This document shows, piece after piece, positions 1-64,000 of a stretch of DNA of 64,000 bases. Origin of the DNA: Bolinopsis microptera (Eukaryota; Ctenophora; Tentaculata; Lobata; Bolinopsidae); contig NC_087084.1 of the NCBI RefSeq assembly GCF_026151205.1, positions 7,985,394 to 8,049,393 on the forward strand, in the 5' to 3' direction. Position numbers and translations under genes: made by a program. Each line of letters begins with the position of its first letter. Position 1 is the stretch's first letter. The notes beneath the pieces are model-generated. The model ran no database searches, was not told where the DNA came from, and saw only the letters and a list, made by a program, of their open reading frames with translations.

Positions 1-407
1 TTAGTCCCCATTTAGATTTATCCTACTCTTATCTTGGACAAAACATCTCGATCGTATCGTTATTAAACTAACTTGAAAACCATAAATAACTGTCAAAAAT
101 TCTGGGGACTTATGGGGACAAATGGTGAATTACGTCAACGAGTTGACCTCTAGTCCCCACGATTTTTAGTCCCCATTAGTCCCCAAAAGTCTCCATTGGT
201 AGTCATTTCCCTTCCCCCCCCCCCCCCCCTACTAAAGTCAACGAACTCATAAGTAATATACCTTTAATCTAGCAAGTTAATTAGCTATTTAATTTAAAAT
301 AGGTTAACATTTAAAATAAACCCCACTTTTACCAGCTCTATCCCTCTCAGGACCCAACGCTACTTCTTGGTGGGACGACTAACTCGACAGTCTACTAACT
401 GTTCTCG

Positions 408-487
408 TGACGTCACGACGACGTCACCTTTTGCGGTGACGTCACTGTCTGCTCTGATGACGTCACTGTTTTGCTGTGATGACGTCA
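408..487. promoter_or_regulatory. Cluster of perfect CRE palindromes
   Basis: The palindrome TGACGTCA, the consensus CRE bound by CREB/ATF bZIP factors, occurs exactly at 408-415, 437-444, 458-465 and 480-487. Two more copies lie at 940-947 and 960-967, each followed closely by the E-box CACGTG (951-956 and 971-976). The sites are seen directly. Regulatory use is inferred, because no nearby start codon or exon can be tied to them. They could also simply be a tandem-repeat motif. Confidence 0.45.
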
Positions 488-3400
488 TGCTGTTATCTTG
501 ACGTTGTCACTCTCAAATGTCCCCTTTTAAAGACACTAGGTGTAGCATCTGGCCCTCTTACTTCGAGCTATATGAGGCCGCACGTGCGAGAGGTGACATC
601 CTCTCAGAGACATTGTCACAACGTCACGTGTCCGAATGTCACGTGTCAGAGCCCGAACCCTGCTCTGTGCAGTGTCTCCACGGCGGTCTTCTTTATTGTT
701 AGAGTTTACTGTTCCCCGGGCAGGAGAATAGTTTCCTAAGTTTTTTAGTGAGGTGATGGGAGGAAAATAACTCAGTAACTGCAGTTAACTAACTAATTAA
801 CTAATTAACTGATTAACAACAGATACCTCGGTGCTCCACAGTACGATAAGATACAGAACATTAACTGAGTTTTCCCCCTTCACCTCCTCAAAACTTAAAT
901 TTCTTTATCCTACTCTATCTGCCCCGACTAAACGGAAGATGACGTCATCACACGTGATATGACGTCACAGCACGTGATTTGCGTGTGCCTGTCATCAGCC
1001 GTTTTAGTTACCGTTGGTGCGGTTTAGGATACAAATTTATTCAATTGTGGTGTGTTTCTTACCATATTTTAATATCAGTTATTTTGTGCCGGGATATTAA
1101 TCCGTGTCCTGATATAACATCAAGATGGTATCTAGTTCTTTTCACCAAGATATACTATATTTCTCACAATGCATGTATGTCGTTCCTCTCCACCCCTTAC
1201 AAGCTAAATGTTTCTATCCTTATCACAGAGTTCGTTGATAGGTTACAGTTATAGGCCGTAAAAATATCAGATTTAAGAAAGTTATATTATGAGTCGGCAT
1301 CACAAACTTAAATGTATAGTAGCCTTGGCATTCACATCTCACAGTAAGTTAGTTACAGCCAATTTCAAATCAATAAATAGTTGTTTCTTAACCATTGCAC
1401 AACCTACTTTATAGTTTCCACTTGATAACTTCTACAACAAAGGTTGTGTTGCATACCAGCCGATTGAAACTGGTTGTACCGCGGGCACACACACTTATAT
1501 ATTGGTTTTATTATAGTAATAACGTTATGGTGGTAATATCATTTACAAAATTGTTTATTTTCCAGGGGGCGTTGTCCACGTGTTATTTAATAGTGTTTCC
1601 TTTTTTCGTGATGGTTTGATTTTTCGAGTCAACTATAAATCTTAAAGTTAAAGACTACTGGTTTGCTGCCATGGTAGCCTGTTGTTGGTAACTTGTTGTT
1701 AGTAACTTGTTGTCATGGTTACGATGAATAAGCTGACTACTAGGTAGTCCCCATGTGCTTAATTTAATATATCTGGTAGTTTTAGTCGACTATTAGCTGT
1801 TAAGAAATTGATGTTTTAAATTTAAATTTGATTTTATTGAAAGTGAAACCGCATAGATGTTCTCGATCGGTCGGAATATTGGTGATAATTACCGCCCCCC
1901 AGTGGTTTAAATTGTATCGTTGATTTCAATTTTAGGGAGTTGAAAACATTATATTATTATAATTTGTTATAATATTAAAAGCTATCTCTAATGTAATACA
2001 GGTATTACTATATAGCGTTTACAGAAAAAAGTGTTATAGTGTTATAGATGTTATTTTTTTAAATATGTAAATAGAACACACCACAATTTTTATGACCCGA
2101 AAATGAAGGCTCTCCCCTGGCAAGATTGGTCTGATTCTCCGAAATCGCACAACCAATTTCCCACCTGTTGGTATAATCTGCCAGAGAACGAGAGCTCTGA
2201 TCGTACGAAGTTTTACGTTCGGGTGTTAGTTATGATCATGGGCCCACAAAACGGTGGTTGCAGCCTGAAAACTCGAACCACCCACTTGTACGCTACCATG
2301 ATGATGTTGTAATATTTCGGGCTTTCTCTTCTGCCCGGAAATCTACCTGATTAATAATTCTAGGTCCTGAGCTCCTTGTCCGAGAGTGTTGCAAATTACA
2401 GTGTAATTTGTACAGATAACGACCCAGTGATTTCTACATCCCGTAGATGAAAAAATCATCAGCTGTATATCTCTCGGGTACTGGGGGTTTTGGGCACTGT
2501 TTCATTGGCTACTGTTATTTATGTATATAGATTGCTATACCTATTTGTGCTAAATTGTTTAATGTAGATAAGAGCGTTTTACTTGTTCTACACGCATTTA
2601 TCGTATATTTATAGCGCACGTCTACTGATTGGCAGTTCTGATAACACACCGGTTACCTCATTGCTCATATCCGTATTATACCAAACGGTTGCAAGATATT
2701 GCGCGGCCGAACACTGGAACTGCCACTCATCTGCATCAGCCATCTATGACTATATCATTGGACGATATTTGACATTCCTTATCTGGACTGACAATTATGG
2801 ACAGAAAGATTTGTTCGAACTTATATGATAGTAACCGACATAATGTTAACGCTGAGCTGAAAATTGGTGACATATGATCATGAATAATATTGATACATGT
2901 TTCGTATCCCGCCTTCGGCGGCGCGCGCTTCGCGCGCGAAAAGTGGCATGCAACGTATGTCAAGAATAATACGTAATAAAGTTTATTGCCTGGGACCCCG
3001 CAATTTAATTTTTATAATGTTCATAAACATATGTTTAAACATTACCTGGGGACCTCAGGCTATCATGTTCATAAACATAGAGATTCGGCGGAATGACAGG
3101 CTGAGCGCGGCCCAGTATAATAGTAAGTTCAAACACTGAATGTTTCAAATGAAGTTTTAGGGAAAATTGAAGGACGCAGTTATTTAAGCAATAGTAAGGC
3201 CGAGAGACAAAATGAATATTTTTGGTTTCATCCTTATGTGTTAAAAAAGCGTTTTGTAAATACTTATTCCACTGGGAAGTTTTAATGAATTATTTATATA
3301 TAATGTATTGGATTTTACTAATTAATAAAATTGAATTCGATAAATTATTGTAGCGCGATGCGTTACTGTGCCGCGCCGCGCATGGCGCAATCAATGCGCT

Positions 3401-3732
3401 ACTGTGCCTTTGTCATTTGTAGGTTTACAACCTACCAGGACGCGCGCCGAGTTGGACTCGTCGACGGTCCTAATATATATATCAGATATTATACGAGAAT
3501 CACCCGTTAACTGTGTCTCGCCGAGCTGCGATGAATTGACATCGTCAATTAAAGAAATTATTAATGTCGATGGAAAAAAGATATTCATTTCAATTATTTT
3601 TCTATTTAGTGCAATGATATGTTGTTGACACTTGTAATGGTGTTATGTCATAATTTTTACTTGTAGCGCGATGCACTACTTATACTGGGCCGCGCCGCGC
3701 ATCCAATATAATGCCTCTCGCAACCACAAATC

Positions 3733-4237
<505 letters not shown>

Positions 4238-4674
4238 TTACTTACTGAATAAAGAAATTCGGCGGAATGACATGCCCAATAATGAGTAAACATTAAAAAA
4301 CTCAGAATAAATTTAACTTTCATTTTTATTTTTATATATCTTGCAGAGATATATAAAAGCATGTGCATGGATGGCGAACAATTTCATGAGACTGAACGAA
4401 ACGATGACAAAACGAAGACAAAACGAAGACAAAACTACTGGTGTTAGGAAAGAGCCATGTTCTAAAAAAGTGTGAACTCAGTGTCAGACTGGAATTTGGA
4501 AACACTAAAATTCTACCTACGGAGTGCAAAGGAGACAGCTGAAAGAGTCTAGGTAAGGTGTTAAATTTGATAAAACTTTAAATATAGAAAGACAAATCAA
4601 TAGTACGAAAAGGAAATGTAGCTGGACAATGATGAACCTAAGAACAACGAACTATTGGCAATTGGTTGTTACCT

Positions 4675-5445
4675 GGATGAAGGCATTAAACTGATGTTGG
4701 CGAAACAACTGGTTATATTTAAGTTAGATTACTGTAATTTGCTGTACATGAATCTACCCAAGACCACATCAAACAAACTAAGATCAATCCTTAATGGGGC
4801 AGTTCGTTTCACTATAACATAGAAGATAGAACCACGGACTTGGTCCCCTTCTATAAAAAGACCCACATACCAGTGGCGTAACGTTGCCTGTTGGCGCCCC
4901 CCTGCCGAAAAAAGCGCCCCCCCTGTTGGCGCCCCCTCCCCTTTTGGTGCCCCTCCCTAAAATTGAACAAATTAGGTGATTTTAGAGAATACGCCGGTAA
5001 AATCTCTAAAAAAGTGTGTATCTAGAGCAAAACGCGCAGTTTTGCTAGTACTTTAGTTAAGTTTTCGAAATGGTCCCACATTCAAACGACGATTTGGCGC
5101 CCCCCTAAGACGGCGCCCCCCTGCACAGCGGGGTCAGCAGGGCCTTTCGTTACGCCACTGCCACATACTCCCTATGGACCAGCGAATCTTCTTTAAAGTT
5201 TGTCTACTAACCCACAAATAAGTTCACGGTACTGCCCCTGGTTACCTCAAAGCATTACTGGATGTGGATGTAGTGGCTACTGAACTCTCAAACACCGTGA
5301 CCAGGTCAAAGAGACCGGATGACCATCTCATGCTCAAGATACCAAAGAATAAAAAGTCCAAAGTTTATGACAGACGTTTCTCAAGCCATGCACTGGTTGC
5401 ATGGAACTCTCTTCCAGTGATGTTGAGACGTAATTACTGATACAA
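4675..5445 (+). pseudogene. LINE (CR1/L2-like) reverse transcriptase 3' fragment
   Basis: Reading 4,720-4,830 gives LDYCNLLYMNLPK followed by a leucine/asparagine-rich stretch. This matches the typical SRLDYCNSLLYGLP region near the end of CR1/L2-type reverse transcriptases. The reading resumes after the inserted MITE (4,871-5,160). Around 5,190-5,440 it shows GTAPGYLKALL, TRSKRPDD and ending AWNSLPVMLRR, which is the usual C-terminal tail (GTAPxYL ... FSxxAxxxWNSLP) of the same family. Stop codons (for example at about 4,829) and frame changes show that it is dead. The 5' part is missing. Assignment to CR1 rather than L2 is not possible by eye. Confidence 0.8.
4871..5160. mobile_element. hAT-type MITE with 8-bp target duplication
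   Basis: The element begins CAGTGGCGTAACG and ends CGTTACGCCACTG, a perfect 13-bp terminal inverted repeat. It is flanked on both sides by the 8-bp duplication CCACATAC (4,863-4,870 and 5,161-5,168). An 8-bp duplication with CAGTGGCG-type ends fits a hAT-superfamily non-autonomous element. The 290-bp body is rich in GGCGCCCCC and has no coding capacity. It sits inside a dead LINE fragment, so it inserted later. A second copy lies near 28,634-28,946. Confidence 0.9.
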
Positions 5446-5739
5446 ACTTTTTCGAATGTTAAAGAAGGCCAAGAGTGCTGGGGATGTTGGCAAAACAAAG
5501 GATCTATTGGGGCACCTTGGAGTTGAGATAACAATTGTTGGTCTTGTGGTGGTGTTAGCTTACACTATTTGTAATCAGAAACTGTCGCTTATTCTTTCTT
5601 GGAGGCTGACCGCCATGAAAGGATTATGGGAATTATGTGAACGAAAATAGTCAAATATCATTTTTATATAAAGGATTAGAGCCTAGTATAGAGGTAAATT
5701 TTAAGTCAATAGCTTGTCGCGTGTGAAGCTCATCTCTCT

Positions 5740-5985
5740 TGAAGCCAACATACATGCTACTTGTACAACAACGTGTCCGTACCACCGCAGTCTGGCAGAT
5801 CCAATATTGGTCTCGATAAACTTAACACCAGTACACCTGTGAACTTCATCATTGGAGACATGGTAGAACCACTTTGTGTTCAGGATTCTTCTCAGGGAGG
5901 TCTGATGGAAAACGACAACATGCTCCCTCTGCTTCTTGGAACTATGTTCCAGACTTCAGGATTGTGAGATCAGCAGCTCCAGAGG
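5740..5985 (-). pseudogene. LINE C-terminal fragment (antisense)
   Basis: On the minus strand this reads VVFHQTSLRRILNTKW, then a VSNDEV segment and ARLRWYGHVV. That is the characteristic tail of RTE/I-like reverse transcriptases (LRRILGIxW ... VTNxEV ... RRLRWxGHV). Only the tail survives. No reverse transcriptase core is visible on either side, so this is a 5'-truncated, degraded copy independent of the large LINE that follows on the other strand. Confidence 0.75.
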
Positions 5986-6094
5986 TGCGGATTTTGGTAA
6001 GTGTTTTTATAATTTTGCTGTTCCAGATCTCGTTCAATGCAAAATTGACTTATTGAATTCCTAGCTCAGGGACAGGAGTGGCTACCTTCGGGTA

Positions 6095-6126
6095 GTGTCG
6101 GAGAAGAAGAAGAAGAAGAAGAAGAA
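6095..6126 (+). repeat. (GAA)n microsatellite
   Basis: A short GAA-repeat tract lies upstream of the large LINE reading frame, probably within its 5' untranslated region or just outside it. Confidence 0.85.
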
Positions 6127-6348
6127 CTCACCACATCATTTACCCTGAGCAGACAGTTCGATTGGTTAAAGTCTGATAAAAAGTTCAACTCAAGTTGATG
6201 TTCCTGCGGTTCAAACCCAAATGTTCCGGTAGCGTGGCTTTGGGAAATGACCATTTGCCACCATGGAGGGGACTCCATGGGGTCATTTAGCTATTTGAAA
6301 AACAACTATGATGAATTTAAACAGCACTAGGGTTAAAACACGAATCTT

Positions 6349-9300
6349 GTGGAGGGTCGGCAGTTTTATGACTTGGTTGGCTTAAAACCCAATCTGGGAG
6401 GGCCAGGCGATGATGTACTGTCGTACCCAACACAACACAACAGGATAAGTACAGAACCGGAAAAGAAGAGCAGTAATAGTGGCAGCGTTGTGTCGTGTAG
6501 TAGGAAAACGTTCATCGGGACACTGAACGTTCGTACTGTTAGGGAACAGTATAAGAGGATAGAGTTAGCATCGCTCTTCCTTGAGAGTAGAGTTGCAGTT
6601 TTAGGGGTACAAGAGCACCGGATGGTGCATGAGGAGGAGATCAAGATCCAGAGTTTTGAGAAGGGTGTGCACCTGGTGACCACACCTGCTTGGAGAAACA
6701 CCCGACAAGCTGCTACTGGTGGAGTTGGGTTTATGCTGACCAAGCAGGCCTACAAAGCAGTGAGTCTCATGAAATCGTTTGGGAAGCGAATTTTTCTCAT
6801 ATCCTTTGATGGAAACCCACGGCTTACAGTAATAACGGTGTACAGTCCCACTGAAGCAGCATCAAATGAAGAGGCAGAGGACTTTCACGAGGGACTAAGA
6901 TCTGCATTAGGAGAGGTACCAGCCCATCATCTGCTAATGGTTGTTGGTGATCTTAACGCCCATTTTAGCAGATTAAATGAGGAGGATTCAGGTTGGTACT
7001 GGCATCGAGTATCCAACAGAAACGGATCGCTTCTCAGGGATACTTTGTTGGAGGGAAACCTTGAGGCAACTAACCACCGATTCCAGAAACGTCCCTGTAA
7101 ACTATGGACGTATCTCTCTGACGGAACACTGAGCAAGAGTCAGATTGATTACATCCTGATAAGGAAGAAGTGGCGTAACTCAGTCAAGGACACTGTTGTG
7201 TCCAATTCTTTTAACTCTCTTGGGTCGGACCACCGTCTAGTAGTTAGTTCAGTCAAACTCATCCTGCGAAAGTGCCAGAATGCACCTAGAGTAGTAAGAT
7301 ATGACTACAGACTGCTCAAAGAGAATAAGGAGTTGCAAGCCTTGTATTCTGTGGAGGTGAAAAACAGATTCTCTATGCTACTGGAGGAAAAATCTAGTGA
7401 GCAGAACAATCCCACGATTCAGTACGGAAAGCTTATGGATGCCGTGAAAGCAACCAATCATAAGTTGCTTAAGCCCATCCCAAGAAGACAACGTAACAAC
7501 CCCTCCCAAGATCCTAGGGTATCGGAGAGGAGGAGAACTCTGTTTCAGGCCAAAGACGCATATCATGAGAATCCTACAGAGGAGAGTAGAGAGGTAGTTA
7601 AGGAGTGTAAGGATGCACTTGCAGTGAGCTACAAAGAGGTTGAGGAGGAGACTCTTGTTTCTAGGATCAGGCGGGCTGAGGATGCTGCTGGCAGGTGCAA
7701 GAATAAGGAAAGCTGGGACCTTATTAATGACATAAATGGCAGGAAAAGCAAGCCATGCAGCCTGGTTGATGGAGGTAGTGCAGAGGGGAGATTGAAGAGC
7801 TGGAAGGACCACTTCACTAAGCTCCTGGGTCAACCACCATCTGTACCTGACCAGAAAATAGTTATCCAAACCATCCACCCCCAGCAGGATATAGAGACTG
7901 GTCTGTTTTGCAGGGAGGAGTTAGCGGAGGCGAGGAAACAGATCAAGGAGGGTAAGGCCTATGGTGATGATGGCATAGCTCCAGAGATTCTCAAAAGAGT
8001 GGACATGGACGACCTGATTCTAGAGTTCTGTAACAGCGCTCTGGTTGATGGAGAAATCCCCGATCAATGGCGGCAACTCAACATCGTGCCTGTGCCAAAG
8101 AAAGGAAATCTAACTAAAGTGGATAACTACAGAGGAATCGCTCTTACGTCCATTGTTAGTAAGACCCTGAATCGTATGATCCTTAACAGAATCAAACCAG
8201 CGATGGAGAAAATCCTGAGGATCAACCAAAACGGATTTCGGGAGGGACGCAGTACCACCAGCCACATTCTGTGTCTAAGGAGGATCTTGGAGGGGGCTAG
8301 AGACAAAAACCTGACCGCCCTTCTCTTGTTCATCGATTTTAAGAAGGCCTTTGATAGCATTCATAGGGGTATATTGATGAAGATACTCCTGGCATATGGG
8401 ATACCAGAGCCCATTGTTAGGCTGATAGATGCTATGTACAAGGACACCATGGCACGAGTCATCACGGAGGATGGTCTGACTGAAGCTTTCCTTATACTTG
8501 CTGGAGTTATGCAGGGAGATACACTGGCGCCCTACCTCTACGTGATTGTCATTGACTATGTGATGACAACAGCACTTAGAGGCAAAGATCTGGGCTTCAC
8601 AGTCAACCCCAGAAGAAGCAGGAGATACCCAGCAGTTAAGATGACAGATGTCGACTTTGCTGACGATCTTGCACTGACAACAGACACCGCAGAGCAAGCG
8701 CAAGATCTTCTCCTCAGTGTGGAGCTGGCTGCCAACTCCGTTGGACTTCACCTCAACGAGAATAAGACGAAGTACATCAGTGTCAATCTCTCTGAGTCTG
8801 ACTCTACCGTCATTAAAGCAGCAAGTGGGCAGGAGATAGAGCAAGTAGATGACTTTGTCTACCTTGGAAGCAGAATAATGAGTGCGGAGAAGGACTTTGA
8901 TGTTAGGAAAGCAAAGGCATGGGGGGCCTGTCATCAGTTAAAGACAACCTGGAAGTCTGGAATGCGCAGGGACTTAAAGATCCGTGTCTTTCGAGCAACG
9001 GTTGAGCCCGTACTCCTGTACGGCTCTGAAGCTTGGACGATAAGCCAATCCATGACTAATCGGATCAATGGATGCTACACTAGAATGCTCCGGATGGCCT
9101 TGAACATACGTTGGCCACAAATCATCAACAACAGTGATTTATACGGCAACATCCCCAAGCCATCAGCGATGATAGCCTCCAGAAGAATGAGACTGGCTGG
9201 ACATGTAGCCAGGCATGACGACCTTCTGGCAAACCAACTTCTGTTCTGGGACCCTCAGCATGGATACAGGAGACCGGGGAGGCCCCACCTTACGTTTCTG

Positions 9301-9414
9301 GACATGCTAAAGAAGGACACCAGTCTTTCCTGTGTTGAAGAGATAAGATCTGTTATGCTTGACCGCGACGTGTGGCGAGGAATTGTAGTTGCTCGGACCA
9401 AGAAGCCGACTTAA
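6349..9414 (+). mobile_element. LINE retrotransposon: EEP endonuclease + reverse transcriptase
   Basis: One open frame of 1,021 codons encodes a non-LTR retrotransposon polyprotein. The apurinic/apyrimidinic-type endonuclease domain spans about residues 55-305, with GTLNVRT, VLGVQEHR, GDLNAH (Asp201) and GSDHRLV (Asp294-His295). The reverse transcriptase spans about 525-800, with FREGRST, the motif-A aspartate in FIDFKKAFDS (Asp663), GVMQGD, and the catalytic FADD at 770-773. The tail has RRMRLAGHVAR and RPGRPHLTFLDML, as in RTE-like and related clades. A stop lies in frame just upstream (about 6,334) and no ATG precedes the endonuclease, so the 5' end is either truncated or uses an unusual start. 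The frame is otherwise intact, suggesting recent insertion. The 3' end has AGTC-rich short repeats. Clade assignment is tentative. Confidence 0.93.
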
Positions 9415-9455
9415 GTCAGTCAGTAAGTCAGAATTCTGTATAATAGGGTGGCCCA

Positions 9456-10724
9456 TGTTATTGGAATAAAACGACTTGATGATGATAAACAATCTGAAAG
9501 GAAAATATATCAAACATATAAAACATATAAATCATATAAATGAATCCATAACAATTAGCAGGGTGAAATCAAACGAACGAAAAGGTGTGAGTAAACAATT
9601 AAATACTTAAACTCACAAACTTACCACTGGGTAGATCTCATAAACATTGCTAAAATATAAACAGATTAGATAATTGAAATAATAAGAACTATTTCAATAT
9701 AACAATCTCCCGCCAAACAAAAGCCAAATATAAAAAATTGTCTACCCAGTCAAATGCTACAAAAACTACATAGCTTCATGTACCCAGAGGAACAGTGATT
9801 GTTTAAATTAAAACTTTAGAGTTTTCCCATGAATAAAATATTAAAATACTAATCATGCACAAACAACACACTTACAAGTTGGAAACAACTTGTTTAAAAT
9901 AAATTAAAAACTTAAGGTTTTACATTGAATTACAAATGAGCTACTCAAAGTACAACTTTTAAAAGAACAATTCAATTCACCGGATACAACAGTTTTCATC
10001 TAAAATTCAGTTTATATTGAAACACATCTGTACACTTTATGTAAACCCAAAATATATACTTTAAGTGGAAATCAACAATCTCCTCACAACCAGTCCTCTA
10101 AAACAAACCTCACTACTAGTCCATAATTCCCACCTCAAAAAAAATGGAGCCCACACAAATTAAACACAGTGCTTCAACACAACAGAACCAAACTTCTCCT
10201 GCAATCCAGTGAAGTGTCTGAACAGAAACAAAAGAGACTTTTCGAAGACTGATGAAGGAGTTCTTTTCTACAGCTGGATGTTAAACTCTCCTGTGGTGAG
10301 GACATGAATCAATGACTCATTTGGAGCAGTAGTCTTGGTCAGACAATCAGTAACTTTTTCCCACAGGTTAACAAGTAATTTCCATCGCGTATAGTTTGAT
10401 CCATCAAACTTTGGCGTTGCATACTTCCGAGACATGGTGACAGTTCGTTTCTCTCCAACTCCGTTCTGCTACCAATGTTATTGGAATAAAACGACTTGAT
10501 GATGATAAACAATCTGAAAGGAAAATATATCAAACACATAAAACATATAAATCATATAAATGAATCCATAACAATTAGCAGGGTGAAATCAAACGAACGA
10601 AAAGGTGTGAGTAAACAATTAAATACTTAAACTCACAAACTTACCACTGGGTAGATCTCATAAACATTGCTAAAATATAAACAGATTAGATAATTGAAAT
10701 AATAAGAACTATTTCAATATAACA
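9456..10724 (-). mobile_element. Copia-derived miniature LTR retroelement (TRIM-like)
   Basis: Two 249-bp direct repeats (9,456-9,704 and 10,476-10,724) start TG and end CA. They flank a 0.77-kb interior, and the whole is bounded by the 5-bp target duplication GCCCA (9,451-9,455 and 10,725-10,729). Read on the minus strand, the LTR is followed one base later by TGGTAGCAGA. This equals the complement of the initiator-methionine tRNA 3' end and is the usual Copia primer-binding site. A short Copia-like gag start follows. There is no protease, integrase or reverse transcriptase, so the element is non-autonomous. The two LTRs look almost identical, indicating recent insertion. Confidence 0.92.
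10268..10435 (-). pseudogene. Copia gag N-terminal remnant (55 codons)
   Basis: An ATG 40-odd bases downstream of the primer-binding site opens a 55-residue frame containing KFDGSNYTRWK. This is the conserved start of Copia-type gag polyproteins (UBN2/DUF4219 region, usual motif FDGxNYxxWK). It then stops at TAG. The rest of gag and all of pol are missing. Retention of the gag start next to the primer-binding site in a miniature element is compatible with an RNA-packaging role, which is inference. Confidence 0.75.
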
Positions 10725-11224
10725 GCCCATAAGTGACTACCCACACGCAACCTCTTAATAACTCACGTAATTCGTCTCCAAATTGCACCAAAATTTCAGA
10801 GATTATAGATATGGGTCAAACTTAGATGTCCTGAAAGTTTCGTAAGCCACGCCCAATAACTGTGGGCGTGGCGTGACACTCCCTCTTTTTCACTATTGTC
10901 TTCATAAAATGAGAACGCTTTAAGCTAAGAACTCCAAATTTTTTGCACACATTTGGCTTGATAATTGAAAACCTTTCCCAAAGTTTCAAGTTCATTGGTT
11001 AAAATATGGCTAAGTTATGACCATTTCAAAACTCATCGGATACGTGATCCGAGCACTCAGTCAGTGATCTCGTCACTTGGTTAATGGCCCACTGTAATTG
11101 GGCGTGGCTTACGAAACTTTCAGGAAATCTAAGTTTGACCCATATCTATAATCTCTGAAATTTTGGTGCAATTACGTGAGTTATTAAGAGGTTGCGTGTG
11201 GGTAGTCACTTATGGGCCACCCTA

Positions 11225-12866
11225 TTATTATCTATATATTTTGTATACTTGAAACATTATGTTCCGTTGATTGCATAGTGGTTAATACATATTTTAAAAA
11301 TTCAATAAATCAGATAATGCTTCAATCTAATCAAATTTTTAATTTTGTATTAGCATCAAAGTTGCTGCTGCCTGCTTGCACTATATAATAATCAAATTTA
11401 TAATATAAGTTGTATTTATATATTGGTTGCAATTTATGATATAAGTTGCATCTTCAAAATTTGCTGTCATATATTATCTTTAACTCTCAGTTCACTAATG
11501 ATTCACTCAAATATGTACATAAATAACAAACAGGACAGGTAACTAGACCAAAATATTATTAAAATTGATTTTATTGCAAATAAAATGAACCATTTGTTTT
11601 CCTTAAACCATCTGCTCTACACAAAGCAGTGTCCTAACAACTAGACAATAGTAGTAACTTGGCTAAGTGGACCACACAAAACGCAAAATCATAAAACTAT
11701 CAATGTTAACTGTTGACTGCTAAAAAACGTCTTCCACATTGTCCCTGTCTATTCACAGTTCTTTTATTCAAATTTCTGATTGTTTCTGAATAGACTCAGT
11801 GACTGAGTCTATTTAGAAACAATCAGAAATTTGAATAAAAGAACTATCAAATCATGAGACTCAATAACACTACACGAATCCACCAGATTGTCTATTCACA
11901 GTTTATTCGATGAGATCAAAATATGACATGAAAAGGAGGAAAATGCTTTTACTCCAGTATGAGAAGAGAGCCTTTGATCCACTTATATTTCCACAATATC
12001 TTGAGGAATGTTATGAAACCCCTGTGTTTGATAATACATAGTTGGACAAATCTCAGACTCAGGTCAAGAAGCACATCAGAACTTGATTCAGTTTTGACTT
12101 GTTTATTTATTTATTACTTATTATAGTACATTGTTATAAGTATATATACTTAGAATGTGATCTGTACAGAATGTCATCGTTAGTTGCTTTATGTCCCCAA
12201 TTTTAATAACTTTTAAAACTAGAAGAGTGAAAGCAAGGCATGGGATTAGGTACTTGGATTTTGTTTTATTTTGATTACACCCTAAAGATTTGTCATTTGT
12301 GCAATGAAACTCTGTACAATGAATGTAAGAAGTAATGAAAGTGGGACACAAGTTATATTTGCACATATTGTAATGTTCGTAAACTACAAATTAAGAAGTT
12401 AATTTCATGCTCAAAATCTTCACTCATGATCTAATTTTCATTATTTTAGAGTAGACAAAATTTGCTTTATTTTTGTGCTGGTTATCTACAATAAGTTACT
12501 GGAAATCACACCCACTAGCACCTTCTCTTACGAAAAGTCTAAAATTGGTCAATCTCAAAGTAATATATCCTACTGAATTTTGGCTGTTGTTTGGCTAAGT
12601 CAGGCTAAAATAATTTATTTTGTACTAAATGGTAGATGTGTGGAATACAACAAGTTTACACTTCACACTACTTAATAAAAGTACATAAAATCACTTGACT
12701 TTATTTTCAAAATGTTTAAAAATCATGTTATTCAAATCATCAAATTTTCTTTACCAATATCATCATGAATATGATCCACCATTAATTTTTTTAGTCTCAC
12801 AATGTTCAGAGAATATATTTATAATGTTATTAACAATATGTGTCTTAGTTTGCTCTTGCAGCAACC
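11225..12866. other. AT-rich intergenic stretch
   Basis: No exon or recognisable transposon was found here, apart from the hairpin at 11,757-11,845. Near 12,699 the plus strand reads TTTATT, an AATAAA polyadenylation signal for the minus-strand gene whose stop codon is at 12,867. Confidence 0.5.
11757..11845. repeat. Near-perfect hairpin, 43-bp arms
   Basis: The arm at 11,757-11,799 and the arm at 11,803-11,845 are reverse complements with one mismatch, separated by only three bases (TGA). A transcript of either strand would fold into a long stem. It may be a tiny foldback transposon, a hairpin-RNA source or a replication-slippage palindrome. No target duplication was recognised. Confidence 0.8.
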
Positions 12867-13136
12867 TCATAATGCTTGTTCAAGCAATTCATCATAACAG
12901 TCAAAATCCTCCAACAGCTCAAGCAGGCAATGCACCTTCATCTTAACCTTATGTGACAACTTAGCTTCGTTACTGTACTTTGTCTTGAGCTTAGTGATGA
13001 GCTTGTCAGCATTGAAGTCTTTGTTCTTGATGTAGTTGATGGCTTCATTGAGTTGCGCCAGTTCCGAGTCATGAGACGAGCTGCTGGTGCTGGCGCTCGC
13101 TGTGCTACCCACCTCATCATCATCATTCTTTGTCTC
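12867..13136 (-). CDS. Unrecognised host gene, last coding exon
   Basis: On the minus strand an acceptor (ACACCAG at about 13,137-13,143) opens in phase 0. It encodes ETKNDDDEVGSTASAS, a serine-rich linker, then a predicted helical segment (AINYIKNKDFNADKLITKLK through LLELLEDFDCYDELLEQAL) and a TGA stop. It follows in phase from the exon at 13,435-13,641. The composition (acidic/serine linker plus charged helices, no membrane segment) suggests a soluble scaffold- or adaptor-like C-terminus. I do not recognise the family. Exon structure, preserved phase and coherent composition are the reasons for calling it coding. Confidence 0.7.
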   Translation of the reverse strand, partial: ETKNDDDEVGSTASASTSSSSHDSELAQLNEAINYIKNKDFNADKLITKLKTKYSNEAKLSHKVKMKVHCLLELLEDFDCYDELLEQAL

Positions 13137-13434
13137 CTGGTGTTAAACAACGTTAATGTGGGTTAGATAATTAATTTGTATAAGAGTTTCATTTCAAGTC
13201 ACACCACTTTTTAGCTTGTGATTTTTGTTAGCTGAAGTGACTTGGTGGTTGATGGTTACTTTAACGTGCTATCTAAAGTGCCACATTAGTGCTGAGGTTT
13301 GCTTTAAGTATAAGATTGTTAAAGCATTCGGTGACAGAATAATCTAGAAATTTGTTGCAGTTTATTGTAGCATGAATGATATTAAACTATCGTATGAGCT
13401 TAATAGAAGAGATGTTTTCTGAAAATAAACTGAC

Positions 13435-13641
13435 CTTGTCCATTTCGAAAGTAACATGGTTTGTGTCCGGCACCTGTTCCATAACTTTCACTTTGTTCAC
13501 TGACTTCTTTTGCCCGGGTCCATATTTGCTTCTATCAAAGTATAGGTCATCATCTTCATCATAAGCGCTTCTATCGTAGTATAAACCATCTGGACCTTCG
13601 TCTTTTTTTCCATAGCGCAGTTCGTCAAAGAATTTTATCAA
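13435..13641 (-). CDS. Unrecognised host gene, internal exon
   Basis: This exon is bounded by an acceptor (AACTTTTCAG) and a donor (GTCAGT), is exactly 69 codons long and is in phase 0 at both ends. It encodes LIKFFDELRYGKKDEG followed by a tyrosine/aspartate-rich stretch with two similar short repeats (LYYDRSAY and LYFDRSKYGPGQKK), then VMEQVPDTNHVTFEMDK. The YxDRSxY repeats could be phosphorylation or docking sites, which is inference. Neighbouring exons of the same transcript are 13,794-13,958 upstream and 12,867-13,136 downstream. Confidence 0.75.
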
Positions 13642-13793
13642 CTGAAAAGTTTCTCATGATAATATGGAATCTTGTTGTTCACTCAGATGTAACTGCTGAA
13701 ATCTTGTTCTTCAATGATACATACTTCATACTATTAGGTGTTTTTTTTTTCAGAAAAAAACAATTTTACTTAAAAAATATTTCGTCAGCTCAC

Positions 13794-13958
13794 CTGATCT
13801 TTATCGATATTGTGGATATTCTTCTTGAGCTGAAGTATATCATAGATAGCCTTTGCAACAAGCTTGGTATACGTGTCAGCATTGTAACCCTGGTTGTAGG
13901 CACAATTCTCAATTTCGCCCGCTGTCGGAAACCCATACTGCTCTAAACCTCTTAATAC
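13794..13958 (-). CDS. Unrecognised host gene, upstream exon
   Basis: This is a 55-codon exon in phase 0 with an acceptor (ACTAATTTCAG) and a donor (GTGAGC). It encodes VLRGLEQYGFPTAGEIENCA and then a helix-rich segment with KLVAKAIYDILQLKKNIHN. Joined to the next two exons it gives at least 213 residues. A possible still earlier exon is 14,338-14,399 (acceptor TTTGTTTCAG, donor GTGTAC, reading LLVDYIDVIYRQQKTL). It would join in phase but is weakly supported, and the start codon was not found. I do not recognise the protein family. Confidence 0.72.
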
Positions 13959-14559
13959 CTGAAATTAGTAACATCAGTGAAACAGAACTAAGGATTTGGT
14001 CAACTGTTAATCACACTACACAGGGTGCTACTAATTCTATTCCCTAAAGAAAATGATAAAACCACTTTAATCCTATCAGCAATTAAGAATGAAAAAAAGA
14101 CAAGTTAGAATGAATGGAACAGCCCTTTCATTGCAACAAAAATATAAATTCAGCATTAAACTGTTAATACCAAAAGATTCCTCTTCAATCAACCGAAACG
14201 AACAACACTCTAAAACTCAAACTATTCACAATGATCCATTAAACTGTTAATAAAAACATTCACTGCATATCTCAAGCAAACATCTACTCACATGAGTTAG
14301 CTTAGTAAGTGACAACTGACAAAGTCTCTGAGTACACCAAGGTTTTCTGCTGTCTATAAATGACATCAATGTAATCCACGAGTAGCTGATCAATTATTAC
14401 TGAAACAAAACAAATCTCCTCCTGATAACAAATGAGTTGAGAGCAAGCCTGGCTGCGACGTCAAAACATGTTTTATACAGATCAAAGTTTTTAAACTTTC
14501 CAATCCGTGACTTGCTACTTAACAATAAACTCATGATACAGTGAGTGTCCACGTGATTT

Positions 14560-14850
14560 GAACTGGCTGTTCTGATTGGTTCTCTTGAGAAATACTGGTC
14601 AGTGATTGGTCGGATGGTGGAGGGAGAGAGTGTTGAAATAGCACGCCATTATGTGGGATGTATCGAGGATGAGAGCTTGTTGTGATTGGTAGCAAGCAGG
14701 GCAATTGTGCTCATCAAGCATCAATCATCAGTTAAACAAGTTTACCATTTTAATGTCACGTGACTGATTCTCGTTGTCTGATTGGTTGGTGGATGTCATG
14801 GGATTGTGATGGTGGGGTGTGATTGGTTGATGTGATACGGTCTTGTTATG
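14560..14850. promoter_or_regulatory. CCAAT-box-rich intergenic segment
   Basis: The inverted CCAAT word GATTGGT occurs near 14,574, 14,605, 14,686, 14,779 and 14,821. CACGTG E-boxes lie near 14,550 and 14,757. The segment lies upstream of the minus-strand gene whose exons end at 13,958. Density of NF-Y-type boxes is a common feature of animal promoters. This is a promoter candidate only, since no transcript start is known. Confidence 0.4.
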
Positions 14851-15688
14851 GTTCTATCTGTGGAAGTGGATGTGAAACTGTTGTTTGGTTCGATTGAATT
14901 AGTGGAGAAATGTGTGTTTGTGATTTGTACAAACGCATTGTTTGATCTAGCAATACTTGGATAAAATATTTTCAATTTTTGTGGCACTGGACACGGAGAT
15001 GAAAGTGTTTAAAAGTCAACTTTTCCGGTTGGGAATATCGAGTTTGGTTGGCAGCATGGCTTTTTTCCGCCCGGCTCACCAAGTTTAAATGGTTAAAACA
15101 TGAGCATTTCCTGTACACAGTTACACGAAAGCTGTTCTCATCATCATAAAGTATCAAACAAAACCACAAAAAGTTAAATGATCAAGATAACTCAAAGAAG
15201 TGCCCCGATCTTTGTACAAAAAAAAGATCATCAATAATGCATTGAAATGGTTAAAGCTTCCGAATTTTCATTTAAAGGATTTTAAAAGTTGTTTTATCTT
15301 GTTGTGGTTGTGCAACTAACATAACTGATATTTAAATTAACGAAGGAGCACTGGATATCATTTATCGATCAATAGATTTTGTTCTATTTTGATTATTCTT
15401 AAAATGAGTAAGATTTTAAAAATAAATTTCACATGCTTTAAATGATTTTATGCGTTACATATTATGTTAAACGTTTGTTTGATAGGCTACTTGAAGTTTT
15501 AAAAATTGAATTATCTAATATATTCTGTTCATACATATCACAACTATTCCGGTAAGGAGTGGGAGGTGTCTAATTTTATTAAGAGCACGATTTTGAGCAC
15601 GCATTTGAATAAAAAAGTAGCAGAATTTGATAAGGTGCTATTAAAATTAAGTAATTCAAGATTAGTAGCCACATTGATAGATACTGTA
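14851..15688. other. Intergenic, nothing recognised
   Basis: There is no supported exon. A weak methionine-initiated frame at 15,506-15,736 runs across the left end of the TIR element at 15,689 and is therefore not believable as a gene. Confidence 0.4.
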
Positions 15689-17299
15689 GGGCAATTCCAC
15701 GGTAAGGTTCCACTTGGTGAAAATGAAAAATGTTAAGATAGGCACCTAATTTTGGTTAAAATATGTTCATTAGACTCTTAACCTTACAAGTCAACAAAAG
15801 TTTTTTGTTTCATATTGCGTTAACTTTTGATTTTTCTCATTCAAAGGAACACTACTCGGAAATGAAAAAAATCGTTCAAATTTTTAAAGGGCCATAGTTT
15901 GGGTATGCAGCAATATTTCTCTATGAAATTCCATACACTTAGGCATATGCATAAGAATGAGAGCTATGCAAAGTTTCAAAACCGTTACTCAAATACTTTT
16001 TCTAAAAAATTTCCACAAAGATGGTGTCACGTCCGTCACAAAATTAAGCAAAAAAGTTTTTTCAGAGCCACATAGTGCTATTTATATTCAAAAAACCACT
16101 GTAACCTATCTCTTCTGAAGGTAAGGGAGTACCGTAGAAATTATCAGGCTTGTATCTTTTAAGAAAAAAATTTTGTAAGGGGGGTCCCAACTTGTCGCGT
16201 CCGTCACATTTTTTTGAAAATGCTCCAAAAAATCTTTAAACAGACTTTAAAGGCATTTTTCCTAAAGCTGAGGCCGTCCTCAACAAAACTATGTCGTCAA
16301 ATCAAAAATTGGACAGAAAATGACCGAGTTATGTATAATTTTGTATATGCCCATATATGGGCATACGGCTCACTTTTAGCCATTTTTATCCATATTTCCA
16401 TTATTTTGACTAAAACCAAGACGAATAGAAGTCAAATAAGGTTGGATTGTGTTGATTATGTTGACTAGACTATCAAAGAACATCATATGCAATTCAATAA
16501 TTTAATTTACTGATTTTTTGCCATTTTATTTGCTTACAACTTTTTCAGAGGTAAAAGGCACAAAAAATGGACTTAACCCTATTTTCGCATATTTTTGAAG
16601 TAAAAATTCAATATCTTCCACATTTTAAACACTAAAGTAATGAAACTTTTAGGAGATGGTCTCAACAGTATGATGCGTTGAACAGTGATGAATGTTTTAC
16701 CAGAGTTATAAATTTGTTCTAGTAAAGAAATAATTGATGCCCCTAGACTGATACCCTAGCGTATGCCCAAAATGGACGATTTTGGCTGTTGCAGACCTCT
16801 TGGGGGTATTTGAGGCCTAAAAATTGGCATGAATACAGAGTAGATGTCACTGAACAAGATAAAAGTGTCAAGTGGAAGATTTGGAAAAATTGAAAAAAAA
16901 CGTGTGTCCGTCACAGTCACGTCTGTCACAATTTGAAAATGGCGCCACGCAAACAAAAATTGAGCAATCTCTAAGAAAATGGCATCTCAGAAATCCCTAA
17001 ACCTTCTTCTATCATTGTAATTTTAAATTAGATACAATAGATAACTTTTTGAGATAAATTTGGGTACCATCTGAGTAGACACCCAAAAAAAGTGTCATAT
17101 TTACGTCACGTCCGTCACAGGGGTGCTATCTCAGAAAGTAATAATAGTAGGGGTCTGAAATTTTCACACAACCTGTAGAAAGGTTAAATGTGGACTAATA
17201 AACAGTTGGAGCTGATAAATAAACAACATCTCGAGTACAACATTCGTTTGAACTTTAAAAAACAGCAAAATCGTGGTGTCCGTCACGGTGGAATTGCCC
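15689..17299. mobile_element. TIR element with repeated CGTCCGTCAC motif
   Basis: The left end GGGCAATTCCAC is mirrored by GTGGAATTGCCC at the right end, with TGTA on both outer sides (15,685-15,688 and 17,300-17,303). Inside, the word GTCCGTCAC or a close variant recurs near 16,028, 16,198, 16,904, 16,920, 17,107 and 17,279. There is no transposase-like frame. The superfamily is uncertain. The subterminal repeats may be transposase-binding sites, which is inference. Confidence 0.7.
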
Positions 17300-17320
17300 T
17301 GTAGTGAGTACTGTACTAGT

Positions 17321-17437
17321 GAGAGATGAAACATATTTGTGTTGACACGTGACAGTGATTCTGGGTGTTCATTGGTCAATATAGTAAGCTGATTGGTTAA
17401 TCTCTGTCACGTGTCTGAGAAAACATAGTTCATCTCC
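17321..17437. repeat. Small palindromic element with CACGTG arms
   Basis: The left arm (GAGATGAAACATATTTGTG, then ACACGTGACAG) is mirrored on the right (CTGTCACGTGTC ... ATAGTTCATCTC). The centre holds two CCAAT boxes (ATTGGTCAAT, GATTGGTTAAT). A second copy is at 56,321-56,447. It lies about 180 bases upstream of the ariadne-type start codon, so its boxes could have been co-opted as promoter elements. Confidence 0.65.
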
Positions 17438-17613
17438 TTATCAATATCTCTATCATCAGTAGTTCACTTATCTCAATATTTTGAGTCTCATGAACTATAT
17501 CTGTGGGAAGAAATCAATATTTACCTCAATAATCCTGTATAAACTTAAATAGTAAAACTTTATTTTATTTATCTAATTATTCACCGCCGGCAGGCTGTTA
17601 TTATAAATGTTAA

Positions 17614-17694
17614 ATGTTCTCGGATCATGATGAAGACTTCTCTTTCGACGATGATCTTGAATACAGTAACTCTGAAACCAGTGATACTCATCAG
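17614..17694 (+). CDS. ARIH1-like: Ariadne-type RBR E3 ligase, exon 1
   Basis: This is the first coding exon of an RBR-type ubiquitin ligase. The ATG at 17,614 encodes 27 residues beginning MFSDHDEDFSFDDDLEY, an acidic N-terminus like that of ARIH1 proteins. It ends in phase 0 at the donor GTCAGT. In the known family the acidic region precedes a UBA-like domain and then RING1-IBR-RING2. The protein cooperates with NEDD8-activated cullin-RING ligases to add the first ubiquitin to substrates. The next exons continue in phase at 18,147. The start is chosen because the frame is short, acidic, followed by a good donor, and joins cleanly to exon 2. Confidence 0.82.
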
Positions 17695-17749
17695 GTCAGT
17701 TTGTCTTGTTTCGTTTTGCCAGGACCTCGTGCCCCAAAGCTCTATCATA

Positions 17750-18025
17750 ACCCTAACCGTAACACTAGTCGCTAATCCCAACCACAACCTTAATCCCAAT
17801 CCTAACCTTAACCACATCATTAACCACAATCTCAACCACAACCTTAACCACAATCCCAATCCCAACCACATCCTAAATCACAACCACAGCCTTAACCACA
17901 ATCCCAATCCCAACCACATCCTGAATCACAACCACAATCCCCATCCTAACCACAACCTTAACCTTAACCAAAACCACAAACTCAACCACAATCCAACCAC
18001 AACCTTAATCCAAACCACAACCCCA
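17750..18025 (+). repeat. Degenerate (AACCACAACC)n minisatellite in intron 1
   Basis: Irregular repeats of AACCACAA, CCTTAACC and ATCCCAATCCC fill the first intron of the ariadne-type gene. They resemble decayed telomere-like or G-strand repeats. The resulting Asn/Pro/His-rich open frame over 17,627-18,088 is a by-product. Confidence 0.85.
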
Positions 18026-18146
18026 AAGTTAGGGGCGCTTATTTTTAAGGTACTTAAAAACCTGAGCGGAGCTAGCATGATAACGTAAAAGAATGACTAG
18101 TAACTACCCTTCCCATCACTCTATTATTTCAACCAATTTATTGCAG

Positions 18147-18233
18147 CAAGAAAGAAGATACAACATCGTGGCGGCATCGGACGTTATCAGCGAGATGAAC
18201 AAATATATAGACAGAGTTAATGAAATATTTAAA
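18147..18233 (+). CDS. ARIH1-like: Ariadne-type RBR E3 ligase, exon 2
   Basis: After the acceptor TTATTGCAG, 29 codons read QERRYNIVAASDVISEMNKY and then IDRVNEIFK. This corresponds to the segment of ARIH1 before its UBA-like domain (pattern VLTxExIxxxMxxxIxEVNEI). The phase-0 donor is GTGGGT. An alternative donor four bases later (GTAACA) would break the phase with exon 3. Supports: in-phase joining on both sides and family-like residues. Confidence 0.85.
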
Positions 18234-18401
18234 GTGGGTAACATTTAGTTCAGTTTATTATTGGATGGAAATGTCTTCCATGATTTGATTATTATTCATT
18301 GAATTCATTTAATTGTAATTTTATAGCTAATCATATTTTAGCTATTTGATAATTATTTGATAATTAATTGTTAATAAATTAGTAATTACTGACTCTATCA
18401 G

Positions 18402-18469
18402 ATAAAAAGATCGTTAGTTCGTCGACTGTTAGTTCACTTCAAGTGGAACCCTGAACGACTTATTGAAAA
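18402..18469 (+). CDS. ARIH1-like: Ariadne-type RBR E3 ligase, exon 3 (UBA-like core)
   Basis: The acceptor CTATCAG opens IKRSLVRRLLVHFKWNPERL, then IEK. It is the clearest family signature in the gene: ariadne proteins have LLxHFxWDxEKLxERY here, the UBA-like domain that in ARIH1 binds NEDD8-cullin. The exon is 68 bases long and ends after two bases of a lysine codon at the donor GTACGT. Exon 4 supplies the last base, giving KYYES. Confidence 0.9.
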
Positions 18470-18811
18470 GTACGTACAGTTTATTTTTTAATATTTTTTA
18501 ACATTTTACTGTAAAAGTTATGAAAAAAAGCAGAGATCAGAAAAAAGGTAGATATTCTGGTTCCATAAACCAGAATTTTAGAAGGATGTTTTGAAAGATG
18601 GTTTTCAAGATGAGATGAGGCAAAAAGGAAAAAATGTACCTAATTTATCTTTTCACATATAATCCAGTATCCTCAAACAGAATTGTTTGTTATAATAATA
18701 ATAATTAATAATTTTGCTAAATACACCTATAAAATTAGTAAATATTTAATTTAATTAACAATTTTTAATAATAGAATGAGGTGGAATTTAATTGGAATGT
18801 CATTTGACCAG

Positions 18812-18902
18812 GTATTACGAGAGTCAGGACAACTGTGAGGAATTGTTCAGAGAGGCTGGTCTCGTGTACGTTCCTGAGTGTACCGACACATACCGTAGAC
18901 AG
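18812..18902 (+). CDS. ARIH1-like: Ariadne-type RBR E3 ligase, exon 4
   Basis: The acceptor TTGACCAG completes the split lysine codon and encodes YYESQDNCEELFREAGLVYV, then PECTDTYRRQ, ending in phase 0 at the donor GTAGAT. In ARIH1 the same place holds RYFDGNLEKLF followed by a basic/threonine linker to RING1. No RING1 exon follows nearby. Instead the intron contains LINE fragments and the antisense nuclease-helicase array. The next in-phase exon I can find is at 58,158. A 15-base echo of the exon end (ACACATACCGTAGA) sits at about 19,005-19,019. Confidence 0.88.
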
Positions 18903-19650
18903 GTAGATTATTAATTTACTATTTATTCATTTACTAAATTGATTTGTAATTTAATTTTTAGTATTTTTAGTATTTATACTAGTGGGAGTGGTTTAACATG
19001 TTTAGACACATACCGTAGAAACTAAAAAGGGTAAATTACCAATTTACTGAAATGATTGAGTATTTTAGCGATCAACAATTAATAAAACAAATATTTAATA
19101 AAACAAATATTTATTTTTACGGCACAATCAAACAATATCAATAACAAATAAATCAGGGGAGGTGGAGGTTTGAAGAGGTTTCAAGTGGCGAAGGCCACTG
19201 CTTATCTTTAAGATTTTAGAGTGACCTGTGCTTGAAACCCCCTCAACCATCCACTACGTCATTATACTCGTTATACAAATTATATAGGAAAATATAATAA
19301 TCTAAAATTACTTATTGGTTTAGTTTGGTGACATAGGAGAGCCCAGTTGAGTTTTAGTTTAGGTTTAGGATTTAAATCATAGTTTAAAAGGTTAGCCATG
19401 TTTCATGGCCGAGAGAGATATCATGTGTGCAGAGCCGTACCGGATTTAGAATTTGAGATATAATATAAATTAGTTACCATGTATTAAGGGTCATCTCGAT
19501 TTTGGAGGGATAGCAAGTGCTTTTTAAGGTTAGATTTAATAATACCTGACGAGGCTGACAAATCTGAATTCTTGGAAGAACCCGGGATTATTATCCCATC
19601 TTCATTAGCATCACATATTTCGAATACATAGGGGCTGACTTACTGACTTG
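18903..19650 (+). other. Start of the large ariadne-type intron
   Basis: AT-rich intronic sequence with no exon recognised. It contains a short echo of the exon 4 end near 19,005-19,019. An imperfect inverted repeat near 19,170-19,245 has GAGGTTTCAAGTG facing GCTTGAAACCCC. Confidence 0.45.
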
Positions 19651-19652
19651 AC

Positions 19653-19994
19653 TTAAGGCGGGTAGTATTCCCGAGATCCATTGACAACAGTTCTCCACAG
19701 CTTTCTGTCCTCCATCAGTCTAGCTATCTCATCTACTGATTTCAGCCCAGTATCTGCTTTTAGGTTATCTAGTAGTGTTAGGTAAGGTCGCCCCCTGTTA
19801 GTATGCCCATGACTCGGCTTCCAGAGGATCAGTTTGTTCAGTGTCAGCTCCGGATGTCGGTGAGCATGGCCTGCAAGTCTGAGCCTTCGTTGGGTTATCT
19901 TGGAGCTGACTTTAGGAAGATCACCGTACAGACTGTGGTTGCTGACATGGTCTCGATATTGATTGATGTTAAGGGCCATAGGGGCTGAGGTCAT
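19653..19994 (-). pseudogene. LINE C-terminal fragment, related to the 6.3-9.4 kb LINE
   Basis: The minus-strand frame shows SLYGDLPKVS, RRLRLAGHAHRH, RGRPYLTLLDNL and a C-terminal DRKLWRTVVNGSR. These align by eye with the tail of the LINE at 6,349-9,414 (DLYGNIPKPS, RRMRLAGHVAR, RPHLTFLDML). The bases just downstream (AAGTCAAGTCAGTAAGTCAG) match that LINE's 3' end. It is a 5'-truncated insertion of the same or a sister family. Confidence 0.85.
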
Positions 19995-20565
19995 TCCAAA
20001 TTTTCGTAGAGGTGTACAAAAAGTTCTGTTGGGAGATATCTAACCTCAGTAATGGGACAATCAGACGAAGTTTTTCATTTCTAGGACAGAACTGGAAAAG
20101 ATCTTTAATCGACTGGGGGACATCAAATTTAAGAATTTTGAATAGTTCCATAAATGTATGGTACATGTGCAGATTCTCCAGGTTCATAATATCTGCTCAG
20201 TGAATAGCGGTTTAGTGTGTTCAAGACAGTAGTTCTTGCTAGCCATATGTTCGTTATAAGTTCTTGAACGTGCACAGGTTAAATAGTATTCCTTATGATC
20301 AAAATTTGGAATGTTACCAAATAGCAGTCTTATACATCGTTTTTGAATTGCAAAGATTTTATTCAGCTTATGTTTAGGGATCTCACCCCAGCAACTTATA
20401 CAATAGCTAAATGGTGACATAAAAAGAGCATTGTATAGATTCAAATATTCAGATTTGGGAATGAATTTGCAAATTCTCTTAATCGATACAATACTGGAGT
20501 TCAGCTTAAAGATAAATGATTAAGATGTGGTTCCCAGCTTAGCTGATCGTCTATTATACAATTAA
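19995..20565 (-). pseudogene. LINE (CR1/jockey-like) reverse transcriptase tail
   Basis: Minus-strand readings give LSWEPHLNHLS, FIPKSEYLNLYNALF, then SYCISCWGE, LNKIFAIQKRCIRLLF and TSTKIWNDLSP. This pattern (YCxxxWG ... LxxIxxLQKRxIRxI ... WNxLP) typifies the end of CR1/jockey-type reverse transcriptases. Frame changes split it into at least two pieces. It abuts another LINE tail, so one inserted in or next to the other. Confidence 0.8.
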
Positions 20566-20967
20566 ATCAGGCCAAGAAGTTCACGTTTACTTTAATTGAG
20601 CTACTATATAAAACTTGATTTTATTTATATTTTAGTAATAATAATAATCTAATTTGATAAGTGGAAGTAACAAGTTACATAACGAGACAATTGTAATAAT
20701 TTTGTTACAATGTAAGGTATAATAATAATTCTGTTCAACTTTCAAAAGTTACTTCTACATAAAACAAAAAAAAAGCCATTTCATAGCTTCGTCTAAAATA
20801 TCATAAATATAAAATCAGTAGTATGGTAATATCATCAACTACATAGTAAAATAAAACAGTACAAACATGAAGCAATTCATTCTGATGTTAATTCACAAGA
20901 TATTTAAATCCCTAATTAATAAATTAATCTCATTCAATTAATAAATTGTATTTTAAAGTTTGAAGTG
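20566..20967. other. 3' flank of nuclease-helicase copy 1
   Basis: This is AT-rich sequence shared with the 3' flanks of other copies. Where sisters have TTTATTCACAAG (AATAAA on the transcribed strand), this copy reads TTAATTCACAAG, so the polyadenylation hexamer is altered. Confidence 0.6.
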
Positions 20968-23218
20968 TTAGTGATATCTTACTTCAACAGAATCTTTGAG
21001 TTTATCAAGTAGACTACACATGCGATGATAATCCTCAAGTATCGTACCTTTTTCAGGATACATTATTACTGTGCACTTAACTCGTGCTCGTGACATGGCC
21101 ATATATAAATGTTCTGAATCAAATGACATGGCCATATATAAATGTTCTGAATCAAATGACAACTTTTCAGGCCCTTCAATAAGTGTATCAGCTTCATAAT
21201 CATATAATTGCTGCAGTGTTATAACTGCTGGCCATTCTTGTGAATATGTTGACACCACCCCCCTTGGTGTAATATCTTTTGAAAATAATATCCTTTCCAC
21301 AATGGTTTTAACTAAATTTGTTGTGTCATTTTCACTGAGAGTATAAAGAATACCCACATCATTACCATCTATCATATCATCAAAACATAATTCATGAAAT
21401 TCGTTGTCAAAAATAGAATATATAAGTTCCTCGTTAAACTTTTGCAGAACATGCACGATAGTTTTTGGTCCATGTATGTAGTGCCCGGGGACTTGTAAAA
21501 TTGCGAAATCATTTCTAAATTTTGATACAAGGTTTCCCGGCTCAATGATATGTTCTCGAATTACTGACAATGTTCTCGACAAATCAGAGGTGTTTCTCAA
21601 GTTCTTTGATAAACTTACAGGTTGTGTAGATGATAATTTGTCGTTAAAAAGTGCTGCTAGTCTAGAGGCATGTCCAAACATTTCCTCCTCATCAGCATCA
21701 TAAATAGGGCTTTGTAACGTGTCACATGAGATCCAAACATGACAAGAACATGGCAGTTCTAAAAATGCTCTAAATATCTCATAGATTTTATTGATGTCTT
21801 CTTTTACTCTATTCCACCTGAACAGTCCTTGAATATCGTCGAAAAACACGTGAATTCCTTTTCCTTGAAATAAACGTATTAAGATTATTAACGATGTATT
21901 ATCTATGCCTTCGATATAGTTAGTTTCAGCATTAAAATCCTTAAGCATCATTATGACAACTTGATTGTCATTAAGATAGCCTCTTATTGTACTCCAGAGT
22001 TCATCAGCAGGTTTATCAGCTATTTCTGTTACAAAAATAAAAACGTGCTTAACACCTGCTTTTTCTAACGGCTTATGTAGATGCTCTGGGGATGTCATGA
22101 CTTCATCAGTGTGACACGTTTCACAGAATAAAACAATTATGTTTTCTTCATTTGACAATGCTAGTTGTAGCATCTTAGCTAGTAGTACAACAGTTTTACC
22201 AGCTCCAGCGGGTCCATTGATCCACAAGAACTTCTCATCTGAATTTATCAAATCGTACTGTTGTTTAGTCAAGTTGTCTATTCCTAAAAAGTCCTTGACA
22301 ATCGTGGGTGATGGAATGACGTCAGGGTTATTGCTTCTGAAGGTAAATCTTCCTGAACGCAGTTGCTCGCCGATTTTTACTATATACACTTACCCAAACT
22401 ACATTTGGACTTATCACAAATGGTCTTGTCTGTACACCATATAGCTAATAATAAGTTCCTAACATTTTCATGTTTGGTGCGAAACTCAGGACGCAAAGGC
22501 TCATCCAAGACTAGATCACTTACATTGTCTTTCCACCAATCACTAAAATCTTCTAAATCTTCTTTGAAAATTATTGACGAAAGTTTATCTCTGCTTATCG
22601 GAAATTCTTTCTTGAATGCTCTTTCAAAGTTGGGGTAATATATGGTAAACTGGAGAACTGTTAACCGTTTACAAAATCTCTTAACAAATTGTACCATCTT
22701 GTTCCTCTGGTCCAATGATTTCTGGAAAGTTTTGGCCAACGCTTGCGACTGTTGATTATTGTTACACCCAGGGTCTGATTGATTCCTGATATGACCCATA
22801 TTCTTCACTTCAATAATTACAAAGCAGTTTGGTGCTATAACTACAAAGTCGCACTCGCCTTCTCGGTTAGTTGCTCTCTTCTTACACTCTGTACATTTTC
22901 GTTTAACATGGGTTAAATCTCCCAGATAATATTGGAAATGAGTATATTCAAAACTATGAAGAACAATAAAATCTCCTCCACTCAGTTTCTCTAAAGCTCT
23001 GTATACAATAACCTCAGCCTCATAGTTGAGTTGCTGGTTTCTGTCATTTTCAAAACTACATCCGGGCTTATCTTCAGGGTAAAGGTCTACATACTTTTGT
23101 TGAGGAGCTCTAGGTAACATGATGGGATCTTTGTCTCCATGCCAGTTGAACAGTATGTTTCAAATATCTCATTTCCATTCCGCAGATATTTCTCGTACTG
23201 TGTTTCTTTCTTGGTCAT
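20968..23218 (-). pseudogene. NERD nuclease-helicase copy 1 (frameshifted)
   Basis: This copy has the same architecture as the intact copies: a NERD-type nuclease-like domain with GECDFVVIAP and IEVKN, then an SF1-type ATPase with GPAGAGKT, VFFDDIQG, SKNLRNTSDL and SRARVKC. The ATG expected by homology is at 23,218. Compared with sister copies, a 4-base insertion near 23,140 and a 2-base insertion near 22,383 break the frame into three pieces. A 33-base tandem duplication (21,092-21,157) also repeats the segment before motif VI in frame. The N-terminal half is almost identical to copy 3. The polyadenylation hexamer is altered. It is probably a pseudogene, although the shifts could be sequencing errors. 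Confidence 0.88.
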
Positions 23219-26109
23219 AGCAATCGTTACTGTAGTGCAAACGTTTAGTACTTTAGTCTTAATTAACCTTGTCAGCTAAACAAATTAAGAATAATACGGA
23301 GGTTCTGATGCTAGGAGTTATCACCCATCAAGTATCAGTACTTAGGGTTTTAGCGAAAAATATATTTATATACAGGGCCCAGGGGGGGGGGGGGGCCAAA
23401 CTCAGTACCCATACGTTGGGTCTTATACCACCGCCGTGTTTTATATTTGAGAGTTGTTGCTTTGCAGATGGCATACTTTACCTACTTGTTTGAGGATTCC
23501 GTCACCAAAATTTGAAATTTCGATTTTTGGGGCCCACACCCAATCAGCATTGAATTGCTTATACTCGTGTTTGTGAACATGTCAGAGACTCTGTTGTAAC
23601 ATAATATTGCAATAGGTCATTTAATCCGGAATATGATCTGAAAAGATGGTGCGAAACGGATTTAAAATGACAAAGTTATCAAGCAATTTTTTTATCTAGT
23701 TAGCAAAATTGATTGGGTAATCAGTGATTACCTAATTACGACACCGTAATTGGGCTCTCTGCACGATTCCCATAATGCGGATCTAGCCTCAACCTAATCA
23801 CCTGATCAAGTGATCACATCTGAGAAGCTAGAACTCTCATTTTTTCAGGACAATTTTAATTTAAATGACCAAACACCATTCAATAATATTTGGCTCGATC
23901 CGACTATCCAAACTATCAAATAAATGCGAAAATGAATCTTCATTTGGAAAAATTAACACGAATATTTTTCGATTTGACAAATTCCTCGAACCAGTGGTGG
24001 TAGTAAGTCATACCGGAAAGAATTATTTCAATTGGGGACTCAATGACTGAGCTATTAAGGCCAACGTATGGGTACTGACTTTTGCCCCCCGGCTCCCTTC
24101 CCTGTACATTTTAAAAAATACCTTAATCAACATAGTTATTAATAACTACGACTTAGTTATTACTAACTTTACAACGCAAGATAATGAAATAACACGAAGA
24201 ATTATACCTCACGAAACACAGAAAGCACAAAGAGAAATGACAGAAAAGTTACACTCACTAATTATAACACGGCTCATCTCCCGGTATTACATAATTCACA
24301 TTCCAGAACAACAGAACTACTCTTCTTAGATCATGGTACTGGAATGTGCGTGTGTAGTGTACGCTTGTGAGTCGTGCGTTCAAGCAAACGAGATTTTACG
24401 ACAAACAAGCGCTCTGGTGGGCTAGGGGTAGCGTGCATGTGCCGTATAGGATATGGCCTGTCAACTGGGAAAAACATTTTTCGTCCTCGGACCCCCAACC
24501 CCCCCCCCACCTTCATAATATTGTAATAATTTAATTATTTAGTACTGATGTTATAGTGACGTATTTAAGTTGTAATGACATTCTAACTCGATATACGGAA
24601 CCGACTGGACTGGGATTTGGGCTCCCAGACCGGTAACTGCCGGATATCAATCTTTTTCCCGGTAAACCGGATCTTAACTCTAAGTTCAACCGAATTGAGT
24701 TTAAATGTCTAATGTTGTAGTAGTAATGGTGTGCAATAAATACAAATTAAAAAAACTTTAAAAGCATTTTAGTTAACTTAGATCTGCGATAAAGTTATCA
24801 TTAACTTTACAACGTAAGATAATCAAGTAACACGAAGAAATATACCTCACGAAGCACAGAGAGCACAAAGAGAAATGACAGAAAAGTTACACTCACTAAT
24901 TATAACACGGCTCATCTCCAGGTATTACATAATTCACATTCCAGAACAACAAGAGAATTACTCTTATTATATCATGGTACTTGAAATTTGAATGTGTGTT
25001 TGTGACGTGTATGATCGTGAGTCAAGTGTGTGCGTCATGTGTGTGTGTGCACGAAACTAAGCCGAAATGTTTTACAGAACCTTTCATGTAATCCAATAAT
25101 AACGGTCATAACACAAGGCATAATATCTTGCTAATAATTCAAAACGAACGGGGCTCAACCAAAGGAATATAACAACAATATAAATATACATGTTATGGGA
25201 CCAAAATTATAGTGTCCATTAAAGAATTAAGGCCACAGAGGCCAGAGGGGGGGGGGGGGGGGTCAATTTTGATATTTTGGGATATGTTGTAGAGCTCGGC
25301 ATACATTTTCTAATGCTTTTGTTCTTATCGAAAGAGAACTAGTTTCCGTTTTTAAAATAAAAACTTCAATGAATGCATACTGACAAAAAGGGAACTAGAA
25401 CGAACACCGATGGGACATTAAGACAACATTAAGACAATAATAAGACAACAATAAGACAACATTAAGACAACAATAACTATAAGACAACATTAAGACAACG
25501 TTAACGCAACAAACACCAATAAGACAACAAACGATAAGACAACATTAAGACAACATTAAGGCAACATTAAGGCAACATTAAAGCTTTAAAGCAAAAATAT
25601 TGTTCTTGGACCCCACCCCCCCCCCCCCCCCCCCCCCCCTTCATAATGGGAGATGAACAACAACAGAACTACACTTCTTAGATCATGGTATTGCAGTGCT
25701 CGTGTATAATCTCTGGACGGTTTGAAATTTTCAGTTGATTTCTGGCAACTTTTAAACCGGACCAGGGCTTAAACCGGATTAAGTTTTAGACGGATATTTA
25801 ATTTTAGATGTTGTAAAGTGAAAAATATAAACCAGTTATTACACGTCATGATAACTTAATAAAACAGTTATAATGCAATTTTTACATATTATATATGATA
25901 AATATTCTGTTAAACTGACAAGGTCACTGCAACTGTGTTCCGGCTCAATCATATCATCAACTACAAGCGAAGATAAAGTAATACAACATCAGGCTTTATC
26001 AAGTTTATACTTTTCAAATTATACCGATGTTTATTCACGAGATATTTAAATCCCTAATTAATAAAGTAATCTGGTTCAGTTAATTAATTGCATTTTAAAG
26101 TTTGAAGTG
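23219..26109. repeat. Array spacer 1-2: shared repeat blocks and homopolymers
   Basis: No gene was seen. The spacer contains the recurrent block R (CACGAAGAAATATACCTCAC ... CATTCCAGAACAAC) twice, at about 24,170-24,340 and 24,800-24,985. A second shared block is at 25,095-25,340. There are G or C runs at about 23,382-23,393, 24,498-24,510, 25,247-25,261 and 25,612-25,639. A block shared with every 3' flank (TCTCTGGACGGTTTGAAAT) lies near 25,705. Confidence 0.75.
25410..25580 (+). repeat. (AAGACAACATT)n minisatellite
   Basis: Irregular tandem copies of TAAGACAACA / AAGGCAACATT lie in the spacer between copies 1 and 2. They are absent from the other spacers I compared. Confidence 0.8.
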
Positions 26110-28314
26110 TTAATGATATCTTACTTCAACAGAATCTTTGAGTTTATCAAGTAGACTACACATGCGATGATAATCATCAAGTATAGTACCTTTCAAATTA
26201 GGAAACATTATTACTGTGCACTTAACTCGTGCTCGTGACATGGCAAGATATAAAAGTTCTGAAGCGACAGATAAAAGTGTCTCAGTTTCACTTGAATTAA
26301 ATAACTGTTGCAAAAATATAACTGCTGCAGGCAATTCTTTTGAATATGTTGACAGCACAAACCATGGTGTAACATCGCGATCGTTTGAAAATAATATCCC
26401 ATCCACAATGGTTTTAACTAAATTGTCTTTGCCATTACCCTCAAGATTGTAAAGAATACCCACATCATTACTATCTATCATATCATCAAAACATAATTCT
26501 TTAAATTCCTTGTCAAAAATAGAATATATAAGTTCCTCGTTATACTTTTGCAGAACATGCACGACAGTTTTTGGTCCATGTATGTAGTGCCCGGGGGCTT
26601 GTAAAATGGCGAAATCCTTTCTAAATGTTGAAACTATGTTTCCCGGCTCAATGATATGTTCTCGAATGACTGACAATGTTCTCGCCAAATCAGAGGTGTT
26701 TCTCAAGTTCTTTGATAGACTTACAAGCTGTGTAGATGATAATTCGTAGTTAAAAAGTCTGGTTAGTCTACAGTCATTTCCGAACCTTTCCTCCTCATCA
26801 GTGATATAAAGAGGACTTTGTAACGTGTCACATGAGATCCAAACGAGACAAGAACATGACAGTTCGAACAATGTTTTGAGTAATTCATAGTATTTATTTG
26901 TGCCTTCTTTTACATTATCCCAACTGAACGTTCCTTGAATATCGTCGAAAAACAAGTGAATTCCTCTTCCTTAAAATAAACGTATAAAGTACGTTAGCGA
27001 TGGATTATTGATATTGTTGATACCCCCAGTTTTAGCATTTGAATCGCTGACCATTATTATGACAACTTGATTGTCATGAAGATAGTCTCTTGTTCTACAA
27101 TAGACTTCATCAGCAGTGTTATAGAATATTTCTCTACCAAAAATAAAAATGTGCTTAACACCTGCTTTTTCTAGCGGTTTATGTAGATGCTCTGGGGATA
27201 TCATGGCGTCACCAATGTTACACGTTTCACAGAATAACACAATTTTGTTGTCTTCACTTGACAATGCTAGTTGTAGTATCTTAGCTAGTAGTACAACAGT
27301 TTTACCAGCTCCAGCGGGTCCATTGATCCACAAGAACTTCTCATTTGAATGTATCAAATCGAACTGTTGTTTAGTCAAGTTGTCTATTCCTAAAAAGTCC
27401 TTGACAATTGTGGGTGATGGAGTAACTTGAGGGTTATTGATTCTGAAGGTAAATTTTCCTGAACGCAGTTGTTTGTTGATATTCACTACACGCTTACCCA
27501 AACTACATTTGGACTTATCACAAATGGTCTTGTCTGTACACCATATAGCTAATAATAAGTTCCTAACATCTTCATGTTTGGTGCGAAACTCAGGATGTAA
27601 AGGCTCATCCAAGACTAGATCACTTACATTGTCTGTCCACCAATCACTAAAATCGTCCAAATCTTCTTTGAAAATTATTGATGAAAGTTGATCCCTGCTT
27701 AGCGGAAATTCTTTCTTGAATGCTTTTTGAAAGTTGGGGTAAACGGTAAACTGGAGTACTGTTAACCGTTTACAAAATCTCTTAATAAATTGTAGCATCT
27801 TGTTCCTCTGGTCCAGTGATTTCTGGAAAGTTTTGCACAACGCTTGCGACTGTTGATTTTTGTTACACCCAGGGTCTGATTGATTCCCGATATGACCCAT
27901 ATTCTTCACTTCAATAATTACAAAGTAGTTTGGTGAAATCACTACAAAGTCGCACTCGCCCTCCCTGTTAGTTGCTCTCTGCTTACACTCTGTACATTTT
28001 CGTTTAACATGGGTTAAATTTCCCAGATAATATTGGAAATGAGTATATTCAAAACTATGAAGAACAATAAAATCTCCTTCACTCAGTTTCTCTAAAGCTC
28101 TGTATACAATAACCTCAGCCTCGTAGTTGAGTTGCTGGTTTCTGTCGTTTTCAAAACTACATCCGGGCTGATCTTCAGGGTAAAGGTCTACATACTTTTG
28201 TTGAGGAGCTCTGGGTAACATGATGGGATGTTTGTCTCCAGTTGAACAGTAGGTTTCAAATATATCATTTCCATTCCGCAGGTATTTCTCGTACTGTGTT
28301 TCTTTCTTGGTCAT
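26110..28314 (-). pseudogene. NERD nuclease-helicase copy 2 (one nonsense codon)
   Basis: The reading frame is continuous from the ATG at 28,314 to the stop at 26,110 except for one TAA at 26,971-26,973. There the sister copies have the CAA glutamine of RLFQGKG, just before the VFFDDIQ (Walker B) strand. The NERD domain (GECDFVVISP ... IEVKN) and Walker A (GPAGAGKT) precede the stop. FFDDIQG, SKNLRNTSDL and SRARVKC follow it. Truncation would leave the nuclease half plus Walker A only. A polyadenylation hexamer is kept at 26,030-26,035. Either a young pseudogene or, less likely, a truncated functional product. Confidence 0.88.
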
Positions 28315-30828
28315 AGCAATCTTCACTGTAGTGCAAATGTTTTGTACTTTAGTATAAATTAACCTTGTCAGCTAAAGAAATATAAAACAATACCGAGGTT
28401 CTGACGCTAGGAGTTATCACCCATCAAGTATCAGTACTTGGGGTTTTAGCGGAACTATTTTTATAAAGATACAACCTGGTAGTAAGAGGAGTCCCGGATT
28501 TGCCCCTTGCTAAACTCCTTCTCACTTTCTTAGTAGAAAAGCAGCAGTCACCACTTATATTATTGAGGTGACAACCAGCCCCCTTTAATGACAGGTACAG
28601 AAAGTGGAATTTAAGATGCAGAGTGATAACGAGTCGTGGCGTAACGTTGTCTGTTGGCGCCCTCCCGCTGAAAAAGCGCCCCCAAGTTGGCGCCCCCTCC
28701 CCTTTTGGTGCCCCTCCCTAAAATTGAATAAATTAAGTGATTTTAGAGCATACGCCGGTAAAATCTCTAAAAAAGTGTGCATCTAGAGTAAAATGCGCAG
28801 TTTTGCTAGTACTTTAGTTAAGTTTACGAAATTGTCCCACATTCAAACAACGATTTGGCGCCCCCCCCCCCCCCCCCCCAAGACGGCGCCCCCCCCCCCC
28901 CTCTCCCCGCACAGCGGGATCAGCGGGGCCCTTCGTTACGCCACTGAATTAAAGACACGTACAAATAAAGACAAATGTTGAAATACCTTAAGTAACATAA
29001 TATATCTTAATAACTACGACTAAGTTATCACTAACTTTGCAACGTAAGATAATCAAATAACACGAAGAAATAAACCTCACGAAACACAGAGAGCACAAAG
29101 AGAAATGACAGAAAAGTTACACTCGCTAATTATAACACGGTCCATCTCCCGGTATTACATAATTCACATTCCAGAACAACAACACACAACAGAACTACTC
29201 TTCTTAGATCATGGTACTTGAAATTTGAATTTATGTGTGTGATGTGTATGCTCGTAAGTCGTGAGTGTGCGTGCACGAAACTAAGCCGAAACGTTTCACA
29301 GAACCTTCCATGTAATCCAATAATAACGGTCATAACGCAAGGTATAATATCTTGCTAATAATTCAAAACTAACGGGGCTCAACCAAAGGAATATAACTAC
29401 AGTATAGTTATACATGTTATAGGACCAACATTCAAGTGTCCATTAAAGAAGGCCACAGAGAGAGGGGGGGGGGGGGGGGCGAGGTCAATTTTGACATTTT
29501 GGGATATGTTGTAGAGCTTGGCATAAATTTTCTAATGCTTTTGTTCTTATCGAAAAAGAAGAAGTTTCCGTTTCTAAAATTAAGGTTTACATTTAATTTT
29601 ATTGTAAATGAAAACTTCGAATGAAATTTTGTTTGAAAGATCTTCTTTTACAGTTGTAAAGTTAAGACCTTGTTACTTAGGTCACGTGTTCTTCAAGTCT
29701 TGTAGAGATGAAAATGATAATATAGATAGCAGGAACCCGTATAATATAACCCTAAACGGTGTCAAGACTCAAGAGACTAAAATGATTATTACCTATTTAA
29801 TTGGCGTTTTTGACACCACTTGCGGGTCCAAATTTTGGGCTCTAAAATCATTATTCCTTGGCCAATTTTTTATTTGTTCATGCTGATTTGTAGGCCATTA
29901 AAGTATTTGACCCAGTCAAAAAAGTTTCAGTTGTATATCTTTTACGGTTTTTGCAGAAAGTCACGTTAAAGTTGATGCCGTGGTGTCAGTAAAATGGCAC
30001 AGATATATATATATATATATATATCGTCTCGCTTTATATATAGTAAGATAACAGATATGTGGGCGTGGGATGACCGATTGACTGCTATAGAAAATCTTGA
30101 CTTTAGATTTGAGCAACAAAATATTAAGAATCTGTAATTTACGAGCTTAAAAGGTTAATTGATTAAAGGGTCAACTGTTAACGTCAATTTCACAACAAAC
30201 TAGGCGCTCTGGTGAGCTAGGCGTTGAGGGTAGGCGCCGGGTAGGACAAAGCCTGCCTACTGACAAAAATATTTATTGTTCTCGAACCCCCCCTCCCCCT
30301 CATAATGGGAGATGAACAACAACACTACTCTTCTTAGATCATGGTATTGCAGTGCTCGTGTATGATCTCTGGACGGTTTGATATTTCCGGTTGATTTCCG
30401 GCAGCTTTTACACCGGACCAGGGCTGAAACCGGATTTAGCCGGATATTTAATTTTAGATGTTGTAAAGTGATAATTATAAAGCAGTTGGTACACATAATA
30501 ACTTATTAAAACAGTTATAATGCAATTTTTACACATAATAATAATTTTGTTAAACTAACAAGGTCACTACTACATAATACAACTGGTTGACAAAGTTTTA
30601 AAATTAATTTGATAGAATCGTCTAAAATATCATGCTTATATAAAATCACATACATTTACTATTATTAGAATTATCATCAATTACAAACAAATATAAAGCA
30701 GTACAACTTCAGGCTGTACACTTTTCAAATTTATCATGACGTGATGATGTTTATTCACAAAATATTTGGATTATGAATTATAAATTAATCTGGTTCAGTT
30801 AATAAATTGTATTTTAAAGTTTGAAGTG
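28315..30828. repeat. Array spacer 2-3
   Basis: No gene was seen. The spacer holds a hAT-type MITE copy, one copy of block R (about 29,030-29,215), a shared block with a G run (29,300-29,600), a (TA)n tract at about 30,003-30,024, and the TCTCTGGACGGTTTGA block (about 30,370). Segment 29,700-30,830 reappears inverted at 62,930-64,000. A polyadenylation hexamer for copy 3 is at 30,750-30,755. Confidence 0.75.
28634..28946. mobile_element. hAT-type MITE, second copy
   Basis: This copy is closely similar throughout to the element at 4,871-5,160: GTGGCGTAACGTTG at the left, CGTTACGCCACTG at the right, and the GGCGCCCCCTCCCC body. The target duplication is not clear. Sister spacers (for example at about 52,090) have AGAGTGATAAAGACACG uninterrupted, which is the empty site, so the MITE landed after the array had duplicated. 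Confidence 0.85.
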
Positions 30829-33081
30829 TTAATGACATCTTACTTCAGCAAAATCTTTGAGCTTATTAAGTAGACTTTTCATGCGATGATAATCCTCACG
30901 TATATTACCTTTTTCAGGAAACATAATTACTGTGCACTTACCTCTTGCTCGTGACATGGCAAGATATAAATGTTCTGTATCGATTGAAAACTCTTTACTT
31001 TTATTTTGAAAATCAAGTGTATGATCAACTAACATCTGCAATGCTATAACTGCAGGCCATTCTTGTGAATATGTCGATAACACCATCCTTGGTGTAATAT
31101 CTTTTGAAAATAATATCCCATCCACAATGGCTTTAACTAAATTTCCTGTTTCCTTATTACAAAGAGTATAAAGAATACCTACATCATTATCATCTATCAT
31201 ATCATCAAAACATAATTCATTAAATTCTTTGTCAAAAATAGAATATATAAGTTTCTCATTAAACTTCTGCAGAACATGTACGATAATTTTTGGTCCATGT
31301 ATGTAGTGTCCATGGGTTTGTATAATTGCGAAATCATTTCTAAACGTTGATACAATGTGTCCCGGCTCAATGATATGTTCTCGAATGACTGACAATATTA
31401 TCGACAAATCAGAGGTATTTCTCAAGTTCTTTGAAAGACTTACAAGCTGTGTAGATGATAATTCGTCGCTAAAAAGTCTTGCTAGTCTAGAGTCATGTCC
31501 GAACTTACCTTCCTCATCAGATATATAAATATGACTTTGTAACGTGTCACATGAGATCCAAACGTGACAAGAACATGACAGTTCTAACAATGCTTTAAAT
31601 GTCTCATAGTCTTTAATTTCGTTCGCTATGTCCCACCTGAACGTTCCTTGAATATCGTCAAAAAACACGTGAATTCCTTTTCCTTGAAATAAGCGTATAA
31701 AGGATATTAGCGGCTCATTATCCATACTTTTGATCCTCCCTGTTTTAGCATCACACGCACTTAGATTTATTATGACAACCTGATTGTCATTAAGATAGTC
31801 TCTTATTCTACGATAGAATTCATAACCAGGTTCATCAATCATTTCTCTATCGAGGGTATATAGATAGCTTTCAGAGAAGGGTTTGTTCCACATTAATTCT
31901 GTAGCAACAGCAAAAACGTGCTTAACACCTGCTTTTTCTAGCGGCTTATGTAGATGCTCTGGGGATGTCATGACTTCATCAGTGTCACAAATTTCACAGA
32001 ATAGCACTATTTTGTTGTCCTCACTTGACAATGCTAGTTGTAGTATCTTGGCTAGTAGTACAACAGTTTTACCGGCTCCAGCGGGTCCATTGATCCACAA
32101 GAACTTCTCATTTGAATTTATCACGTCGTACTGTTGTTTAGTCAAGTTGTCTATTCCTAAAAAGTCCTTGACTATCTTGGGTGATGGAATGACTTCAGGG
32201 TTATTGCTCCTGAAGGTAAATCTTCCTGAACGCAGTTGCTCGCCAATTTTTACTATACACTTACCCAAACTACATTTGGACTTATCACAAATGGTCTTGT
32301 CTGTACACCATATAGCTAATAATAAGTTCCTAACATCTTCATGTTTGGTGCGAAACTCAGGACGCAAAGGCTCATCCAAGACTAGATCACTTACATTGTC
32401 TTTCCACCAATCACTAAAATCTTCTAAATCTTCTTTGAAAATTATTGACGAAAGTTTATCTCTGCTTATCGGAAATTCTTTCTTGAATGCTCTTTCAAAG
32501 TTGGGGTAAATGGTAAACTGGAGAACTGTTAACCGTTTACAAAATCTCTTAACAAATTGTACCATCTTGTTCCTCTGGTCCAATGATTTCTGGAAAGTTT
32601 TGGCCAACGCTTGCGAATGTTGATTATTGTTACACCCAGGGTCTGATTGATTCCTGATATGACCCATATTCTTCACTTCAATAATTACAAAGCAATTTGG
32701 TGCTATCACTACAAAGTCGCACTCGCCTTCTCGGTTAGTTGCTCTCTTCTTACACTCTGTACATTTTCGTTTAACATGGGTTAAATCTCCCAGATAATAT
32801 TGGAAATGAGTATATTCAAAACTATGAAGAACAATATAATCTCCACCACTCAGTTTCTCCAAAGCTCTGTATACAATAACCTCAGCCTCGTAGTTGAGTT
32901 GCTGATTTCTGTCGTTTTCAAAACTACATCCGGGCTGATCTCCAGGGTAAAGGTCTACATACTTTTGTTGAGGAGCTCTGGGTAACATGATGGGATGTTT
33001 GGCTCCAGTTGAACAGTAGGTTTTAAATATCTCATTTCCATTCTGCAGGTATTTCTCGTACTGTGTTTCATTCCTGGTCAT
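30829..33081 (-). CDS. NERD nuclease-helicase copy 3 (intact)
   Basis: This is an unbroken frame of 750 codons from the ATG at 33,081, the start conserved in all copies (MTRNETQYEKYL). An extra in-frame ATG lies at 33,105. The NERD-type nuclease-like domain (about residues 65-140) has Asp in GECDFV and the ExK pair in IIEVKN. A cysteine cluster (KCTECKK ... GECD) sits inside it. The helicase half has GPAGAGKTVVLLAK, FFDDIQG, WISCDTLQ, SKNLRNTSDL and motif VI SRARGKC. Relative to sisters it has a longer variable segment (about 390-430) and ends RCH instead of RYH. The polyadenylation hexamer is at 30,750. It is predicted to be a nucleic-acid-acting ATPase/nuclease. The substrate is unknown. 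Confidence 0.9.
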   Translation of the reverse strand: MTRNETQYEKYLQNGNEIFKTYCSTGAKHPIMLPRAPQQKYVDLYPGDQPGCSFENDRNQQLNYEAEVIVYRALEKLSGGDYIVLHSFEYTHFQYYLGDLTHVKRKCTECKKRATNREGECDFVVIAPNCFVIIEVKNMGHIRNQSDPGCNNNQHSQALAKTFQKSLDQRNKMVQFVKRFCKRLTVLQFTIYPNFERAFKKEFPISRDKLSSIIFKEDLEDFSDWWKDNVSDLVLDEPLRPEFRTKHEDVRNLLLAIWCTDKTICDKSKCSLGKCIVKIGEQLRSGRFTFRSNNPEVIPSPKIVKDFLGIDNLTKQQYDVINSNEKFLWINGPAGAGKTVVLLAKILQLALSSEDNKIVLFCEICDTDEVMTSPEHLHKPLEKAGVKHVFAVATELMWNKPFSESYLYTLDREMIDEPGYEFYRRIRDYLNDNQVVIINLSACDAKTGRIKSMDNEPLISFIRLFQGKGIHVFFDDIQGTFRWDIANEIKDYETFKALLELSCSCHVWISCDTLQSHIYISDEEGKFGHDSRLARLFSDELSSTQLVSLSKNLRNTSDLSIILSVIREHIIEPGHIVSTFRNDFAIIQTHGHYIHGPKIIVHVLQKFNEKLIYSIFDKEFNELCFDDMIDDNDVGILYTLCNKETGNLVKAIVDGILFSKDITPRMVLSTYSQEWPAVIALQMLVDHTLDFQNKSKEFSIDTEHLYLAMSRARGKCTVIMFPEKGNIREDYHRMKSLLNKLKDFAEVRCH

Positions 33082-33529
33082 AGCAATCCTCACTGTAGTG
33101 CACATGTTAAGTACTTTAGTCACAATTAACCTTGTCAGCTAAACAAATGTAAAATAATACTGAGGCCCTGACACTACTAGAGCTATCACCCATCAAGTAT
33201 CAGTAAATAGAGTTTTAGCGGAACTCTTTTTGATACAACCTGGTCGTGAAAGGACTCCCGGATTTACCACTTGCCAAACTCTGTCACTGTCTTAGGGGTC
33301 ACCACTTATTGATAGGTACAGAAAATGGAACTTAAGGTCCAAAGTGAAAAAGAAACGGACAAATAAAAAGACAACTTTAAAAATATCTTTATTAACGTAG
33401 ATCTTTATAACTACGACTAAGTTATCACTAACTTTACAACGTAAGATAATCAAATAACACGAAGAAATATACCTCACGAAACACAGAGAGCACAAAGAGA
33501 AATGACAGAAAATGTACACTCAGTAATTG

Positions 33530-33660
33530 AAACTAGAGGATGCTGCTAGCTTGACAGGTGTTGACAACATCAGCCGAGATGCAGTACGACAGTTAGCTCT
33601 GAACCGAGTGGAATGGAAGAACCTGTTTCGCCGTAAAAGGGATGTGCAGAGTTAGAGTTT
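33530..33660 (+). pseudogene. LINE tail scrap, also at 37,592-37,715
   Basis: The plus strand reads DAVRQLALNRVEWKNLF followed by basic residues. This resembles the extreme C-terminus of LINE proteins (xDRxxWRxx). The same scrap lies at the same place in the next spacer and was therefore present before that unit duplicated. It is too short for a firm family call. Confidence 0.4.
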
Positions 33661-33921
33661 TAGCCCAAACTACATTTTTATATCACTAACTTAACAACGT
33701 TAGATATTGAAATCGTCACAATATAGCGACTTGAATCGCTAGGTAGCCGACATTGTCGCACATATATCGCTATTATATGTTGCTGTTACACTATCGCAGT
33801 ACAACCACACGAAGAATTTTACCTCTCGAAACACAGAGAGCACAAAGAGAAATGACAGAAAAGTTACACTCACTCATTGTAACACGGCTCATGTCCCGGT
33901 ATAACATAATTCACATTCCAG

Positions 33922-34708
33922 CTTTCCAGGGGGGTGATGCAACGTCAATTAATGTCAGTATTCCATAAAAACCCCAAACTGACATTGACATTAATTGACA
34001 TTAATTGACATTAATTGAAATTAATTTGTCTTGAAATTTGAGATTATCATTATTCGATAAATATTCAAGATATTCACGTCTATGCTTCTATGTAAGTTAG
34101 ACCGGTTCAAAAAAACAAAATGTCCTTGAATAATTATGAGTATGTTTTTATCTGTTGATCCTTAGGTTCAAAGACCACCAAAAAAATTTCAGCTTCCAAC
34201 TCTTCCATCTTCGGTCCCCACCGGCCACGCCTATATTTTATTGGTTTCTTATACAGGTAAAATATATAGAATCGGCTTTTTTAGTATGAAGGAGTAATGT
34301 TAGCTGTTTAAGATTCGTTATTCAAATATAAATGTCATGAAGGCATTTCGTTTAATGTGGGTTTTAAGTTCTGATGATGTTGAGAACCACGCCCTTGGAT
34401 GACCACGCCCATTAAAGAAAATTAAATTTCGGAAAACCGTATTATTTTAGTTTTATTGTTTAATGATCTGAATTTTTTTCACATTTCACATTTCCATATG
34501 TGATAGTAGTGAATAAATTGATGATATAAACGTTCTAATGTGCTAAAAATATGGTAGAACTACATAATCTCTGGTCGAAAAATATCGTGTCAATTAATGT
34601 CAGTATTCCAAAATTTTGCAAAACTGACATTGACATTAATTGACATTAATTGACATTAATTGACATTAATTGACATTAATTGACATTAATTGACATTAAT
34701 TGACGTTG
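33922..34708. mobile_element. TIR element with internal TTGACATTAAT tandem repeats
   Basis: The ends GGGGGGTGATGCAACGTCAA and its mirror (ending GTTGCATCACCCCCC) are flanked by CATTCCAG (33,914-33,921 and 34,709-34,716). Block R elsewhere has the uninterrupted TTCACATTCCAGAACAAC, so this is a clean insertion with an 8-bp duplication. Both subterminal regions consist of TTGACATTAAT repeats. The interior has no coding capacity. An inverted, degraded copy lies at about 59,005-59,830. Confidence 0.85.
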
Positions 34709-34898
34709 CATCACCCCCCATTCCAGAACAACAAGAGAACTACTCTTCTAAGATCATGGTATTGCAGTGCTCGTGAATTATCTCTGGACGGTTTGAAATT
34801 TCCGATGAAATACCGATGTTTAATCACAAGATATTTAAATCCCTAATTAATTAATTAATTTGGTTCAGTTAATACATTTTATTTTAAAGTTTGAAGTG

Positions 34899-37111
34899 TT
34901 AATGATATCTTACTTCAACAGAATCTTTGAGCTTATCAAGTAGACTACTCATGCGATGATAATCCTCAAGAATATCACCTTCTACAGGAAACATTATTAT
35001 TGTGCACTTAACTCGTGCTCGTGACATGGCAAGATATAAAAGGTCTGGATCAAATGAAAACGGTCGCGGTCCAGACACTTCAATCTGTGTCTTAGCTTCA
35101 CAATCATATAACCGTTGCAAAACTATAACTGCAGGCCATTCTTGTGAATATGTTGACATCACCCTCCTTGGTGTAATATCTTTTGATAATAAAATCCCAT
35201 CCACAATGGTTTTAACTAAATTGTCTGTGCCATTATCAGGATCACAGAGAGTATAAAGAATACCCACATTATTACCATCTATCATATAATCAAAACATAA
35301 TTCATTAAATTCTTTGTCAAAAATAGAATATATAAGTTCCTTGTTTAACTTTTGCAGAACATGCACGATAGATTTTGGTCCATGTATGTAGTGCCCGGGG
35401 GCTTGTAAAATGGCGAAATCCTTTGTAAATGGTAATACAAGGTTTCCCGGCTCAATGATATGTTCTCGAATTACTGACAATGTTCTTGACAAATCACTGG
35501 TGTTTCTTAAATTCTTTGATAGACTTACACGCTGTGTAGATGATAATTAAGAAATCTAGTTAGTCTAGAGTCATGTCTTAACCTTTCCTCCTCATCAGCA
35601 ATATAAATAGGGCTTTGTAACGTGTCACATGAGATCCAAACGTGACAAGAACATGACAGTTCGAACAATGCTTTATATACATCATACTCCTTAATCATTT
35701 TTCCTTTTACTTTATCCCACCTTAACACTCCTTGAATATCGTCGAAAAACACGTGAACTCCTTTTCCTTGAAATAAACGTATTAAGATTATTAGCGATGT
35801 ATTATCGATGCCTTTGATATAGTTAGTTTCAGTATTAAAATCCTTAAGCATCATTATGACAACTTGTTTGTCCTTAAGATAGCCTCTTATTTTACGCCAG
35901 ATTTCATGAGCAGGTTTACCAATCATTTCTTCAAAACAAATAGAAACGTGCTTAACACCTGCTTTTTCTAGCGGCTTATGTAGATACTCTGGGGATATCA
36001 TGTTTTCATCAATAACACACGTTTCACAGAATAACACAATTTTGTTATCTTCACTTGACAATGCTAGTTGTAGTATCTTAGCTAGTAGTACAACAGTTTT
36101 ACTAGCTCCAGCGGGTCCATTGATCCACAAGAACTTCTCATCGGAATTTATCAAGTCGTACTGTTGTTCAGTCAAGTTGTCTATTCCTAAAAAGTCCTTG
36201 ACGATCTTGGGTGATGGAATAACGTCAGGGTTATTGCTCCTGAAGGTAAATCTTCCTAAACGCAGTTGCTCGCCGATTTTTACTATACACTTACCCAAAC
36301 TACATTTGGACTTATCGCAAATGGTCGTATCTGTACACGATATAGCTAATAATAAGTTCCGAACATGTTCATGTTTGGTACGAAACTCAGGACGCAAAGG
36401 CTCATCCAAGACTAGATAACTTACATTGTCTTTCCACCAATCACTGAAATCGTCTAAATCTTCTTTGACAATGATTGATGAAAGTTGACCCCTGCTGAGC
36501 GGAAATTCTTTCTTGAATGCTTTTTCAAAGTTGGGGTAAACAGTAAACTGGAGAACTGTTAACCGTTTACAAAATCTCTTAACAAATTGTGCCATCTTGT
36601 TCCTCTGGTCCAGTGATTTCTGGAACGTTTTGGCCAATGTTTGTGACTGTTGATCTTTGTTACACCCAGGGTCTGATTGATTCCCGATATGACCCATATT
36701 CTTCACTTCAATAATTACAAAGCAGTTTGGTGTTATCACTACAAAATCGCACTCGCCTTCTCGGTTAGTTGCTCTCTTCTTACACTCTGTACATTTTCGT
36801 TTAACATGGGTTAAATCTCTCAGATAATATTGGAAATGAGTATATTCAAAACTATGAAGAACAATATAATCTCCACCACTCAGTTTCTCTAAAGCTCTGT
36901 ATACAATTACCTCAGCCTCATAGTTGAGTTGCTGGTTTCTATCATTTTCAAAACTACATCCGGGCTGATCTTCAGGGTAAAGGTCTACATACTTTTGTTG
37001 AGGAGCTCTGGGTAACATGATGGGATGTTTGTCTCCAGTTGAACAGTAGGTTTCAAATATCTCACTCCCATTCCGCAGGTATTTCTCATACTGTGTTTCC
37101 TTCTTGGTCAT
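34899..37111 (-). pseudogene. NERD nuclease-helicase copy 4 (frameshifted, Walker A change)
   Basis: The ATG is at 37,111. The frame is open through the NERD domain, Walker A and Walker B (FFDDIQG), then shifts near 35,546-35,552. There about seven bases present in sister copies (after the codons for LSSTQ) are missing. The remaining 190-odd codons continue in another frame to the usual RYH stop at 34,899. Walker A reads GPAGASKT, with the second-to-last glycine replaced by serine. The polyadenylation hexamer is ATTAAA rather than AATAAA. These features together argue for a decaying copy. Confidence 0.88.
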
Positions 37112-39497
37112 AGCAATCTTCACTGTAGTGCAAATGTTTAGTACTTTAGTCCAAATTAACCTTGTCAGCTAAACAAATGTAAAATAATACCGAGGCCTTG
37201 ACACTACTAGAGCTATTGCCCATCAAGTATCAGTAAATAGAGTTTTGGCGGAACTATTTTTGATACAACCTGGTAGTGAAAGGACTCCCGGATTTACCAC
37301 TTGCCAAACTCTGTCACTGTCTTAGTGGAAAACCAGCGGTCACCACTTATTGAATATTGATAGGTATAGAAAATGGAATTTAAGGTCCAGAGTGAAAAAG
37401 AAACGTACAAATAAAATCAACTGTAAAATATCTGAAATAACATAGATCTAAATAACTACGAGTTTGCTGGTTTGCACTAACTTATCACCAACTGTACAAC
37501 GTAAGATAATCAAATAACACGAAGAAATATACCTCACGAAACACAGAGAGCACAAAGAGAAATGACAGAAAATGTACACTCAGTAATTGAAACTAGAGGA
37601 TGCTGCTAGCTTTACAGGTGTTGACAACATCAGCCGAGATGCAGTACGACAGTTAGCTCTGAACCGAGTGGAATGGAAGAACCTGTTACACCGTAAAAGG
37701 GATGTGTAGATTTATAGTTTTAGCCGAAACTATTTTTATAAAGATGGAACCTGGTTGTAAGAGGAGTCCCGGATTCTGCCACTTGCTAAGCTCTGTCTCA
37801 CTTTCTTAGTAAAAAACCAGCAGTCACCACTTATTGAGGTGATCACCAGCCCCCGTTAATGACATGTACAGAAAGTGGAAAGTAAGATGCAGAGTGATGA
37901 AGACACGTACAAATAAAAAGACAACTTTTAAAAAATTTGTTAATTAACATATATCTTAATAATTACGATTAAGTTATCACTAACTTAACAACGTTAGATA
38001 TTGAAATCGTCACAATAAAGTGACTTGAATCGCTAGGTAGCCGACATTGTCGCACATATATCGCTATATGTTGCTGTTACTCAATCGCAGTACAACCACA
38101 CGAAGAATTATACCTCACGAAACACAGTGAGCACAAAGAGAAATGACAGAAAAGTTACACTCGCTAATTATAATACGGCTCATCTCCCGGTATTACATAA
38201 TTCACATTCCAGAACAACAACAGAACTACTCTTCTAAGATCATGCTACTTGAATGTGTGTGTGCCGTGTATGCTCGTGAGTCATATGTGTGCGTCATGTG
38301 TGTGTGTGCACGAAACTAAGCCGAAACGTTTCACAGAACCTTCCATGTAATCCAATAATAACGGTCATAACGCAAGGCATAATATCTTGCTTATGCTAAT
38401 AATTCAAAACGAACAGGGCTCAACCAAAGGAATATAACAACAATATAATTATGATGTTATAGGACCAAAATTTAAGTGTCCATTAAAGAATTAAGGCCAC
38501 AGAGGGGGGGGGGGGGGCGAAGTCAATTTTGACATTTTGGGATATGTTGTAGAACTGGGCATAAATTTTTTAATGCTTTTGTTCTTATCGAAAAAGAAGA
38601 AGTTTCCGTTACTGAAATTGAGGTTTACATGTAATTTTATTGTAAATAAAAACTTCGAATGAAATTTTGTTTGAAAGATCTTCTTTTACAGTTGTAAAGT
38701 TGAGGCCTTGTTACTTAGGTCACGTGTCTTTAAGGTCTTGTAGAGATGAAAATGATAATATAATTAGCTCTAGGGAAAGTTAAGGCTTATAGCAGATATG
38801 TGGGCGTGGGCCGTGGGATGACCAATTGACTGCTATAGAAAATTTTGACTTAAGATTTGAGCAACAAAATGTTAAGAATCTGTAATATGCAAGCTTACAA
38901 GGTTAACTGATTAAAGGGTAAACTGTCAATTTCACGACAAACTAGGCGCTCTGGTGAGCTAGGCGTTGCAAGCAGGCGCCGGGTAGGACAAAGCCTGCCT
39001 ACTGACAAAAATATTTATTGTTCTCGGACCCCCCCTCCCCCTCATAATGGGAGATAAACAACAACACTACTCTTCTTAGATCATGGTATTGCAGTGCTCG
39101 TGTATTATCTATGGACGGTTTGAAATTTCCGCTTGATTTCCGGCAGGGCTGAAACCGGATTTAGACGGATATTTAATTTTAGATGTTGTAAAGTGATAAT
39201 TATAAAGCAGTTGTTACACGTTATAATAACTTAATAAAACAGTTATAATGCAATTTTCACATATTATCATATTATATATATGATGAATATTCTGTTAAAC
39301 TGACAAGGTCACTGCAACTGTGTCCCGGCTCAATCATATCATCAACTACAAGCTAAGATAAAGTAGTACAACATCAGGCTTTATACTTTTCAAATTATAC
39401 AGATGTTTATTCACAAGATATTTAAATCCTTAATTAATAAAGTAATCTGGTTTAGTTAATTAATTGTATTTTAAAGTTTGAAGTGTTAGTGATATCT
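37112..39497. repeat. Array spacer 4-5
   Basis: No gene was seen. The spacer has a truncated block R (about 37,490-37,600), the LINE scrap at 37,592-37,715, a second block R (about 38,090-38,250), a shared block with a G run at about 38,506-38,517, and the CGGTTTGAAATTTCC block near 39,115. A polyadenylation hexamer for copy 5 is at 39,406-39,411. Confidence 0.75.
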
Positions 39498-41696
39498 TTA
39501 GTGATATCTTACTTCAACAGAATCTTTAAGCTTATCCAGTAGATTACACATGCGATGATAATCCTCAGGTATCATACCTTCTAAAGGAAACATTATTACT
39601 GTGCACTTAACTCGTGCTCGTGACATGGCCATATATAAAAATTCTGAACTACACCAAACCTTTGCTGACCCTTCAATAAATGCTTCACGATCAAATTTCA
39701 ATTGAAATACTATAACTGCAGACCATTCTTGTGAATATGTTGACAACAGCTGCCTTGGTGTAATATCTTTTGATGATAATATCCCATCCGTAATAGATTT
39801 AATTAAATTCAGTGTGTATGAATCCTGAGAAGTGTAAATAATACCCACATCATTACTATCTATCATATTATCGAAACATAATTCATTAAATTCGTTGACA
39901 AAAATATCATACAGAAGTTTCTCATCAAAATTTTGCAGAACATGAACAATAGATTTTGGTCCATGTATGTAGTGCCCAGGGGCTTGTAAAATTGCGAAAT
40001 CATTTCTAAATGTTGATACAAGGTTTCCCGGCTCAATGATATGTTCTCGAATGATTGACAATGTTCTCGACAAATCAGAGGTGTTTCTCAAGTTCTTAGA
40101 TAGACTTACAAGCTGTGTAGATGATAATTCGTCTTTAACAAATCCGGTCAGTATAGAGTCATGTCTTAACCTTTCCTCCTCATCAGCAATGTAAAGCGGA
40201 TTTTGTAACGTGTCACATGTGATCCAAACGTGACAAGAACATGACAGTTCGAACAATGCTTTAAATATCTTATAGTCTCTATTGATTTTGTCTTTTACCA
40301 TATCCCACCTGAATGCTCCTTGAATATCGTCGAAAAACACGTGAATTTCTTTTCCTTGCAGTAAACGTATAAATTTTATTAGTGATGCATTGCTAAGACC
40401 TTTGATAGTCGTAGGTTTAACATTTAAACCCCTAAGCATTATTATGACAACTTGATTGTCATTAAGATAGCCTCTTATTTTACGCCAGAATTCATCAACA
40501 TGTTTGTAACCAATAATTTCTGTAGAAAAAATAGGAACGTGCTTAACACCTGCTTTTTCTAGCGGCTTATGTAGATGCTCTGGGTATGTCATGGTGCCAT
40601 CAATGACAGACGTTTCACAGAATAACACAATTTTATTGTCTTCACTAGTTGACAATGCTAGTTGTAGTATCTTGGCTAGTAGAACAACAGTTTTACCGGC
40701 TCCAGCGGGTCCATTGATCCACAAGAACTTCTCGTCTGAATTTATTAAATCGTACTGTTGTTTAGTCAAGTTTTCTATCCCTAAAAAGTCCTTGACGATC
40801 TTGGGTGATGGAATGACGTCAGGGTTATTGCTCCTGAAGGTAAATCTTCCTGCACGCAGTTGCTCCCCGATTTTTACTATACACTTGCCCAAACTACATT
40901 TGGACTTATCACAATTGGTCTTGTCTGTGCACCAAATAGCTAATAATAAATTCTTAACATGTTCATGTTTGGTGCCAAACTCAGGATGTAAAGGTTTATC
41001 TAAGACAAGGTCACTTACATTGTCTTTCCACCAATTACTAAAATGTTCCAAATCTTCTTTGAAAATTATTGTTGAAAGTAGATCCCTTCTTAGCTGAAAA
41101 TCTTTCTTGAATGCTTTTTGAAAGTTGGGATAAACGGTAAACTGGAGAACTGTTAATCGTTTACAAAATCTTTTAACAAATTCTACCATCTTGTTCCTCT
41201 GGTTCAGTGATTTCTGGAACGTTTCGCCCAATGCTTGCGACTGTTTATCTTTGTTACACCCAGGGTCTGATTGATTCCCGATATGACTAATATTCTTCAC
41301 TTCAATAATTACAAAGCAGTTTGGTGCTATCACTACAAAGTCGCACTCGCCTTCTCGGTTAGTTGCTCTCTTCTTACACTCAGTACATTTTCGTTTAACA
41401 TGGGTTAAATCTCCCAGATAATATTGGAAATGAGTATATTCAAAACCATGAAGAACAATAAAGTCGCCACCAATTAGTTTCTCTAAAGCTCTGTATACAA
41501 TAACCTCAGCCTCGTAGTTGAGTTGCTGGTTTCTGTCGTCTTCAAAACTACATCCGGCAGGGTAAAGGTCTACATACTTTTGTTTAGGAGCTCTGGGTAA
41601 CATGATGGGATGTTTGTCTCCAGTTGAACTGTAAGTTTTAAATATCTCATTTCCATTCCGCAGATATTTCTCGTACTGTGTTTCCTTCTTGGTCAT
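39498..41696 (-). CDS. NERD nuclease-helicase copy 5 (intact)
   Basis: This is an unbroken frame of 732 codons from the conserved ATG at 41,696 (a second ATG lies two codons upstream at 41,702). The NERD-type domain holds ECDFVVIAPNCFVIIEVKN. The helicase half has GPAGAGKT, VFFDDIQGAFRWD, ITCDTLQN, SKNLRNTSDLSRTLS and SRARVKC. It is the most diverged open copy in the middle segment (after the FCETS strand) and the 600-690 segment. It lacks four residues near position 47 (LYPAGCSFED). It has AATAAA 90 bases downstream of the stop. Retention of every motif in a diverged copy suggests selection. Confidence 0.9.
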   Translation of the reverse strand: MTKKETQYEKYLRNGNEIFKTYSSTGDKHPIMLPRAPKQKYVDLYPAGCSFEDDRNQQLNYEAEVIVYRALEKLIGGDFIVLHGFEYTHFQYYLGDLTHVKRKCTECKKRATNREGECDFVVIAPNCFVIIEVKNISHIGNQSDPGCNKDKQSQALGETFQKSLNQRNKMVEFVKRFCKRLTVLQFTVYPNFQKAFKKDFQLRRDLLSTIIFKEDLEHFSNWWKDNVSDLVLDKPLHPEFGTKHEHVKNLLLAIWCTDKTNCDKSKCSLGKCIVKIGEQLRAGRFTFRSNNPDVIPSPKIVKDFLGIENLTKQQYDLINSDEKFLWINGPAGAGKTVVLLAKILQLALSTSEDNKIVLFCETSVIDGTMTYPEHLHKPLEKAGVKHVPIFSTEIIGYKHVDEFWRKIRGYLNDNQVVIIMLRGLNVKPTTIKGLSNASLIKFIRLLQGKEIHVFFDDIQGAFRWDMVKDKINRDYKIFKALFELSCSCHVWITCDTLQNPLYIADEEERLRHDSILTGFVKDELSSTQLVSLSKNLRNTSDLSRTLSIIREHIIEPGNLVSTFRNDFAILQAPGHYIHGPKSIVHVLQNFDEKLLYDIFVNEFNELCFDNMIDSNDVGIIYTSQDSYTLNLIKSITDGILSSKDITPRQLLSTYSQEWSAVIVFQLKFDREAFIEGSAKVWCSSEFLYMAMSRARVKCTVIMFPLEGMIPEDYHRMCNLLDKLKDSVEVRYH

Positions 41697-42010
41697 AGCC
41701 ATCCTTACTGTAGTGCAAATGTTAATTACTTTAGTCACAATTAACCTTGTCAGCTAAACAAATGTAAAATAATACCGAGGCCCTGATGCTAGGAGCTATC
41801 ACCCATCAAGTATCAGTACTTAGGGATTTAGCGGAACTTAACGAAACCTGGTTTCCCGAATTTTGTTAAATTAAGCTCTGTCTCACTTTATTTGTAGAAA
41901 ACCAGCGGTCACCTCTTATTCAATTACAGGTACAGAAAGTGGAATGTAACATGCAGAGTGATGAAGACATGTACAAATAAAAACAATTTTAAAATATCTT
42001 AATTAACATA

Positions 42011-43824
42011 CAGGTTGGCCCAAAAGTAACTGCCCACACGCAACCCTTTAATAACTCACGTAATTCGTGTCAGAATTGCACACAAATTTCAATAAATATA
42101 GATATGAGTCAAACTTAAATTTCCCGACAGTTTCGTAAAATTCCATTGATTAAAGCTTTAAAGAGGGTGTGGCACGCCTCACCATAAAGTGAGAACGCTT
42201 TCAGCTAGGAACTTCAAAGTTTCTAGACACATTTGGTTTGATAATTAAAGTGCTTTCCTAAAATTTCAATTCGATTGTTTACAACTAAGTCAAGTTACGA
42301 CCACTTTAAGATCTTGCAGATACGTGATTTAATCAGTGATATATTCACTCAATCAATGGTCTGATTTAACTAACAGATAAACAGGTTTCCAAATACCGCT
42401 CTAGTTTAGCTGCTGCCTGGTTTCTAGTGCTATAATTTCGTTGGCAGAGCTGGACTTTGGTGCTTGTGATCTTTGGACAATTCTCGCGAGGGACTCTAGT
42501 TTTGGTAGTTCCACGTTGATTTCGGGTAGGCATTAGATAGGGCTTCGTATCGGTGAGGAGGTTTTGTCTTACTGAGAGGAGTTGGTCGGCAGCTTTCCGC
42601 TTCAATTATGCTCTGAACTCTGTCCGTGCCAAAAAGGATACGATCCACTACTCCTCAAGCATCGAGATCCGACCCAAGGCTCGAGATCTGTACCATGGCA
42701 GGCCCTCCCAAAGCATCAGAAGACACGAGATCTGAGTTAATTAACCTGAGCCAAGTAATCAGAGCCATTGAGCCAAGTAACCTGACAGGTAACGAAAATG
42801 CAGACTCTCTTACCGAAAAAGGCTCTGACAATGAGGGAAAGATGGAGAACGTTGCCCAACACTCATTTCAAACGAGTATGGAGACATGGAAGAGGAGACA
42901 ATTAACCACTTTATTGGCCAGTGCAGTGCCCGAAGTGGTCTTACCAACGAGGAGGATACTTTGACTCCTTCTACCTTAGTGTGACAGACATAGTGGATAA
43001 TTTCTCACTACAAAGGATTATCGCCTTGTCATACAAGCAACAAAACAATTCACCAAATGCGGAGAAAAATAAGTTTAACTTTTTTCTCCACTTCTGAATA
43101 TTTTACCGGGGTAAGCACAGGGCTCCAATGCTCTAAATTACAGTGATCATGATCTATCCTATAGTGATAATGACCACATGCACAGTCCCCTCGGAAGAAG
43201 GAGAACCTGAAAATCCGATCGTTGGGTTCAGTTGTCGTATTTCCGATTTCGGGGCAGTTGTGATATGACATGGGTTCAGTTGTCGTTTTGGGATTTAAGC
43301 TGATTGGTCACCCAATTAAGCTGATTGGGTGCCTGTTAACTGCGTGGGAACTAGGTTCAATTGGGTTCAGTTGTCGGTCACCCTCACTATCAGTATTCTG
43401 CCCTCACTATCAGTATATTGCACGCTAGCGAATAGCTCCCGATGAGATTACTGATTGGGTGACGAAATCACTGATTAAGTGCCGGGATCACGTATCTGAA
43501 AGATCTTAAAAGGGCCATAACTCTGTAAAATTGTGAACAACCAAATTAAAATTTTGGGAAAGCACTTCAAAGTTCAATTATCAAACCAAATGTGTCTAGA
43601 ATCTTTGAAGTTTCTAACTGAAATCGTTATCATTTTATGGTGAAAATAGTGAACATAAGGGAGTGGCGTGCCACACCCTCTTTAATCTTTGAAATTTATC
43701 GAAACTTTCAGGAAATTTAAGTTTGACCCGTATCTATGTTCTCTGAAATTTTTGTGTAATTCTGAAACGAATAACGTTAGTTATAAAAGGGTTGCGTGTG
43801 GGCTGTTACTTTTGGGCCACCCTG
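42011..43824. mobile_element. Tc1/mariner-type TIR element, 1.8 kb
   Basis: The ends CAGGTTGGCCCAAAAGTAAC and its mirror (GTTACTTTTGGGCCACCCTG) are flanked by TA (42,009-42,010 and 43,825-43,826). The inverted repeats extend for roughly 300 bases. Sister spacers have an uninterrupted TTAATTAACTTAGATCT at this point (about 52,130). The interior holds two short frames (42,366-42,605 minus and 42,626-42,964 plus) of unknown nature. No DDE transposase was recognised. It is related to the MITE at 9,446-11,222, with the shared phrase CCCACACGCAACC. Confidence 0.9.
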
Positions 43825-45283
43825 TAGATCTCAATAACTACGATTAAGTTGGCACTAATTTAACAAATAGTAAGTATTTTAATCCCGATTAACCTTGTCA
43901 GCCAATCAGATTAAGAATAATAGCAAGGCTCTGATGCTAGAAGCTACATTAGTTTATTACAGAAACATTTCCTAAACCTTCCCTAACGGCTAACATTCCC
44001 TAAAATTCCCAATCAATTATCATTCAATAATAACGGCTAACGGTTATAATGCAAAGTTGAACATCATGTTGTTGAATTTAAAACGAACAAAGCACAGCCA
44101 AAGGAAGAACACGAGCATTTATATTAATGTAAGTTGATATGACCTCTAACATTCATAAACACCTGGTGCAGTGTCAGGTTTCATTTTACGGAGAAACTAT
44201 CGTTATTACAGCTTAATATAATGATTTAATTAGTTTAGTACTCATGTTATAGTGAGTTGTTTAAGTACTCTTTACAATTTAGCTCGATTTATGTTAGACC
44301 GACTGGTCTGGGGTTTCGGCAACTGAACCGGAAACTGCCGGATGTCGATCCCTTTTTCGGTTAAACGTATCTTAACTCAAGAAACCGAATTGAGAGTTAA
44401 TTATTTTATGTAGAATTAAGGGGGCATACACCAAATCTGTCCAGACCAAATGACCTCATATGCAGTTCAGTGACCTTCTAGCGCACCGTTTCCACACCAA
44501 AAATATTATTTTGAGAATACCTATTTTTGTAATCGAGCATTTCCTGGTTAAGAGTGCAATTTTCGGACAAAATTATTTTGTGGTTGAGACGCTATAAATT
44601 AATCATTTCTTGCGGTATTGGGTTGAAACTTTGCTCGCCGTTTATTGACATCTATTTCAAGGTGTGTGTAAAATCTTGATATCGTATCTAAAAAGGCTGG
44701 TGTGTTATGAATTTGTAAAGTCAAAAAGCTAAAATTGTCCTTTTCAAGCTTATTTTAACAAAAAGACAGTCAGGGAAGATCGGATTGATTTGATGCTCGA
44801 CATCAAATTGTTCTCTGAATTCTGGCGCAGTTTTTGATGCCCTCAAAAATGTTTTTACTCATTCAGCTTCAGATCTATTGGACCTAAAAGCCAAAATTTT
44901 GATAGGAATGTGCTAGTGACTTTTTGAAGGGTGCAAAATAACCGCAACTAGCACATTTATATATGAGTTATGAACAACAAAACACCCTAAAATGCTTCCC
45001 TTTGAAGTTATGGGAGGAAATGTGATTTTTTGGCTATGCAGATAAAAAATCACATTTTCTGATCTGAAGCTGAATGAGTAAAAACATTTTTGAGGGCATC
45101 AAAAACTGCGCCAGAATTCAGAGAACAATTTGATGTCAAGCATCAAATCAATCCGATTTTCCCTGACTGTCTTTTTGTTAAAATAAGCCTGAAAAGGACA
45201 ATTTTAGCTTTTTGACTTTAAAAATTCATAACACACCAGCCTTTTTAGATACGATATCAAGATTTTACACACACCTTGAAATA

Positions 45284-47743
45284 CTGGTAATCTTGTTTTG
45301 CTCTTATGAGTGGGTCAATCATTTATTTTTAATTGTAGTTGACGAAATGAGAGTCTCCACTCAGTGTGTTAAAACATAATTCTTTGTCGACGTTTCGGCT
45401 ACATGCCTTTGTCATAAACAGGACGTACTGAAAACTTACATAGCTGCAAAGATACAATGTTAAAATAATCTATTAATACTACGAAATATAACAACAAAAA
45501 AATAACATCTTGAAACACAACAACAATCACAAATTTATCCAAAAGAAACATAAAATATAATGGCTAAAAGAATCCACACCGCAACAAACCGTGAACAATT
45601 CCTCATAGTACTACAAACATTTTACCAAGATAGCTCCTTCATAAAACTGATTAATCAAAAATAATCTAGGTTTATAAGTTCAATATTACATTAACTTCCA
45701 AGTATATTTTATCCAATCACCTTCATTTACGGACTCAGACAATTGAGTATTTATTTCTGGGTTTTCACGTTTTATTAGAACCGACTGCCACAATTGACGG
45801 TCCACATTTTTGTTTTGAAACCCCACGGTGGAGGTTGGCGTGTGCCGCAATTTATTAATCAATGGTTATTACATAAATGAAATTATAGAAGTCACACTAA
45901 AATATAATAATGTAAAATAAAATATATTAAAATAAATGCCCTACTAAAAGTACTATATAACTAACGGTCTGCAAAACTGGTTGAAGTCGCAATTTGTAAA
46001 CATGCTAATTACTATTTAATAATAATAGATAAAAAGTTTTGCGCGGCAGATGTAAATTCGGCATTGCATAATGGCAGTGAAATTAAAATGATATGTTGTT
46101 GATAAAAGATCATGGTCATTTGTCGCGAGTGATCTTTCTTTACGCGTTGTCGCTTACTAACTCGGTGTTGTAGTCTATCTGCGAGCGCCCTTCTCTTTGA
46201 GACTTTCTTAGCCCAGGTATACTATAAAGTAAGAAATTTGGCCAATTTTCATCGTCTCCTGAGCTTTGCAGCTTGAGGAGTTCGCGCTTAGCTGAATTTT
46301 TAAAGATTTCAATTGAAAAGGTAGAACTTGGAATAGTTACATCCTTACTTTGTTTTGTAATAGAGAGCATGGGTCCTTTGAAGAAAAGAGTATTTCTAAA
46401 TGTTGGGCCGTTGTAAGTTGTGAACCAAGAAAGGTTATGTTCGTATGTGGAATTATAGGTGGGAATATCGTGAGGGAAAAGTTCTTTGATGGATTTAGGG
46501 AGAAGGCTTGGCATGTTCCTTACTCTTTTTAGACATAGTCTTTACATCTTTTTCGAACTATAAACCAAAACGGTATGTTTGGCATTGAAATGTCTGCATG
46601 CTCCTCTAGGTAGTGCTTCCCCATGGCCGTAGATTTGTTGCCATCCCTTACTGATTTGTAGTGTTCCCAGGCTCTACTTCTTTTAAACCTACAGGTTTCC
46701 CCAATGTAGGACTTATTACATATTTGGCATATTAATTGGTAGCAAATGTTTTTGATCATGCAGGATTTATCGCACTGGAAGCATTTGCTGTCACTTTGTT
46801 TATTGCATTTTGTTTGCTGTAGGCTAGATCTACCTTATATAAATGAACAGACGTGTCGAAAAGTCTACTATACCCTAAGAAATCAAAACCTCTTGGATTC
46901 CACCAGGGTAACATTCACATCAGGAAAACGTCTCATGGAAGCTTTAACAAGATCTAGCCTACAGCAAACAAAATGCAATAAACAAAGTGACAGCAAATGC
47001 TACCAGTGCGATAAATCCTGCATGATCAAAAACATTTGCTACCAATTAATATGCCAAATATGTAATAAGTCCTACATTGGGGAAACTGGTAGGTTTAAAA
47101 GAAGTAGAGCCTGGGAACACTACAAATCAGTAAGGGATGGCAACAAATCTACGGCCATGGGGAAGCACTACCTAGAGCTCTAGAGGAGCATGCAGACATT
47201 TCAATGCCAAACATACCGTTTCGGTTTATAGTTCGAAAAAGATGTAAAGACTATGTGGACCGTCAATTGTGGCAGTCGGTTCTAATAAAACGTGAAAACC
47301 CAGAAATAAATACTCAATTGTCTGAGTCCGTAAATGAAGGTGATTGGATAAAATATACTTGGAAGTTAATGTAATATTGAACTTATAAACCTAGATTATT
47401 TTTGATTAATCAGTTTTATGAAGGAGCTATCTTGGTAAAATGTTTGTAGTACTATGAGGAATTGTTCACGGTTTGTTGCGGTGTGGATTCTTTTAGCCAT
47501 TATATTTTATGTTTCTTTTGGATAAATTTGTGATTGTTGTTGTGTTTCAAGATGTTATTTTTTTGTTGTTATATTTCGTAGTATTAATAGATTATTTTAA
47601 CATTGTATCTTTGCAGCTATGTAAGTTTTCAGTACGTCCTGTTTATGACAAAGGCATGTAGCCGAAACGTCGACAAAGAATTATGTTTTAACACACTGAG
47701 TGGAGACTCTCATTTCGTCAACTACAATAAAAAAAAAAAAAAA
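45284..47743. mobile_element. Penelope-like retroelement, palindromic 3' fragment
   Basis: A 13-bp duplication, ACACCTTGAAATA, flanks the insert (45,271-45,283 and 47,744-47,756). A poly(A)-like run precedes the right copy. Both arms encode the GIY-YIG endonuclease tail of Penelope-like elements. On the plus strand, 46,857-47,180 reads KCYQCDKSC, CQICNKSYIGETGRFKRSR and AWEHYKSVRDG. On the minus strand, 46,529-46,759 repeats it. The arms are inverted around a loop at about 46,831-46,949, and the reverse transcriptase is missing. An 8-base insertion shifts the frame after KHYLE in the plus arm. Complex inverted or tandem structures are known for this class. Confidence 0.85.
45812..46530 (-). 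other. Insert in the left Penelope arm with an unassigned frame
   Basis: The left arm is interrupted between CCACA and CATAGTCTTT, a junction that is continuous in the right arm (47,245-47,265). The insert carries a minus-strand frame (46,140-46,514) with LPKSIKELFPHDIPTYN and TYNGPTFRNTLFF. I do not recognise it. It could be a fragment of another retroelement. Confidence 0.5.
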
Positions 47744-48384
47744 ACACCTTGAAATAGATGTCAATAAACGACGAGCAAAATTTCAACCCGATACCGCAAG
47801 AAATGATTAACTTATAGCGTCTCAACCACAAAATAATTTTGTCCGAAAATTGCACTCTCAACCAGAAAATGCTCGATTACAAAAATAGGTATTCTCAAAA
47901 TAATTTTTTTGTGTGGAAACGGTGCGCTAGTAGGTCACTGAACTGCCTATGAGGTCATTTGGTCTGGACGGCACAAACCACTGTTTTGGTGTATGCCCAC
48001 TTAAAGGTACTAAGAGACAAAGAAGGACACATACAAATTAAGACAACTTTAACTTAATTACAATTAAGTTTTTACTGACTTTACAACGCAAGATATTGAA
48101 ATAACACGAAGAGATAGACCTCACGAAACACAGAGAGCACAAAGAGAAATTACAAAAAAGTTACACTCAATAATTCTAACACGGATTAGCTCCAGCTATT
48201 AAATAATTCACATTCCAGAACAACAGAACTACTCTTCTTAAATCATGGTACTGGAATGTGCGTGTATTATCTCTGGACGGTTTGAAATTTCCGGTTGATT
48301 TCCTGCAGCTTTTAAACCGGACCAGGGCTGAAACCGGATTTAGACGGATATTTAATTTAAGATGTTGTAATGTGATAATTATAA

Positions 48385-48557
48385 CACACATAACCCCGGC
48401 ATGCGCAGGGATTATATTTCAATTTTTCCCGCGACGTGCGGGAAAAATTTATAATAATTTCGAGTGCGAAGCACGAGGGATCATTATGAAAATAACCCCG
48501 ACGTGCTTTAGCACGAGGGGTTATTTTAATATAACTTAAGCGTGCCGGTGTTATGTG
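48385..48557. mobile_element. 173-bp TIR element A between TTATAA sites
   Basis: CACACATAACCCCGGC at the left is mirrored by GCCGGTGTTATGTG at the right. TTATAA flanks both sides (48,379-48,384 and 48,558-48,563). Sister spacers read GATAATTATAAAGCAG without interruption. The interior contains further small palindromes (TTTTTCCCGCGACGTGCGGG region). Confidence 0.8.
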
Positions 48558-48563
48558 TTATAA

Positions 48564-49309
48564 ACCCCTCCGGGTTAGTGCTAGGACCAACAAATTTGAC
48601 ATTTTACTCTTAATTCTAGCTATATGAGATCATTATGGAAAATATGAAATGGAATTGGGGACTACCAAATAAATACAACTAAGGTACTATGACTTTTGAA
48701 ATTGGCGTTATATCTTAACATTATTCCTCAGTCAGAACGTTGAATGAATATGAATATCGATAAGGGGCGTCGAGTTAAGCCTGGCAAGCGATAAAAGCTA
48801 ATAATGATATCGTGTCATGAAGTTCATCAAAGTAGACGACTATAATACATGGCTTATATCAAACACGACAAAATTAACCGAACCAGACAAAATCAAATGT
48901 AACCGTCGAGACAAGTTATGGAACTGGTCCAATTAATGTAAGAGTTTAAGTAATGTAAGCAGTGTGCTGGAGTTTTGCCAGCGCTTGCAATTAGACCGAT
49001 ACGTAGATCGAGTGTATTTATAGTTCTTACGTTAAGCCATAGGTCACGTGACATTTTTTACCAATGCGCGTCGTAGTAGTTAGTCACGTGATACACGTCA
49101 TAAAAACACGTGACAGTGCGCGGTTGAAATTCTCATGGAATATCAAAACAAAACAAATCTTGTTGAGCCAAATTAGCGGGGCGGGATTATAAAAGCTGTG
49201 CCGGGGTTATTTATTCAGCGGGAAAAAACTAACAGCTGGGAGCCTGGATTATCAGAATCTATTTAGCTGGAGCCGGGATTTTCAGAATCTTATTCTATCC
49301 CGGAGGTGT
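48564..49309. mobile_element. 746-bp TIR element B sharing the TTATAA site
   Basis: The element begins ACCCCTCCGGG and ends CCCGGAGGTGT. It uses the middle TTATAA (48,558-48,563) as its left flank and 49,310-49,315 as its right flank. It has no coding frame. It lies head to tail with element A, so the original single TTATAA is now present three times. Confidence 0.8.
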
Positions 49310-49579
49310 TTATAAAGCAGTTGGTACACATAATAACTTACTAAAACAGTTATAATGCAATTTTTACATATATATGATAAATATTCTGTTAAATTGACAA
49401 GGTCACTGCAACTGTGTCCCGGCTCAATTATATCATCAACTACAAGCGAAGATACAGTAGTACAACATCAGGCTTTATACTTTTCAAATTATACCGATGT
49501 TTATTTACAAGATATTTAAATCCTTAAATAATAAAGTAATCTGGTTCAGTTAATTAATTGTATTTTAAAGTTTGAAGTG

Positions 49580-51778
49580 TTAATGATATCTTACTTCAAC
49601 AGAATCTTTAAGTTTATCAAGTAGACTACACATGCGATGATAATCCTCAAGTATTGCACCTTTTACAGGAAACATTATTACTGTGCACTTAACTCGTGCT
49701 CGTGATATGGCAAGGTATAAAAGTTCTGAATCAAATGAAACATTTTGAACAGACACTCCAGTCAGTATCTCAGCTTTATAATCAAATAACTGTTGCAGTG
49801 CTACAACTGCAGGCCATTCTTTTGAATATGTTGACGTCACCTTCCTTGGTGTAATATTTTTTGAAGATAATATCCCATCCACAATGGTTTTACTTAAATT
49901 ATCTGTGTTATTATCCCAAAGATTGTAAAGAATACCCACATCATTACCATCTATCATACCATCAAAACATAATTCTTTAAATTCCTTGTCAAAAATAGAA
50001 TATATAAGTTCCTCGTTATACTTTTGCAGAACATGCACGACAGTTTTTGGTCCGTGTATGTAGTGCCCGGGGGTTTGTAAAATGTCGAAATCGTTTGTAA
50101 ATGTTGATACAAGGTTTTCCGATTCAATAATATGTTCTCGAATGACTGACAATGCTCTCGACAAATCAGAGGTGTTTCTTAAGTTCTTTGATAGACTTAC
50201 AAGCTGTGTAGATGACAATTCGTCGTTAAAAAGTTTGGCTAGTCTAGAGTCATGTCTTAACCTTTCCTCCTCATCAGCAATATAAAGAGGACTTTGTAAC
50301 GTGTCACATGAGATCCAAACGTGACAAGAACATGACAGTTCTAATAATACTTTAAATATATCATAGTTTTTATTGATGTCTTTTTTTACTTCATCCCACC
50401 TGAACACTCCTTGAATATCGTCGAAAAACACGTGAATTCCTTTTCCTTGAAATAAACGTATTAAGTATATTAGCGATATGTTATTGATATGTTCGATATC
50501 CTCAGTTGTACCATTTAAACTCTGAAGCATTATTATGACAACTTGATAGCCTTTTATTTTACGCCAGATCTCATCAGCAGAAATACCAACCATTTCTGTA
50601 CGACAAATAGAAACGTGCTTAACACCTGCTTTCTCAAGCGGCTTATGTAAATGCTCTGGGGATGTCATGTTTCCATCAATAACATACGTTTCACAGAATA
50701 ACACAATTTTGTTGTCTTCACTTGACAATGCTAGTTGTAGTATCTTAGCTAGTAGTACAACAGTTTTACCGGCTCCAGCGGGTCCATTGATCCACAAGAA
50801 CTTCTCATTTGAATTAATCAAATCGTACTGTTGTTTAGTCAAGTTGTCGATTCCTAAAAAGTCCTTGATGATCTTGGGTGATGGAATAACTTGAGGGTTA
50901 ATGATTCTGAAGGTGAATTTTCCTGAACGCAGTTGTTCGTTTATGTTCACTATACACTTTCCCAAACTACACTTGGACTTATCACAAATGGTCGTATCTG
51001 TACACCATATAGCTAATAATAAGTTCCTGACATCTTCATGTTTGGTGCGAAACTCAGGATGCAAAGGCTCATCCAAGATTAGATCACTTACATTGTTGTT
51101 CCACCAATCACTAAAATCTGCCAAATCTTCTTTGAAAATTATTGACGAAAGTTTATCCCTGCTTATCAGAAATTCTTTCTTGAATGCTTTTTCAAAGTTG
51201 GGGTAAACGGTAAATTGGAGAACTGTTAACCGTTTACAAAATCTTTTAACAAATTGTACCATCTTGTTCCTCTGGTCCAGTGATTTCTGGAACGTTTTGG
51301 CCAATGCTTGCGATTGTTGATCTTTGTTACACCCAGGGTCTGATTGATTTCCGATATGACCCATATTCTTCACTTCAATAATTACAAAGCAGTTTGGTGT
51401 TATCACTACAAAATCGCACTCGCCTTCTCTGTTAGTTGCTGTCTTTTTGCACGTTTTACAGTTTCGTTTATCATGGGTTAAATCTCCCAGATAATATTGG
51501 AAATGAGTATATTCAAAACCATGAAGAACAATAAAATCTCCTCCAATCAGTTTTTCTAAAGCTCTGTATACAATAACCTCAGCCTCATAGTTGAGTTGCT
51601 GGTTTCTGTCGTTTTCAAAACTACATCCGGGCTGATCTTCAGGGTAAAGGTCTACATACTTTTGCTGAGGAGCTCTGGGTAACATGATGGGATGTTTGTC
51701 TCCAGTTGAACAGTAGGTTTCAAATATCTCACTCCCATTCCGCAGGTATTTCTCGTACTGTGTTTCCTTCTTGGTCAT
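49580..51778 (-). CDS. NERD nuclease-helicase copy 6 (intact, reference copy)
   Basis: This is an unbroken frame of 732 codons from the conserved ATG at 51,778. Domains by residue: N-terminal lead 1-60; NERD-type PD-(D/E)xK fold 65-140, with Asp122 in ECDFV and Glu135/Lys137 in IIEVKN; a cysteine group CKTC (107-110) plus Cys121, possibly metal-binding; and a linker with a second cysteine group (CTD ... CDKSKCSLGKC, 259-275). The SF1-type ATPase follows: Walker A GPAGAGKT 332-339, Walker B FFDDIQ 451-456, WISCDTLQ 488-495, Arg-containing LRNTSD 533-538, and motif VI SRARVK 692-697. There is no signal peptide or membrane segment. AATAAA lies 75 bases past the stop. The role is unknown. Nuclease plus ATPase suggests nucleic-acid processing. 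Confidence 0.92.
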   Translation of the reverse strand: MTKKETQYEKYLRNGSEIFETYCSTGDKHPIMLPRAPQQKYVDLYPEDQPGCSFENDRNQQLNYEAEVIVYRALEKLIGGDFIVLHGFEYTHFQYYLGDLTHDKRNCKTCKKTATNREGECDFVVITPNCFVIIEVKNMGHIGNQSDPGCNKDQQSQALAKTFQKSLDQRNKMVQFVKRFCKRLTVLQFTVYPNFEKAFKKEFLISRDKLSSIIFKEDLADFSDWWNNNVSDLILDEPLHPEFRTKHEDVRNLLLAIWCTDTTICDKSKCSLGKCIVNINEQLRSGKFTFRIINPQVIPSPKIIKDFLGIDNLTKQQYDLINSNEKFLWINGPAGAGKTVVLLAKILQLALSSEDNKIVLFCETYVIDGNMTSPEHLHKPLEKAGVKHVSICRTEMVGISADEIWRKIKGYQVVIIMLQSLNGTTEDIEHINNISLIYLIRLFQGKGIHVFFDDIQGVFRWDEVKKDINKNYDIFKVLLELSCSCHVWISCDTLQSPLYIADEEERLRHDSRLAKLFNDELSSTQLVSLSKNLRNTSDLSRALSVIREHIIESENLVSTFTNDFDILQTPGHYIHGPKTVVHVLQKYNEELIYSIFDKEFKELCFDGMIDGNDVGILYNLWDNNTDNLSKTIVDGILSSKNITPRKVTSTYSKEWPAVVALQQLFDYKAEILTGVSVQNVSFDSELLYLAISRARVKCTVIMFPVKGAILEDYHRMCSLLDKLKDSVEVRYH

Positions 51779-53913
51779 AGCAATCTTCACTGTAGTGCAA
51801 ATGTTAAGTACTTTAGTCTTAATTAACCTTGTCAGCTAATCAAATGTAAAATAATACCGGGGCCCTAACGCTAGAAGCTATCGCCCATCAAGTATCAGTA
51901 CTTAGGGTTTTAGCGAAACTATTTTTATAAAGATACAACCTGGTAGTGAGAGGACTCCCGGATTTTGCCACTTGCTAATTCTGTCACTTTCTTAGTAGAA
52001 AAGCAGTGGTCATTACTTATTGCTTGATTGAGGTGAAAACCAGCCCCCCTTAATTACAGGTACAGAAAGTGGAATGTAACATGCAGAGTGATAAAGACAC
52101 GTACAAATGAAGACAAATGTTGAAATACCTTAATTAACTTAGATCTTAATAACTACAACAAAGTTATCACTAACTTAACAACGTAAGATAATCAAGTAAC
52201 ACGAAGAAATATACCTCACGAAACACAGAGAGCACAAAGAGAAATGACAGAAAAGTTACACTCACTTATTATAACACGGCTCATATTCCGGTATTACATA
52301 ATTCACATTCCAGAACAACAGAACTACTCTTCTTAGATCATGGTACTGGAATGTGCGTGTGGTGTGTACGTTCGTGAGTCGCGACTTCAAGCTAACGAGA
52401 TTTTACGGCAAACAAGCGCTCTGGTTGGCTAGGGGTAGCGTGCAATGTGCATGCGCCATGTAAGATATGGCCTGTTAACTGGGAAAAATTATTTTTGTCC
52501 TCGGACCCCCCCCCCCCCCCCCCACTTTCATAATGTAATAATTTAATTAGTTTAGTACGGATGTTATAGTGATTTGTTTAAGTACTATTACCAATTTATC
52601 TCGATTTATGTGGAACCGACTGGTCTGGGGTTTGGGCAACCGGACCGGAAAGTGCCGGATATCAATCTCTTTTTCGGTTAAACGGATCTTAACTCTAGAA
52701 ACTGAATTGAGAGTAAATCTTTTTATGTAGAATTAAAGGTGCTAAGAGACATAGAAAGACACATACAAATGAAGACAACTTCAACAGCATCTGATTAACT
52801 ACGACTAAGTTATCACTAACTTTGCAACGTAAGATAATCAAATAACACGAAGAAATAAACCTCACGAAACACAGAGAGCACAAAGAGAAATGACAGAAAA
52901 GGTACACTCACTAATTGTTACACGGCTCATCTCCGGCCGGTATTACATAATTCACATTCCAGAACAACAAGAGAACTACTCTTCTTATATCATGGTACTT
53001 GAAATTTGAATTTGTGTGTGTGTGACGTGTATGCTCGTTAGTCAAGTGTGTGCGTCATGTGTGTGCGTGCAAGAAACTAAGCCGAAACGTTTCACAGAAC
53101 CTTCCATGTAATCCAATAATAACGGTCATAACACAAGGCATAATATCTTGCTAATAATTCAAAACGAACGGGGCTCAACCAAAGGAATATAACAACAATA
53201 TAATTATACATGTTATAGGACCAACATTTAAGTGTCCATTAAAAAATTAAGGCCACAGAGAGAGGGGGGAGGTCAATTTTGACATTTTGGGACATGTTGT
53301 AGAGCTCGGCACAAATTTTTTAATGCTTTTGTTCTTATCGAAAGAGAAGTAGTTTCCGTTTCCGTTTCATGTTATTTTATTGTAAATGAAAACTTTAAAT
53401 GAATGCACTCTAACAAAAATATTTATTGTTCTTGGACCCCCCACCCCCCCCCCCCCCCTTCATAATGGGAGATGAAAAACAGCAAAACTATTCTTATTAG
53501 ATCATGGTATTGCAGTGCTCGTGTATTATCTCTGGACGGTTTGAAATTTCCGGTTGATTTCCGGCAGCTTTTAAACCGGACCAGGGCTGAAACCGGATTT
53601 AGACGGATATTTAATTTTAGATGTTGTAAAGTGATAATTATAAAGCAGTTGTTACACGTTATAATAACTTGATAAAACAGTTATAATGCAATTTTCACAT
53701 ATTATATATGATAAATATTTTGTTAAACTGACAAGGTCACTGCAACTGTGTCCCGTCTCAATCATATCATCAACTACAAGCGAAGATAATGTAGTACAAC
53801 ATTAGGCCTTATACTTTTCAAATTTTACCGATGTTTATTCACAAGATATTTAAATCCCTAATTAATAAAGTAATCTGGTTCAGTTAATAAATTGTATTTT
53901 AAAGTTTGAAGTA
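51779..53913. repeat. Array spacer 6-7
   Basis: No gene was seen. It carries two block R copies (about 52,170-52,345 and 52,800-53,000), C runs at about 52,507-52,523 and 53,442-53,458, and the CGGTTTGAAATTTCCGG block (about 53,538). It also holds the empty sites that date the spacer 5-6 insertions. A polyadenylation hexamer for copy 7 is at 53,834-53,839. Confidence 0.8.
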
Positions 53914-56121
53914 TTAGTGATATCTTACTTCAGCAGAATCTTTGAGTTTATCAAGTAGACTACACATGCAATGATAATCCTCAAATTTCGTACCTTCATC
54001 AAAAAACATTATTACTGTGCACTTAACTCGTGCTCGTGACATGGCAAGGTATAAAAGTTCTGAATCAAATGAAACATTCTCAGTCCCTCCAGTCAGTGTA
54101 TCAAGTTTATAATCATACAACCGTTGCAAAACTATAACTGCAGGCCATTCTTTTGAATATGTTGACATCACCCTCCTTGGTGTAATATCTTTTGAAAATA
54201 ATATCCCATCCACAAATGTTTTGACTAAATTTTCTATGTTACTATCAGGATCACAGAGAGTATAAAGAAATCCCACATCATTACCATCTATCATATAATC
54301 AAAACATAATTCATTAAATTCTTTGTCAAAAATAGAATATATAAGTTCCTCGTTAAACTTTTGCAGAACATGCACGATAGATTTTGGTCCATGTATGTAG
54401 TGCCCGGGGGCTTGCAAAATGGCTAAATCATTTTTATATATTGATACTATGTGTCCCGGCTCAATGATATGTTCTCGAATTGCTGACAATGTTTTCGACA
54501 AATCAGAGGTGTTTCTCAAGTTCTTTGATAGACTTACAAGCTGTGTAGATGACAATTTGTCGTTAAAAAGTTCTGCTAGTTTAGAGTCATTTCCGAACAT
54601 TTCCTCCTCATCAGCCTTGTAACTGGGGCTTTGTAACGTGTCACATGAGATGCAAACATGCAGACAAGAACATGACAGTTCTAACAATGCGTTTAATATC
54701 TCATAGTCTTTATTTGTGCTGTCTTTTGGCATATCCCACCTAAACACTCCTTGAATATCGTCGAAAAACACGTGAATTCCTTTTCCTTGAAATAAACGTA
54801 TTAAGGTTATTAGCCACGCATTGCCAAGACATTCGATATGCGTAGTTTCAGTTTTAAAATCCCTAATCATTATTATGACAACTTGATTGTCATTAAGATA
54901 GCTTTTTATTTTACGCCAGAGTTCATCAATAGGTTCTGTATCAGAATAAATAGGAACGTGCTTAACACCTGCTTTTTCTAGCGGCTTTTGTAGATGCTCT
55001 GGGGATGTCATGGCGTCACCAATGTTACACGTTTCACATAATAGTACAATTTTGTTGTCCTCATTTGACAGTGCTAGTTGTAGCATCTTGGCTAGTAGTA
55101 CAACAGTTTTACCAGCTCCAGCGGGTCCATTGATCCACAAAAACTTCTCGTCTGAATTTATCAAATCTTACTGTTGTTTAGTCAAGTTGTCTATTCCTAA
55201 AAAGTCCTTGACAATCGTGGGTGATGGAATGACGTCAGGGTTATTGCTCCTGAAGGTAAATATTCCTGAACGCAGTTGTTCGCCGATTTTAACTATACAC
55301 TTACCCAAACTACATTTGGACTTCGTACAAATGGTCTTATCTGTACACCATATAGCTAATAATAAGTTCCTAACATGTTCATGCTTGGTGCGAAACTCAG
55401 GATGTAAAGGCTCATCCAATGTTAGATCACTTACATTGTCTTTCCACCAATCACTAAAATCTTCCAAATCTTCTTTGAAAATTATTGACGAAAGTTTATC
55501 CCTGCTTAGCGGAAATTCTTTCTTGAATACTTTTTCAAAGTTGGGGTAAACGGTAAACTGGAGAACTGTTAACCGTTTACAAAATCTTTTAACAAATTGT
55601 ACCATCTTGTTCCTCTGGTCCAGTGATTTCTGGAAAGTTTTGCCCAATGCTTGCGACTGTTGATTATTGTTACACACAGGGTCTGATTGATTCCCGATAT
55701 GACCCATATTCTTCACTTCAATAATTACAAAGCAGTTTGGTGTTATCACTACAAAATCGCACTCGCCTTCTCGGTTAGTTGCTCTCTTCTTACACTCTGT
55801 ACATTTTCGTTTAACATGGGTTAAATCTTCCAGATAATATTGGAAATGAGTATATTCAAAACTATGAAGAACAATAAAATCTCCCCCACTCAGTTTCTCT
55901 AAAGCTCTGTATACAATAACCTCAGCCTCGTAGTTGAGTTGCTGGTTTCTATCATTTTGAAAACTACATCCGGGCTGATCTTCAGGGTAAAGGTCTACAT
56001 ACTTTTGTTGAGGAGCTCTGGGTAACATGATGGGATGTTTGTCTTTAGTTGAACAGTAGGTTTCAAATATATCATTTCCATTCTGCAGGTATTTCTCGTA
56101 CTGTGTTTCATTTCTGGTCAT
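53914..56121 (-). pseudogene. NERD nuclease-helicase copy 7 (one nonsense codon)
   Basis: The frame is continuous from the conserved ATG at 56,121 to the stop at 53,914 except for one TAA at 55,168-55,170. There sister copies have the tyrosine codon TAC of KQQYDLIN, about 10 residues before Walker A. All later motifs are intact (GPAGAGKT, FFDDIQG, SKNLRNTSDL, SRARVKC). It has an extra residue in SCLHVCIS. Sequence homology with sister copies stops about 17 bases upstream of the ATG, directly at a CAG, so this copy has a different 5' region and marks the outer edge of the array. The polyadenylation hexamer is intact. Confidence 0.88.
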
Positions 56122-56320
56122 AGTAATCTTCGCTGCAGGGCTAGTGTTAATTGATAATTGTCTCAAATTACCTCGTCGGAAAATAAAATCAGAAATGGTA
56201 GCAATACTCTTGGCCCCGAAGCTGTCATTACTTTTTGGTCAAAGTAGAACCAGCAAATTCCTTAATAAATTCTGATAATTGTTAATATCGGTTTATCGCA
56301 CAATATTGATATGACTACTG

Positions 56321-56447
56321 GTGGAGAGGTGAAACATATTGGTTTTGACACGTGACAGAGATTAACCAATCAGATTCCAGAATTAACCAATCAAAGCCCA
56401 GAATTATTGTCATGTGTCGAACAAATATTGTTCACCTCCCCGCCAGT
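56321..56447. repeat. Second copy of the CACGTG-armed palindrome
   Basis: GGAGAGGTGAAACATATTGG followed by ACACGTGACAGAGATT and two CCAATCA words matches the element at 17,321-17,437, mirrored. The two copies lie on either side of the helicase array. Confidence 0.65.
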
Positions 56448-56615
56448 ATCCTCATCTAATATATCTAGTTATCAATATAAAACCTAAACGACTGACCAAA
56501 GGAAACGGACAATATTTTAGAACATTCTTATTTTCTGATAACATAAGTTAATTTGCTGTTATCAATCACCTGCTGTAGTGTTATGTTTCATTTAGTACGT
56601 GGAAAACACAGTATG

Positions 56616-57891
56616 GGGGGGGGGGGGGGGGGGGGAACCATATTAAAGTATATTAAAGTATATCCCCGGGTCAAAATCGGAAAAAATCCAACATTTTAAT
56701 ATACTTTAATATACCTACAATTAGAAGATTTATATTCTTCGTTAAGATTTACATGATGAACTATATTTTTCACTCAGATTCGCAAGATAAGCCTGTTTTA
56801 GGACTAGTACATGAATTTCCATCCAGATTGGTCAAAAATTGGCTGAGCTATGAGCTTAAAAGAAGAAATGCGGCCGCTTTTCTTTTGTGGATGGCCGCTC
56901 AATTTCCCGATCCGTGATGGCGTATTTTTCATATTCCGTACAAGTACAACCTGGGGACGGCCCAGTCTTTACTGTTTATATAAACATGCAAATATGGCGA
57001 AGTGACATGCGGACTGCCGAGCGCCGCCCAGTTAATATAATTATATATTGAATTTGAAAATCGTGTATACTTCTATGTAACCATATGTTTATTGTTTATG
57101 CAACCTGACACGGATCTGTGCAAAATAGTAATACTAACTCAAAATAATAATAATATGCTATCAATTAGTGCCTAGTGGGATACGCACATGATGAAATTAA
57201 TAATGTACTTGGTTGGTTCAGCGCCGCGCGCCAACAATTATAATTAAGATTATCACGCAAAATAACTTTGCGCAGGTAGTCACGTGGGCGATAACAGTGC
57301 TCGCAGGCACGTACGGCGGTCGCACGCTTGCAGGCACGGTCGCAAAGCTACCATATAAAAAAAACCTCGATCGCTAACCCTTGTCCTTGACTCTTTTGTG
57401 CCTTCAGCATCTTTGAGTCATGGATCGGGAAAAAATATGCCCATATTTGGGCATACACTTTTGCCCAAATTCGCTTTTGCCCAAATTCGATAAAATTTCA
57501 ATATTTTTTAATGAGACTAACTCTATGTGAAAGATATAATTCAGTGTTTGTTGAATATAGTGGATACTAAGTAAAAAGACCTCCATGAACAAAATTGGGC
57601 AAATTGCACATAATATCTCGGTTCGGAATACTAGCCAAAATGACTTCGTTAAAATTAAAATAACTCGATCAGTTTTCAATATTTTTTCATGAACTTTTTG
57701 GAATCGATTAAGAATTGCATTTCAAGCTTATTTTGGGCAACAATTTTTGATGTAGGCCTCCAAGGAGATAGGGATATATTAAAGTATATTGTAGGTATAT
57801 TAAAGTATATTAAAGTATATCCACGGGTCAAAATCGGGAAAAATCCTACATTTTAATATACTTTAATATGGTTGGCCCCCCCCCCCCCCCC
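56616..57891. mobile_element. TIR element with poly(G)/poly(C) ends
   Basis: A G run (from 56,616) followed by AACCATATTAAAGTATATT is mirrored by AATATACTTTAATATGGTT and a C run (to 57,891). AGTATG occurs on both outer sides (56,610-56,615 and 57,892-57,897), a possible 6-bp duplication. Subterminal sequence is dense in TATTAAAGTATA. The interior carries GC-rich phrases shared with 2,900-3,130. No transposase frame was seen. Confidence 0.75.
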
Positions 57892-58157
57892 AGTATGTTT
57901 GTAGAAAAAATAGCCGTTAGAATTAAATTAAATGATAATATATTGGAACCAAGATCCGCTTTATTTGAACCGGAGATTTCCGGTACTTTATTTTTTAAAC
58001 CCATGACCAGTCTTCGGTAATTTCACTTACGTGTCAGTTATCATAAACAGTATCTACTCAAATAAACTGATTTACCGCTGAGTTTGGGAAACAGAGGCAG
58101 CCGTGGAAAATCGGAGTTTGCAGTGAATCATGATTTTTACTGTACCCTCTTTTTCAG

Positions 58158-58211
58158 GTTTCTCGCAATACAATTAACGGAACGTGTATGGTCTGCTACA
58201 CGACTAACCTT
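58158..58211 (+). CDS. ARIH1-like: Ariadne-type RBR E3 ligase, exon 5 (start of RING1)
   Basis: A strong acceptor (CTCTTTTTCAG) opens 18 codons in phase 0, VSRNTINGTCMVCYTTNL, followed by the donor GTGAGT. CMVC is the first CxxC zinc pair of RING1. ARIH1 has an asparagine/threonine-arginine linker and CQIC-Y-LN at the same place. Joining to exon 4 keeps the phase and gives a linker length close to ARIH1. This implies a roughly 39-kb intron containing the whole antisense array. Remaining RING1-IBR-RING2 exons were not found before 64,000. The sequence beyond 58.7 kb is of doubtful integrity. Confidence 0.82.
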
Positions 58212-58704
58212 GTGAGTAGTAATTAACATATTATACATCATAATTACATATATATATATATCATCATAATCGTATATAATTTAATTTGATAATAATTGTC
58301 CTAGTGCTTCCTAATTATTGAAATTAAAATGCTTTTAAAAACACTACACAGAAAAAACCGTACCAATCTTATAATCTTGCATTAAAAATCCCAGCTTTGC
58401 AAGATTCATGAATCATGCCAATAATCTAGAACTTTACACAAAAATGTACGCTATAAATTTATTTATAATGGAGAGGTCCTCTCCTAGCCTGGGGTGAGCC
58501 ATATTAGTTTTTTAACGTGATATTGGCTCTTCCTCCCCCCTCTTCATCAGTATCCACAACTATGGACAATGTATTACGAGGTACAACACACCCAAATACC
58601 AATGGCGAAAATCAAAAATAACTTCTTACAATGCCCTACTCATTACTCAATCATATTTAACTAAATCTAATACTCTAATAACATTTGTTGACAATTTAAA
58701 ATGT
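58212..58704. other. Short stretch after exon 5
   Basis: AT-rich sequence with a (TA)n stretch near 58,247-58,260. No further RING exon was recognised. Confidence 0.4.
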
Positions 58705-61700
58705 ACTCATCTCGTGGAACCATAAGTGCCACAATAAAATGTTGTCCTGTAGAAAGGTGATATCTGAGGATTATCATCGCAAGAGTAGTCTACATGGATA
58801 GCTCAAGATTCTGTGAAGTAAGATATCATTAACAACTTCACACTTTAAAATAAAATGTATTAACTGAACCAAATTAATTAATTAATGAGGGATTTAAATA
58901 TCTTGTGATTAAACACGGTATTTCATCGGTAAATTTTCAAACCGTCCAAGATAATTCACGAGCACTGGCAATACCATGATCTTAGAAAGTAGTTCTCTGG
59001 TTTGTCTGAATGGGGTGCTGCAACGTCATTAAATGTCCAATTAATCAATTATTGTCCAATTAAAGGTCAATTAATGTCAATTAATGTCAATTAATGTCAA
59101 TGTCAGTTTGCAAAATTTTGGAATACTACCATAAATTTGACACGATATTTTTCGACCATAGATTATGGAGTTCTACCATATTTTTGCACATTAGAACGTT
59201 TATATCATCAAGTATTCACTACTACTATCACAATGGAAATGTAAATGTGAATAAAATTCAGATCATTAAACAATAAAACTAAAATAATATACGGGTTTTC
59301 CGAAATTTAATTTTTCTTAATGGGCTTGTCATCCAAGGCGTGGTTCTCAACATCATCAGAACTTAAAACCACATTAATCGAAATGCCTTCATGCACTTAT
59401 ATTTGAATAACGAATTCTTAAACAGCTAACATTACTCCTTCTACGAAAAAAAGCCGATTCTATATATTTTACGCTGTATAAGAAACCCGAATTTTTTTTA
59501 AAAATTTTAAAAAAGGGGGACCACCTCGTGGCCGTGGGTACCGAAGATGGAAGAGTTGGAAGCTGAAATTATTTTGGGTGGTTCTTTTGAACAAAGGATC
59601 AACAGATAAAAACATACTCATAATTATTCAAGGACAGTTTGTTTTTTTTGAACGATCTAACTACATAGAAGCAAAGACGTGAATATCTTGAATATTTTTC
59701 GATTAATGATAATCTCAAATTACAAGACAAATTTAATTTCAACTTAATGTCAATAATGTCATTAATGTCAATGTCAGTTTGGGGTTTTTATGGAATACTG
59801 ACATTAATTGTCTTGCATCACCCACCCCCCTGAAACTGGAATGTGAATTAGTTATACCGGACTGAGCCGTGTTACAATGAGTGAGTGTAACTTCGTCATT
59901 TCTCTTTGTGCACTTCCTGTGTTTTCGAGAGGTAAAATTCTTACGTGTGGTTGTACTGCGATAGAGTAACAGCAACATATAATAGCGATATATGTGCGAC
60001 AATGTCGGCTACCTAGCGATTCAATGTCGCTATATTGAGACGAATTCAATATCTAACGTTGTTAAGTTATGTGGATATAAAAATGTAGTTTTGGCTAAAA
60101 CTCTAACTCAGCACATCCTTTTTACGCGAAAAGGTTCTTTCATCCACTCGGTTCAGCGCTAACTGTCCGTACTGCATCTCGTCTGATGTTGTCAACACCA
60201 GTCAAGCAACAGCATCCTCTAGTTCAATTACTGAGTTTACATTTTCTGTCATTTCTCTTTGTGCCACTCTTGTGTTTCGTGAGGTATATTTCTTCGTGTT
60301 ATTTGATTAGCTACGTGAAAAGTTAGTGATAACTTATCGTAGTTTTATAAAGATCTACGTAAATAAGATATTTTTAAAGTTGGCCTTTTATTTGCCCGTT
60401 TCTTTTTCACTTTGGGACCTAGTTCCATTTAGTACCTATCAATAATGGGTGACCCCTAAGACATTGACAGTGTTTGGCAAGTGGTAAATCCGGGAGTCCT
60501 TTACGACCAGGTTGTATCAAAAAGAGTTCCCTAAAACTCTATTTACTGATACTTGATGGTGAAGCTTCAAGTAGTGGTCATGCCTCAGTATTTATTTTTA
60601 CATTTGGTTTACGACAAGGTTTAATTGTGACTAAAAGTAACTTAACATGTGCACTACAGTGAGGATTGCTATTACCAGGAAGAAACACAGTGACGAGAAA
60701 TACCTGCAGAAAGGAAATGAGATATTAAAACCTTCTGTTCAACTGGAGCAAACATCCCATCTAGTGACACCAGAGCTCCTCCAACACAAGTATGATAGGA
60801 ACCTTTACCCTGGAGATCAGCCCGGTATGTATTTTGAAAACGACAAGAAATCAGCAACTCAACTACGAGGCTGAGGTTATTGTATAACAGAGCTATGGAG
60901 AAACTGAGTGGTGGAGATATATTGTTCTTCATAGGTTTGAATATACTCATTTCCATATTATCTGGGAGATGTAACCCTTGTTAAAACAAAATGTACAGAG
61001 TGTAAGAGAGAGGCAACTAACCGAGAAGCGAGTGCGACTTTAGTACACCCAAATTGCTTTGTAAGTATGAGTGAAAATATGGTCCATATCAGGAATCAAT
61101 CAGACACTGGTTGAACAATAATCAAGCATTCGCAGCGTTGGCCAAAACTTTCCGAGAATCATTGGACCAGAGAACAAGATGGTACAATTTGTATAAGAGA
61201 TTTTGTAAACGGTTAACAGTTCCCAGTTTAACCATTTACCCCAACTTGAAAGAGCAACCAAGAAGAATTCGATAACAGAGATAAACTTTCGAGTCAATAA
61301 TGTTTCAAGAAGATTTAGAAGATTTTAGTGATTGGTGGAAAGACAATGTAAGTGAATCTAGTCTGGATGAGCCTTTGCTCTGAGTTTCGCACTCAAACTG
61401 AAGATGTTAGGAACTTATTATTAAGCGATATGTGTACAGACACGACGATTTGTTATAAGTCCCAAATGTAGTTTTATGGGTAAGTTAAAGTAAATATTGG
61501 CGAGCAAACTGCGTTCAGTAAGATTTACCTTCAGGAGCAATAACCCGAAGTCATTCCCATCACCCAAGATATACAAGGACTTTTTAGGAATTAGACAACT
61601 GACTAAACAACAGTACGACGTGATAAATTCAAATGAAAGTTCTTTGTGGATCAATGGACCCCTGGAGCCGGTAAAAAACTGTTGTACTACTACCAAGATA

Positions 61701-64000
61701 CTACAACTAGCATTTGTCAAGTGAGGAACAAACAAAATAGTGCTATTTCTGTGAAATTGGGTACACAGTATAAGTCATGACAATCCCCAGAGCATCTACA
61801 TATGCCGCTAGAAAAAGCAGGTGTTTAGCACGTTTTTGCTGTTGCTACAGAATTAATGTTGGAACAAACCATTCCTCTGAAAGCTATCTATATACCCTCG
61901 ATAGAGAATGATTGAATGAACCTGGGTTATGAATTCTACTATCGTAGAATAAGAGACTATCTTAATGACAATCAGGTGTCAAATAAATCTAAGTGCGTGT
62001 GATGCTAAAAACAGGGAGGATCAAAAGTATGGAAAATGAGCCCTAATATCCCTTTATAACGCTTATTTCAAGGAAAGAATTCACGTGTTTTTTGCACGAT
62101 AATCAAGGAAACGTTCAGGTGGGAGCAAGCGTACGAAATTAAAGACTTGAGACTTAAAGCAGTGTTAGAACTGTCCCATGTTTCTTTGTCACTTTGGATC
62201 TCATGTGACCCGTTTCAAAGTCAAATTTATAATCTGAGAGGAAGGTAAGGTTTTCGCCGATGACTCCTAGACAAGCAAGACTTTTTAGCGACGAATAATC
62301 ATCTACACAGCTTGTAAGTCTATCAAAGAACTTGAGAAATACCTCTGATTTGTCGATAATATTGTCATTCCATTCGAGAACATATCATTGAGCAGGACAC
62401 ATTGTATCAACGTTTAGAAAATGTTTCGCAATTATACAAACCCAAGACACTACAATACATGAGCCAAAAATTATCGTACATGTTCTGCAGAAGATTAATG
62501 AAAACTTAATATAATCCGATTTTGACAAAAATTTAATGAATTAAATGTTTTTGATGAGATGATCGATGATAATGATGTAGGTATTCTTTATACTCTTGTA
62601 ATAAGGAAACAGGAATTTAGATTTAAAGCCATTGGTGGATGGGATATTATTTTCAAGATATTACACGAAGATGGTGTTATCGACATATTCCCAAGAATGG
62701 CCTGCAGTATAGCATTGCAGAATTAGTTGATCTTACACCTTGATTTTCAAAAATAAAATTAAAGAGTTTTCAATCGATACAGAACATTTATATCTTGGCC
62801 ATGTCACGAGCAAGAGGTAAGTGCACAGATAATTATGTTTCCTGAAAAGGGAATATCGTGAGGATTATCATCGCATGAAAAGTCTACTTATAAGCTTCAA
62901 AATTTTGCTGAAGTAAGATGTCATTAACACTTCAAGACTTGAAAATACAATTTATTAACTGAACCAGATTAATTATAATTTCGTAATCCCAAATATTTTG
63001 TGAATAAACATCATCACGTCATGATAAATTTGAAAAGTGTAAGCTGAAGTTGTACTGCTTATATTTGGTTGTAATTTGATGATAATTCTAATAAAAGTAA
63101 ATGTATGTGATTTTATATAAGCCTGATATTTAGACGATTCCTTTCAAATTAATTTTAAAACTTTGTCACCCATTTGGATTTATGTATAGTGACCATTGTT
63201 CGTTTAACAAAATATTAGTTATGTGGTAAAAATTGCATTATACTGTTTAATATTTATTATGTGTACAACTGCTTATAATTATCACGTTTTCAACATCTAA
63301 AATTAAATATCCGGCGAAATCCGTTCAGCCCTGGTCCGGTGTAAAAGCTGCCGTAAATTCAACCGAAATATCAAACCGTCCAGAGATCATACACGAGCAC
63401 TGCAATACATGATAGAAGAGTATGTTGTTGTCATCTCCATTATGAGGGGGAGGGGTTTCGAGAAACAATACATATTTTTGCAGTAGGCAGGCTTTGTCCT
63501 ACCCGGCGCCACCCCAACGCCTAGCTCACCAGAGCGCCTAGTTTGTTGTGAAATTGACGTTAACAGTTTGACCCGTTTAATCAATTAACCTTTTAGAAAG
63601 CTCGTAAATTACAGATTCTTAATATTTGTTGCTCAAATCTTAAGTCAATGAGTTTTCTATAGGCCAGTCAATCGTCTCCACGCCCACATATCTGTTATCT
63701 AACTATATATAAATGCGAGACTATATATATATATATATATATATCTGTGCCATTTTACTGACACACGCCATCAACGTTAACGTGACGTTCTGCAAAAACC
63801 GTAAAAAGATAACAAACCTGAAACTTTTTATGACTGGGTCAAATAACTTTAATGGCCTAACCATCAGCATGAACAAATAGAAAAATTGGCCAAGAATAAT
63901 ATTTTAGAGCCCAAAATTTGGACCCGCAAGTGGTGTCCAAAAACGCCAATTTAAATAGGTACTAATCATTTTAGGTCTCTTGAGTCCTTGGCACCGTTTA
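58705..64000. repeat. Inverted, error-rich copy of about 29.7-35.0 kb
   Basis: Read in reverse complement, this block follows the same order as 29,700-35,020. It has the end of copy 4, the TTGACATTAAT element (59,005-59,830 here), block R, copy 3 and the (TA)n-containing spacer (63,725-63,745 here). Differences are frequent single-base insertions, deletions and substitutions, distributed over coding and non-coding parts alike. Tandem copies elsewhere differ mostly by substitutions. Confidence 0.9.
60671..62926 (+). pseudogene. NERD nuclease-helicase copy 8, shredded duplicate of copy 3
   Basis: This is a full-length inverted counterpart of copy 3. It shares copy-3-specific features, such as the CATGTGCACTACAGTGAGGA leader, the long variable segment (ELMWNKP region) and the RCH-type end (AAGATGTCATTAA). 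The conserved ATG is changed to ATT, and dozens of one-base indels destroy every frame. The longest readable pieces are about 75-100 codons. It is either a sequencing or assembly artefact (uncorrected read) or a heavily degraded duplicate. Confidence 0.88.

Follow-up and report, generated by a model that had tools for sequence, protein, structure and literature searches.

Does a single ARIH1-like gene of Bolinopsis microptera run across the array of NERD-helicase genes found in the window (the whole 64,000-nucleotide stretch of DNA analyzed), so that the array lies within one of its introns? We consider it probable, at roughly 85%, that it does, with one ARIH1-like host whose 39-kb intron 4 holds independent antisense NERD-helicase genes. 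The features of the locus are collected in Table 1.

Table 1. Coordinates of the host exons, the array and the flanking assembly artefact in the window (haplotig, the alternative haplotype sequence described in the text; C7, a chromosome)
Feature	Position	Strand	Remarks
ARIH1-like exon 1	17614..17694	+	Start ATG, MFSDHDEDF...; 80/81 nt and the entire peptide identical in the haplotig
ARIH1-like exon 2	18147..18233	+	87/87 nt identical in the haplotig
ARIH1-like exon 3 (HFKWNPERL)	18402..18469	+	68/68 nt identical in the haplotig; intronless fusion with exons 2 and 4 on C7
ARIH1-like exon 4	18812..18902	+	89/91 nt identical in the haplotig; 3 genomic places
Intron 4, array host	18903..58157	+	39,255 bp; no N
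NERD-helicase copy 1	20968..23159	-	Frame-broken
NERD-helicase copy 2	26110..28371	-	In-frame TAA at 26971-26973
NERD-helicase copy 3	30829..33138	-	Intact
NERD-helicase copy 4	34899..37168	-	Frame-broken; Walker A = GPAGASKT
NERD-helicase copy 5	39498..41753	-	Intact
NERD-helicase copy 6	49580..51835	-	Intact
NERD-helicase copy 7	53914..56238	-	In-frame TAA at 55168-55170, also in the raw-read-like duplicate
ARIH1-like exon 5, first CxxC of RING1	58158..58211	+	
Assembly artefact	58723..64000	.	Beginning of a duplicate of 27192-35010, raw-read-like and reverse-complemented; not the true sequence downstream of exon 5

Joining exons 1 to 5 rendered a single open frame of 127 amino acids, with HFKWNPERL and CMVC present, GT donors, AG internal acceptors and in-phase joins, which confirmed the junction of exons 1 to 4 with exon 5 proposed in the earlier note. 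Introns 1 to 3 measure 452, 168 and 342 bp, and intron 4 is 65 to 234 times longer than the other five introns measured in the same gene (168 to 602 bp). Phase and splice sites are in themselves little proof of exon 5, because 62 open AG-54nt-GT segments occur on the plus strand of 18903-64000, exon 5 counted in. The identity of this exon is based instead on its RING1 homology and on its position beside exon 6, from which it is separated by 602 bp when the intervening artefact block is left out.

Intron 4 is swollen because of the opposite-strand genes inside it. All seven NERD-helicase copies that had been claimed for this interval were located on the minus strand, where they occupy 15,871 of the 39,255 bp; in the genome, all of them lie within a single host intron, as expected of nested genes. 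Three copies are intact, with open reading frames of 732, 758 and 734 amino acids (copies 3, 5 and 6, counted from the first Met), and four are broken. Scans of the whole window for tRNA genes and Rfam families found nothing.

The NERD domain (PF08378) scored above its curated cut-off in the three intact copies (33.0 to 38.6 bits versus 22.1), and D122, E135 and K137, which form a D...ExK motif, occupy columns that are at least 90% conserved in a 10-member alignment; we take these to be the catalytic residues. The sequences GPAGAGKT, FDDIQ, CDxxQ, NLRNT and SRA, visible in the alignments, presumably correspond to the SF1 helicase motifs of the I, II, III, IV and VI set. ResIII exceeded its cut-off in one of the three intact copies, and UvrD remained below in all three. 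An AlphaFold2 model of the protein, from ten window rows, had a mean pLDDT of 36.2 and was unusable. No protein match to the NERD-helicase was found in phages and plasmids at an E value of 1e-3, and none of 73 pattern matches in prokaryote genomes was confirmed by a scan that detects close relatives only. A literature search found no paper on this ctenophore family.

A NERD Pfam search of the genome yielded at least 91 matches, a lower bound, 71 of them isolated by a 20-kb criterion; the array of intron 4 is the largest local cluster among the matches listed. The seven array copies are not a single clade: copies on chromosomes C3, C2 and C11 fall among them. The array is thus not a simple local tandem expansion, since its copies intermix with those on other chromosomes, and copies must also have entered and left it by exchange or transposition. 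The claim that the array grew inside the host gene therefore held only in part. When flanks were compared (22 longest alignments per locus), the C11 copies shared several hundred bases with the array and the C2 copy shared separate flanking pieces, while dispersed copies on C13 and C3 shared little beyond the coding unit.

Selection differed along the protein. Pooled pairwise estimates from eight of the ten intact copies (the two diverged C8 copies were excluded) gave an omega of about 0.25 for the nuclease domain and ATPase core, with 0.26 for the NERD domain, indicating that these parts are under strong purifying selection. Two helicase segments gave about 1.1 to 1.3, with 1.27 for segment 361-480 (95% bootstrap interval of 0.95 to 1.73, which includes 1). 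Judged from these sequences, the pattern would fit a conflict or immunity family.

The abundance of isolated matches in the genome and the scant flanking similarity of the C13 and C3 copies would also suit a different explanation, in which the NERD genes are cargo of mobile elements and the intron is a cluster of transposons, not a site of cellular nested genes. We regard this as improbable, given the constraint on the nuclease and ATPase core, the lack of a poly-A tail in the three dispersed copies whose 3' ends were inspected by eye, and the fact that, in the stretches read, we noticed neither a transposase nor a shared terminal repeat.

The continuity of the host was then judged from homology. 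Once exons 6 and 7 from beyond the window were added, the joined exons 1 to 7 produced one alignment block to human ARIH1 (query 26-176, 5udh 8-158; E value of 1e-23), gap-free at the junction of exons 4 and 5; the match to ARIH2 was weaker (E value of 2.3e-10). Further along on the same strand, also beyond the window, exons in 83834-85537 encode RING2 (GGCNHM..C) and the start of the Ariadne domain and align to ARIH1 210-334, the query being a hand-joined peptide that includes a few residues preceding the exon start (LKCLSQ). The second half of the IBR is present, and its first half, read by eye, has no single open frame in the assembly.

The window holds the sole ARIH1-like locus found in the B. 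microptera genome. The exon 4 region occurs in only three places: the window, an inverted haplotig and a spliced fragment on C7. The exon 5 region has eight matches. Three of them cover exon 5, namely the window, a decayed C3 copy and a raw-read-like duplicate; the remaining five are stretches of 62 to 80 bases that end before it. No further RING1-start exon was found in the assembly besides the decayed C3 copy and the duplicate.

The fragments on C7 and C3 support both edges of intron 4 independently of the contig, because each of them keeps one edge beside an antisense NERD copy. In the C7 fragment, only the final 17 nt of exon 2 remain; exons 3 and 4 come next, with the introns removed, and then 19 nt of intron 4. 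Its exon 4 piece lies about 1.1 kb before the NERD copy. Of 79 alignments listed, the 22 longest show the 3' flank of this NERD copy to be shared only with array copy 1 and with the haplotig counterpart of copy 1. On C3, the order is that of the window: an antisense NERD copy is followed by intron sequence and then by a decayed exon 5. As an intronless piece with so little of exon 2, the C7 fragment was rejected as a functional ARIH paralog.

Since the C7 fragment runs into unspliced intron 4, an RNA retaining the start of the intron once existed. This fits a host split in two, with exons 1 to 4 polyadenylated within intron 4 and the part from exon 5 onward either transcribed on its own or fitted with a spliced leader; such separate transcripts are conceivable because spliced-leader trans-splicing is common in ctenophores according to PMC8527503. 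A split host is nonetheless highly improbable in view of the strict phase continuity and of the single ARIH1 block across the junction. Furthermore, exons 1 to 4 encode the same peptide in both haplotypes despite three nucleotide differences (324 of 327 nt identical), which indicates that they are under purifying selection between haplotypes. The one-gene, one-intron reading of the earlier note thus appears well supported by the block across the junction, the lack of any other proper RING1-start exon, the selection on exons 1 to 4 and the two edge-preserving fragments.

Rightward of 58,723, the sequence has the character of an assembly artefact. Raw-read-like blocks extend over 58723-66574, 75523-82716 and 84551-85413 (numbering continued past the window), the first with 307 mismatches and 361 gap openings, 82% of the gaps being of 1 bp. 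The ratio of mismatches to gap openings was 0.85 and 0.67 in two such fills versus 8.2 to 78 in all 24 array-stretch alignments of at least 700 bp, shorter self-alignments being left out of the count. Between two of the gap fills lies the inverted alternative haplotig (66575-75540), which has a second set of exons 1 to 4 (72937-74462), 99.1% identical to those of the window. A palindromic duplication was rejected for this set, as it belongs to a clean 9-kb block collinear with 14922-27898. Similarly, a second exon 5 near 82150 was rejected as a true duplicate because it is a copy of the 58158 region riddled with 1-bp indels. This scaffold error would mislead annotation of the ARIH1-like gene.

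Such bad assembly immediately rightward (58723-85413), from a pipeline that comprised wtdbg2, HiRise, TGS-GapCloser and Purge Haplotigs according to PMC10232365, could suggest that the array and exons 1 to 4 were wrongly joined to exon 5 and that the real intron is short. PMC10232365 also states that Iso-Seq and RNA-seq reads served in the annotation of B. microptera. A wrong join is extremely unlikely, as self-comparison detected no N runs or indel-noise blocks in 18.9-58.7 kb (42-49 kb being checked through a few repeats only), the haplotig has NERD sequence directly behind exon 4, NERD copy 7 and exon 5 both occur in the raw-read-like duplicate of 51502-58728, and C7 and C3 preserve one intron edge each.

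Under the preferred reading of one host with nested antisense genes, intron 4 was probably once short like its neighbors and then became a 39-kb landing site. Genes for a NERD nuclease with an SF1-type helicase would have multiplied there through duplication and through exchange with copies at other sites, all antisense to the host and alongside transposons. The host most likely is still one transcription unit, with 18902 spliced to 58158 and then some 0.6 kb to exon 6, and the NERD genes most likely are genes in their own right, nested in antisense, presumably expressed and belonging to a fast-evolving family. A conserved nuclease and ATPase core with variable helicase segments is the pattern that a family acting against viruses or transposons would be expected to show, and a role in defense may be proposed.

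A bolder proposal, to which we give little chance, is that intron 4 is the hub of an antiviral-type family: host transcription would run antisense through every NERD copy, double-stranded RNA or interference would tune the array, and the array would seed and receive copies throughout the genome, with far faster turnover than the host exons between haplotypes. In any case, the array sits where every full transcript of the host ubiquitin ligase should cross it antisense, and transcriptional interference, double-stranded RNA and the cost of intron length are testable here, in an animal whose phylogenetic position is a key one. The array is, moreover, the largest local cluster, among the matches listed, of a large ctenophore family whose selection pattern resembles that of host-parasite conflict.

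The host resembles ARIH1 and the Ariadne RBR ubiquitin ligases (PDB 5udh and 4kbl) in that its exons for the N-terminal region, RING1, RING2 and the Ariadne domain align in the same order; it differs in being stretched by intron 4 and in the first half of the IBR, which is not cleanly readable in the assembly. For their part, the NERD-helicases resemble PADLOC RTasNERD-Hel, the NERD+UvrD candidate and GajB, proteins that combine NERD and an SF1 helicase, in that an SF1-like P-loop comes after a NERD nuclease domain. Among the PADLOC entries, RTasNERD-Hel matched best (copy 3, E value of 1.5e-9, best stretch at residues 79-244). However, the best stretches do not extend beyond either the NERD part or the P-loop, and the Bolinopsis genes are those of an animal. 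Membership in RTasNERD-Hel (DRT defense) was rejected, with best stretches restricted to 79-244 and 77-197 and no adjacent reverse transcriptase seen. An open reading frame for a reverse transcriptase at 6337-9414 carries its own endonuclease and is not a partner beside the array. Schlafen group 3 helicases share a weak P-loop match to PF09848, seen in two of ten family members (best E value of 0.0044), and copy 3 scored 12.6 bits against the Pfam cut-off of 24, so that identity with Schlafen was rejected; the N-terminal nuclease of the Bolinopsis family is NERD and not the Schlafen core.

Nesting itself has ample precedent, since PMC8527503 reports 2357 nested genes in 1654 hosts of Hormiphora californensis and describes parallel cases, double nesting and flanking transposons, with genes on both strands shown in a figure legend. 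The Hormiphora genes, like those described here, lie wholly within one intron of another gene; that set rests on Iso-Seq-based annotation, whereas the Bolinopsis case is known from the genome sequence, and in the Bolinopsis intron a single family is present in seven copies, the intron being 65 to 234 times longer than the other introns measured in its gene (PMC8527503 for Hormiphora). Because intron-nested genes are common in comb jellies, it is the size of the cluster, its crowding and its immune-like nature that stand out.

The in-phase joining of exons 1-4 with exon 5 of the ARIH1-like ubiquitin ligase gene was confirmed to the base, with a 127-aa open frame, and the reading of the interval between them as one intron proved largely right. 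Phase and splice signals would by themselves give weak support for exon 5, since the + strand of 18903-64000 has 62 open AG-54 nt-GT segments. The joined exons 1-7 aligned with ARIH1 (PDB entry 5udh) in a single block (query 26-176 versus 5udh 8-158, E 1e-23), without a gap at the 4/5 junction. Exons for the second half of the IBR domain, RING2 and the Ariadne domain follow exon 7 on the same strand. Pfam IBR rendered six matches in the whole genome, and the one at this locus was ARIH-like by reading. Genome-wide, the exon-4 region yielded three matches and the exon-5 region eight, five of which ended before exon 5; the three that included it were the window, a raw-like duplicate at ext 82155 (ext, window numbering continued rightward) and a decayed copy on contig C3. 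Thus, no alternative RING1-start exon was found in the assembly among the matches to both regions.

Exons of the ARIH1-like gene and dispersed fragments in the same assembly
Feature	Position	Strand	Description
ARIH1-like exons 1-5	17614-17694, 18147-18233, 18402-18469, 18812-18902, 58158-58211	+	one open frame, 127 aa
ARIH1-like exon 6	ext 82802-82894	+	beyond window
ARIH1-like exon 7	ext 83153-83208	+	beyond window
C7 ARIH1 fragment	L029 5732-5929 (C7:1555731-1555928)		exons 2-3-4 fused, intronless, plus 19 nt of intron 4
Decayed exon-5 copy	L031 7816-7869 (C3:14967815-14967868)		downstream of antisense NERD copy

Intron 4 measures 39,255 bp; introns 1, 2, 3 and 6 measure 452, 168, 342 and 258 bp, and intron 5 602 bp once an assembly artefact is removed (24,590 bp as assembled). 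The seven antisense NERD-helicase copies described in the earlier note were all recovered within intron 4, every one opposite to the host strand and totaling 15,871 bp. Counted from the left, copies 3, 5 and 6 are intact, a TAA in frame interrupts copies 2 and 7, and frame breaks are present in copies 1 and 4. The stop in copy 7 is probably real, because the raw-like duplicate shows it too. Six of the seven copies have in common a T-rich stretch with TTAG at its end, some 57 nt upstream of the NERD ATG, and a CACTACAG that ends about 11 nt upstream of the ATG, and copy 7 departs from this pattern; both are possible splice or trans-splice acceptors. Intron 4 also holds an element at 45322-47738 with 486-bp inverted ends (99.6% identical), which looks like a recent insertion. 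Elsewhere in the window, 6337-9414 (+) is an open retrotransposon-type frame of 1025 aa with endonuclease and reverse transcriptase domains.

Both edges of intron 4 are supported independently by fragments on contigs C7 and C3. In the C7 fragment, exon 2 is reduced to its final 17 nt, exon 3 carries a 3-nt insertion, and exon 4 follows. The intron 4 start is followed by about 1.1 kb resembling a reverse-transcriptase element (by eye) and an antisense NERD copy. Within the 22 longest of the 79 alignments at that locus, only array copy 1 and the corresponding haplotig copy share the 3' flank of this NERD copy. The fused exons are a fossil of partly spliced RNA, which indicates splicing of exons 2-4 along the predicted lines and a former RNA in which the beginning of intron 4 was kept. 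It is uncertain whether the C7 NERD copy arrived together with the fused exons, because it matches copy 1 at 83.5% identity over its 3' half, whereas the exon-4 piece matches the window at 98%. On C3, the order is that of the window: an antisense NERD copy, then two intron pieces (counterparts of 56283-56615 and 57894-58222), then a copy of exon 5 that keeps 16 of 18 residues and has lost its acceptor (by eye). The intervening 56616-57893 is an insertion of about 1.28 kb with G-run/C-run ends and inverted terminal sequence; C3 lacks it and thus represents the empty site. In both cases (2/2), an antisense NERD gene lies less than 5 kb from the ARIH fragment, for which we calculate a chance of about 0.2% per fragment (91 NERD hits in 265 Mb).

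The extended region was compared with itself (alignments of ≥700 bp), with mismatches per gap opening as the measure that separates true divergence from read noise. The 24 array-versus-array alignments inside the intron gave ratios of 8.2 to 78. Two raw-read-like blocks departed from this range. Block 58723-66574 is a reverse-complement copy of 27192-35010, with 307 mismatches and 361 gap openings (1-bp gaps, 82%), and block 75523-82716 is a direct copy of 51502-58728, with 233 and 350, respectively (1-bp gaps, 89%). Between them, the clean block 66575-75540 lies in inverted orientation, is collinear with 14922-27898 and holds a second set of exons 1-4 (324/327 nt identical) encoding the same peptide. 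The simplest reading is that this block is an alternative haplotig put in backwards, its flanking gaps filled with unpolished reads, which fits the methods given for Bolinopsis microptera in PMC10232365 (wtdbg2, HiRise, TGS-GapCloser, Purge Haplotigs and pilon). On that reading, 58729-82716 should be disregarded, and exons 5 and 6 would lie about 0.6 kb apart. A third noisy pair, 84551-85413 versus 85414-86249, showed 23 mismatches and 33 gap openings (1-bp gaps, 82%), with a broken frame in the first copy. Here, at ext 84551-86249, the Ariadne-domain exon is duplicated in tandem, the first copy being raw-read-like, and we regard this stretch as a third assembly patch.

The three intact array copies scanned scored 33.0 to 38.6 bits for Pfam NERD (cut-off, 22.1), and a P-loop and more SF1-type motifs were read by eye downstream. 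At least 91 NERD matches were found genome-wide; contigs C1 to C13 carry all 91 hits, which fits 13 chromosomes. The window itself occupies C13:7985394-8049393 of this genome (264.65 Mb, 232 contigs), and for one of the genome's ionotropic glutamate receptors the best PDB sequence match was the ML032222a receptor of the ctenophore Mnemiopsis leidyi. Linking at 20 kb gave a window cluster of eight (the seven plus one haplotig copy), six other groups of two and 71 single copies. No relatives were found in a search of phages and plasmids, nor any close relative in prokaryote genomes.

Trees of the N- and C-terminal halves were in conflict and placed dispersed copies among array copies: copy 6 grouped with a C3 copy in both halves (support, 1.0), copy 4 with a C2 copy in the C-terminal half (0.97) and copy 5 with the C11 copies in the N-terminal half (0.97). 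The array has thus exchanged sequence with other chromosomes. At the same positions, the haplotypes differ by 7 to 16% in copy 1 versus 0.9% in exons 1-4, so turnover is much faster in the array than in the host. Of the proposed growth inside the host, the location within the intron stands, but with dispersed copies among its members the array is no simple local tandem expansion. By these comparisons the first reading is amended twice, here and in treating the sequence right of 58,723 as an assembly artefact.

The selection ratio omega, pooled over pairs drawn from eight intact copies, a set without the two diverged C8 copies, was 0.57 for the whole sequence, 0.26 for the NERD domain, 0.24 for segment 182-360 and 0.50 for 481-600, and rose to 1.27 for 361-480 (bootstrap, 0.95 to 1.73) and 1.07 for 601-720 (0.77 to 1.52). 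These values describe a constrained enzyme core plus two fast segments; we infer the pattern expected of conflict genes, though relaxed constraint may also account for the fast segments.

Literature searches on NERD (nuclease-related domain)/ctenophore, Schlafen with NERD or ctenophore, and ARIH1 nested gene yielded no paper on the family or locus, and the term "NERD" is absent from the main text of PMC11797021. For its part, Hormiphora is reported in PMC8527503 to have 2357 nested intronic genes in 1654 hosts, many of them transposon-flanked; given this abundance in ctenophores, the nesting of NERD-helicase copies in ARIH1 is ordinary in kind.
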